Shown in pieces: positions 1-64,000 of a stretch of DNA of 64,000 nucleotides. The number at the start of each line of letters is the position of its first letter. The stretch's first letter is position 1. The translations under genes and the position numbers were made by a program. The notes below the pieces were generated by a model, which saw only the letters and a program-made list of their open reading frames with translations, did not search any database and was not told the DNA's origin. Source of the DNA: Scenedesmus sp. ARA3 (lineage: Eukaryota > Chlorophyta > Chlorophyceae > Sphaeropleales > Scenedesmaceae); NCBI GenBank assembly GCA_004335835.1, contig RWJK01001956.1, positions 99,902-163,901 on the forward strand, given 5' to 3'.

Positions 1-143
1 GCTGCAGGCACAGCTTAAGCACTACATGCGCACTCGTGAATGCCTGGATGACGTGCTCCAGCATGTGTTTCTGCACAAGTGTGTCTGGGTGCAGGATGAG
101 CGCAGCATCTGAGGCTGCTTCGCCTGCGGCGGCTGTGACATCA

Positions 144-183
<40 letters not shown>

Positions 184-321
184 GTGCTGGCGTTCGTGCT
201 GCTACAGCTGGCAGCCTCACAATGTTGTCATGCAGAGCAGCCAAGCCCCTGCACACCAGCACCAGCAGAAACAGCACACTAGCTGCAACCTGCTGGCCGC
301 CATCTGCAGCACCTGCTGTAA

Positions 322-381
<60 letters not shown>

Positions 382-431
382 NNNNNNNNNNNNNNNNNNN
401 NNNNNNNNNNNNNNNNNNNNNNNNNNNNNNN

Positions 432-491
<60 letters not shown>

Positions 492-1816
492 AGGGCCGGT
501 TGTCAGCTGCAGGCGTGGCGCCGGTTGCTTCCTGCACAGCTAGCTTGAGAGCATTGCTAAACTGCTGCAGTGAGGCAAAGAGTGGCATCACAGTGGCATA
601 TGTCATGAACAGTTGCTGCTGATCCCCATTTTCCCGCTGCAGCCCGCGCTGCAGCCGCTGCAGCTGCTGCTCCTGCTGCTGCCCACGCTGCCGACTGCTG
701 CTGCTGCTGCTGCTGCCACTGCCCTGTTGACTTGCCGCGTTCGGCGCTTCCGCAGCGGCTCTGCCCGGTGCCAGCGTCTGCACCAGCACCAGCTTAAACG
801 TACTGCACAATGCACATCCCAGCGCAGAGACAGCTGCTGCATCAGACAACAGCTCTGAGAGGCCTCGGGGCCCTAACCTGCTGCTGCTGCCCAGTGCTGT
901 AAGAAACACGTTGTTGCCTTTCAAGCTGAGACTTTGCAGCATCTGCTTGGACCTTGCACATGCCTCCAGCAGCTGGTAGAATGCAACAGGGTGCTTGCGT
1001 GCCAGCTGGCTCAGGAACAAGTCCCGCATTGCCAGCTGCTGCCGCTCTTGGCCGCCAGTGCGGAGGTCTGTAGGGCCGCACACATGTGTTTCTCAGTCAA
1101 ACATGCGGCGCGGCTCAGACAGGCATATGAGCAGCAGCACGGCAAAAACAAGTCCCGCATTGCCAGCTGCTGCCTCTCCTGGCCGTTAGTGCGGAGGTCT
1201 GTAGGGTCAACACCGTGTTTGGTCAATATGTGAGGCGGAATGCATGTGTGCAGCAGCACGGGCTAGGGGCTGACGGCAAGGTTGCTACATGAAGGTGATG
1301 ATGAATGATGAATTGCTGCTGGCGATGAATGTCAAAAGGAGCAGCATGAAGTTCTTAACAGATTCAGAGATCAGCTCGTCTCAAGACATGCTCACCTTGG
1401 GGTGTAGCAGTAAGGCAATGCAGCAGGTTGGATGGCCACATGTTCACATCCTGCTGCAGCTTCACATCAAGCTTGCTGCAGCGAGCAGCCAGAGTCAGGC
1501 CCTGCAGCAGCACCCCGCCCCCTTGCTGCTGCAGCAGCTGCAGCTGCTGCTGCCACTGGCCCCTATCTGCCAGTGCAACCATCTGCAGGCGCAGCAGCAT
1601 CGCGCTTGCACTCAGCAGCTGATTGTCAGCCAGCACTTCCAAGCTGGTCTGCGCTGCTGCACCAGACTCGTCTGTTGTCAGCACTGCTGTGTCAGATGCT
1701 AGCAGCAGCTGCTGCTGCTCGGACTGGCGGCTGTATGCCTGCTGCCAGCGAGCACCAGCAAGCAGCAGCAGATGCATCGACAGCTGCAGAGCAGCGACAG
1801 ACAGTGCGGGTGTGCG

Positions 1817-1853
<37 letters not shown>

Positions 1854-2374
1854 AGCTGGTCCAATGCCTGAATGTGCCTGCAAAGGACTGCCGTCCAGGA
1901 TGACAGCGTCCTGGTCTGCAGAGCGCGGCTGTCCGTTGCGCTAAACTTGTCTGCAGCAGTACGCAGCAGCGGATCTCCTGACAGCAGCTGCACCAGGTGT
2001 GGCTGCGGGTCTGGCAGCAGCAGCAGCTTGTCAGGCTTCCGCCTGCGCAGCAGCTGTACCGGCTGCAATGCCAGTCCCTGCTGCTGCTGCTGGTGCTGCT
2101 GCTGCTGCAATGTCTGACGGTACATCTCAATGCAGCAAGGTGCCAGCATCTGCATAACAAGCTCTGCTGCCACCAGCTGCGCTGCAAAATGTATGGTGGC
2201 TGCTGTGTCCTGCCAGTCACTGCCAGGTTGGACCCCTGAATTGGGGATGCTTTGATGGAGGGTGCAAGAAGCTACTTCAGTTATATTCAAACACAACCCG
2301 TTTGCATCTGCTTGTCTGCTGCTGTCCCTCTCGCTGCTCATGCTGTTGCTGTGTCCTGTTGACTCCATGTTCAG

Positions 2375-2411
<37 letters not shown>

Positions 2412-4262
2412 TCCGACGACCCTCCTGGCAGTGCCCGCATGAGGCCTGCCGCTACTGCGCAGTTCAGCAGCTGCTGCAGCGCCTCCGCTGCCCAGCGCCA
2501 GTTAATGTCTCGTCTGCGAAAGCAAAATGGCTTCACCAGCATTGCTGTGGTGGCACACAGCAGATGCGTTATGTGGTAGACTGGCCCAACCAGAGGCAGC
2601 TGCTGCGCCGCACAGCTGCTGATAGTCTGCCGTAGGAAATCAGGCAACTGCTGTGGCAGACCTGCGAGTGCATTGAGGATATAAGCACACTGAAAAGCAC
2701 CGTCTCGTCGAGGCTGCAAACAACAGCACCAGTTGTTCCAGCGGCAAAGCAGAGGAGCTTTTATGTTTTGGCTACAATACTGTGTGCTCAGTGGCTGCGG
2801 CACACATGTCCTTGGCTACCAAGGCCGTCATATAAGTATGGCGTCCAAAGCTGCTGGCAAAGTAGATCAGATTGGAGCTGCCACACAGCTACGAACTAAG
2901 GTAATACAGCCAATGGATGATGGTGCCATGGACTGCCTCGTAGCCACAGCTGCAAGGCTAGACCTGAGTGCTTACCCGACTGCTGCAGCTGCTCTGCAAT
3001 CGAACTGATCGCCTGTGCACTGGCAGCAGATTTGAACCCCTCACACATGGCACGCAGCAGCATCGTCAGAGCTGCAGTGGCAGGAGACAGCCAAACGGGA
3101 ATAAGTTGGGTTATGTGGATAGGCCAGAAGTGTGCGCATGTGGGCTACCAGGGAGCGTGATGCAGACAACTGTCAAGCACAGTCACATGCAGATCTCAAA
3201 ATATGCACTCACAGTGTGCACTGCGCAGCATTCAACACCGCAAGCAGATGGTTGCCACAAAGGCATGCAGTTGCAGCAGCGGACCTCTTAGACTGCGGCC
3301 AACATCTGCACCATAGCTGGTGGATATGAGACCTGCTGCATGCATGATGTGGTGCAGGCTGCCTTTGCAGGAAGTTTTGAGTTGTTCTCCAATGTGTCCT
3401 CCCCTTTTGAGGCCCCCATTGGCTCCTGAATGGGGTTCCCACTCCTTGGTAGAGTCCTACGTAAGCTGCTTGTTGTAATGTCATGTCACGTAACGTTATG
3501 TTTGTTATGTTCGTTGTCTCACCGTCAGTGCAGGTCCACCACATACCATGGTAGCTGCCTGCTGCCAGTGCTGTGCTCTCAGGCAGGGCAGCTAGGCCAG
3601 GCAAGTCCAGAACCTCCGGCCACTGCTGCAGCCACACCAGCAGCTTGGCGAGCGCTGCTGCTGCTCCTGAAGAGATGATGTCCTGCAAGAGTTCCTGCGT
3701 CAGCTTGGCTGATGTTTTGTCGTCCTGGTGGTGTGAAAAACACGCCACCATCTTCTCCCACCGCAGCTTCGCAATCAGGCTGGCAAGCTGCATGGTTTCT
3801 GCCAGCAGTGCAGCGCGCCTGGGGTTTGGAAGTGCTGCTGGCAGCAGCTGCAGCAGCTTGGCATGGCCTGACTGCTTCCATGTGCGGCTGATTCGCCACG
3901 CTGCAGCAACAGCCCTGTGCAGCTGCAATAAATGAATGGATGTACCCGCAGGAGGATGCATTCTTTGTGAGTGTGTTTGGTGCATTTTGGTGTACTGATG
4001 ACCTCAAAGCCTTGATGATATTTGGAACTGTTAAAATTAAGCTTAATTATGTATGTTGGTGAAGACATGCGATACAGGAGCTGATGCTGTGAGTGATTGC
4101 AAAGGCAGGGGACGTTGGACAGCTGCTGCCAACAGCACCTGCTGCAGATGCTGTGGTGCGTACCTCTTCTTCATACCCTGAATCGCGCACGTCGTTGAGT
4201 TCCTTTACTTCTATCAAGACTGTAAGCTCGTCCTCTGGTCGAGTTCGTGTCTGGTGTCGCAT
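1..4262 (-). CDS. Long unrecognised protein with homopolymer runs (3' end beyond window)
   Basis: I do not recognise this protein. A first exon at 4164-4262 (MRHQTRTRPEDELTVLIEVK..., 33 codons, donor after EEE) joins in phase 0 to an exon at 3547-3922 beginning LHRAVAAAWRISRTWKQSGH. A long coding stretch follows at about 1395-2800 (ALNMESTGHSNSMSSE and many Q/S/A runs). Next is an exon from 1067 downward (DLRTGGQERQQLAMRDLF), then a poly-Ser/Ala tract interrupted by a 50-N gap. A last open stretch to position 1 reads HPDTLVQKHMLEHVIQAFTS. Exon edges between 2800 and 3547 are unresolved. The helical, Ala/Leu/Gln-rich texture resembles algal OPR-type organelle RNA proteins, but no clear repeat or RAP end is visible, so that is only a possibility. 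The intron upstream of the 1067 exon holds a copy of that exon's start. Confidence 0.5.
304..488. repeat. CTG triplet run with 50-N gap
   Basis: Uninterrupted CTG units flank an assembly gap at 382-431. On the gene strand it reads as poly-Ser or poly-Ala inside the unrecognised protein. True length is unknown because of the gap. Confidence 0.95.
1148..1245 (-). repeat. Exon echo in the first gene
   Basis: A diverged direct copy of 1015-1115, about 131 bp upstream in transcription. It repeats the acceptor (CTACAG), the exon start encoding DLRT-GQERQQLAMRDLF, and part of the preceding intron. The AG acceptor of the copy is intact, but the copy runs into a different frame. Confidence 0.8.
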
Positions 4263-7030
4263 GCTGCCTAGGCGCGCGCAAGTGCTACCACCGTGCTGCT
4301 GCTGTCAGCGGTTGCTGCCACATGTAAGTACCACTACACAGCTGTTTGCTACATATATACTCAAAGCACTGTTTATCGCCACCTCGGACAGTCTGCAAGT
4401 GACGCAGAGGAAACCTCTGTTCGTGTCCGCGCTACAACTTCTGCAGGTCGGGTCAGCTGACCCGACTGCCTTTCTCGCCGCGTATGCGACAGCGTTTTGC
4501 CCTGTTTGGATTCATGTTCAAATAACTCTACAAGTTCATCGCCCACTTCAAATACGTGATGTCACGTACACATCGCTTGTTACAAGTAGTTCGTACACAA
4601 GGTGGCTGCATTTCAGAGTTGGCTGTAACAAGCCCAGCAGCTGCAAATCAGAGAGTCTCAACTCCGTATCCCGGACGATGGTTTCCTTGCTTGTGTGCCA
4701 GATATGTCGCATGGGTTCACATGGGCGTTGCCTGTGATGCGTCATCAAATGAAGCCTTCCGGCCCACCACCCACCCCTCCCACCACTGCCAGGGACGTCC
4801 CTGCCCTTTAATGCTCTCCGCAAGTCGAGTGTCCACGGCACATGCTGAGACGCATTCCAGAACCAGCGATTGAATATGAACGTGGTCGAAAGTGTGTTGG
4901 TTGTTGCACTGCAAGAATGCAGCTAACAGCAGCTGGCAAGGTATTCAAGAGCTTCGTCAAAGTCCAGGTGTTCAATACCATATTCTGGTACAATACTATG
5001 GAATAATAATTAAAGCTTTCAAGACAACGTATGAAAGGCATGCACGTGCACAACACACACGCAAAAAGCAACACACGAAAGAATCCGGACAGCTGCGTGC
5101 ACCAGGCAGTGATGTGCATCGAGGCGCAACGTTACCTCTGTAAAACGTAATTCTGACTTCTTCGTGAGCTGTTACGATGAAATAACTGCACGCTGCCTCT
5201 AACAAAGTCAAAACCCGCGTCCTCAAACACCTTTGGCCATTGAACCTGGCGAATACGAAGAACTAGGGGTCTTTATTTGCCCACATGTTGCAGATTCTTG
5301 TTCTCGACATTTTCAGGCGTCTTTGATGGGCAGCTTCGACGTATTCAAGGACTGTTACAGCCCTTCGACGCTCTGCAATGCGGGCTCCTCGAGCGCTCAA
5401 AGTTCAGATATAAATTAGGGAGTCTTCCACTCCGTATCCCGGACGATTGTTTCCTTGCTTGTGTGCGAGGCACGCATGTGTGCAAATGCTGAGCTACTGT
5501 AACAGCTGTTGTTGCGTGGGATGGAGTCCGGCCACCCACCCACCCCTCCCAGCCCCAACTAGGCACTTCATTAACTTTGTTTACATTGACAAGTATCTTT
5601 TCATGACGTGCTACGGGGAAACACCTGCACGTAACCTCTGGCAATTCAAAACCCCACGACCAAGAACACCAGAAGCCATTGAACCTGGCGAAGAGGCAGA
5701 ACTGGACATCTAGAATTGCACATTTGCTGAATCGAACTGTTGGATAAATTACGCGGCAGTGGTTCCGCCCTGATTCGACGTATTCCGAGACTGCCACTGC
5801 TCCACGACGCTCTGCAATGCCTGCGCCTCGCGCGCTCAAAGTTCAGCTATAATTGCGGTTCAAGCTTTGCAACACGCTGGGCTTTCTGACACTGTCACAG
5901 GCAGCATATTTGTCCTGAATCGACGTATTCAAAGACTGTTACTGCCATTTGTCGCTCTGCAATGCCTGCGCCTCGCGCCCTCAAAGTTCAGCTATATTAC
6001 TGGGTTGAGTTTTATATTGCAATGAGCCCTTGTGGCTCGTCGCAGCTTCAGTGGATTCAGAGCTATTTGAGTCGAAAGAGCCCTTGTAACACGAAAAGCA
6101 ACGCTGGCCGGAAGGCCACAGTCTCCGTCCTCATTCTATTCGTCCGGGTAAATTTGCATCTCGACGCAAACCCCTTTGGCCACACGTTCGTTGTCACAGC
6201 ATCAAAGATACCCGCGCAGTTCGAGGCGGAAGACCCAGGTGTAACAGTGTTATTTGGCGCCATATAAGGCCACAGTCTCCGACGATTTTCGTTCCTCTAA
6301 TCGTCCGGGTAAAGCTGCGAGCCCATGCACAAGGATAAAACAAAACAGCATTCGCATGTCCCCGGGGCATGGCCTCAAGGTACAAACCACCACGCGCCTG
6401 TGCCTGCAAGCACATACTGGCTTGCCCAGTAAGCACCATGTCAATTCACGCGGCCAGCGGCTGAGAGCAGCATGCACTTGAAAATACAATACAACACACG
6501 CCCTTGGCAATGCCCCTGCAACACCAGCAACACGGGTCTTCAAGGGTTGCTTGCACAATTTCACTGCTTTGGTGGCAGCGTGCCACCCTTGTTGCAGCAA
6601 TTGACACGATTGTCCTGTGGGGGAGGACAACAGACACACCTTCCTGCTGCACATCAGCTCTGTCAGAAAGGTCTGCCAGAAATAACCAGCTGTCCCAACA
6701 TACAACTGTCAGCTGTGATGCCCAATCTCCATCCCCAATCAACAACCAGCTTCAACAACACGAGGCATATCACCTAGCTGGATAAGCACAGTGCCTGCCG
6801 GCGGTCTAGACCTGGAAGCAAGGCCTTGTGGGCAGCTGCGCAGCAAAGGGCTGCACCCAGCGGCTCCACAGAGCACTTGCAGCAACAGCAGCAGCATCTT
6901 TCACAGCCTGGAACCATGCCTGCTGCTCATCACGCTGCACTGTTTCCAGCGGTCAACCGGACGCCTCATGCAAAAAGCACAGGCCTGCAAGCAGGCCGTT
7001 TGGATTGAACCTTCTGCTGCTCCGACAAAC
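4263..7030. other. Gene-poor region with a decayed repeat array
   Basis: No convincing exon is seen on either strand, and CAG/CTG runs, common elsewhere, are rare here. It contains several related direct repeats (listed separately), which suggests relics of a mobile or satellite-like element. No terminal repeats, reverse transcriptase or transposase reading frame is recognisable. Confidence 0.5.
4636..6320. repeat. Diverged direct-repeat array
   Basis: Related blocks recur. The block CTCCGTATCCCGGACGAT.GTTTCCTTGCTTGTGTG is at about 4657 and 5430. CCACCCACCCCTCCCA is at about 4766 and 5532. GCCATTGAACCTGGCGAA is at about 5236 and 5675. A block running from CGACGTATTC..GACTG to GCTCAAAGTTCAG.TATA is at about 5337, 5778 and 5922. 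A block starting AAGGCCACAGTCTCCG and ending TCGTCCGGGTAAA is at about 6114 and 6266. Spacing for the middle blocks is about 440 bp, with a shorter 145 bp repeat at the end. Divergence is substantial, so the copies are old. Confidence 0.75.
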
Positions 7031-7254
7031 TCAATCCTGCATCTCATCACCTGCTGCTGCTGCTGCTGCTTTCTTGGCTGCTCCCTTCTTCTTGGGGTTT
7101 TTCCGCTTCGAGCTGCTCTTAGCCACCTCCGCCATCTGCTCATCGCCGAATGTCTCTGCTACTGTGTCTGCTACGCGCTCCTCGTGTGCCTGCTTGCGCA
7201 GAGCCTTCTTGGTGCGCTTGCCTGACTGATTCTGCTTGGCAATCTTGTGCTTCT

Positions 7255-7299
<45 letters not shown>

Positions 7300-8192
7300 G
7301 CGGCGGCAGCAGCACAAGAGCCAATGAGGCAGCAGGATATCAGGGCACAGGAGGGGTGATGCACAAAGGCTGTGTGCTGTCTCAGAAAGCTGTAGGGCTT
7401 GCATGAGGCAGTTGCTTCTACGTTGCCTATTACTATCCTACATCTGCGACTGCAATACCAGCCGTGTAAGGTGCCCCATAACCGGGGCTGCCTTTAATTG
7501 GGGCATGAGGTATATGCTGCCCGCAGCTGCAAGCGCTGCCAGCGCACCTCTTGCAGCTTCATTGCCTTCCTCTTCACACGTGCTTTCATCTTCTGCAAGT
7601 GGAAACAAAGTAGGATAAACAATTCACATCTTCTGCATGTGTGGCCAAGTGACATGACTTGCAATGGTGAGCAAGACATGCAGGCCACCTGCAGCAGCAG
7701 CAGCAGCTGCTGCTGCTGCTGCCGTTGATGGTGTTGCTAGTGCAGCAGCGACGCGGTTAATCATGCTTGTAGCTTTAAAGCTAATCCTAGGGTTGAGCAG
7801 TCAAGCCAGCTGTATGCACGACAGACTGCGACACTAACTCCGGCAGACTAGGTCTAGGCTGCTCATCGCAGCAAGGGCAGCGCACCTTCTCTTTATTAAA
7901 GTTTAAATTCAACTTGTTAAAAACCATTGTGTTGCTTGAACCTGGCGTGTAAGGCTTTTGTTGAAGGCACTCAGTGCAGACGGCGAGATGCAGGGCAGCA
8001 GCACGGCTGGATCCCTGCTGTGATAGGTTGGGGTTGTAATTCGGCAAGTTAACAAGTGTGAAGCACCTGGTTACCCTATAAGTGTACAGGGAAGTCCTAT
8101 GTATGTGAAAGCTAGCCAAAGGAACTAACCTGAGAACTGACAGTAACACCAGCAGCTGACGTCACTGACTCGTTGTAGACGTTCAGCACCAT
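7031..8192 (-). CDS. Small basic protein, possibly nucleolar (model uncertain)
   Basis: Candidate exons are 8130-8192 (MVLNVYNESVTSAAGVTVSS), one starting at 8017 (two Cys pairs, CTEC and CPCC, if read to its stop at 7787), 7548-7592 (KMKARVKRKAMKLQE) and about 7034-7256 (KHKIAKQNQSGKRTKKALRK..., ending GDEMQD). A GTGCGC donor after NFNKEK near 7890 would skip the CPCC segment and join the basic exons in phase. Without that splice, the upstream part is a separate 97-aa Cys-containing protein. The lysine/arginine-rich tail suggests RNA or nucleolar binding, but I do not recognise the family. The last acceptor is preceded by a long CTG run. Confidence 0.35.
7255..7300. repeat. CAG/CTG run forming an acceptor tract
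   Basis: About 14 triplets. Read on the minus strand the run is (CTG)n ending in CAG directly before the exon KHKIAKQ, so it appears to serve as the polypyrimidine/acceptor region. Confidence 0.85.
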
Positions 8193-8474
8193 TGTTCACT
8201 CTTCACCATCTTCTGGCGTGTCCTTCAAGGGCTTTAGAGTGCAACAGTCTTTGAAACTTTGTATTCAACACTGCCGATTCGGGCAGCCGGTTCAATTGTT
8301 GACAACAGCGACCTGCCATGCCTGCGTTGGTGTGATTTGTCACGCCTGACGGCAGCGCCGCTACTGACAAGCCCTGGTCAGCAGAGCCCGACAAGACAGC
8401 TGGACAAGACCAATGCTCCACACTCCAAAGGTTACACTGTAGAAATCAACTGATTTTCACTCAGCCTCGCCCGT

Positions 8475-10270
8475 TCACTGCTCATCCACCTTGTTCGGCA
8501 GCGGCTGCCCTTCTGGCACAAACTTCAGCGCTGCTGCGTTGATGCAGTAACGCTTGCCGGTGGGGCGCGGCCCTGCAGCAGATGCGGCGGCAGCATGGGT
8601 GCGCATGGAGTGTCAAAGCAGCAGCCAGCATATTATTTGGTCATTTGAACTGACCACAGGCCAAAGTGCATCGGCAGCAGTTGCCTGCAAGCTTGCATCC
8701 TACACCCGACTGCTGAAGGGTGACCTCACCAACGGTCAACACACACAAGACACATCAACAGGCATGCGCACCCAACAGAAAAAGCTAGCAAATTCCTGCT
8801 CTGCTGACAATGCAAAGCAGCTTCAGGCAGCTAAGCCACAGGCGTGTGTCCTGTTCACCCAGCAACCGCTCACCATCATCAAAGACATGCCCCAAGTGCG
8901 CTCCACTGCAAGCACACAGCAGACACATGACATGCAACCATCAGCATCAGCAGAACACATGATAACTAGGATTGTTTGAACTCACTGCGCTGGCACGCGG
9001 GTATGAATCTCTAGAACCCTGCGCTTGCTTGAGGAAAGGCTGGGCATGCATGCACGGCAGAGCGTGCAGAGTCAGCATACATAACTCATGTGGAGGCTGT
9101 GCTGCCTCAACCCCCGTTCTGCAAATTGGCAATTTGTAAACAATTTGCTGCACGGCATCGCCAGGCAAAACAGCACTGCAGCGCATGCTGTTCCACTCAG
9201 CTCTGCCAGGCTGGCATGCAGACGCATCGCAATCTGCATCTGTCTGCAAACACACCTCTTGGCGTCAATGACCTCCACACGTGGCATCCAGGGGATGCTG
9301 CGGTCAACAACCTGCAGCAACACAGCATCGTAACATGTCTTTGAAAACCAGCATGCAGCTATTGACGCTGCTGTCCCACCAGTGTGCACCACGGCCCAAC
9401 TGCTGCTGCATGCAAGTGCGAGCTGGATGTCAACACAACCAACTGGGTGTCAGCAGCTGTGTTGGCAACGCTGATTGTGCTGCGCCGCGCAGCGGCTGCT
9501 AATGATGCCGCACTGCACAGCTCTTTGTCTACACAGCTTGCAAGCAATCCATGTTGCCCGGTACCCACCTCAATCACATGGTCCTTGTCAATGGGTGCGT
9601 AGAAGCTGGGCCAGCCTGTAACAGCAGCAGCAGCAGCAGCGGACACACAATGTATCTGAGTCAACTCATGTGGTGAGGTGAAACGCAGCTATCACAACCT
9701 GCTGTGTCCTGTCGTCACATGGGCAGCAAGCTGTGCACTGCCATACCCGGTTGTCTGCAAGCCCGGATGCCTGCAGCAGCAGCTGGCTCACCTGTGCCGC
9801 TGTTGAACTTTGTGTCGCTGCTGAACAGCGGCAGCCCGCCAATGGCTGACACGTAGGTGCCCTGCACACACAGGCAAAGCGCCACACCAAGCTGACTCAG
9901 CAAAGCACAGCACGGGTGCATCACATGGGTGTGGCTGATGTGGCAGTGTCCCCAGGAGGCAGGCTCACACCTGCTGCTCTGCTAGGCGCCCAACCATGGC
10001 TCTATGCAAGCACCAGAGCGTAAGCCAAAGCCATAAGCGCTGCCCCTCACGCAGTTACCACCCTGCTGATATGTTGACATACTCGCCAGCCACTGGATAT
10101 GCTGCTGCTGCTGCTGCTTCTGCCGCTGAATGCTGCTGCTGCCGCTGTTGTTGCTGCTGCTGCTGCTGCCGCCGCCGCTGCCTCACCTTCTGCTTGTTGT
10201 CCCAGGGCAGGCCGTCAGCAGTGGTGCCTGTGAAGGCGCGCTCAGTGCCCTGCTCCAGCGTGACGTACCT

Positions 10271-10303
<33 letters not shown>

Positions 10304-11236
10304 CATATAATGCCGGTCCGCTACAAGTAGTTCCCTGTCGTCAAGTGGCAAAGATCTAATTTACACCCCTCAACCTTCCCACTTGCATACACACGTGGAC
10401 AACACACTGCTGCCACTGATGCCTCTCCATATGCCCCCCTCGAGACGCTGCTGCCATTGCTGCCGCTGCTGCCACTCCACCCCTCACCACACTCACCGCT
10501 GGAAGTCGTTGAGCTTTGCTGCCTCAGCCTGCCGCTGCTCTGCTGTCAGCGGCGTCACATCAAAGCCCAGCTTGGACACCTTACGGCTGCCAGACCCTGC
10601 AGAGTTATGTGTCATGCGGGCAGGGCAGAAGCTGTGTCAAACCGGCGGCATTTGCCAAGGGGCCAAGCATGCATGCGAATGGACAGTCATGCCAGTGCTG
10701 GGCTGGTGTACATACTGCCTGCAGGCATCGCAGCAGCACGGCTACTTGCTGCCAGCGCTGCATGCACTGCTGCTGAGCTCAATTGATACAAGCAGCCATT
10801 GAGACAGTAGTGCCATGGCATGGTCGTTACAGACTACAGCGTACGGCGGTGGCGCCTGCATGTGGCGTGGTAGCACTTGCAGGGACAAGGCACGTCGCTG
10901 GTTGACATCGCCTGAGCTAAGCAGCATCACCACGCCTTATGCACACCAGTTGCTCTGCAAAAAGCGATACACGTACGGTAGCAGCCGCATGCAGGCAATC
11001 TACAAAGTGGAGCTGCCCTCACCAGCACTTGGTGCCCAGCCCTCCCTGCCACCCTCTGCTCCCTTCGATGCTGTTGCGCCCATCTCTGCTGACTTGGCGC
11101 CGAAAAGGTTGCCGAACAAGCTGTAAGAACGCACGCAACGAGCACGGCTGACGGCCCTGGGAGCGATTACGGCTGCTGCCTTGCCTGCAGAGAAGCTGTG
11201 CATGCACAGCAGCAGCATGCACACCACACACCACAC
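8475..11236 (-). CDS. MSRB: Methionine-R-sulfoxide reductase B, plastid-type
   Basis: MsrB reduces methionine-R-sulfoxide in proteins, repairing oxidative damage. Eight exons splice in frame: 11023-11203 (or from ATG at 11236), 10497-10596, 10187-10268, 9792-9861, 9569-9615, 9256-9311, 8874-8905 and 8475-8572, giving about 221 aa from the ATG at 11203. Visible family motifs in order are TLEQGTERAFTGTTADGLPW, GTYVSAIGGLPLFSSDTKF, NSGTGWPSFYAPIDKDHVIE, DRSIPWMPRVEVIDAK, SGAHLGHVFDDG and GPRPTGKRYCINAAALKFVP. The last holds the catalytic Cys (RYC). Both CxxC zinc pairs of zinc-type MsrBs are absent (VSAIGG and IDAKSG instead), so this is a zinc-less form. The N-terminus (SFSAGKAAAVIAPRAVSRAR) looks like an organelle transit peptide. 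One exon is only 32 nt. It is transcribed divergently from the OPR gene. Confidence 0.92.
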
Positions 11237-11668
11237 AGTCAGTGACCCAGACGGCTAGCTGATGAAGGCATGTCCTCGTGCTTTTGAAAAGCATTTGTGT
11301 ACCTGTGAGCCTGCATGGATCACACCACTAGCGCCCGAAAGCGGCGATCGGGCACTTGGCAAGTATCCTTGCAGAAAGTTCGACTACACGAAAGACTGCG
11401 AAGAAGACACAAAGTAATCCTAAAACGTTCGTCCCAATGCGCTAATATATGACGCTTGCAAGCCCGCCAGTACGCACTAGACATGACTAAACACCACACA
11501 CTGCACTGCACCTGTCAGAGGTGATGCATACAGCCACAAACTGTGCCCCTAGTTCGTCCATTTGTATAGCAGCCAAACTAATTGTACAGTATGGTGCGTT
11601 GCTCAAGGTGCTGATGTGTGCAAGAAGACACGGCCGCAAGTCGGGACTAGCCGTGAACAGCAGTTTAA
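11237..11668. promoter_or_regulatory. Divergent intergenic region between MSRB and the OPR gene
   Basis: About 430 bp separates the two start regions, so it probably contains both promoters. I see no clear TATA box or named element. Confidence 0.45.
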
Positions 11669-13044
11669 ATGAACCGAAGTGTTTGTGACAGATTATATGG
11701 ACTAAATGGCAGCACTTCAAACAAGACAGCTGCCGGCAGGCATGTGCAGCAGCACAGCAGGAGACAGCCCACCACCACGCAGTGCTCACTGCAGCAGCTG
11801 CAGACGGCAGGAGGCAGGTCCGCTACACGCACGCAGGTGAGGAGAAGCAACTATCTACTGCATGTTAAGAGCCAGCAAGCAGCAGCAGCACCGGTGCAGC
11901 TCCAGCAGCAGCAGCAGCCTGTCACCCAGGCCACCGCGGGGCTTCGCTGCTGTCCCCTTCACCCCATGGCATGCTGTAGAAGCTGCAACACACCCTTCGT
12001 AGATGCTTTCTACCAGGTGCCACTACAACCAACCTCAACCTGCATCGCATGCTGACATGCAGCCTAATCATACCTTGCTTGCCTTGCCCTTGTTCCACCT
12101 GCTGCTCACGCCCTCTCCAGGATGCTGCATCGCCATACAGCAGCCTCCGGCAACAGCAACAGCAGCAGCAGCAGCTGCAGCGCCAGATAGCACGGGCCTG
12201 GCCGCGGCCGCAGCAGGCCGTAGCCAAGGCCATGAGCTTGCGGCTGAAGCGCGCCGACAGCACCGCTGACGTGCTGGGCGTCATTGCGGAGCACGGCCAG
12301 CGCTTCAATGAGGTGGGCCTGGGGCATAAGCCTTTTGTGTTTTCTGTTGCTGCAGCTGGATGGTGTTTTTCCTGTGTGTGGGTGAACGCAATTTTGTTTG
12401 ACATGCTGAGGTGGTCCAGCCAGCAGCAGCAGGATGTGCTGTGCGTTGCGCTGCCCTGTGCAAGGTGTTGGTGTGGCTATGCCAAATTGCAGCATTTGGT
12501 ATGCACATCGTCTGTTGCATGTCATGCGGGCTCAGCATGGCCTGCTGACGCAGCAAGTTCTTTGCCACCCACACGCTGCCGCACAACGCACCAATGCTCT
12601 TCTGCGCAGGTCAACACTGCGCTTCCCAGCTGGCACAGCAATCTGTCTGCCCCGCATGCTCTGCCGCAGCATGCATGGAAAAATTGACCTTGTCCACGTG
12701 TCCGCCTGTCACTGGCCTTTCGCATGTTGCCCCTTATTTGGGGTAAAAGCAGCCGGATCACCCAGCCATGTCAACGTGTCTGCCTGTCTGTCTGCGCAGG
12801 TCAACACCGCCCTGGCCTTCTCCCAGCTTGCCAGGCAGCTGCGCTTTGACAGCAGCAGCAGCAGAGCAGCAGCGCTGCAGCACGCCAGCTACGCACAGCT
12901 GCTGCTGCTGGCAGAGCAGCAGCTGGCGGGCCTCAACCCCACTAAGCTCGCGATGATCCTTACCTCACTGGCTTGGATGAGCAGCAGCAGCAGCTGCGAT
13001 GCAGAGGCTCCTGTTGTGGAACAGCAGCAGCACGGCGCGCAGAC

Positions 13045-13093
<49 letters not shown>

Positions 13094-13386
13094 GTGCTAG
13101 TCACTCAGCAACCCATCTGCATCAGTAGTGGGGTCGCGCTGCAGGCAGTTGCGCCCGCCCGGCTGCTGCAGCTGCTGGCACGGCGGCTGCAGCAGCAGCT
13201 GCATACAGCTGAGCCAGAGGAGATCTGCCACTGCCTGTGGGCCCTAGCAAAGCTGCAGCAGCTGCACAGCTCTGCTGTTGCAGCTTTGCTAGATGCAGCA
13301 ACAGAGCATAGCTTGCGTGTGGGCTGGGTGCACCTGCTGACTGCGAAGCCGCTGAGCTCGCTGCTGTGGGTGCATGCGCAGCTGCT

Positions 13387-13418
<32 letters not shown>

Positions 13419-13449
13419 TGGGGTTGCAGCAGCAGGAGGATGCCACTCC

Positions 13450-13485
<36 letters not shown>

Positions 13486-13607
13486 CTTGCCGGCGCTGCT
13501 GCAGGCTGTGATGCATGAGCTTGCCCAGCCAGGCTTCCTGGGCACATGGACTCCTCAGGAGCTGAGTATGCTGCTGTGGAGCTGTGCAGCATTCAAGCTG
13601 CAGATCG

Positions 13608-13652
<45 letters not shown>

Positions 13653-14377
13653 GGGTGCTGCCGATGTTGCCAGCATCTGTTGTTGAGGAGGTGTGCATGC
13701 TTGCGGTGCAGCAGGTGGTGCGATTCACCCCTCAGGGTATCTCCAACATGTGCCTGGCTGCCTCAAAGCTGCTGGAGGCAACAGCAGCAAGCCAGCAGCA
13801 GCAGCAGCTGGCTGCAGTACAACCAGCAGCAAGCGTGGGTCAGCAGCAGGTGACGGTGCAGCCCAGCGTGCAACGTGCCTTGCAGCAGCTGTTTGAGGTG
13901 TTCACTGCTGCAGCTGCAGCACAGCTGCATTACTACAAGCCTCAAGAAGTTGCAAACCTCTGGTCAGCATGTGCACGGCTGCATCAGCAGCAGCAGCAGC
14001 AGCAGCAGAGGTTCACTGCATTCACTGCTGCTGTCAGTCACTATGTGCTGAACCACAGCCACCAGCTAAACCCCAGGGATGTGTTTGAGCTGCTGGCAGG
14101 GTTTGTGCAGCTCAAAAGCCCGGTTGAGCCGCCGGTGCTGCATGCCCTGCTGCATCGGCTGGGTCAGGTTTCAGCGCAGCTTCAACCCTACGAGCTGACA
14201 GCAGCCGCCTGGAGCCTGGTCAAACTGGCAGAAGCACAGGAGCAGCAGCAGCAGCTGGGTGGGGGCCTTGTGCAACCTTTGCAGCAGCAGCTGCATAGCA
14301 GGTGCCTAGCAGCAGCACAGGAGCTGCTGGATCAAATTGCCTCAAAGTTGGAGGCAGGACATGACACAGCAACGGAT

Positions 14378-14409
<32 letters not shown>

Positions 14410-15227
14410 GCAGCAGGTGTTGTCAGCCTCAGGAGCCAAGGCGGTGGTGCTGCTGCTGTGGGCAGTAGCAGGAAGTGGCTACCTTGATGAAGAATTGCAG
14501 CAGCAGCAGCGGCGGCAGCGCTTGCCAGCTGTATTGCTGACAGAGGTGCAGCGGCAAGTTGACACCTGCAGCGGTGGGGCGCTGCTGCAGCTGCTGGCGA
14601 CACTTACCAGGCTGCAGCCAGTACTGCTTCAGCGGCAGCAGTACGCGCAGCAGCTGCAGCACGTGTGTCAGCTGGCATCAGCGCGGCTGCTGCCGCTGCT
14701 GCAGCAGCTACCTGCTCAGCAATTGGTGCTTGCTGCTTGGTCCCTTCAGAAGCTGGCACCTGCCTCATGTGGCAGGCAAGCAGTTGCGGCAACAGCTGAT
14801 GCAGCAGTGAGCATGGCCCAAGACACACCTGGTGACACAGCTGGTGGCGTAACTAGTGACACTACAAGTGACAGCTGCAGTTACACTGAGGGCGCAGCAG
14901 CAGCAGCAACAGCAAAATTCACAATGTTCACTCTAGCGGAGCTTCAGCAGCGTCAGCAGCTGGCCAGCCTGCCTGCCGATGCTGCTGCTGCCCTGCTGTG
15001 GTGCTGCACTGCTGCCAGAGTGACAGTAGACGCTGCAGTGCTGCTGCCGCTGCTAGGGGCTGCTGAGCAGCAGCTACCGCATATGTCTGTGCGAGAGCTG
15101 ACGCAGCTGCTGCAGGCACTTGCACACGTGCATCAGCAGCAGCAGCAAGCCGTGGTGAGGCTGCGCTCGCGCTTGATCAGCCAGGCAGCTGACAGGTTGC
15201 TGCAGCAGCTGCAGCACTTCCTGCTGC

Positions 15228-15271
<44 letters not shown>

Positions 15272-17113
15272 CAGGCTAGGGCAGCGAGCAGGCCACGAAA
15301 GGGTGGCAGAGCACTAAGCAGCAGCAGCAGCAGCAGCAGTGTGCCACAGCAGGAGGGGTTCAGCAGCCAGGTGTTGCTCTCCATAGCAACATCATGTGTG
15401 CGTCATCCTCAGCTGCATCACAGTGAGTTGCTGCTGGCAGTCATTGAGGTGTGGCAGCAGCAGCTGGACCAGCAGCAGCAGCAGCAGCAGCAGGATGTGC
15501 AGCAGGTCCTGTCAATGCTGCTCCTGCTGGCAAAAGCAAGCAACAGCAGCAGCAGCAGTGGGTCAATGTCAGCACAGCTGCAGGACTTGCTGCAGCAGAC
15601 GCTGCCGCAGCTACAGCAGTGCCTGGCAGAGCAGCAGCAAGCGCAGGGCAATGCTACCTCAACCAGCAGCCAATTCAAAAATGCAGCAGCTGCAGTAGTT
15701 TTAGCAGCTCAGGTGTTCGCACGGCTGCAGTATCAGCCGCCGCCTGCGCTGCTGCACCTGATGGCTCGGCAGCTGCAGCAGTCAGGCCTATCAGGCATCA
15801 GCAGCAGAGACTTGGTGCTGCTGCTGCATTCGTACGTGCAGCTAGGCCTGCCTGCGCAGGGCCTGGCAGCAGCAGTTACAGCTGTGCTACAGCAAAGACA
15901 GCGCTTCATCAGTGGAAAAGCAGCAGCAGTGACAGCTGCTGCAGGAGCTATCACAGCATCTGCGGCGCTGGACGACAGGTCTCAGCTGCTGCTGCTGTGG
16001 TCGCTGCTAACCGCGTGTTACTCATCAGGGCATGAGGGGGGCAGTATGCGGCGCTTGATGGTGCAACTCGCCAGCAATGTACTGGTTGCAAACCACCAAC
16101 AGCAGCAGCAGCAGCAGCAGCAGGGTGGGGCGCTAGAGCAGCAGCAGCTTGCTCTGCAGTGCTGTGAGCTGCTGCAAACCCCGCGCTACCAGATGGTGTG
16201 GCAAGCTCTGTGCAGCAAGCTGGCAGGCAGCGGCAGAGTGCTGCACCAGCCGTTTGAGATGCTGCAGTCTCTCAGGGAGCTGACCGTGCTGCTGCTGCAG
16301 CAGCAGCAGCAGCAGCAGCAGCCGGAGGCCTCAGGTCCTGATGTGCCTGGCAGTTTCCGGCTGGCAGCAGGCCCGGCTGTTGCTGCTGCTGCTGCTGCTG
16401 CTGGCGGCGGCCCTGGCAGCTCCAGCAGCAGCAGTAGCAGGCCTAGCTGGTCTGGCAGCGGCAGTCTGTCAGCCAGCATCACTGGCAGCAGCAGGCCTGG
16501 CAGCAGCAGCTCCAGTGCCAGCAGCAGCAAGCTGCTGACAGGCAGGGCCCTGCTACATATCCTGCACAGCAGCCAGCAGCAGCGGCTGCTGCTGCTGCAG
16601 CAGCGCATAGCAGCCCAGGGGGCAGCAGCCGGCTGGCAGCAGCAGCAGCAGCAGGACGCTTTCGGGCGCCTTGCGCCGCTGATGCCGCTGTGGCTGCAGC
16701 GGCAGCAGCAGCGTGCGGGCGTCAAGGCGCTTGCGGTGCAGCTGGCTGCTGCTGGTGTGCCTGCTTCAGACATGCGGCTGGTTGGAATGGCACATGGTGA
16801 GCTTGTGCTGCTGGTCTCTGCCAGCAGCAGCAGCAGCAGCAGCAGGGGTGCTGCAGGTGTGGCAGTTGTGCTGGAGTCCACAGGCAGCAGGGCGCGCAAC
16901 ACAGGCCGGCCCCTGGGGCCAAGCTTGCTGAGGAGCAGCATGCTTGCTGCGCATGGCTACCACATGTGCAGCATGCCACTCAATGTGTGGCTGCCAAGCT
17001 GGCTGGGTAAAGGGTTGGGGCTAGGGGAACATGGTGCTGCTGCTGCTGCTGTGGAGGGCCGCAGGCAGGTGCTGCTGCAGCAGCTGCTTGACCAGCTGCA
17101 GCAGCTGTCCTGA
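11669..17113 (+). CDS. Giant OPR/RAP-like organelle RNA-binding protein
   Basis: Three exons join in phase 0: 11669-11836, 12121-12312 and 12800-17113, giving about 1557 aa. The pre-repeat segment KRADSTADVLGVIAEHGQRF continuing into NEVNTALAFSQLARQL is typical of algal octotricopeptide/FASTK-type proteins. Helical repeats follow (CHCLWALAKL, SSLLWVHAQL, LSMLLWSCAAF, EVANLWSACARL, LTAAAWSLVKL), separated by long Gln and Ser runs. The C-terminal part (VAVVLESTGSRARNTGRPLG, LLRSSMLAAHGYHMCSMPLN, VWLPSWLG) resembles a diverged RAP domain. Such nucleus-encoded proteins act in chloroplasts or mitochondria on specific transcripts. The RNA target cannot be read from sequence. The start at 11669 is chosen because it splices in phase; a nearby ATG at 11707 does not. 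Confidence 0.75.
12590..12715 (+). repeat. Exon echo in the OPR intron
   Basis: TCTGCGCAGGTCAACACTGC at 12601 repeats the acceptor and start of the main exon (TCTGCGCAGGTCAACACCGC at 12791), including a similar downstream piece. A second short copy of the pre-acceptor sequence (GTGTCCGCCTGTC) is near 12697. If the 12608 acceptor were used, the frame would close after about 24 codons. Confidence 0.8.
13046..13091 (+). repeat. CAG run encoding polyglutamine
   Basis: Encodes one of several long Gln tracts of the OPR protein; others lie near 13390, 13453, 13610, 14380 and 16300. A Ser-reading AGC run lies at 15230-15272. Confidence 0.95.
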
Positions 17114-19862
17114 GGCTGCTGCTGCATGCAGCGTTGCATGCTGCAGCGCCATTGTTGTGGCTTTTGAGCTGGTCTAAGCTGTCATTTGTGGTTGTTTGTA
17201 CATCATTCTTGTTTTCGTTCTTGTGTTGTGGCTGATGGTGGCGGCTGTCATTGTGGCTGCTGGCACGTGCATTGCCAGAAAATGCAGATTCGATTTGCAG
17301 GCCGGTGCCGCTTTGCAATGCGGGCGGATTATTTGCAGATGAAGTATCAGGGCATGCATGCGCATGCGACTGCATGTTAGCAGCCCTGTGTTGTTCGGCA
17401 TCCGTAGCATGCTGCATGTGTGCTATGCATATGTGACAATGCCAGCAGGCTTGGTGACCGTAGTGATCACGCAGATCACGGCGTTATCATCGTGATTGTC
17501 TGTATCAAATTGATTAGCTTGCTGTTTTTGTAACAGTGCACTGCTCACAGATCTCTGTGCTCGGCTGGCCAGCCAACTATGGTTGACCTTTGAAACGCGA
17601 TCTTGAACCACAGCAAACGCTGAACTTCAACTTGAAGTTGGCGGCAGATCAGAGCGTTGCAACGACAGCTTGCTGCAAGCGCGTGATTGCATTGACAGGT
17701 GCGCGTGCCAAAGGCGCAACCAACTGAGTCGCGGCATGTGTTTGGCAGTCGTTATACACCAACAGACTAATCAAGTAGCGCTACTGCTAGCAGATGGCAC
17801 CAGGCACACCGTGGCATGGCAAGATGCAAGGACAGCATGGTCCGCCGCCACAGCCATGCGCACATTGTTCAGCACCAACGAGCAGTTGCATGTGTTGCTG
17901 TGGCATGCCTGTCATGAACCCGTGCAGCAGCCTACCAGCAGCAGCTGGCGATGCGCCCATGCACGCAGACCAGCACATGCTATAAACCTCTGCAAACTCC
18001 ATGTTAACATGCTGCTGCATGTTATGCGAACGCACACATACAGCTTGGGTCCACTGCTTACATACACAATGTAAGCACTCTGTCAACAGCACTGCACGTG
18101 CTGCAGCAGCCATGCTATGGCCAGTGGCCAGAGTACTGTCGCTGGCACTGCATGAAATCCAGCCATGTTTTTGGCACTGCACGCAACACAAAGTCGGCTC
18201 GTGCGCTCCATCAACTGCAGCACAGCCGACCTCTCATGCCCACAGCAGTGCAACACAACCGGATGGCAAGTTTCCCGTCGGCTGCCAGCCATTATCGGCA
18301 GGTTATTTGCGTCTCAATACTACAGCAACAGCCACCTCCCTGAACTGCGCCATCATGCCAGGATCTGCCAACCAAGACAACGCACTACTGCTCCACATGC
18401 AGCTGCCACCTCTGTAATATGACAGTTTCCTCTGTATGCCGAGGAGTCGTGCTGATGCAGCTGCAGGGCCATGCGAAGGATGCACCATATGGTGCATGCA
18501 AACACACGCACGATAGATGCATCAACAAAATCCACGATCATTGTTGCAAGGGGCTGGCAATAGAGTCCTCAAAATCAGCTCCCGGCACTATTGTGGTACC
18601 CACTCCTGTATTTCTGGGAGCATTTCAGCTGGACTCAACTAAGTAAAGTGCATCACACGCAACAAGCAGAAGTCAGCACTTCAGCTGACTCCTGCCCTCC
18701 AAAAAGTGGCACACATGCATGTCAAGTCCACTTCCCATGACGCTATTATAAACACAAAGTGGATCCGCCAACGTAGGGTTTTTTTATGTCTTCATGACAC
18801 CCCAACCTTGAGCCTACATAAATATGCGTACGATCTTGCTGCTGCTGTGTTGCACCAGCAGCACAGATGCCATCAGTTCAGACACCATAACACGCCATCC
18901 AGAATCATACAGAGCAGCAGCAGGCGCAGTGGATCCCGATCATTTATTCTTCAAACGCAGATGAATACTAACCGCAAATCAAACGAACCGAACGCAGATG
19001 AATGCTAACCGCAAATCAACCTGAGACCTCAAGCAACATCCAGTGAAGCTCCAACGGCCGGCTGGCAGCAGCTCCCCTCTAACCGCTACTCTTTCAATGC
19101 AGCATACTGCACCGCCAAGTGCCAGCGGCACATTGCAGCATATCATGTGCTACACAGCAAAGAAGTTTGGCTCCTCCACCCGATCATGCATTCTTAAAAA
19201 CCAGCACATCACCTGAGGTTCCTCTGCACAGCACTGCGTCTGCCCCAGAGCAAGTCACGAGAATGTCGCTTGGCACCGCGGGTGTTCATGCATGCATGCG
19301 TGCAAAGCAAGCACATGACGGCACTTGCTGCTGCCACAGCACCACAGAACAACCCAGCCAACGTGTTATGTTATAACACCTCCGCGGTCAAGGTTCAAAC
19401 CGCCTGTGACAGCCTTCCTGTCTACGTTTCAACAGCAATGTAACCACCTGGCTGATGATTGATCACATTCAACCGTCATCGCCTTATGCACAAGCAGATG
19501 ACAACCAGATGATAACCGCCTGCAATTGCCACAACTGCCCCTTTATAGCTCACAGTGAGCGCCTGCCCCACAGCCGCCCCCACAGCCGCCCCTGCTCAAT
19601 GCTCATGCAGCATGCAACCAATCAACAATTACACGCTTTTCCAGCAAGAGCAACCAAGAGCAACCAAAGGAAGCTGCTTGGCAGTCCCAAACCACCAGAG
19701 GTGGCTTCCAGACCAGTTTGGCCCAGCACAGAGGCCGAACCAAACAAGCAAGGGCCAGATACGGCCACATGCTGTGCAGCATGCAACCCGGCCACATGCT
19801 CAAGCAGCATGCAAGCCCTCCACAATGGGCGCTGCGCCCTCGCTCATTGAAAGAGCGGATAG
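17114..19862. other. Intergenic region, no gene seen
   Basis: Only short frames with no coding texture occur. A TGTAA motif at 17529-17533 could be the algal-type polyadenylation signal of the OPR gene. A 37-bp tandem duplication is at 18954-19019. Confidence 0.5.
18954..19019. repeat. Two-copy 37-bp tandem repeat
   Basis: AACGCAGATGAATACTAACC and AACGCAGATGAATGCTAACC each start a near-identical 29-bp core, 37 bp apart. Confidence 0.9.
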
Positions 19863-21155
19863 TCACATGCGAGTCATGTTGACGCAGCTGCTGCCGATCA
19901 CAGACATTGAGGTGCAGCAGGTGAGCCCGGAGCAGCAGGCAGGACCGCCGGAACCACATGTGGTGGAGCCTGCTGCGCCGCATGTTGGCGGGACCTCTGT
20001 GATAATGGGGCTGGGGCTGGGGCTTGGGCTGGGGCTTGGCGCTGTGCACTTGCCGCCCACGCAGGCTTGGCCAGCGGCACAGGCTTTGTTGCATGCCCCG
20101 CAGTTGCTGGCGTCAGTTGCCAGGTTGACACACACTGCGTAAACACACGGCAGCAGCAGCGGCAGATGTCGTGAGAGCAGCGCACGGTGGTGTTGCTGCA
20201 AGCGAGCTGCAGCTGCCTAGCCGCACTTCAAGTTCGGCAGTGTTGTGTAGATGGTGGTGATGTGCTGCAGTCCTCGAGGCTTCTCTCTACTGCGCTTGCT
20301 GCTGTGGCGTGTGTCACGCTGAGGTGGCGTGTGTCACGCTGCTATCTGTCTGGGTTGATGTGTTTATTTGTGCTGCTGCTACTGCTGCTGCTGCTGCCGC
20401 TGCTGCTGCCGCTGCTGCTGCCATCATCTGGCCATGCCACGTGGGGTTGAGTCTCTGTTGGGCGTCATGCCTGCTTTCAGTACTACGCCTGGAAATGCTT
20501 GTCATCTCTCTCAACGCTGCCGTGGCAGCAGTTACCTTTTGTGTTGTTGGGTAGGGTGCAGGTGGTCCGCGGTGCTGAGCACTTGGTGGCAGCCCTCAGC
20601 CTGCCCCTTCGCACCCGTGGGGCACCATCACCCGCCTGCACAGAAATTGTCTAATCAAAAAGATAGAGGATGCTTAGACGCGAGTAGTTCTGCTGCATGC
20701 TGTGGTTCACTGGCTGCTGCTGCTGCTGCTGCTGCTGCATAACATCAGCACCGTCATGAGCAAGCTGCGTCTTTCGTGCTGGGTGCCACGTGGCCCTGCA
20801 GGATGGCTAGCAGCTGCCTGCTGCTGTGACTTTGTTTGCAGCTCAGCGCACACGCCCGGCAGACATTCAAAGTATAGATGCTAGTGGTCATGGGCTGGAT
20901 CAGCTGCACCAAGCGTTGAAAGTGCTTGCACATGCGTAGCGCTTCGGTTACAACAGCTCAAATGTGGGCACCTCCAGCTGCTGCAACTGCTGCCACCACA
21001 GCCGCGCTCTGGCGCTGCTAGTAGTACCAAGCCACTTTTTAAACGCACAGAAGGGCCATCGTACGCAGATGCACTGCATCACGCCGCCCTGTGCTGCTCA
21101 CCAGCAGGCAGGCAGTAAATATCAGCAGCAACAACCAGCTCCTCGCACAAGCCAT
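19863..21155 (-). CDS. Secreted Cys-rich, Ser-Pro-repeat protein (partial model)
   Basis: The terminal exon at 19863-20134 encodes CVNLATDASNCGACNKACAA followed by GQACVGGKC. This NCGAC...C..GQ.C..G.C pattern is common in extracellular Cys-rich (Stig1-like) proteins. A (SP)n stretch follows, then a second Cys cluster (CGSGGPACCSGLTCC). The SP run is a likely site of hydroxyproline O-glycosylation in algal walls. A candidate first exon at 21102-21155 encodes MACARSWLLLLIFTACLL, a good secretion signal. Exons between the two are not resolved, so the join is inferred. Confidence 0.55.
20317..20356. repeat. Short tandem duplication
   Basis: GGTGGCGTGTGTCACGCTG appears twice in succession within the presumed intron. 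Confidence 0.8.
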
Positions 21156-23038
21156 GACTGCCTGCTGTAACGCTGCACGAGCACTTGCAGGTAATGCTTG
21201 ACTATTAGTGCTAAGCGGGGCTACAAATTGCGGTGCTGCTGCAGGATTTACGGCGAAGGTGCTTGCTGCCGGTTTCGCGCCTCAGGCGATTGTGGGTTGA
21301 TGAGAACTGAACCTAAAATACCTTCAGTTTCTTCAAGTGTGTGCTTGTTGGCAAGCTTGGGGCAGAGACGGATCTCGGTCCCGGATAGAGCAATGGACGA
21401 TAGCTGTTGATCACTGACCACGAGCTTGAGCATAGTTTTGAAATGACGTGTCAAAGCGGAGATGGTCTGGAGCGTCTGTGACGAAGTGGCGGGCCTGTGT
21501 TATCAGTAGTGACCGCCCTTCATTTGGGAGATACGGATTGGGCCGGCATTAGGGCGGTCACGGAGTGCCCGCAAGAGGCGAAACATAGTGCTGACCGAAG
21601 CTGTTTGATTTCAAATTCACGTTCCTAATGACGATTGCTGCTTCGCCTCTGTTACTCACCTTCGCTGCGCAGGAGCAACTCCACTGGCCAGTCACTGCTG
21701 GAGAGTACAGGTGCATGTGCCTGCTACAGATGCAGCCCAATCTCCTCCATATGGTCGGCTGATAATACAATCAAACTTAGGCATTCTTCCCGTACATCGT
21801 TGCTGTGGCAGCGAGCAGCAGGCAGCACCAAGCGCTCCAGTCAAACTTGCAGCATTTGTCTCAGCAGACTGCAGGAGCGACATTAGAAGGTGTGCCTGCC
21901 ACCTTCTAAGCACAACAGGTAGGCGAGGATCAGTGGTTCTTCCAGATGCCGAAATGATTGGTTACAACCCCGTTATTCTCCGCAGCTGCACTCCCCAGCT
22001 GCCCACCACCACCACTGGCGGTACAGGTACCACGCACCAACGCGCAGCACCGTGCGCTGGTGACCAGCGGACGCCGCACAGCAGCAGCAGCAGGCAGCCA
22101 ACAACATGTCTGCAGCAATACTGACCCAATGGGTCAATCATGCGTCGACCTACCCAACTTCACTTGCTTGGCATGCATGGAGCCGTCACAACGTCACTCG
22201 AGTGACGTGCATTGCCAGGCAACACAAGCAATACAACTGACTGTGATATCTCTTTCACCAAACATGATGCCGACAACACAGCTGCAGCCGACATGCTGGT
22301 GACGCCGGCGCAAGCCGGCAACATGCAGAACAGAAACTGTGCTCGCTCACAAAGAGCAGCTACGACACAGCAGTAGACTCTATGTCTACAGCAGAAGCTT
22401 GGTGTGAAAAGCATTGGGAGTCAACCCCAACCTCCGTGTCAACGTGTAGTTCCTGCTGCGATTCGAGTTCTGAGTCATCCTTGCCTGTCGGTGCAACCCA
22501 CACAAACCATGCCCACTCCTACTCAGTAGGCTCGGAGCGCTGAGCCACTCAGCAAGGCTGAGCAGCGATTCAGTTGACTACTACTATGAAATCCTCATGT
22601 GCATGCAAACTTGCATTCACTAACAATTCGGTCAATGTTTGCAGGATGTAAGCACTGCAGCATAGCCTGCAAGCGTAACAATTGCCCGTTCCAACCATGT
22701 GCAGGCAACGGCTGCAAACACGTGCAGCCGCAGACCCCTTCTGCGCACTTCTGGTGTCCACACCACAACAAACAACCACAAACCACAGCCGCAACTTCGA
22801 ACGGCTGTCTCCCTACGACATTCTGTGAACATCGTCAAAGCAGCACTCACAGAAACTGCCTTGGCAGCAGTGCAAGCGCAGCCTGCTCAACGCCTCACAT
22901 GTCAGCTCGACAGGCGCAAGCAGCGTACTTGTATGCCCTCACGCATGCAGCTCCAAGTGCGCAAGCATCATACTTGAATGCACGCCCGTCACATAAGCAC
23001 CTTACGTGCATGCACGCAGCTCCAAATGCGCAAGCACC
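21156..23038. other. Intergenic region with small inverted repeats
   Basis: No convincing exon. It contains a GTGACCGCCCT/AGGGCGGTCAC inverted pair (about 21508 and 21552), a hairpin with a 10-bp stem at 21884-21910, an 18-bp palindrome at 22191-22208, and a GCCGGC-GCAA-GCCGGC stem with a GNRA-type loop near 22304. Confidence 0.5.
22191..22208. promoter_or_regulatory. Perfect palindrome with two TGACGT half-sites
   Basis: ACGTCACTCGAGTGACGT is self-complementary and presents two bZIP/CRE-like TGACGT motifs around a CTCGAG core. Function is inferred only. Confidence 0.4.
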
Positions 23039-23040
23039 TT
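22940..23040. repeat. Duplicated block just downstream of the orphan terminal exon
   Basis: The block starting GCAGCTCCAA (A/G)TGCGCAAGCA recurs at about 22949 and 23017, with a third partial copy. It lies in the likely 3' untranslated region of the minus-strand exon that ends at 23039. Confidence 0.7.
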
Positions 23041-23555
23041 ACTTGCCTGCAGCCTTGGCATAAGGGTGACCCCACTTAGAGCCATGTGCAGCAGCCACCT
23101 GCTGAGCAGCAGCAGCATGTGCAGCAGCCTTCGCCTGATGCGCCTGCTGCACCTGGGCCATTGTGTTTGCAACATGCTGCTGGAAGGCCTGATGGGCAGC
23201 CTGGGCAGCAGCGATCTTGCTCTGCACGTGCTGTGCGTGCGCCTGGTGCACGGCAGCAACCACGCAGCCGTGCTTGTGGTGGCACTTGGCAGGTGCAGGC
23301 GCCGCAGGGGTAGGCACGGTAGGTGCGGCAGGAGCAGCGGACTTGGTTGCAGGGGAGGAAGCAGGTGCGGATGCTGGTGCTGGTGCTGGTGATGAGACTG
23401 TTGCGGATGCAACCTGGGGAGAGGGAGAAGCACCAGCGCCGCCGCCGACTGAGACAGTAGTGCCGGGTGCTGTGACGCCGACCTGGGCGCTGGATTGGGC
23501 GGTAGCTCCGGAGACAGCCACGGTGGTGCCTGGCGCATTCACGTTGACCTGGAAG
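23039..23555 (-). CDS. Terminal exon of a secreted Ala/Pro-rich protein, paralog of the next gene
   Basis: The reading frame VNVNAPGTTVAVSGATAQ, then VTAPGTTVSVGGG, then a Pro/Ala-rich spacer, KCHHKHGCVV and an Ala/Gln/His helix ends KWGHPYAKAAGK. The xAPGTTVxV motif is shared with the LTP-like gene just upstream (VTVSAPGTTVNVQGG, VSVQAPGTNVQVGG), as is a C-terminal Lys-Trp-Gly. No convincing first exons were found between 23555 and 24212. It may be a truncated tandem duplicate or an alternative last exon of that gene. The acceptor is either CTGCAG before GCTCTTCCAG or TTCCAG before GTCAAC. Confidence 0.6.
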
Positions 23556-23649
23556 AGCCTGCAGGTGGTGAGGTGGGCAGGTGGCAGGGTGCGCGGCGTG
23601 GTTATCAAACCTGTTAGTTCAGTGTTACGGCAGTGCAAGCACTGCAGCG

Positions 23650-23692
23650 CTCGCGTTCACATTGACCTGGAGCAGCCTGCAGATAAAGAGGT
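23650..23692 (-). repeat. Exon echo upstream of the orphan terminal exon
   Basis: CTGCAGGCTGCTCCAGGTCA then ATGTGAACGCG copies CTGCAGGCTCTTCCAGGTCA then ACGTGAATGCG about 115 bp away. The echo frame closes after RLLQVNVNASAAVLALP. Confidence 0.75.
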
Positions 23693-24212
23693 GGATACAC
23701 GACTGGTTGTGGCTTCTCTGTGAACCACTTCTAGAACTGTATCTACCAGGAGAGGTATTAGCTGTGCAGCCTGGCGCGCAGCTGCAGGTACTTGATGATG
23801 CCATGACCCATGATATGCTGCCATGATCTACGTGGCTTAGCAAGGGTGCCGTGGCTGCTGGACCGCCGCGCTCTTGCAGTTAGTGCTGCCTGCTGGTCCA
23901 GCAGCCACATCACCCTGGCTGGCCTAGCCATGCCCCATGGCCATTGGCAACCTATATTCCCCTTGCAAAACACCGTGTGTACAGTAGCTGAGCTGCCATC
24001 ACCCGAGGCATCCACTGCCTGGCCATGCACCAGTGCTACGTCTGGCAGGCGCCAGGGAAATCTGTTGCCTACGTTTGACGGCGCACACTCCCTTACAACC
24101 GGCTCAGGTTAAACCGCACTGCCTGACAACACACAATATGCTCTCACTGCCACCCACAGCCGGCACTCATTAAAATCTCAGCTCAAACCTCAACCTCAAC
24201 AACTCGCCGCAC

Positions 24213-25828
24213 TCACTTGCGGCCCCACTTGTGGTGGCCCCACCAGGGGTGCGAGTACGCAACAGGTGCAGGCGCAGGCGCAGGTGCAGGCGCAGGTGCG
24301 GGAGCGGACTTGGAGTAGGCCCAGTGTGACAGGAAGGGGTGCCTCCAGCCGTGCTTGCCGCTTGCAGGAGCCGGTGCGGGGGCTGGCGCTGGGGCACTGG
24401 ATGGAGCTGGGCCGGAGGGCTTCTGCTGCTGTGCGCCGCCGACCTGGACGTTAGTGCCAGGGGCCTGCACTGAGACAGCAGGGCCTGATGCAGAGGGGCT
24501 AGACGGAGAGGGGCTGGAGCCACCACCACCACCAGCGGAAGGAGAGGAAGGGGCGGGGGAGCCGCCCTGCACGTTGACGGTGGTGCCTGGGGCGGAGACT
24601 GTGACTGAGCCGCCGCCGCTGGGGCAGCTGCCGGCGCGGGCTGAGGTGGGGATGTTGCAGCCGTCAAAGCTGCAAGCAGCAGCAGGAGGGGGCGGCGACA
24701 GAAAAAAGCAGAGGTTACACAGGGGTGGTTGCTTGGTGGCAAGATGTGCATTCTTGCATGCAGATGTAACACATTTTCGCCATCTTGTGATCTGATCAGA
24801 CGCAAAGGCCACATCAGCCGCAGCACGTTCAGCATGCAGCAGATGCAGCAGCACATAACAAGGTAACTCACACAGCCTGCACAGACGCGCGGGTGACACC
24901 GGCATTCCTAGCCAGCTGGTTGCTCTCGATGCCGGACAGGGTGGCCTCCAGCACGTCAGCATTGCACAGGCCTGGCAGCAGCAGCAGCAGCAGCAACAGC
25001 AAGTAAGCAAGACAGGCGTAGCAGTTGTGAACTGTCACAGCTGTATGCAAGTTATATAGGTGTTATTCAACAGCGACGCGGTTTACTGTGCTGCAGCCAT
25101 CAGCAACATGCTTGTGCATGTTGTAGGTTTTGACCAGTGCTCTTTGGGCCAGCAGGTGGCAGGCTTTGGGCCCCGCCAGCTGGCAGGTTGAACAAAATGA
25201 TGCTGCATCAGTGTGCAGTATGGCTGCAGTGCTGCAGCAGTGATACTCACATCCTGCCAGCTGACCGGATCCTGGGAACCCAACCAGTCCCTGGGCCTGC
25301 AGCAGGTTGGGAGTAAATCAGCAGCAGCAGCACAACCAAGTGGTGAGCCGAGGCAACTGTTAATGGGCAGCGACATGCAATGCACGAGAGCTTGCTGGTC
25401 AAAGCAGTACAAGCAGAGTACGAGTGAACCCCTGTTGTGAGCTGGGGCAAACACAAACACAAATGACAATGTATTGTAAAGCACTTACCTGGCTGCAGCA
25501 CTGTGTGGAGGGTCCTCCCTGGCAGGAAGACAGCTGGGACAGCAGGCCAGTCTGGCCGATGCTGTTCACCCTGCTCTGGCACTCAGAGGAGGGAGGGATG
25601 CCCTGGCCTGCAGATAAAAACGCGCAGCGTTTTAATCAAACACGATCGAAGCATCGTGCTCGGCGAAAGTGCGGCTCACGCGGTGGGCGTTGCGTGGTGT
25701 GCTGGGCGCTTGATCTGATGTTGTACTGCCAGCTGGCAAGCGTGGCAGATGTTGATGCGGGCCGCACCTTGAACAGCAATAGCCAGGAGCAGCACTGCTG
25801 CGACTATCGCAGCTGAGCGACCTGCCAT
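24213..25828 (-). CDS. Secreted LTP-like eight-cysteine protein with Pro/Ala-rich tail
   Basis: Five exons join in frame: 25768-25828, 25489-25607, 25251-25296, 24872-24971 and 24213-24669, giving 260 aa. MAGRSAAIVAAVLLLAIAVQ is a secretion signal. The next 100 residues hold exactly eight cysteines in the order C, C, CC, CxC, C, C (ECQ, SSCQ, QCCS, GCLC, DGC, GSC). That is the pattern of plant non-specific lipid-transfer/seed-storage domains. The CxC is created by splicing exons 3 and 4. The tail has xAPGTxVxV repeats, Ser-Pro and Ala-Pro stretches, and Trp/His-rich segments (WRHPFLSHWAY, HPWWGHHKWG). A wall-anchored or wall-associated lipid-binding role is an inference from the fold and composition. 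Confidence 0.78.
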
Positions 25829-26489
25829 CGTGCCAATGCAGCTGCAGTGGCGTGTGGTGGCCTTGAAAGCTTGCTGTGGGCAGGCTTGATCTGCAGGCTC
25901 TGTGAACAGGCAAGAAAGGGGACGTAAAACTACAACGAATGGAGCGTGCGGCGTTATATAGTCTCATTCGCAAATGCATCAACGCCTGAAACGGGAGGCG
26001 ACGTCAAGCAACCACGTTGGACTTGGACGGGAACTGTCCGCCGGGCAATGCATGTCGGACAGGAACAGCAGAGCTCTTGTTCATTGAAGGCCAAGCAACT
26101 CAATCCATCTTTTGCTGCACCTACTTTCACGAAGTGGCAGCTGGCGGTCTCCTCAGCAAACTTTGGAGCTACGGTTGAACCTGCCAGCAAACAAGCTGGT
26201 GACCATTTTCCAGAAGCTCGCGTCATATCCGCTGCTGAATAACACGTGAGTCGTCTAATAAGGCTCGCTGAACCTGCTGCGCCACGACGAACGACCGGAG
26301 CAACCCGCTTGCGGAGGGCATCCAGCTGCAGCAGCAGCACGTGTGACGACGTGAGCTGGGGTGTATGACCGGAATCACACAGCAGAGGTTGTTGTTGCGT
26401 AAGATGATTACATTCGGTGACCGAATCACAATGCGAGCAGATGCACCTGCTGAGGGAGCTTAGGACAGTCAACACCGTCATCATCATCA

Positions 26490-26527
<38 letters not shown>

Positions 26528-26587
26528 AGGTCCAGGTGTTCACTTGCAGCTGCAGCTGCCGCCAGCTAGAGCTAGCTCTTCAAAACA
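25829..26587. other. Divergent intergenic region and 5' leader of the expansin-like gene
   Basis: No coding exon seen. A CTG run at 26488-26527 ends in GCAG, about 60 bp before the expansin ATG, and could be a 5'-UTR splice acceptor. The region probably contains promoters for both flanking genes. Confidence 0.45.
26488..26527 (+). repeat. CTG run in the 5' leader of the expansin-like gene
   Basis: Twelve or so CTG units ending in CAG followed by GTCCAGGTG. The same architecture precedes many coding exons in this window. Confidence 0.9.
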
Positions 26588-29041
26588 ATGAGGCAGAAGC
26601 CTAACACCTCCGCAACTACAGCAACGCCACTGGCTCTGCTGCTGCTGCTTGCTCTGCTGTCTGGCACTGCCAACTCCCAAGAATGGCAGCTGGGCCGGGC
26701 CACCTACTTTGGTGCCCCGGAATCCTTCTCTGCCACCTTTGACCCCTACAGAGGCAAAGGCTCCTTTGGGGTGCTGTCAGGAGCCAGCTGCGGCTTTACT
26801 AATAGTGATGACAGCATCCCCTTCCCAAGAGATCAAGTGGCCGCACTTGCCGACTCAAGGCCAGACTATCCAGGTGAGTCGATATTGCTTCATTACTGCT
26901 CAGATTCACTCAGGCCAGCAAGAACATGTGCAAGCCATGAGTAAGCGCACGCACAGCGCATAGCCAACAGATTGATTGAATTGCTTGGTGTGCAGGGGCT
27001 TTGTAGCAGGCCGCAGCAGACCATCCTGTGTGGTATGCAGGCAGTACCCAACACTGCAAAGTCGCACACCCGCAGCACTGCCTAGCAGCAGCCTGTGCTA
27101 TCTGCGCCAGCCAGTTACTGGCTAGCTGGCCGGCTCATTGGGTATTGTGTGGCAACCTGCTGGGCTCTGATGTGCCTGCTGCAGGCAGCTGTGGGCGCTG
27201 CTATGCTGTGAGGTGCAAGGAGGGCCTGGTGCTGGGTGAGCAGCAGATGTGTCGAGCGTGTTGCACATTCAAGTTGCAGGCCCCTGCTTGCAATTTGAAG
27301 CACGGTACAAGCAGAATACCCAGCACGCAGTGATGGGTCCGCCCTGGCAGCACACCTTTTCCTTACAGCAACAGCAGCTAGTCCAACAAGCCTTCTGCAC
27401 CGCTGCACCTATGCTGCCGCCGCTGCTGCTGCTGCTGCTTTACCCCACGTCCTTGCCACCACCAGACAACGACGGCAACCCGCGCCGCATTGACAGCTTT
27501 TTCTACCTTTCAAACGTCACCACCACCCTGCCAGACAGCAGCGGGCGGCTGTGGCCCGGCAACACGGCGGAGCCGCAGGGCCTGCTGTACACGCGCTGCC
27601 AGACGCCAGCCAAGGAGCTGACTGTGCGCGTGATGGACACCTGCCCCTGCAAGCAGGTGCGTGTGTGCATCATTGGATGCAGTGCGCTGTGCCGACAGCA
27701 GAGAGCAGGGCAGTAGGTGGGGAGTCGTGCAGCGCACCGTAACAGTTTTTGAACCAGGACATGAGACCCTGGAATGTTAAGGAGGCGCGTTGAGAGCAAG
27801 AGTGAGTCTGTACACATCGCTAACACAGCTCCACTGTTGTGTGCCTGCCGTGCTGCCAGGTGCTGCCTGATGGTGCGCCGGGGGTGGCGCCTGGTGGCGA
27901 GATCAGGACCCAGAGCTGGTGCTGCCCCTCAAGCATTGGTGAGGGGACGCTGCATCTGATGAGCCATGGCTTTGTCACATGTTACATGTTACGTGTTACA
28001 TGTTAGAGCATGCTGCTGATGAAGTGCTCATGAGGCTGGGCAGGTTGCGTGCATTGCGTTGAACACCGGAGCAGCACAGTGAGTCTTTGTGAGCAGAAGA
28101 TGCTGTGCAGCTGCGTTGCAGTGCCATTCCAGCTGCTTGCTACATGCTTTTGATTGTGCCCTGCAGGCTTGGGGCACTTACTAACCTGTCCTTCTGAGCC
28201 TTCGAACAACCTGTGCACCCGCTGTTCGGCATCTGCATGTCTCACACGGCTGCTTGCTGCATGCTTTCCATTGTGCCTTGCAGGCCTGGGCCACTTTGAC
28301 CTGTCCTTCTGGGCTTTTGAGCAGCTGGCGCACCCGCTGTATGGCATCCAGATGCTCGAGTACCGGCCAGTGGACTGCGACACAGGGGCGCCCGTCCCCA
28401 GCAACTACATCAGCAAGACAGACATCTACCAGGGGGGCACCAAGGCGGGCTGGAACTGGTTCCCGTACGGCGACTCGTATAGCAAATATGCGGTGCCGGG
28501 TGAGTGCTGCCGCTGACATGATGCCAGCAGAAAAGCAGTCAACATCCAGTTGCCACGTGACAGGAACTGGACCCGTACGGCGACTCATACAGCAAGTAAG
28601 CAGTGCCAGGTGAGATGCACAGCTGGCATGGTGCCAGCACAAAAGCAGTCACTGATTAGTCAGTTGCCACGAGACAGGAACTGGTTGCGGTACGGCGACT
28701 CGTACAGCAAGTATGCAGTGCCAGGTGAGACGCTCAGCTGACATGGTGCCAGCAGGGCAGCAGTGGCAATTTGCTTTTTGCAGAATAACACAAAACAGTT
28801 GTAAAGATGGACAGTCTGGCATGAAATTGGCAAAGCTGCGCACCTTCAAGCATTGCACAGCTGTGTTATAGTGACTCGCACAGCACATATGCGGTGCCAG
28901 GTGAAATGCTTAGCTGGGGTGATGTCAGCGGTACAGCAGTAGTGTGACAGGATCGTGTGGAATGTCTGCAAGGAGCTGGCCCCCTGGCTGCATGTGGCCT
29001 CCTTGCCACCTGTGATGGAGTTGCCTCCAGTGAGACTTACC

Positions 29042-29101
<60 letters not shown>

Positions 29102-29151
29102 NNNNNNNNNNNNNNNNNNNNNNNNNNNNNNNNNNNNNNNNNNNNNNNNNN

Positions 29152-29209
<58 letters not shown>

Positions 29210-30180
29210 GTTTGCGTGCCAGGCCTGGCACCCGATGGTGCTGCCGCCACCTGCGTGCAGCTGGCCAAGGACGGCGGGCTGTCCTTCCAAGTGAAGCAGG
29301 GCGCTGCCGAGGGGCTGCAGCCCTTTGCGGGAGTGACGGCAGTGCAGGTGCCCAGCGGCAGTGTGATAGTACAATACAGACAAGCATCACAATGCAGCAA
29401 ATCCTCAGGCCCAGCAGTTACCCGCAGGTTGCAGCTGGGACAGGTCAGCACACTGTCACAGCATGTGTGTTTGTGTGTGCCAAACAAACTCGTCTGAAGT
29501 GCTGCTGCTGCTGCTGCTGCTGCAGGTGTGGCTGGCTTCTGATGCGCGCACTGACGACCCATTTGAGACATCCACACCCAAAGGCCAGGTGCGCTGCGAG
29601 CTGCTGCCCTGCCAGCCTGGCACGTGAGTGCCAGAGCTCTGGCAGTGTGGGCTGCTGTAGGCCTACTGCTATTGAAGCTGACAACGCCACTGTTGCCACC
29701 AGCGCAGTTAATTGTGTACATGCACTGCGCTGGTTTGCTGGCGGCTTTTTGTTGCTTGTTGGTGCAGTCGCTGTCCAGCAGCATACAGCATGCTACGTGC
29801 AAAACTGCAGCGCTTCCTGCAGCATGCGTCTTCGACCGCAAAGAACCAGGCTCCTGCATGCCTTGCTCCATTCTGTTCTTCACTGCTGCTGCTGCTGCTG
29901 CTTGCTGTCCCTGCTGCCTCTACCTGCACAGCCCGTGGACCTCAAGGTGTTCATCCTGAACTTTGAGTTTCAGAAGTACTGCAACGCAGAACTTCGCACC
30001 GGGAACTACACACCAACAGCAACTGCATCGGGCGGCTGGTACCGGTTCACACTGCCATTTGCAGACTTCAAGTGTGACTATGATGGGGCGCTGCCCACAC
30101 AAGTGAACCGCATTGAGTTCCAGAATATAGCAGAGCGGAATGCCCTGTTTTGCCTGGCGGGGCTGCGGCTGCTGCGCTGA
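26588..30180 (+). CDS. Expansin-like secreted protein
   Basis: Expansins loosen polysaccharide walls without hydrolysis. Eight exons join in frame: 26588-26873, 27185-27235, 27466-27656, 27860-27938, 28284-28499, 29223-29347, 29526-29588 and 29932-30180, giving 419 aa. The N-terminus (LALLLLLALLSGTANSQEW) is a signal peptide. The barrel domain starts ATYFGAP and carries GSCGRCYAVRC, RVMDTCPCKQ and GHFDLSFWAFEQLA. These correspond to the DPBB Cys pairs, the DTCPC strand and the HFDLS-type acidic motif of expansins. The C-terminal half (LKVFILNFEFQKYCN, GGWYRFTLPFADFKCDY, VNRIEFQNIAERNALFCLAG) looks like a beta-sandwich carbohydrate-binding module. Introns 4 and 5 contain copies of exon 5 edges. 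Intron 5 also has a gapped CTG run. Confidence 0.85.
28158..28243 (+). repeat. Exon echo before expansin exon 5
   Basis: The stretch from CCCTGCAGGCTTGGGGCACT through CTGTCCTTCTGAGCC to CACCCGCTGTTCGGCATC copies the acceptor and first about 75 nt of exon 5 (28284 on), about 118 bp downstream. The acceptor is intact, but insertions destroy the frame. Confidence 0.88.
28545..28915 (+). repeat. Three echoes of the expansin exon 5 end
   Basis: Copies of GGAACTGGTTCCCGTACGGC through the donor CCGG|GTGAGT recur at about 28562-28615, 28677-28730 and 28860-28912. They are progressively more diverged. The first carries an in-frame stop (AGCAAGTAA). The second is nearly intact and ends in a plausible donor (CAGGTGAGAC). 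Confidence 0.9.
29041..29207 (+). repeat. CTG run with 50-N gap in expansin intron 5
   Basis: CTG units flank the gap at 29102-29151, shortly before the exon 6 acceptor (TGCCAG at 29217-29222). Confidence 0.95.
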
Positions 30181-32056
30181 GCCGGGTGTTGTGCAGCTGG
30201 ACTGGCCATGTGAGCAGACGGGTGGCGTGCAGTTGAGGCACAGTGCTGTGCTGTGGCTGATCATCATGGTGCCTTCCCGAATGCCTTGTCAGAATGCCTT
30301 GTCAGAAAGAGGGACCTGCTGCAGTTGGCTGCTAATCAAATGGCTGATCTGTCTTTGAGGCAGACACACACAAGCTGATGCGGTGCCCTAGACAGGTTGT
30401 GCTGCACAGCAAGCCCCCCACACTGGCAGAACGCGTTGCGATTGTTTGCAAAGAAAACCCACAGCGCTGTGTTGGGAAATCTGGGTTGGTTGAAAAGGGT
30501 GTTGTGCTGCAGCAAAATCAAGCACAGTGGGTGCCTTGCAAGTTTTCCAGCGGCAATGCATGCACTGCTTCCAGAAGAGTTTGCATGCCTTTGTCGGCAT
30601 CCAACCGTACTTGACTTGTACATGTATGCTGTATTTCAATGTTTGGGTATTTTGTGCTGTACTGCAGCCATACCCTGCTTCAAACCTGTAGTTGCGTTGC
30701 TGGAACCGGCTGTGCAATGGTGTCATGCTGAGTTTATATCGGGTGCTGGGCGTACAGCTGGGTGCTGCTGAACTGTGTGTTCAGTGGAAATGCTTTGTTG
30801 CATGAGAAGTTATGATGTGCCACATGTGTGCCTCAAATATATAAGGTCGAACGTAGGGCCTGCTGTTGTGCATTTCCTGTTGTGTTGTGTGGTTCTGTGC
30901 TTTGCTCACCTGCTCTAAACTGAGGTGCCTATATAGGTGTTGCTGCTTTTGGGACTGGGGCGGATGGGGCTTTGGGTTTGACCATGACCACGCACTACCA
31001 CTGGCAATTGATACTCAGCTGCGTCAGTTACCCCATCAAGTGAGTTGCTGCAGCCTGCACACAGGCCAAGTATGTTGTCTAACATGATTCTGATGACATG
31101 ATGAAGGCCCACACCAGGATGCGTCCCATATGTGGGTGTGCAACTGCTGCTGGGTGTTGTTGCTGTGGCATGGATGGTAACATGGCTGCGCACAGGGCAC
31201 CGCCTCATGCAGAAGAGGAGCCCATGCACGGTCAGACCACGTGCTGCAGCAGGTGAACTGTAGTTGAACACTCGTAAGTTGTTACACGGTCACACCATCG
31301 CCTATGCTCCAAGCAGGTGCATTAAGCACAACAGAAACACACCAACAGGTACAGTACATGCCCACTGCAGGCTCAATAGAGTTGGCGCGCTGTTCTACAC
31401 CAACACAGCACCAGCGCGCTGCAGCGCTGCTGCCAATCCCACCGTCAATGCCTACATCGGCAGCATGCACGAATGATGAGCACGCACTGCCACATGTGCA
31501 GTGCATACTGCTCAGACAAGTGTTCACACGATGCAATTATGTAAGCAAGGGCCGCAACCACTACGCAGAAGAGTGTCCTGGTGGCATGTTGACTGACACC
31601 TTGAAAGCGCAGTTTGCCAGGCGCCTGATTACATACATGCGCTGCTTGTACCAACAGCAGCGAGGCATTGCAGCTGCCAGCTGCAGCAAACCATCACTGC
31701 ACCGCACAAGGTGAGCATACTCGCTGCCTGTGCGTCTACACAAGGCTGAGCAGGGCCACACAAATGCTGCTGCCTGTGCTGGCTGCATGCATTTCGCACA
31801 TGCCTTCTGCTGAGAAAACTCTGGTGCATCTACCAGCCCAGACAACACAGTGGTGAACAGCAGCAGCTGCTGCTACTGCTGTCAAGGCAGCTGCAGAGCA
31901 GGTGGCCCAGCTGCAGCACAGAGGGCTGCAGCAAGCGCTCTGCAACCCGGCCCTGCAATTGTCGCTGCAACCGCTAATGCAACTGCCACATCAAAGCTGC
32001 ACTACAGCCTGCACAGAAGTGTGCCTTCATCATCAACATCTGCTGCTGCTGCTGCT
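30181..32056. other. Convergent intergenic region, no gene seen
   Basis: It holds the 3' flanks of the expansin-like and proteasome genes. Only short frames without family features were found. Confidence 0.5.
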
Positions 32057-32671
32057 CTAGTCCATGCGGCCCTTGAGTGTGCGCGCCACCACCTTATCCT
32101 TGGTGATCACGTACACCACCGCGCCCCATCCTGCAAGCGCGTCCCTATCAATGCCGCTGAGCAGGCACTGGCTGATCACCTCAAATAGCTCCTCCTGCTC
32201 CAGCTCCGGCCTCCACATGCTCTCACACATGCCAAACAGCGACTCGCTGTTCGTGCCCGTTACAATGAAGTCCTTTGCTGTCTCTGTTGCTCCGATGGAG
32301 TCCATGCCGCAGATGTATGGGCTGCCATCTGGCTCCAGTCCTGCAATTACTGGTGATGCGAAGTAGGGGCCAAAGCGCTTCTCATACATGATGGCAGATA
32401 CGAGGGCTGCGAAGGTGGAGGGCTTGATGTCCCGCTCCTCACGTAGCTTGTACAGGTTGTGCCTCATGACCAGCCGCTGGTGCAGTGTCTGTGTGTCTGT
32501 TGCTAGACCGCCCAGCCCGATGAACAGCTTGTCGTGGATCTGGTACACCTTCTTGTAATCGGTTGTCATAGTCTGTAGCTGCACGCCGAAGCGCAGATCT
32601 GAGCCTATGGCTACACAATCCTTTCCTGCCATAGCAATGATGGCAGAGCCATTGTACTCAAATATGCTCAT
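32057..32671 (-). CDS. PBC1: 20S proteasome subunit beta type-3
   Basis: A single uninterrupted exon encodes 204 aa, the usual length for beta-3. The protein is a non-catalytic structural subunit of the beta ring of the 20S core in cytosol and nucleus. Diagnostic stretches are MSIFEYNGSAIIAMAGKDCV, AIGSDLRFGVQLQTMTTDY, YFASPVIAGLEPDG, YICGMDSIGA and AGWGAVVYVITKDKV. There is no propeptide and no catalytic N-terminal Thr, as expected for beta-3. It is the only long gene here without introns, which could mean an old retrocopy that became or remained functional. Confidence 0.97.
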   Translation of the reverse strand: MSIFEYNGSAIIAMAGKDCVAIGSDLRFGVQLQTMTTDYKKVYQIHDKLFIGLGGLATDTQTLHQRLVMRHNLYKLREERDIKPSTFAALVSAIMYEKRFGPYFASPVIAGLEPDGSPYICGMDSIGATETAKDFIVTGTNSESLFGMCESMWRPELEQEELFEVISQCLLSGIDRDALAGWGAVVYVITKDKVVARTLKGRMD

Positions 32672-33302
32672 GCTGAGCGCTGTCTGTGTGCTTTGGACTG
32701 GTGATCAATACAAACTCTCGATTAATAGTAGTGGATGCTGGGAAGAGGCGACAGCAGCAACACACACGAGAGTTTGCAAGCAGCTCGGCCGAGATGCAGC
32801 AGTACGAGAGAGCAGGAAGCTTCAAAGAAACCAAGATAAATGATCGAAATGTCTACATGCTTATGTTGCAACCAGATTGGTTGAAACTGCTGAGTGACAT
32901 GAAGGCAGCAGGGCTCAAGGCGATGAGCACATGCCACTGGCATGAAGCCAGTCCCTCAACACAGAAGGCTGGTATGCAAACGAAGCACACCATTTTCGAC
33001 ATCTGTTTACGATAACCGAGGCACTTGCAAGTTTCATTGCAGCAGAGCAATACTCGCAGTACACATCCTGCACAGCATGTCCAACTGCAAGGTGGTTACC
33101 CCAGTGTACACTCTTACGTATCTCCTGACATGCTGCAACACAAAAGATGCAAATTGTACTGCTCAGTAGATATTCACAGCAGTCCAGTTCGCACACATTG
33201 CCCAGCTGGTTGGATGGCAACATTGGCCACAGTGCTTCAGGCGCCAAAGCCAACATGCCACACAGCACGCCTCACTCACACACTATGCCTGCATCACAAC
33301 CC
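32672..33302. other. Promoter side of PBC1 and 3' flank of the F-box/LRR gene
   Basis: No exon recognised. The PBC1 promoter must lie in its lower-coordinate part, but no specific element is clear. Confidence 0.4.
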
Positions 33303-34366
33303 CTACCAGAGCCGCTGGGGTTCACCAAAGCTCAGATCTCGCGGCAGGTCCATGCCCAGCTGCCGCGCCTCCTCAACTGCCTTCAGCACCCACCGCTGAG
33401 TAGCCTCTGGCAGCAGCAGCCGCACGGCCGGCCCCCCACTCAACGCACCCAGCACACTCTGTAGCTCATACGGCGTTAACAGCAGATCTGTTGCATAACG
33501 AGGAAGCTCCAGCACCAGCAGCTGCAGCTGCTTTAGCACTGCAAGGCTCATCAAGCCTGCTGCGGCAGTGCTACGGGAGTCGTCAAACACCAGGCGCAGA
33601 ATCTTGAGCTGCTGTGGACCTTGCCTTGCTAGCACAGACAGCTCTATGCAGACATCCAAGTTCATTGACAGCTGCTCAAGGGATTGCAGCTTTGCTAGGG
33701 CTCTAATGGCTGCAAGGCGCTCCGGCAGCGGCGGAGGCACCATTGTCGGCATGCTCTCGTAATGGCCAACCACACCGTCATCACTGTCTTCTTCGCTGTC
33801 GCTATCTGGCACTTCCGCAAAGCCCTCACTTGCGTCTAGGCGCCGCAGCATGGGGCAGTGCTGGCAGAGGCTGCAGAAGAGTGCAGGAGGCCAGGGCGCG
33901 AGCTGCTTGACTGCCTCCAGGTTGGGGAAGGCCTGTTGCGCAAGGTATGTGCAACACAGTGCAAGCAAGTGCATGGTTTGACATACGAGGCGTTTGTGTA
34001 GCTGTTTAGATTTGCACTTAACATGGCCATATGAGAGGCAGTATTGGCAGGACTTGTGTGCTGTGTCGTGGCTTTGTCGAGCTCTGCATTTTGCATGCTG
34101 CCGGCAGCACATGGAGATGTGCGCAAGTACACCTGTGTGAGCAGTGTCATCATTTGACAGCGGCTGTACAATCCTGCCTGCACAAGCGCTGGGATTAGAA
34201 GGCCAACATGGCAGCACGAGCAACTCCATCCTATACTCAGCAGAGCACACCTTGACAACCTACCTCAAATGGAATGGGCCCCGCCCCATTGAGCAGCCGT
34301 ACAGAACTGCAGGCAACACCACTTCCAGCTGCTATGGCGCTGCCCGCATCTGCTGCATCAGCCCCC

Positions 34367-34404
<38 letters not shown>

Positions 34405-36302
34405 GGCCTGTGCGACCGGCTCTCCCGCCCAGGTGCCATGAAGCTCAGTCAGGCGTGTCAAGGATGCCAGCACAGGCAATGCTGCTCGAACAAGCGCCTT
34501 CAGCTGCAGCACTGCCAGCTGCCGCATCTGCTGCAGGGCTGTGAGAAAGGCAGGCCGGCCGCTGTTGAAGCCCTGCAGCAGCAGGGTCGCGATTCGTGTG
34601 TTACGCGGCGGGAACACAGCCCGTTTGCGAGCCAATGACAGGCATTGGGCGACAACTACATCAGCCATCCACTCAACACAGCTTGAGGCTCGGAGCTGCT
34701 TGCACTGTGAGCTAGGTCTTCCGTCTTCCTCACCTGTAAATTTGAAGTGCTGCTGCAGCATGCAAGTCCGTACACACACGCACCACACAGCAAGCCCTGC
34801 ATGCAACACATGCTCAGCTGCTCACAATCAGCAGCTAGTATTGCCACGTGCTGTTTAATCAGCACAGTGTCATGGCAGAGACCAACCCAACCTGAAGTAT
34901 CATCAGTCCCATCAGCAGTGTACACTGCATGCACAGTGCCGCATGCAGGCAGCAAGCACTGATGAGAGAGGATAGTTGCATGTGGGTCCTGGCACCATCT
35001 TAAGCCACAACAGGTGAAACACGTGGTCTGAGGACACAAAGGAGAGTGAGCACCGTAGAACTAGTATAATCACCTCTGGCAGGCGCAGCTCTGTCAGCAG
35101 CGTAAGCTGGCCCAGCACTCCAGAGCTGTAAAACTCTTGATTTTCTAATGTGTGGTGGACCCGCAGCTCCAAGCACCGCAGCGCTGTGCATAACCCGATG
35201 CTGCCAGTCCCTCGCAGGCTTGCTACCGGCAGGGACAGCTGCTGCAGCGCAGTAAGGCGTGACAGCCCTTGGTAGTCTGTTGTGGCGCGTGCGGACAGGC
35301 TGCCACTGATGCTGAGCGACGTCAAGCTGCTGGCCAAACTGCCGCTGCTGCTGCTGCTGTTGGTCAGGCTGCTGCTGTCTGCGCCTGTTAGGCCTGCGAG
35401 GCAGTGCTTCAGGCTGAAGGGGTTCACCAGGCTGGTTTCAAAAGAGACTGCCAGGCACTGCAGCTGGCTGGCGCACCTCAGGACCTGCCAAGGCTTGTTG
35501 CTGCCGCCCCATGTGTCAGCCAGTGATAGTGAAAGCCTGCGCAGGCGTGTCAGCTGCTGCTGCACTCTGGAGAGGAGCGGTGTGACGCAGTGGGATGTGC
35601 TGCTGCCTGTGCTGAATTCAAGCTCTAGGCTGCTGAGAGAGGACAGCCTGTGTACGCAACAGCCAGGGGAGGAGGCGTGCACAGCAGCTGTCAGACGCAA
35701 GCTGTTTGAACTTGGCAACACTGTTAGCATCGTCAGGAACAACACGGGGGAGAAGTGCAGGAATAAGGCATCGCAGAGAGCGCAGTGATGCACAGTGATG
35801 CACGTGACAGCAGCAGCATCAGCATCAATGTAAATGCCCTGCGTTCACGTTCTAGGTGTCTGTTGTACGTCTGCTGCTGCCCATAACTGATTGACAGGCA
35901 ACATGTCACACACCTGGACAAATGGACCAGCTCAGGCTGCAGCTTAGCTGCCAGCTCCTTGCTGTCAATTGTAATCAAGACGCTGCTGCAAGCCGGGAAA
36001 TGCTCTGTCACACGGGCAAGTGTGGCTGAGGGCGAAAAGCACTCTCTGGCTGCTATCTTCAGCGCTGCTGCCTGGCTGTGGCATAGCTGGCGCAGCTGCT
36101 TGCAGGACAAGGCACAGTTGCTGGCAGACCCTTGTACAACGAGCATCGGCAGCAGCAAATCTGCCCACACGCTGTCTTGTAGTGTCTCGATGGCGTGGAG
36201 CAAGCTACAGTTGCTGTTAGCAGCGCGACTGGCTACAGTGCACAGAGCAGCAGCAGCAGCGCTACTGCTGTCATGTCCACCACGCATGTGAGTTGCTGCC
36301 AT
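33303..36302 (-). CDS. F-box-like leucine-rich-repeat protein
   Basis: Four exons join in frame: 35914-36302, 35074-35647, 34264-34752 and 33303-33932, giving 693 aa. Residues about 45-75 (SVWADLLLPMLVVQGSASNC, then ALSCKQLRQLCHSQAAAL) look like an F-box-type helix bundle. Leucine-rich segments follow (LSSLSSLELEF, LTRLRRLSLSLAD, LTALQQLSLPVASL, QLTLLTELRLPE, LKQLQLLVLELPRY). A short acidic insert (PDSDSEEDSDDG) sits near the end. F-box/LRR proteins act as substrate receptors of SCF ubiquitin ligases; here the F-box is weak, so a plain LRR protein is the alternative. Confidence 0.68.
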
Positions 36303-37196
36303 GGTGTGAAACCGTCTCGAATGAATCTGAATTCACACAGATGTCTCTTTGCTATCAATGGCGTGAAATTCAAAACGTTGACACGGACGATCGAGACAGC
36401 TAGCATACGACAGTGGGGCAGAATCAGGCTCTCAGTCTGGCATGCCGATCGCCGGAAATTTTGTGCACAGCTTTAAGGGCAACCGTCGTTCCTGTATGGT
36501 GGTAGCAATGCGGTGTTGGGTGCACGCACTCGGCACAACACAGCATAACAGCACACAGTAGCACCGCAGGTGACAACCCAACTCATTTACACTAGCCAGC
36601 AATGCCCTCGCTGTCCGAGTTCAGGAGCCATGCAGCACTTAATATTTTAGTCAAGATCACTTTGTCCTTGGACCTCTAGCCATATGCATCAAGCCTTCGC
36701 CATCAGAAGCTAGCACGGACCACAGCACACACAGCATTGCGCTTCAGCCCTGTTACACAGCAGGGCCATGCAGTCAGCTGCACCTGACACGATGCATGCA
36801 CAAGTATTATGGCAGGTCATCAGCCAGCAGCGGTGTGCACATTCAAGGCTCAACTATGTTGCACCATGTGCACGCCTCGCTATACATATATGCACACGCG
36901 GTGCTGTCATGCCGCAGAACCTTGCCAGCCATCCCCGTTATGCTTTGGGATGCCTACAATATTGCACAGCAAGCCCAGGGTGCATCCTTCAATGCAAAGG
37001 CACATCATGCTCGGCATAGTTTGCCTATGAAGATTCATACCAGCAGCCGCTCCAGGTTGGCTAGCAACAACAGCTGTGTGAGGCGATCGCCGCCTGCCGT
37101 GCTTCTCATAGACAACACGTGCCTCGGCTAGCAGCGCACGTAACACCCAGGTATATGTGCAGCTCATGCTGTCGTCAGCACCCGCATCTCACCCGC
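36303..37196. other. Intergenic region between MCM4 and the F-box/LRR gene
   Basis: Contains the MCM4 3' flank and the F-box/LRR promoter region. I see no exon or named regulatory element. Confidence 0.4.
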
Positions 37197-48287
<11,091 letters not shown>

Positions 48288-49209
48288 GGCTACTGATGTA
48301 GCTGTTTGATTATCGCCTATGCTTAGCAGTGCGTGCAAGTTATGGCTGGATCACCCGCTCGCAACTTGAACTTGAGCTGCTACTTTTTCAAGGAGCTCGG
48401 CCACAAGAAGACGTGTATCACGATCAAATAAATACGTAAGTTTGCAAATACTGCGATCGCCGAACCTTTGCGATGGAAGCCACGCAAGGAAGCACACAGG
48501 TAAAGTAGTGTGCTGAGTAAGGCTCTCAACAAATCAGCCTACAAGCATCCAAAACAACGTAAAGCAAATGTCAATCAGCGGCCGTGGATGATGGCTGCCA
48601 CGCAAGTTTTGGCGGGACCGCGAAAATGTTTTTGAAACAGGGCTAACACATCACCGCCCGTTTGCCTGGAGGTGCCTGGATAACAGTGCGCAGGTGCTCG
48701 GAAGTGATTTAATAAGGTATTGATAAAGTTATTTTAGCACGGATACGCAACTGGGTGACCTTCGACCTTATGACCTCTGCACTGCAGCTGAGCTGCCAAG
48801 TGGCTGGACTGAACTGTATCAGAGTAGCACTCCTGGGTGGGCTCGTTGTGAAGCACTGCTGGCATTGTCCCAGTGGCTGATCTGAATAAGACATTGCATG
48901 GGATGCAATGTATGGCATGCAACGTGAAGGGCAATGCTAGCTCCTGTGCGATATGTGTTCACTCCAGTCTCATTGCTGCAAGCACTTGGCGGGAAGTCCA
49001 AGCGCTCCTGTCAAACAAGGGTCTTTCTTCCAACCAAGTGTGTTACTCAGTACAGCGTTCCCCAGGTCAGCTATGTAGTAGCAGCGTTTTCACCAGGTCA
49101 GCTATGTACTAGCACATGCAGCATCAGTAAGACAAGTGCCTGCAGGCATTCAGGCATGCAGCAATGAGCTCTCAGCTGCGGCACACCACAGTGTCCTGTC
49201 ACGTGCATA
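48288..49209. other. MCM4 promoter region and 3' flank of the HA-domain gene
   Basis: No exon seen. It contains E2F-like motifs (separate entry) and a GCATGTACTAGC-type region downstream of the HA gene. Confidence 0.45.
48607..48626. promoter_or_regulatory. Paired E2F-like sites upstream of MCM4
   Basis: TTTTGGCGGGACCGCGAAAA contains TTTGGCGGGA on one strand and TTTTCGCGG on the other, both matching the E2F/DP consensus (TTTSSCGS). It lies about 320 bp upstream of the MCM4 ATG. MCM genes are classic E2F targets in plants and animals. A third TTGGCGGGAA occurs at about 48986. Confidence 0.6.
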
Positions 49210-49331
49210 CTACTGTTGATCAAAGCCTTGTGCCTGCCGCTGCACCTGCTGCTGCGCTGCCAGCCACTTCTCCTGCCGTGTCTTCTGGCGTGCTTTCTTC
49301 CCTCTGCAGTTGCGCTGGTAGAACAGCGTGC

Positions 49332-49384
<53 letters not shown>

Positions 49385-49600
49385 ACAACAAGCACCTGCT
49401 CTGACTGCTGGAGCTCTGCACTTGCCTCGGATCTCTGGCAAGCCTGCTGCTGCTGCTGTTGATGCTGCTGCTGCAGCACAGGCGCGGCCACGTGCTGTTC
49501 TTGCTGCATGTGCTGGCTGCTAGTCTGCAAGCTGCTCAGGCGCACGCCCGCTGCTCGATCCTGATGCAGCTGATCCAACACTTGAGGCTGCCACAGAGGA

Positions 49601-49636
<36 letters not shown>

Positions 49637-50832
49637 AACAGCTGCGCTGCCTCTCCCTGCCCTCCGCCCTGCACACTGCTCAGCAGCGCCAGCCGCCGAC
49701 TCACCACCAGCTGCTGCTGCCGCTCAACCTCCCGCTGCTGCTGCCACTCCTGCCGCCGCAGCCACTGCTGCTGCTGCGCAGCAGCCGCATCTGCATGCTT
49801 CCACTTCTTACGCAGCTTGCGCCTCTCGGGCCCATTCAGGGCCTGCAGCTGCGCGGTGCGGTGCACTAGGCGCTTTGGCAGCCGCAGCGTCACCTGCAGC
49901 AGCTGCAGCATGGCCACCTTTTGGCCGCCGAGCTTGCGCTTGGCCAGCAGCCGGCCCTGCTTGCTCAGCCACCTGGGAGGCACCACAGCATGTAAAAGGA
50001 CGAAGTAAATGCACAGTTTCGCACCTTCAAGCGATGCTGAAACAGCATGCGCGTGCAGCATATGATGTGGTGGACAGGCACAGCAGCCAGCGTTTGCTTT
50101 CAGTGCTGGCCAACAACACGGTGTCACAGCACCACAAGGGCCTCTTGCCAATTTCTTAGAGCCATGCAGCAGCAAGCATGTACTAGCGGCTGCTACCCCT
50201 GGCTGGTTTGCAGGCAGCCTACAATACTTGCCTGGCTACTTTGTCGATGCAGCCGACATTAACTGCCCTACACGCACCTCCCAATTGCTGCACAGTCCCC
50301 TTGGCTGCTGCCGCTACTGCTGCCGCTGGCGTTGCGCAGCAGCCTGCCGGTGCCGTGCAGCAGCCTGTAGCGGCGCAGCTGGTGGTACAGGTGGTGCCAG
50401 CGCGCCTCCTGGTCTGGCAGCTCCCACTCAAACTGCAAGCTGTTCAGCCTGCACACAATGCAGCACAGCACAGCAGCTTGTGCAGAGAGTTGACAGTGAA
50501 GATGCAGCGAATGCAATGCTCTGCTGCTGCAGTGGCAGCTCCCACTCAAACTGCAAGCTGTTCAGCATGCACATGGTGCAGCACAGCACAGCAGCACATG
50601 CAGAGTATAAGTAAACACCATACACATTGACGCAAAGGTTTGCTGCTGCTTTTGCTGCTGCTGTTTGTTCAGCGCCAGCCCCAAACCGGGTGCACCTGAG
50701 TGCGCCAATGAAGTCAAACTGTGCACGGCATGTGACACACGAACAGGTACATCTTTGTGTCGAGCATTGATGGCAACAGTGGCCACACACCCGCCCAAAT
50801 GACGTGCTGGTCAATTGCTTCCAAGTTATGTG

Positions 50833-50888
<56 letters not shown>

Positions 50889-51088
50889 GCTCACCGCTCA
50901 ACCTTCCACTGCTCCAGCGCGCCATCCTTGTGCTGCTTGCGCACGTAGCGCACCCATGCGCCTAGCTCAGGCGCATCAAAGCAGAAGCGCGGCACGTGGG
51001 CGCTCAAATGCCGCGCCTTCCACTGCACGAGCTGCCCAACCATCGTCTGAAAGTCCATGCGAGAGGGGCGCAATTTAAGCTGTGGCAA

Positions 51089-51119
<31 letters not shown>

Positions 51120-51508
51120 GTGCCGTGTTGAGCTTGCTGCTGTTGGCTGTGTTGCTGGCCTGGCAGCAGCAGAGTCTCGGCAGACTGGCCCGGCGTGTGT
51201 TCTGGGCTGATACGCATGGCATCCTGAGGAGCATCAGTGCCACGGCTGGCTGCATGCTGTTGTTTGTGTAGAGTTGCTGCTGCTGCTCCTCCTGCTGTTG
51301 CTGCTGGCAGCTGCACAACAGGCGCCTGCAGCGCCTGCTCGAACAGACTTTCCAACGGATCTTCATTATCGTACGAGTATTGTACTGCGGTCCGAGCACG
51401 GCATCGCAGCAGGCGAGGCGCGGCAACAACCCCAGGCGGTCGCAGCTGCTGTGTTCGCGACAATAGAACGTTTGAAGCGTCACTACAACTCAAGCAGTGC
51501 GATTTCAT
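49210..51508 (-). CDS. Helicase-associated (HA) domain protein, probably organelle-targeted
   Basis: Three exons join in frame: 50895-51508, 50278-50448 and 49210-49972, giving 515 aa. The N-terminal 40 residues (VLLSRTQQLRPPGVVAAPRL) look like a transit peptide. Tandem HA repeats follow: FQTMVGQLVQWKARHLSAHV..LGAWVRYVRKQHKDGALEQWKV..LNSLQFEWE, then RWHHLYHQLRRYRLLHGTG..IGRWLSKQGRLLAKRKL. HA repeats occur in bacterial helicases and, in algae, in many helicase-free proteins; the biochemical role is unknown. No helicase motif is present. The C-terminal half is dominated by Gln runs and basic residues (NCRGKKARQKTRQEKW). Confidence 0.78.
49332..49384 (-). repeat. CTG run encoding polyglutamine in the HA protein
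   Basis: Reads as a 17-18 residue Gln tract on the gene strand; further tracts are at 49603-49637 and nearby. Confidence 0.95.
50525..50590 (-). repeat. Exon echo with an inactivated acceptor in the HA gene
   Basis: GGCAGCTCCCACTCAAACTG through CACAGCACAGCAG copies the start of exon 2 and the preceding intron (50415-50478), about 117 bp upstream in transcription. The true acceptor reads GTGCAG; in the copy it reads GTGCAT, so the AG is lost. Confidence 0.92.
50831..50888 (-). repeat. CTG run just inside HA intron 1
   Basis: Reads CAG on the gene strand and begins directly after the exon 1 donor (GTGAGCG). Confidence 0.95.
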
Positions 51509-51977
51509 AGTCCCACAAATGCGTGCAGCTCTCTAGCGCTCCTAGAACAAGCATCAGCAGCAGCAGGGGTGCCTGACACTAAGCTTGAAATGAAGGCTAC
51601 AGCTGTATGCTTGACACCCAGTGTTACAGTGACTGTGAAACGTGTCACAAGCTGATCAACTCCTGGTACCAACCTTCGCACCAGTGTGCTTCACATATAC
51701 ACGCGGAATGTTACTGCAGGGCTTTGCACACAGTCATGCCAACTGCCACAAGTGCCAACTGAACTTCTGAACTCCTCACATGCTCAACTGGTGGGGCACC
51801 AGCATGCAGCTGCAGCACATTGTGCATCGAGCTGGACGCGCGGTAAACGTGACTTGCATGCTAAAAGTCCAAACCCTAGGGTCGCATGCTCGTCGGATGC
51901 CTATGCAGGCTGCCATATGTCAGCCACAAGGATCTCTGACATGGCATCCAAGACAGGCAGTGCATGCCAGACAGCAG

Positions 51978-53070
51978 CCCAAGCCAGCACGCCATGCTCA
52001 TCAGCTGGCCTCACAACCACACGGCCTGCTGAGCAACATGGCAACCATTGTCAAATGATAGCTGTCCAGTGAGCGTGAGTCAGGCTCTGGTCACTATGCA
52101 CACCGTTGAGACCGGCATGAGGCCAAGCAGTCACCTGTGTGGGCACAACATGACACCCTTCCACGTTGTGGCTGCTACCATAAGCTGCTACCATACGCTG
52201 CTCATGTCAAACTTACCATTGGGCACAGAACAGCAGGCAGCCGCAGCCAATGGAAACCAACACATGGTTGTGGGGACTTTGGGAGGGGTGCTGCCAAACT
52301 TGATGCCTCACAAAGGTGACAAGGGTTTCAGCTGCGCTTGGGGCCGATTGGTTGTGCTGGCTGGTTGTTGCGTATGTACAGCACTGTGAGTTGTGCTCAG
52401 ATCTGCTTGGGTTTGGTGGTCTTTGGTTTAACAGTATACGTTACGCCAGCTCTGGGGTACCCCACAGCTGGCGTAATGTTTACTGTTAAGCCCACCAAAC
52501 CCAAGCAGGTGTGAGCACAAACCACAGTGCTGTACATAGGCAACAACAATGGTGGACATGCAATCGTGGACATCACAAACCACAGTGCTGTACATGCACA
52601 TGCCAGCCCATTCAAAGTAGGAGCTGCGGCATAGTGCTGCCAAGCCATGCAAATGCATACGCACGAGTGCGAGGAAATGCACAAAGGCATGCACATCACT
52701 AAGTGCCTGCAAGTAGCCTTGGCACTGCCAGGCACACCCACAACGAGTACCTGGCAATGGCGCTGCATTGGCATAAGTGAAGATGCGGAACTGCCGAGCT
52801 CAAGCCACTGGCAGCCGCAATGATGTCTACCATTAAAGGTCAGCAGTGAATGCCACGCAGCAGCTCAAGCCACTGGCAGCACCACATGCTCATCAACTGG
52901 CGTCACAAACACCCTGGCTGTGACAGCCTGCTGAGCAACATGGCAACCACTGTCATTTATATCCGTCCTCAGGCTCCCGTCACTGTGCACACCATTGACA
53001 GCAGCACAGTGCCAGGCAGTGAACTGTGGGCAAATGACAACGCCCTTCCTAGTTGTGGCTGCTTGGCCAT
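51978..53070. repeat. Pair of diverged direct repeats
   Basis: CTGAGCAACATGGCAACCA, GTCACT.TGCACACC.TTGA and CACCCTTCC/CGCCCTTCC occur in the same order in 51978-52165 and 52875-53060. A shorter related piece (CTCAAGCCACTGGCAGC) occurs at 52799 and 52864. Confidence 0.75.
52371..52542. repeat. Long near-perfect inverted repeat (hairpin)
   Basis: Arms of about 80 bp fold around GGGGTACCCC at 52454-52463. Inner arm TTACGCCAGCTCTGGGG pairs with CCCCACAGCTGGCGTAA, and CTGCTTGGGTTTGGTGG with CCACCAAACCCAAGCAG. The outer ends GTACAGCACTGTG and CACAGTGCTGTAC also pair. There are only a few mismatches and one small bulge. It could be a MITE, a microRNA-type precursor or a fold-back from inverted duplication. 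Confidence 0.9.
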
Positions 53071-53523
53071 GACATGGAAATGGCGCAGCACTGGCATATG
53101 TGAAGATGTGAACCTGTCAAGCCACCTGGAGCATGGTGAGCATGTGATGCAGCAGCTGGACATAGATTGTACAGTAATGTACAGCAGCTGGTCAACAAAC
53201 ATGTTGGTACATGTATGCATGCGCAGTGTGACACATACCACAGACTTGCAGCACGGCAAGTACATTGCAGCTGTCGCACAGCTGTGCTCGGGTGCCATAC
53301 GGTTGTGCCGTACAACAACCAGCAACAGCGCAGCTGGAGCACTTGAGAAACAAGCGCAACTATGTTAGGACTCTGCCACCGCCGATGCTGAAAGTGGTCA
53401 AGATGTAACTATCTTGCGCTCTGCCACGCAACACCTGGCGCATCAACTTGCACACGGGTGTATGCCAAAATATACACCCCCCCCCCCTGAACATCCACCC
53501 GCTGTTCTCTCGCCTTACAAACC

Positions 53524-54755
53524 CTACACTGGCAGCACAGCCGCCCCAGCAGCAGCAGCGCCTGTCCGGACAGGCACTGCTACTGCAGCTGTCCTAGTCA
53601 TACCCGCAGCATCCGTCACCAGCGGTGCCTGCAGCAGCATGTACCCTGCCGGCGTGTTTGCTGCTGCCTGCTGCTGCTCGCGCTGCACTGCCAGCACCGT
53701 GCGTGCCTCCTGGCACAGCGCGCACGGCAGGCACCAGTAGTGCAAGCAGCAGTCGTCGTTGCAGCGCTCGCTGTTGTCGTGTGCCATGTGGCAGCACTGC
53801 CCATTGCTGTCTGTGGGTGGTATGCCAAGCTCCTGCCGCAGCTGCCTGCGCCTGGGGCCGCCCACACACACCGCCCAATACACTGCACACAAAAATACTG
53901 CGAGCCGCACAATGACCGTGTATGGCGCAAACGCTGTGTGGCAGAGACTGACCCTCTCCATGCTGTCCTCGTGTGTGGTGCCTGCTTCTGCTGCTTTGGC
54001 GCATGTGAAGTCGGCTGTCACTTGCAGGATGAAGTAGATGCAGTTGACCACGCCCAGCACCGCCACATACTTCAGGGCTTCAAGCCACAGGGACTTGTGC
54101 AGCACCCTGTGAGAGCTCCAGCTGCAGGGCACAAAACATGCACACAAAGAGAGGTACAAGGTGGCAGTGAGGAGCAGGCGCTCAGCACACCATGCAGGGG
54201 ATAAGCAGGACACAAGGCAGCAGCGCTATAAGCTGCTGCAGACGTTGACCAGCGCAGAAGAGCATGATGTTGGACCGCCTTGCACCGGCTTCGGCACGCG
54301 GTGGCTGTTGCGCATGTAGCACTCGCTGCTGAGCATGCAGCTAGGTGCTGCTGCTTTACCAGGCTGCGACGCTCCCAGCCTCGTGCCCTGCTGAGCTTCA
54401 GCAGTATATAGAGACGCTGTGTACTGCAAATTCATAGTCAAAGAACTACGGGCCGCTGTACAGCAAAACGCAGCTCTGCTGCTCACCCGAAGGAGATGCA
54501 TGGCAGGAAGCTGGTCAGGCAGCATGCAGACCAGTCTCCAGGCAGGCACTGACCCAGGCAGCACAGCCAGTGGCCCCTCCAACTGCGTAATGGTCATAAC
54601 CGCGTTAGCTCAGCTCCAGTTGCTGCGAACTGGCATGGATTCTGGCAGCTCCACCTGTGCTGTATTTGCTGCCATCTGCTTGCCTACCTGCGAGGCTGCT
54701 GCCAGTCCGCGCCCTCAAGATCGGGCTCTAGGACATACTTTGAACCACTGGACAT
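53524..54755 (-). CDS. PLAC8-family Cys-rich membrane protein
   Basis: The first exon at 54688-54755 (MSSGSKYVLEPDLEGADWQQ) joins in phase to 54487-54582, which encodes WRGHWLCCLGQCLPGDWSAC then CLTSFLPCISF. The last exon (within 53524-54213) has membrane segments (LWLEALKYVAVLGVVNCIYF, TVIVRLAVFLCAVYWAVCV) and NDDCCLHYWCLPCALCQEAR. The paired Cys-rich blocks and CCxxxxCxPCALCQEAR are the PLAC8/FW2.2/PCR signature, found in plasma-membrane proteins linked to cell-size control or metal transport. The exon or exons joining 54487 to 54213 are not resolved. The long spacer between Cys blocks is unusual for the family. Confidence 0.75.
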
Positions 54756-56106
54756 CTTCGTGTGATTGTGGCAAGCGCAGAGTGCTGGGAATGCGTGCGA
54801 AGTGTGGGTGCTTTGGGCTCTGTGTACTATGGCACCTTGCAGCGTCTGTAGAGTATGGCTTCCCGTGAACTGATACGAAGATTTACACCGCTTTCCACTT
54901 AGTCTCGGATGACATGCTCTCAGCTGACCTGCCACCGAGCTTCCAATGCAGTGACTTGCAACCGCTTGAACCCGGTGTATCTCGAGATACCAGGACAGTC
55001 ACAGTATCAAGAGTTGCAGTCACACATAACACTTACATGTGTCTGCATTGTGTCCTCGGAGGCATGCAAGCTGCAGCATGTGGTGCCAGCCGTGATCAGG
55101 CTGTATGCTGACCACCATGGCATGCACAACCCTACGGTGCAACATGCTGATGCAGCACGTCATTGCTGACCCAAGCCACCAGTGATCCCCAGCAGCATCT
55201 CAGCTGCTTTTCCATGCATCGTACAGCACACCTCACGTACAAGCAGGCACTGAGGCACACATCACACCCCTGAACACAGGGAATGTGATCCGCCCACGAA
55301 TGTGATGGCGCTCCATCATCATCAGGTCATAGCGTGGCGTGATAGGCCAGCTTCGCAATGCAGCAAATAGCTGTTCTGCAGCTGCTCAAACATGAGCACA
55401 TGCACCAAAGATACCATGAGCACATGCACCAAAGATACCATGGGCACATGCACCAAAGATACCATGAGCACATGCACCAAAGATACCATGAGCACATGCA
55501 CCAAAGATACCGGAAGCCGCAGTGCACCTCTAACGTGGCACAGGGCACTGGGCACCCCCGTGTGAAGAGTTGCAGGATCATGAATGCAGAGGCAGTGCTG
55601 ACATTGCAGCAGGCTGCGCCAAGAAACATGGCCCCATAATGACGCCAAGCAGAACTATCTTCTGACCCAGAGCTGCACATAGACAGGAGGCAACCGCAAA
55701 TGCTGGTGCAACAATGCCTGCACGAGTGACTCCTCCTGTACCACCATGCCCAAGCAACAGCCTAACCCATCAATCACGGCCTGCTCAGCTTCAAGCCAGC
55801 TGTGTCAACCTCTCCTCGACAACCCAACTCACATCCGCTATCCAGCAGATGCAACCCATTTGCTCTCCTGCACGTCCAAACAGAGTCTGCAACAGTTGCA
55901 GCCTGCTTGGATGCCAGTCCCGCTGCAGCAGCCATCTGATCAAGAAGGAAGCGCGACAGGCTCAGCGCCGCACTTCTTGCGGTCCGCGGCATGCCAGCTG
56001 CTGCACGTCCAGCCGATCTTATATCCATGACTCGGCCGCACCTATCGGCTAGTCAGCTGTCCAACACCAGCGCTCTCCAACTCTCAAGCAAAGCATCCCA
56101 ACTGAT
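54756..56106. other. Intergenic region with a 24-bp minisatellite
   Basis: No gene recognised. The only clear structure is the tandem repeat listed next. Confidence 0.5.
55391..55510. repeat. 24-bp minisatellite, five copies
   Basis: The unit CATGAGCACATGCACCAAAG+ATAC repeats five times with a single change (CATGGGC in the third). It would keep an open frame (24 is a multiple of 3), but no coding context is evident. Confidence 0.95.
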
Positions 56107-56623
56107 TTACTTGCGCTCCTGCACCTCCACGCCATTCTTGCCTGCGATGATGCACACGTCCACCATGTCCAGGAACAGGCCGTGGTCCACCACGCCCTCC
56201 AGCGCCAGGATGGCCTTGCTGGCAGCAGCGCTGTCCTTGATGGGCGTCTACGGCAGCAGCAGCAGCAGCAGCAGCATGTCAGCATTATGTCTTTCAAAAC
56301 AGGGGCAAGCAGTACCACCAGACGTGCCCGATCAGCGAGCAAGCCAGCTAGCCAGCCAGCCGATAGCTTACTAAACGAGAGGACACCCTCACCTGCTGAA
56401 TAGCCCAGGCCGCTAACGCGCTAACCGTCCATCCCTGGCACAAAAACTGTACAGCAAGTCGTTGAATGCAGCGCTGCAGCCTGATAACAATACTGCAGCC
56501 GCCTGCGTACCTCGAAGTACAGGTCCACGATGTAGTTGCTGTTGTCGGTCACGTAGGGCTTGTCGCCCTCCATGCGCAGCTTGGCCTGGCAGCCAGCAAC
56601 CTCCGGCAGCGCAGCAAGCCTGC

Positions 56624-56660
<37 letters not shown>

Positions 56661-58069
56661 GAGAGGAGCGGGTAAGCCAATAACCAAGCTATGGTGGTGG
56701 CTTGGCAGTTACTGCTTGCCACGCTAACAGCCATGACGCAGCTGGCCGCTGTCTGTACCAGTGTGTCACATTCCTGACGCCGCTGCCTTAACTTCATACT
56801 CTGCCCAACCTCGAGTGCTGTGCTGCTGCTGCTGCTGCCCCATGACCAGCTGCCGCTGCTACTGATGCTGCCGCTATAACTTGCAACAAGCAGAGCTGCA
56901 TAGCCATCACTGTGGTAAACTTGAGCAGCACTGCGCTGCAGTTGCAGTGACTGCTTGCTGACCGCTCTTGCAAGGCTCAGCCGCTGCTGCTGCTGTTGCT
57001 GCTCTACCACTGCTGGTCAGCAACTCAAATTAAACCAGCACAACACGTGCACTACCGTCGCTTTCTATCACCGCCGTGCATCCCTGTGCCTCTGCAGCAT
57101 CACTACATGACGTACTGCCACTCCTGCTGTACAACTGCACCCGCTGCACTGCCCGCCTCACCTGTTGAGTGTGTACTTGTGGCAGAACTGCACGATCTCC
57201 ACAGGCATGGCCAGCTTGCTGCCGCCCAGGCCCTCCACGAGCTTAGTGTCATCCACGATGCACACAAACTTGGCAGATGCCATCTCCACCATCTTCTCGC
57301 GCAGCAGCGCGCCACCACGGCCCTTGACCACGTCCAGCTTTGGGTCAACCTCATCTGCTCCGTCAATTGCGACATCAATCTTTGGCTGCTCGTCCAGAGT
57401 GGCCAGAGGGATGCCCAGGGACTTTGCCTGCTCATAGGTGCGGATGGAGGTTGGCACACCAATGATGTCCTTGAGGGTGCCCTCCTTCATCAGCTGGCCG
57501 ATGCGGTCAACTGCGAAGGCAGCTGTGCTGCCCGTGCCAAGGCCGACCACCATGCCGCTCTTCACGTACTCCACGGCCTTCCAGGCTGCCTGCTGCTTGA
57601 GCTCATCCTGGCTCAGGGCTGCCATGGGAGCCACGCAGGTCTGCTGGGGCGGCAGGCAGATGCACTTTCAGTCAAACAACTTAAAAGTTATAAACACAGA
57701 CACAGGTGGGGAAGATGCCAGAGCGCAGGTGAGCGGGACCGCAGCACGAAGCGCTCACAGCACAATTGAAGCTAGGAACGGCCAGGTGTCTCAGCCATTT
57801 GCCGTTGTGCTTTACATGAAAGTGATCGATGTTGCTTGCAGGACGCCACGCTGCTGCTGAGTCCTGCAACGCTGCTGCAGCCAACAGCACGGGTGTGCTG
57901 GTGAGAACGCCTCTACGTCGCCGCGGGACTGCTGATCCTTGTTCAACGCACTATGAAGCTACTTCATGCTCAATGCGCGGCAATTGAAGAAGCAGACACC
58001 TACCCTGCGAGAGGTGAAGGGGCGAACGCTAGGCCTTGCAACCAGGCTCTTGGCAGTGAGGGAGGCCAT
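56107..58069 (-). CDS. RPI: Ribose-5-phosphate isomerase A, plastid
   Basis: Interconverts ribose-5-phosphate and ribulose-5-phosphate in the Calvin cycle and pentose phosphate pathway. Four exons join in frame: 58004-58069, 57162-57640, 56511-56619 and 56107-56247, giving 264 aa, the normal length for a plastid RpiA. MASLTAKSLVARPSVRPFTS is a typical transit peptide. Family motifs are VGLGTGSTAAFAVDRI (phosphate loop), DVAIDGADEVDPKLDVVKGR (the active-site aspartates and lysine), GGALLREKMVE (catalytic Glu), and NYIVDLYFE and GVVDHGLFLDMVDVCIIAGK at the end. All expected catalytic residues are present. The acceptors of exons 3 and 4 are preceded by CTG runs. Confidence 0.96.
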
Positions 58070-58440
58070 TGCGACACGAAGCAGGTGTGAAGGTAGTATC
58101 AGCGCCAGCGGACGTGTGGCTGCAGCTGAGCTGGCCATCACGCATCAGTGCTGCTGGTGCCACTACTGGGTGCACAAAAACACAACCCCAGAGGCCTTTC
58201 AAACCAGCTGCCAGGTAATGTAGTTGGGTCGTGCCAGCCATCCTATACCAAAAGTTTTCGTAGGCTATGGTCTGCTGTAGGAACACCACACGTGCCCTGC
58301 GCATGGACATACACAAACACCATTGGTGACCTCGTGCAAGCCATGGGCAACACCAGACACAAGGCAGCCAGGCCTTGCCTGACCCTTACTCCAAAACCAC
58401 ACCCTTAAAAACCCCTACATGGCCCCAGTGCATCGCCTTT
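58070..58440. other. Intergenic region between HRLI-like gene and RPI
   Basis: Holds the RPI promoter and the 3' flank of the next gene. Nothing specific is visible. Confidence 0.4.
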
Positions 58441-60251
58441 TCAGTGCGACTTGTACTTGATGGAGGCCACTTGCCGAGGCATGTTCAGGAACATGAGGAA
58501 TGCACCAAAGAGGCACAGGTTCTGCAGGCAGCAGCAAGCCAAGCAGGAAGGTTGCAGGCAGTACGGGCGTGTTCATTTTATATTCAGCAGATTTTCTGGC
58601 TGTGACACTGGCTGGAGGCGCTTGCAGTCACGGTTTGTGTGTTACAGTCAACGCATGCATTGAAGGGAGGGCGATTGTGCATACTGTGCACACTGTGCAC
58701 GATGCATTGAAGGCCAATGCAGCATTTGAATTTGCACTGGCACCTTGCACGCGCTTCCCTACCGGTGCTGTTTGCCAGCCTCGCGAGCCAGTCTGGCCTG
58801 TGCCGAGTGCCAGCTGCATGCATGCATCCACCAACCTGCAACCCCAACTGACGCAGCATGACAGCAGTACCGCACTGCGCCACCCTGGCTGGGCCATCCA
58901 TCCCGCATGATCCAATTCAGGCAGCAAGCAAGCCACCCAGCAACCCAGCCACGGCCGCTGCTGCTGCTTTCTGTCGCCAAGCCCGGCCCGACGCGCCGCA
59001 CCTTCATGAAGTTGATGAACTCGATCTGGTGCGCAGGGCTGCCGTGCTCCAGCTCCCAGAAATTGTGCATCACCAGCGAGATGGGCACCAGGAACAGCAT
59101 CTGCAGCAGACACACATAATCCCTGCTGTACAGAATTCAAAACAACAAGACTCGGCGCTGTTGATGCAGCGCCATGACTACTCTGATCGACCGTTGCAGC
59201 TTGAGGAACGCCAGAGCCCACCAATGTTGCATCGAGGCTGGCACTTAAACAAGCTGCAAGTGCGACATGCTGCAGAGGCTGGCCAGGCGGTAGTTGCGCG
59301 CTGCCAATGCATTGTACCCTGTTGGCCAACACATCTGGCCTTCAAGGCCTGAGGCAGCCATCGCTGCTGAGTGCTGTGTGCTGTGTGCCGTGTGCCGTCT
59401 CACCAGCAGGAACGCGCCAAGCTTGAGGTTCAGTGTGAACAGAACACCGCCCAGCAGCTCCAAGCAGCCAGCAGCAAACACCAGCATGGGGTACATCTCC
59501 TGTGCAGCAGCAGGCAGGTGGCAATTGTAGCCCAGAGGCAGCAGGGCGTTACCAGGGGCTGACTGTCAATCCATCTGCTGTGCACGACTACTGGCTTTGC
59601 GGAACCGTGCTGTGGGCAAAGATCGGCTGGCAACCTGCCACAAGCGCCTTCTGCCGTGCAACCCACACAAATGCACATACAACATTGGATTAATATAGTA
59701 TGGGCGTCATCCACAGCTGCCACAGATACATCTGTTGCTGACACCCTGCAGCCGGTGCCTGTCAAGCCCGCCCTGCTGTGTCCCAGATCATCGCGCACCT
59801 GCTCCAGCGGCACCCGCACTCCTGTGTACTGCTCTACCCTGTCTAGTGCTGCATTCATCTTTGGTGCCATGTAAGCCACAACAGGCCCTTCCCCTGATTC
59901 CTCGTGGTGCGCTACTTTCATGGCTCCTGCAAGCACACACAGCGAAGCACAGCAGCAGTTGGCCACAGTTGGAGCAGGTTCTGCCGAGTACACAGAAGCA
60001 TGGCATATGATTGGAATACGGTGTGCTGCTTCCCCATGTATACTGCTTCAGCAATGCCATGGCATACAATGGGAAGGAGTCTGAAAGAGTGCTGAGCAGT
60101 ACAACCAGTTCCGCTGTTGCTGCTGCAGGCTACAAGCCCGCCAGTCACTGCCAGTGCACAAACCACCACCCGAAACGAAGCTGAACTTACCAGAGAGAAG
60201 AAACAAGCTGGCCAGCATCAGCCGGCCAGCGAAGGCAAGAGTGGCACCCAT
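58441..60251 (-). CDS. HR-like lesion-inducing / DoxX-like membrane protein
   Basis: Five exons join in frame: 60191-60251, 59799-59926, 59404-59499, 59002-59100 and 58441-58521, giving 154 aa, close to plant HRLI proteins. MGATLAFAGRLMLASLFLLS starts a first membrane helix. A polar loop follows (VAYMAPKMNAALDRVEQYTG). Three more hydrophobic segments are MYPMLVFAAGCLELLGGVLF, MLFLVPISLVMHNFW and NLCLFGAFLMFLNM. The order and the ELLGG and LFLVPxxxVMHNFW motifs fit the DoxX/SURF4-like plant family. Its biochemical role is not established. It is divergent from the dynein light chain gene, about 420 bp apart. Confidence 0.82.
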
Positions 60252-60674
60252 GTTCAGTTCTGCTCCTAATGTCAGATGATAGCAGCTGCAGGAGACGCGC
60301 AGTAGGCTAGACGCTAACGCGAGCGACCCAAACAGATCCAGATCACACGATCACGGTGGTTTTGTGGATACAGAGGCCGTGACGATGGGACCATGACACG
60401 TACCTCGACAGATAACAGAGTGTCAAGTCTTTCAAACCTATACCGGGTCGTATCAGGAAAGCAAATTCCTGTGACAGGCTGAAGTGTTTATGCAAGTTAA
60501 AGCAGATGCACTGTGGATCCTGGCTCGTCCTTTCTTCGCACTCATCAGCTGCCCGGTCAAACTACACCAGGGATACAGTGCATCACCTGCCAGCAATACA
60601 CTCGTTTCATACAAGTCTCAACCACACTACAACATAGTTTCCAGCTCCTGCAAGTGGAGCGAGCGGCTGCCTAG
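60252..60674. promoter_or_regulatory. Divergent intergenic region between HRLI-like and LC8-like genes
   Basis: About 420 bp between two divergent starts, so probably both promoters. No consensus element recognised. Confidence 0.4.
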
Positions 60675-61831
60675 ATGGCAGATGATGTGGCAGCAGCAGC
60701 CAAGCAGGCAGATCCATATGCCTGCAAGGAGCAGCACTCTTGCAGAGTGATAGACAGCCTGATGCCGGAGGCTATAGGTAAAAGGATAAAGTCACACAGC
60801 CCAGCTTCTAAACTGTTGCAGCAGCACAGCATGCACGAGCGCACGCATCAGGCCTGCCGCAGGCCTCAAACATATGCATGTGCATGCACTGCAAGCGCCC
60901 TGCGTGTGCCACATCATCGTGCATCTACACCAACCCCGTCTTCAGACACCTGCGATGATTTGCAATTCCTTTCTAATGCCTCGCCGCCACAGAAAAGCAT
61001 GCTGTGATAGTGGCAACGGCAGCAGTAGACAAGCACAAGCAGCTCAAGGATGTAGCACAGTTCATCAAGCACGAGATGGACCACAAGTTACCTGCATCAA
61101 AGGCCACGGAGGGTGTGTACCACTGTGCAGTGGGCAAGAGCTTTGCAAGTGAGTTTGCCCGGCTGCCAAAACTGCCAGCATCCTTCTTACTCAGCATTGC
61201 TGCATGCCGGTGGCGACCAGGACAAATGTAAGGCTGGCTGCCGCGAGTGCACGGTAAACCTTTGGACAGCCTGCATTGCACCCAGCATGATGGATGCTAG
61301 CAGTGGCTGGGTAGAGGCACAGCAGCGACGCTTTCCTGAGGACGTCTGCATTGCACCTTGAGCAGGCCGCATGCTGGCAACTTGCAGCTGCTGCAGCTGG
61401 TGCAACCCGCCGACAGCAGCATGAGCGACCGTAGGCTGCCATTGTGACATGCAACCGCAGCACAAGTTGGGTCAGCAGGTATTCGTCAATGATGATGCAG
61501 TACGTAGGTTTGGACACACACATGCGGCCGCGGCAGCAACAACACAATGTGCGCTTGTCTTTGTGTGACCTCGCCAGAGATCCCCAAGGCGTATGCATCT
61601 GCCAGTGAGCCTCTTCCTCCCAGCACAGTGCTCCTTTGAGTGACCTACCAACGCTTTCTGAGCATGCAATGCCAGCAACCGATGCAAAGAGCAACACCTG
61701 TTTTGCCGTGGTGCTGCAATGCAGGCGCTATCAGCCATGAAGCTCGCCAGTACATCCACATCAAGGTGGACACGCTGCACGTGGTGCTGTGGAAGGCCAA
61801 GGACAACCCATTCCATGCACAGTCCAGCTGA
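60675..61831 (+). CDS. Divergent LC8-type dynein light chain
   Basis: Three exons join in frame: 60675-60777, 61011-61148 and 61725-61831, giving 115 aa. The core reads AAVDKHKQLKDVAQFIKHEM, then EGVYHCAVGKSFASAISHEA, then RQYIHIKVDTLHVVLWKAK. It aligns well with the LC8 order of helix, WHCIVGRNFGS-type strand, THETKHFIYF-type strand and hydrophobic last strand. It has an N-terminal extension of about 25 residues (MADDVAAAAKQADPYACKEQ), and many positions normally invariant in LC8 are changed, so it is more like an axonemal LC8 relative or another member than canonical LC8. The donor at 61148 and acceptor at 61724 were chosen because they restore the FAS-xISHE junction. Confidence 0.72.
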
Positions 61832-63839
61832 GCTGGAGCGAATGAGCAGCACCTGACACTGCAGATGCTAGCCAAGCAGTAAGGAGGGAAGGACGCACGT
61901 GCAGTGCCGCGAGATGCAGCGCTGCAGCTGTAGCGCCTGAAGTGCAATGCACCTCCACCTTGGCAAGGACAGGCACAAGGGGCGTTTTGAATTTGGAATG
62001 TGGCATTGTGCGCGGTACTACTACTAGTACTGAGTAACGCGACAGCGTACGGCAGCATAAGTGCAGGATAGCAGTTCCAGGACCGCCCTGTGGGCAGGCC
62101 GTGTTTACTACATCATCAAGTGCAGTGCTGCGTCTGCGTCCTTGTTGCACATGGCCGGTTTGCACGCACACTGCCATAGTTGTTGAGTCGAACATCATGG
62201 CCTGGGCTGTTGGTGCTTACAGTGGGCTGTTCATCAGCCCTGTGTCATCTGCGTGTGTGTTTAAGGAGCGCCTTATGTACTAGCTGAACCACTGGATACG
62301 CAGGCTATGTGCCCATGTAAACCCTATATCTATTTTCGCTGTGCAGATGAGGCGATCAGTCAGGCTGGCTTCAGCACTGAGTCAGGCTGTGTGAAGGGTT
62401 TGAAACCAGTATGTTACATGTAAGGCGCATGATGTGACGCCTCAAAAGACCCTCAATGTCATCAACCCAGGGACACCCAGGCCAGCAGCCATCGCTGTTG
62501 GCAACACCGTTGTACGTATACCCAGGGAACCCTGCCGTTACGCAGCACCCATAACCAGAGCGGCACCAGCTGGTGCCTGCAGGTCGACAATCAATGTAGC
62601 ACTGCTGGCAGCAGCTACAATCACTACTGATGCAGGAGGGCTGCAGGATTCCACGGTGCTACCTGCCGAGCATTGGCAGTGACAGCAACGTCAACGATGC
62701 CAGGCACCCTCCATCCGACCCAACCTGGAAGCTACATGCAGCAGACCGCAACATGTCCTGCAGGCGGAGCTGCATGGCCTGTGCCCAGACGCGCGGCAAT
62801 GGAGCTGCATGGCCTGTGCCCAGACGCGCGGCAATGGAGCTGCATGGCCTGTGCCCAGACGCGCGGCAATGCACAGCGCCACAGGCTTGCTGTGGCAGAC
62901 CAAAACTGATCACAGCACTCCAGAGGCAAGGATAAGACGATGAACTCCATCTTGTAGCTGGCCTGTAAAAGATGACAACCACCACCACCCACTGTTCAAT
63001 GCGCTGCGGGGGAAGCAGGTACACCATGTTGTGGTTAGCCCGCATTCGCCCAGCTTAATAAAGCGCCTCTGAGCTAACTCTGCTGCAAGGTGAGTACTAC
63101 ACTACACCAACGGTTTCCCTTTTCAATGATTCCGGCCGCCCAAAGGCCCAAATGTCCATTCCCACCGCCCCCTCTGTTCAGCCAAGGGTGACAGAGGCAC
63201 GTGGCAAGCACACTAACAATCTGTATGTACTAGCGCAGCAGCACACACTGGGCTGACCAGCCAGCCCGGCGCGCAAAGCACGCAACTGCCAAGTTGTACA
63301 ACCGGCTGCAAACATTGCAGCCGGCAGGGCGCATTGTGCCCCATCCTGCCACGCAAGCAAGCCGCCAAACGCCACACTCCCCAACCCCACCCAAACACTC
63401 CAGAAACACGTACATGTTGTCCTGCACAACATGTACCAAACAACAAACAAGAAACAACACAATGCAAGGAACAAACATATGATGCAACGGCGCATCCATG
63501 CAGCGCACGCAAGCGCTGTACCTCACACCACCAACTCACAGCCAAGGACGAAGGCGCACACACACCTCCACTGCACTCACAAATACCCTCCCAACACACG
63601 TTTCCTGAACAGCCCTAAGCACACCCATACACATGCACATGCACAGAGCGCTTTGACGTACAGCACCACCATGGTAGGCAGCGGCAACTGTATCCAAGCA
63701 ACTCGGCATGCAAGCATGCTCATGCACAATGCTGCGCACCAACCATGCTGGTTCGATCGACAATCTGACAGGTAACAACCAGCATCAAGCACACCGGCAC
63801 GCAGCACCGCTACAACGTCAGCCCTGCTCTGCTGCTGCA
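61832..63839. other. Intergenic region, no gene seen
   Basis: Contains a three-copy 35-bp tandem repeat at 62766-62870 and a CA-rich stretch around 63300-63660. No exon with family features. Confidence 0.5.
62766..62870. repeat. 35-bp tandem repeat, three identical copies
   Basis: The unit begins GGAGCTGCATGGCCTGTGCC and ends CAGACGCGCGGCAAT; three copies in a row show no visible change. Confidence 0.95.
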
Positions 63840-64000
63840 CCTCACCCGCACGCCGGCAGCTGCTGCTGCTGCTGCTGCCGCCGGCCGCACTGCAGCTGCC
63901 AGGCACTGCCGCCGCCGGCTGCTCGCTGCCAGCTGCTGCGCAGGCCGCTGCTGCACTGCCACAGGCCACGCCACACTCCTCAGCCCCCAGCCCAAGTGGT
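63840..64000 (-). CDS. Possible Ala/Gly/Ser-rich exon of a gene beyond the window
   Basis: On the minus strand an open frame without stop (MACGSAAAACAAAGSEQPAA... SSSSSCRRA) ends at a GTGAGG donor near 63845. The composition fits coding sequence of this genome, but no domain is recognisable. Confidence 0.3.

What the first reader, a model, noticed from the sequence alone, without database searches (positions are those of the whole stretch)
1010..50590. Recurrent 'exon echoes': introns carry diverged copies of adjacent exon edges with their splice sites
Seen directly in at least six genes (first gene, OPR, orphan secreted exon, expansin-like, MCM4, HA protein). A 35-100 bp block spanning an exon edge and its splice site is repeated one to five times within the neighbouring intron, usually 95-260 bp away. 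Copies range from near-identical to heavily decayed, and they affect both acceptor and donor sides. Tandem duplication across AG|GT is a known route to new introns or alternative exons, but so many events in 64 kb suggests an ongoing process in this genome. I know of no established name for such a pattern. Possible outcomes are decoy splice sites, mutually exclusive exons, or simply a local-duplication mutational bias.
Basis: partly seen in the sequence, partly recalled or inferred. Interest (0 to 1): 0.88.

Follow-up and report, generated by a model that had tools for sequence, protein, structure and literature searches.

The report
Exon edges copied into own introns
In this green alga many introns carry decaying copies of the exon edge beside them, apparently left by repeated local duplications about 100-150 bases long, so introns would grow outward from their own splice sites.

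Summary
By protein similarity the genome belongs to the Tetradesmus obliquus complex. In 26 stretches (308,798 bp) my own gene finder gave 661 exon edges; 89 have a copy of the edge in the adjoining intron. At the same score, random flanks match in 2 of 658 and reverse-complemented own flanks in 0 of 658. Donor edges are echoed downstream, acceptor edges upstream, with few exceptions. In 60 of 89 the nearest copy is 94-148 bp away; a smaller second mode lies at 200-260 bp. The intron flank is still related in 46 of 89 to 57 of 89, which points to tandem duplication across the splice site followed by decay. The copies lack a second splice site, and T. obliquus MCM4 and valyl-tRNA synthetase proteins omit them. 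Two reading frames from other sources carry such copies in a proteasome gene, which argues against an artefact of this assembly; no long reads or RNA could be examined. The closest known case is one potato gene. Unresolved: the size limit, the excess at exon edges, clustering in some genes, and copies that differ only synonymously.

The parts
1016..1067 (-). acceptor edge of predicted exon 313-1067 (first gene), the used copy
1147..1198 (-). echo of that edge, 131 bp upstream in the intron
28167..28233 (+). echo of that acceptor edge
28452..28499 (+). donor edge of exon 28284-28499
28563..28730 (+). tandem echoes of the donor edge (units about 110-115 bp apart, flanking intron also repeated)
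28873..28904 (+). decayed further echo of the donor edge
37916..37969 (-). MCM4 donor edge of exon 37914-38088
37794..37847 (-). its echo (122 bp)
37676..37699 (-). its second echo (263 bp)
39752..39777 (-). MCM4 donor edge of exon 39752-39844
39652..39677 (-). its echo (100 bp)
40641..40698 (-). MCM4 donor edge of exon 40641-40819
40510..40567 (-). its echo (131 bp)
41190..41237 (-). MCM4 acceptor edge of exon 41123-41238
41315..41362 (-). its echo (125 bp)
41453..41509 (-). its second echo
42755..42789 (-). MCM4 donor edge of exon 42755-42878
42621..42655 (-). its echo (134 bp)
43149..43187 (-). MCM4 acceptor edge of exon 43031-43187
43265..43303 (-). its echo (116 bp), identical over 40 nt, spacer unlike
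45307..45396 (-). MCM4 donor edge of exon 45307-45504
45057..45146 (-). its first echo (250 bp): 8 synonymous and 1 replacement codon differences in 30 codons
44785..44874 (-). its second echo (522 bp): 7 synonymous differences and no replacement in 30 codons
44673..44716 (-). its third echo
42956..43004 (-). decayed copy of the same edge in a different intron, about 1.7 kb from the nearest echo
45471..45504 (-). MCM4 acceptor edge of exon 45307-45504
45594..45627 (-). its echo (123 bp)
45720..45754 (-). its second echo (246 bp)
50533..50566 (-). its echo (118 bp)

Best explanation
Units of about 100-150 bp are repeatedly tandem-duplicated at many places in this genome. When a unit spans an exon-intron border, splicing can keep using the copy that is joined to the rest of the exon (the first donor or the last acceptor), so the protein is unchanged and the extra copy becomes intron. 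The used copy then stays under selection while the extra copy and both intron parts drift; intron parts collect changes and indels in both copies and become unlike first, leaving an island made of exon edge plus splice consensus. Further rounds add copies at about 120-bp steps and lengthen the intron from its ends. Shown: the copies, their side, spacing, frequency in the sample, residual intron homology in half or more, lack of a second splice site, and absence from T. obliquus proteins for two genes. Inferred: the order of events, neutral decay, that splicing ignores the copies, and that introns grow by it. The cause of the unit size is unknown.
For: Copies lie almost only beside their own edge (wrong-side intron 5 of 380). 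Repeats outside predicted exons share the spacing (25 of 54 pairs at 100-149 bp, some of them echo against echo). Flanking intron is homologous in 46 of 89 at the 95% level of other pairs and 57 of 89 at z>=2 against plain shuffles, a weaker control, from near-identical to background. Copies of one array in several cases share the same interior breakpoint (seen by eye). With CpG-prone sites left out, 4-fold/0-fold divergence between exon and copy is 1.85 (95% 1.14-2.86), near the 2 expected if the exon is constrained and the copy is not; between copies it is 1.23 (0.64-2.72). T. obliquus MCM4 (all eight edges) and valyl-tRNA synthetase (one echo) have each edge peptide once only. Reading frames P0241 and P0284 carry two and three copies of a proteasome exon edge 55-56 residues apart.
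Against: Without the CpG filter the ratio is 3.31 (2.62-4.25), above 2, and 6 of 38 longer, diverged pairs differ only synonymously. Third-position divergence is the same whether or not the intron is still related (0.179 vs 0.170), although second positions do rise (0.038 to 0.072); plain ageing should raise both. Edge-spanning repeats exceed non-coding ones about 5.8-fold over random placement (111:54 against 0.217:0.608; pairs of one array counted apart), more than longer visibility obviously explains. In 32 of 89 pairs no intron homology is seen (z<2).
Confidence: 0.67

Rival explanations
1. Assembly artefact: reads or contigs from a second haplotype or strain were built into introns of a collapsed short-read assembly, so the echoes are orthologous exon edges.
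For: Nearest-echo spacing thins out sharply above about 148 bp, like a read length. The assembly looks short-read: triplet-repeat runs beside the two 50-N gaps stop at 57-59 bp. Relatives are reported as diploid or double-sized (PMC7955037 passages; PMC5552973). Exon similarity with unlike introns and synonymous-rich differences fit diverged orthologues.
Against: Only one MCM4 locus was found in the assembly; the hits on other contigs have 40-68% identity. In the only two introns that hold both types, donor echoes come before acceptor echoes, the reverse of a linearised haplotype bubble. Arrays have three or more mutually different, partly decayed copies, with residual homology between spacers. 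ENA- and JGI-derived frames with a different protein sequence show such copies.
Confidence: 0.14
2. The copies are not left to drift: gene conversion with the used exon edge, or some use of their coding sequence, keeps exon edge and splice consensus alike while the introns diverge.
For: Purely synonymous long copies (6 of 38), third-position divergence independent of intron divergence, identical islands beside unlike spacers, GT/AG mostly intact.
Against: The CpG-filtered ratios fit neutral copies. Identical runs are no longer than in shuffled mismatch orders (20.4 vs 20.0 over 77 copies). Stops, frameshift gaps and lost GT or AG occur. Spacing modulo 3 is flat (50, 44, 43).
Confidence: 0.13
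3. The echoes are alternative or mutually exclusive exons.
For: Splice consensus is kept, and my gene finder calls some of them as exons.
Against: No opposite splice signal at the interior end clearly above control; T. obliquus MCM4 and valyl-tRNA synthetase lack them.
Confidence: 0.04

Closest known systems
Tandem duplication across an intron-exon border in the potato RdRp gene (PMC4974935; passages incl. abstract read)
   Same: A duplication that crosses intron 1 and exon 2 and carries the splice signals with it.
   Different: One gene, and the product is a new intron; here about one edge in seven is affected in the sample and the copies seem to stay inside the old intron.
Intron gain by tandem duplication of an exonic AGGT segment (Rogers 1989, Hellsten et al. 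2011, as told in PMC4974935; originals not read)
   Same: Short local tandem duplication near splice signals.
   Different: There the duplicated segment is exonic and creates GT and AG; here the unit spans an existing border.
Tandem exon duplication with mutually exclusive splicing (recalled, no paper read)
   Same: Duplicated coding sequence next to its source.
   Different: Whole exons with both splice sites; here partial exons with one.
Introners (PMC9860276, passages read)
   Same: Mass change of intron content, also in algae; nucleosome-scale effects are discussed.
   Different: Introners are dispersed mobile families; echoes lie beside their source.

Membership tests
[quoted passage not shown]
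   Spacing and residual intron homology, (homology not seen in 32 of 89)
[quoted passage not shown]
   T. obliquus MCM4 and valyl-tRNA synthetase proteins hold each edge peptide once; no RNA data
Mutually exclusive exons | copy has both an acceptor and a donor | tested here: not met
   28% vs 21% and 13% vs 17% in control
Introners | many near-identical copies in unrelated genes | tested here: not met
   No repeat of over 60 bp beyond 3 kb within the window; an exact 26-nt word of the expansin-like exon edge occurs once in 87 Mb; random flanks give no match at score 40
Assembly duplication | absent from long reads and other assemblies | not testable with these tools
   Indirect evidence only:

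The most novel reading that the evidence does not exclude
A size-limited duplication process (units about 94-148 bp, with a second mode at 200-260 bp), biased towards exon-intron borders and towards certain genes and present in more than one organism, makes introns grow outward from their own splice sites; it may be set by nucleosomes or by events tied to splicing, and could be a steady source of raw material for new introns and splice-site shifts.
Probability: 0.22. Interest if true: 0.85.

Novelty: new variant of a known kind. Interest (0 to 1): 0.62.

Why it matters
Intron gain and growth by duplication across splice sites is argued, in the papers I saw, from single cases. A genome in which roughly one exon edge in seven of the sample still shows such an event, in all states of decay, would allow the rate, unit size, breakpoint rules and splicing outcome to be measured directly. 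It also warns annotators: a gene finder readily calls the echoes as exons.

Tried and rejected
Codon constraint on the echoes: at first it looked strong (59% synonymous against 24% in a null; echo against echo 54%, and 50% on the larger set), but that null ignored synonymous change in the used exon and CpG mutability; with CpG-prone sites removed the excess is within error, on few sites (44 of 390 and 105 of 1721 differ). I keep it as a rival because of the purely synonymous pairs.

Haplotype bubble laid out in line: set aside because of the fixed short spacing and the order of echoes, which only two introns could show (the looser list pairs edges across several introns). Triplet-repeat hairpins as the trigger: rejected, tracts in 14 of 89 spacers against 88 of 541 control intron ends. 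Alternative exons. Mobile element. Survivorship alone (edge copies are visible longer): the share of edge repeats does not rise steadily with divergence (edge:non-coding 20:15, 45:9, 30:22, 16:8 from high to low identity). Selection on echoes through recombination load: considered and set aside on scaling grounds, not computed. Rfam on the window: no match at the gathering scores. The rRNA search for the species name failed twice at the machine.

Limits: gene models come from my own HMM; no RNA-seq, no long reads, no DNA of related strains. The sample is 0.35% of the genome: the window and L002-L026 (L001, fetched around a window match, was left out). L018-L022 adjoin two stretches already fetched, and L023-L026 were taken beside two stretches already known to be rich in echoes, so 89 of 661 is somewhat high. 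In one search, 112 edges were positive before 23 were dropped because their 'exon' was itself an echo of a longer exon. re-aligned 11 chosen pairs; for three of them (L004, L024, and the L026 acceptor) and one row each of L014 and L021 the re-alignment matched the sequence to itself, and two rows of the MCM4 edge hit the same echo; these rows were ignored.
Full report
What was checked. The window is part of an 87.27-Mb assembly in 1567 contigs. Its MCM4 matches a T. obliquus MCM4 at 98%, and my valyl-tRNA synthetase model from another contig matches a T. obliquus protein encoded on a 5.6-Mb contig at 92% over 92% of the model, echo included, so the genome appears to belong to the T. obliquus complex; the strain was not identified. 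None of the assemblies named in the texts and passages I saw has this size (PMC5255914, PMC5552973 and PMC7291106 read whole; PMC7955037, PMC7590803 and PMC12571836 passages).

The pattern in the window. A masked self-comparison gives direct repeats mostly 100-134 bp apart, one imperfect palindrome as the only inverted pair, and no copy of over 60 bp at more than 3 kb. Twelve of 109 tested edges have echoes: in the first gene, the expansin-like gene, MCM4 and the gene at 50.4 kb. MCM4 has eight such edges, one of them with three echoes. The gene at 11.6-17.1 kb shows none and the secreted-protein exon only a marginal one.

Beyond the window. I trained a two-strand HMM gene finder and extended it to 26 stretches, 308,798 bp. 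With simple repeats masked, 45 of 496 edge tests on 248 introns of the first 22 stretches scored 40 or more, against none in 496 random, 496 reversed and 496 reverse-complemented comparisons, 1 of 246 for exon interior and 5 of 380 for the wrong-side intron. On the larger set 112 of 658 edges reach 34 before filtering, random flanks 2, reverse-complemented flanks 0; after dropping 23 exons that are themselves echoes, 89 of 661 edges remain, with 135 copies. About 24% of predicted introns adjoin such an edge (84 of 346). The sample is partly chosen next to rich stretches, see the limits in Tried and rejected.

Anatomy. The similarity covers 27-80 nt of exon (10th-90th percentile, capped at 90) and the splice consensus, then falls: 0.88 to 0.36 beyond position +5 of donors, and over 0.63 to about 0.4-0.5 upstream of acceptors (45 pairs). 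GT is kept in 23 of 27 and AG in 16 of 18. The nearest copy is 94-148 bp away in 60 of 89, with a second mode at 200-260. Spacing modulo 3 is flat. Only two introns hold both types inside; in both the donor echo lies on the donor side and the acceptor echoes on the acceptor side. Some genes are hot: the dispersion over 46 genes is 102.7 against a maximum of 79.3 in 1000 shuffles; an unnamed gene on L004 (10 of 38 edges), valyl-tRNA synthetase (10 of 34), a gene on L021 that looks like a kinase by eye (10 of 24) and the model with the proteasome ATPase on L023 (9 of 20) lead, while nine gene models with 10 or more edges have none.

Origin. Intron flanks of exon and copy remain related in 46 of 89 pairs by comparison with other pairs and in 57 of 89 by plain shuffles (z>=2), in a continuum from identical to background. 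Copies in several arrays share interior breakpoints (by eye). Repeats outside predicted exons have the same spacing (25 of 54 at 100-149 bp, some of them echo against echo). This fits tandem duplication of 100-150 bp units followed by decay, rather than insertion of bare exon edges; for 32 of 89 pairs the intron gives no support. Edge-spanning repeats are over-represented about 5.8-fold relative to non-coding ones under random placement. Longer visibility of edge copies will explain part of that, but I could not show that it explains all.

Are the copies drifting or kept? Differences are concentrated at third positions (7.2, 6.2, 18.4%) and 4-fold/0-fold divergence is 3.31 (2.62-4.25). If only the exon is constrained, at most about 2 is expected. 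CpG contexts differ far more often and are commoner at third positions; without CpG-prone sites the ratio is 1.85 (1.14-2.86), and between copies 1.23 (0.64-2.72). Neutral copies are therefore sufficient on average, but six long pairs with 5-8 synonymous and no replacement differences, one of MCM4's among them, are more than I would expect, and third-position divergence does not follow intron divergence. Gene conversion or some constraint on a subset stays open.

Function. The interior end of the echoes has no splice signal clearly above control, so they are not complete exons. The T. obliquus MCM4 (P0001, all eight edges) and valyl-tRNA synthetase (P0121, one echo) hold each edge peptide once, with no second match near it in score, although my gene finder had included some echoes. 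How those two proteins were annotated is not known to me. Whether echo splice sites are used now and then cannot be told without RNA.

Is it an assembly artefact? The thinning above 148 bp and the short-read look of the assembly are warnings. Against it: one MCM4 locus only, several mutually different and decaying copies per array, the order of echoes in two introns, and two reading frames in the protein database that appear to read through an intron of proteasome genes with a different protein sequence: P0241 (source ENA, 6.1-kb contig) has two and P0284 (source JGI, 1.7-kb contig) three copies of the edge REHAPSIIFMDEVDSIGSAR, 55-56 residues apart, spacers alike. That an exon begins there is inferred from other listed frames in which unrelated residues precede the same point. 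These were 2 clear cases among the 120 listed frames; P0329 (score 40) and P0322 (34) lie just above the control maximum of 32 and are weak, and P0292, an insect protein, has an adjacent duplication of another sort. I could not fetch their DNA, and their organisms are not named.

Comparison with what is known. Tandem duplication across an intron-exon border is described for one potato gene, where it made a new intron (PMC4974935); the AGGT model concerns exonic segments (same source). Seven literature searches on the phenomenon (listings and abstract starts seen) showed no report of such copies on a genome scale in the open-access library; three more were on the species. That is a limited search. 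I therefore call it a new variant of a known kind.

Noticed in passing
52364-52547: Imperfect palindrome (84% over about 184-190 nt, arms meeting), possibly a foldback or MITE-like element.
   Followed up: no
4645-5996: Stretch with about 80-bp direct repeats (82-86% identical, 145-767 bp apart), outside the exon-edge pattern.
   Followed up: no
43391-43660: 15-bp unit repeated 18 times without a mismatch, running into a 640-N gap inside a predicted MCM4 intron.
   Followed up: no
382-431 and 29102-29151: Two 50-N gaps, each flanked by 59 and 57 bp of pure triplet repeat: a sign of a short-read assembly that stops at runs of about 60 bp.
   Followed up: partly
55391-55511 and 62766-62871: Perfect or nearly perfect short tandem repeats (24 bp x5, 35 bp x3).
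   Followed up: no
L023 about 2193-2570 (-): By eye, the proteasome ATPase exon edge has two decayed upstream copies here, at the same edge as in the frames P0241 and P0284.
   Followed up: partly
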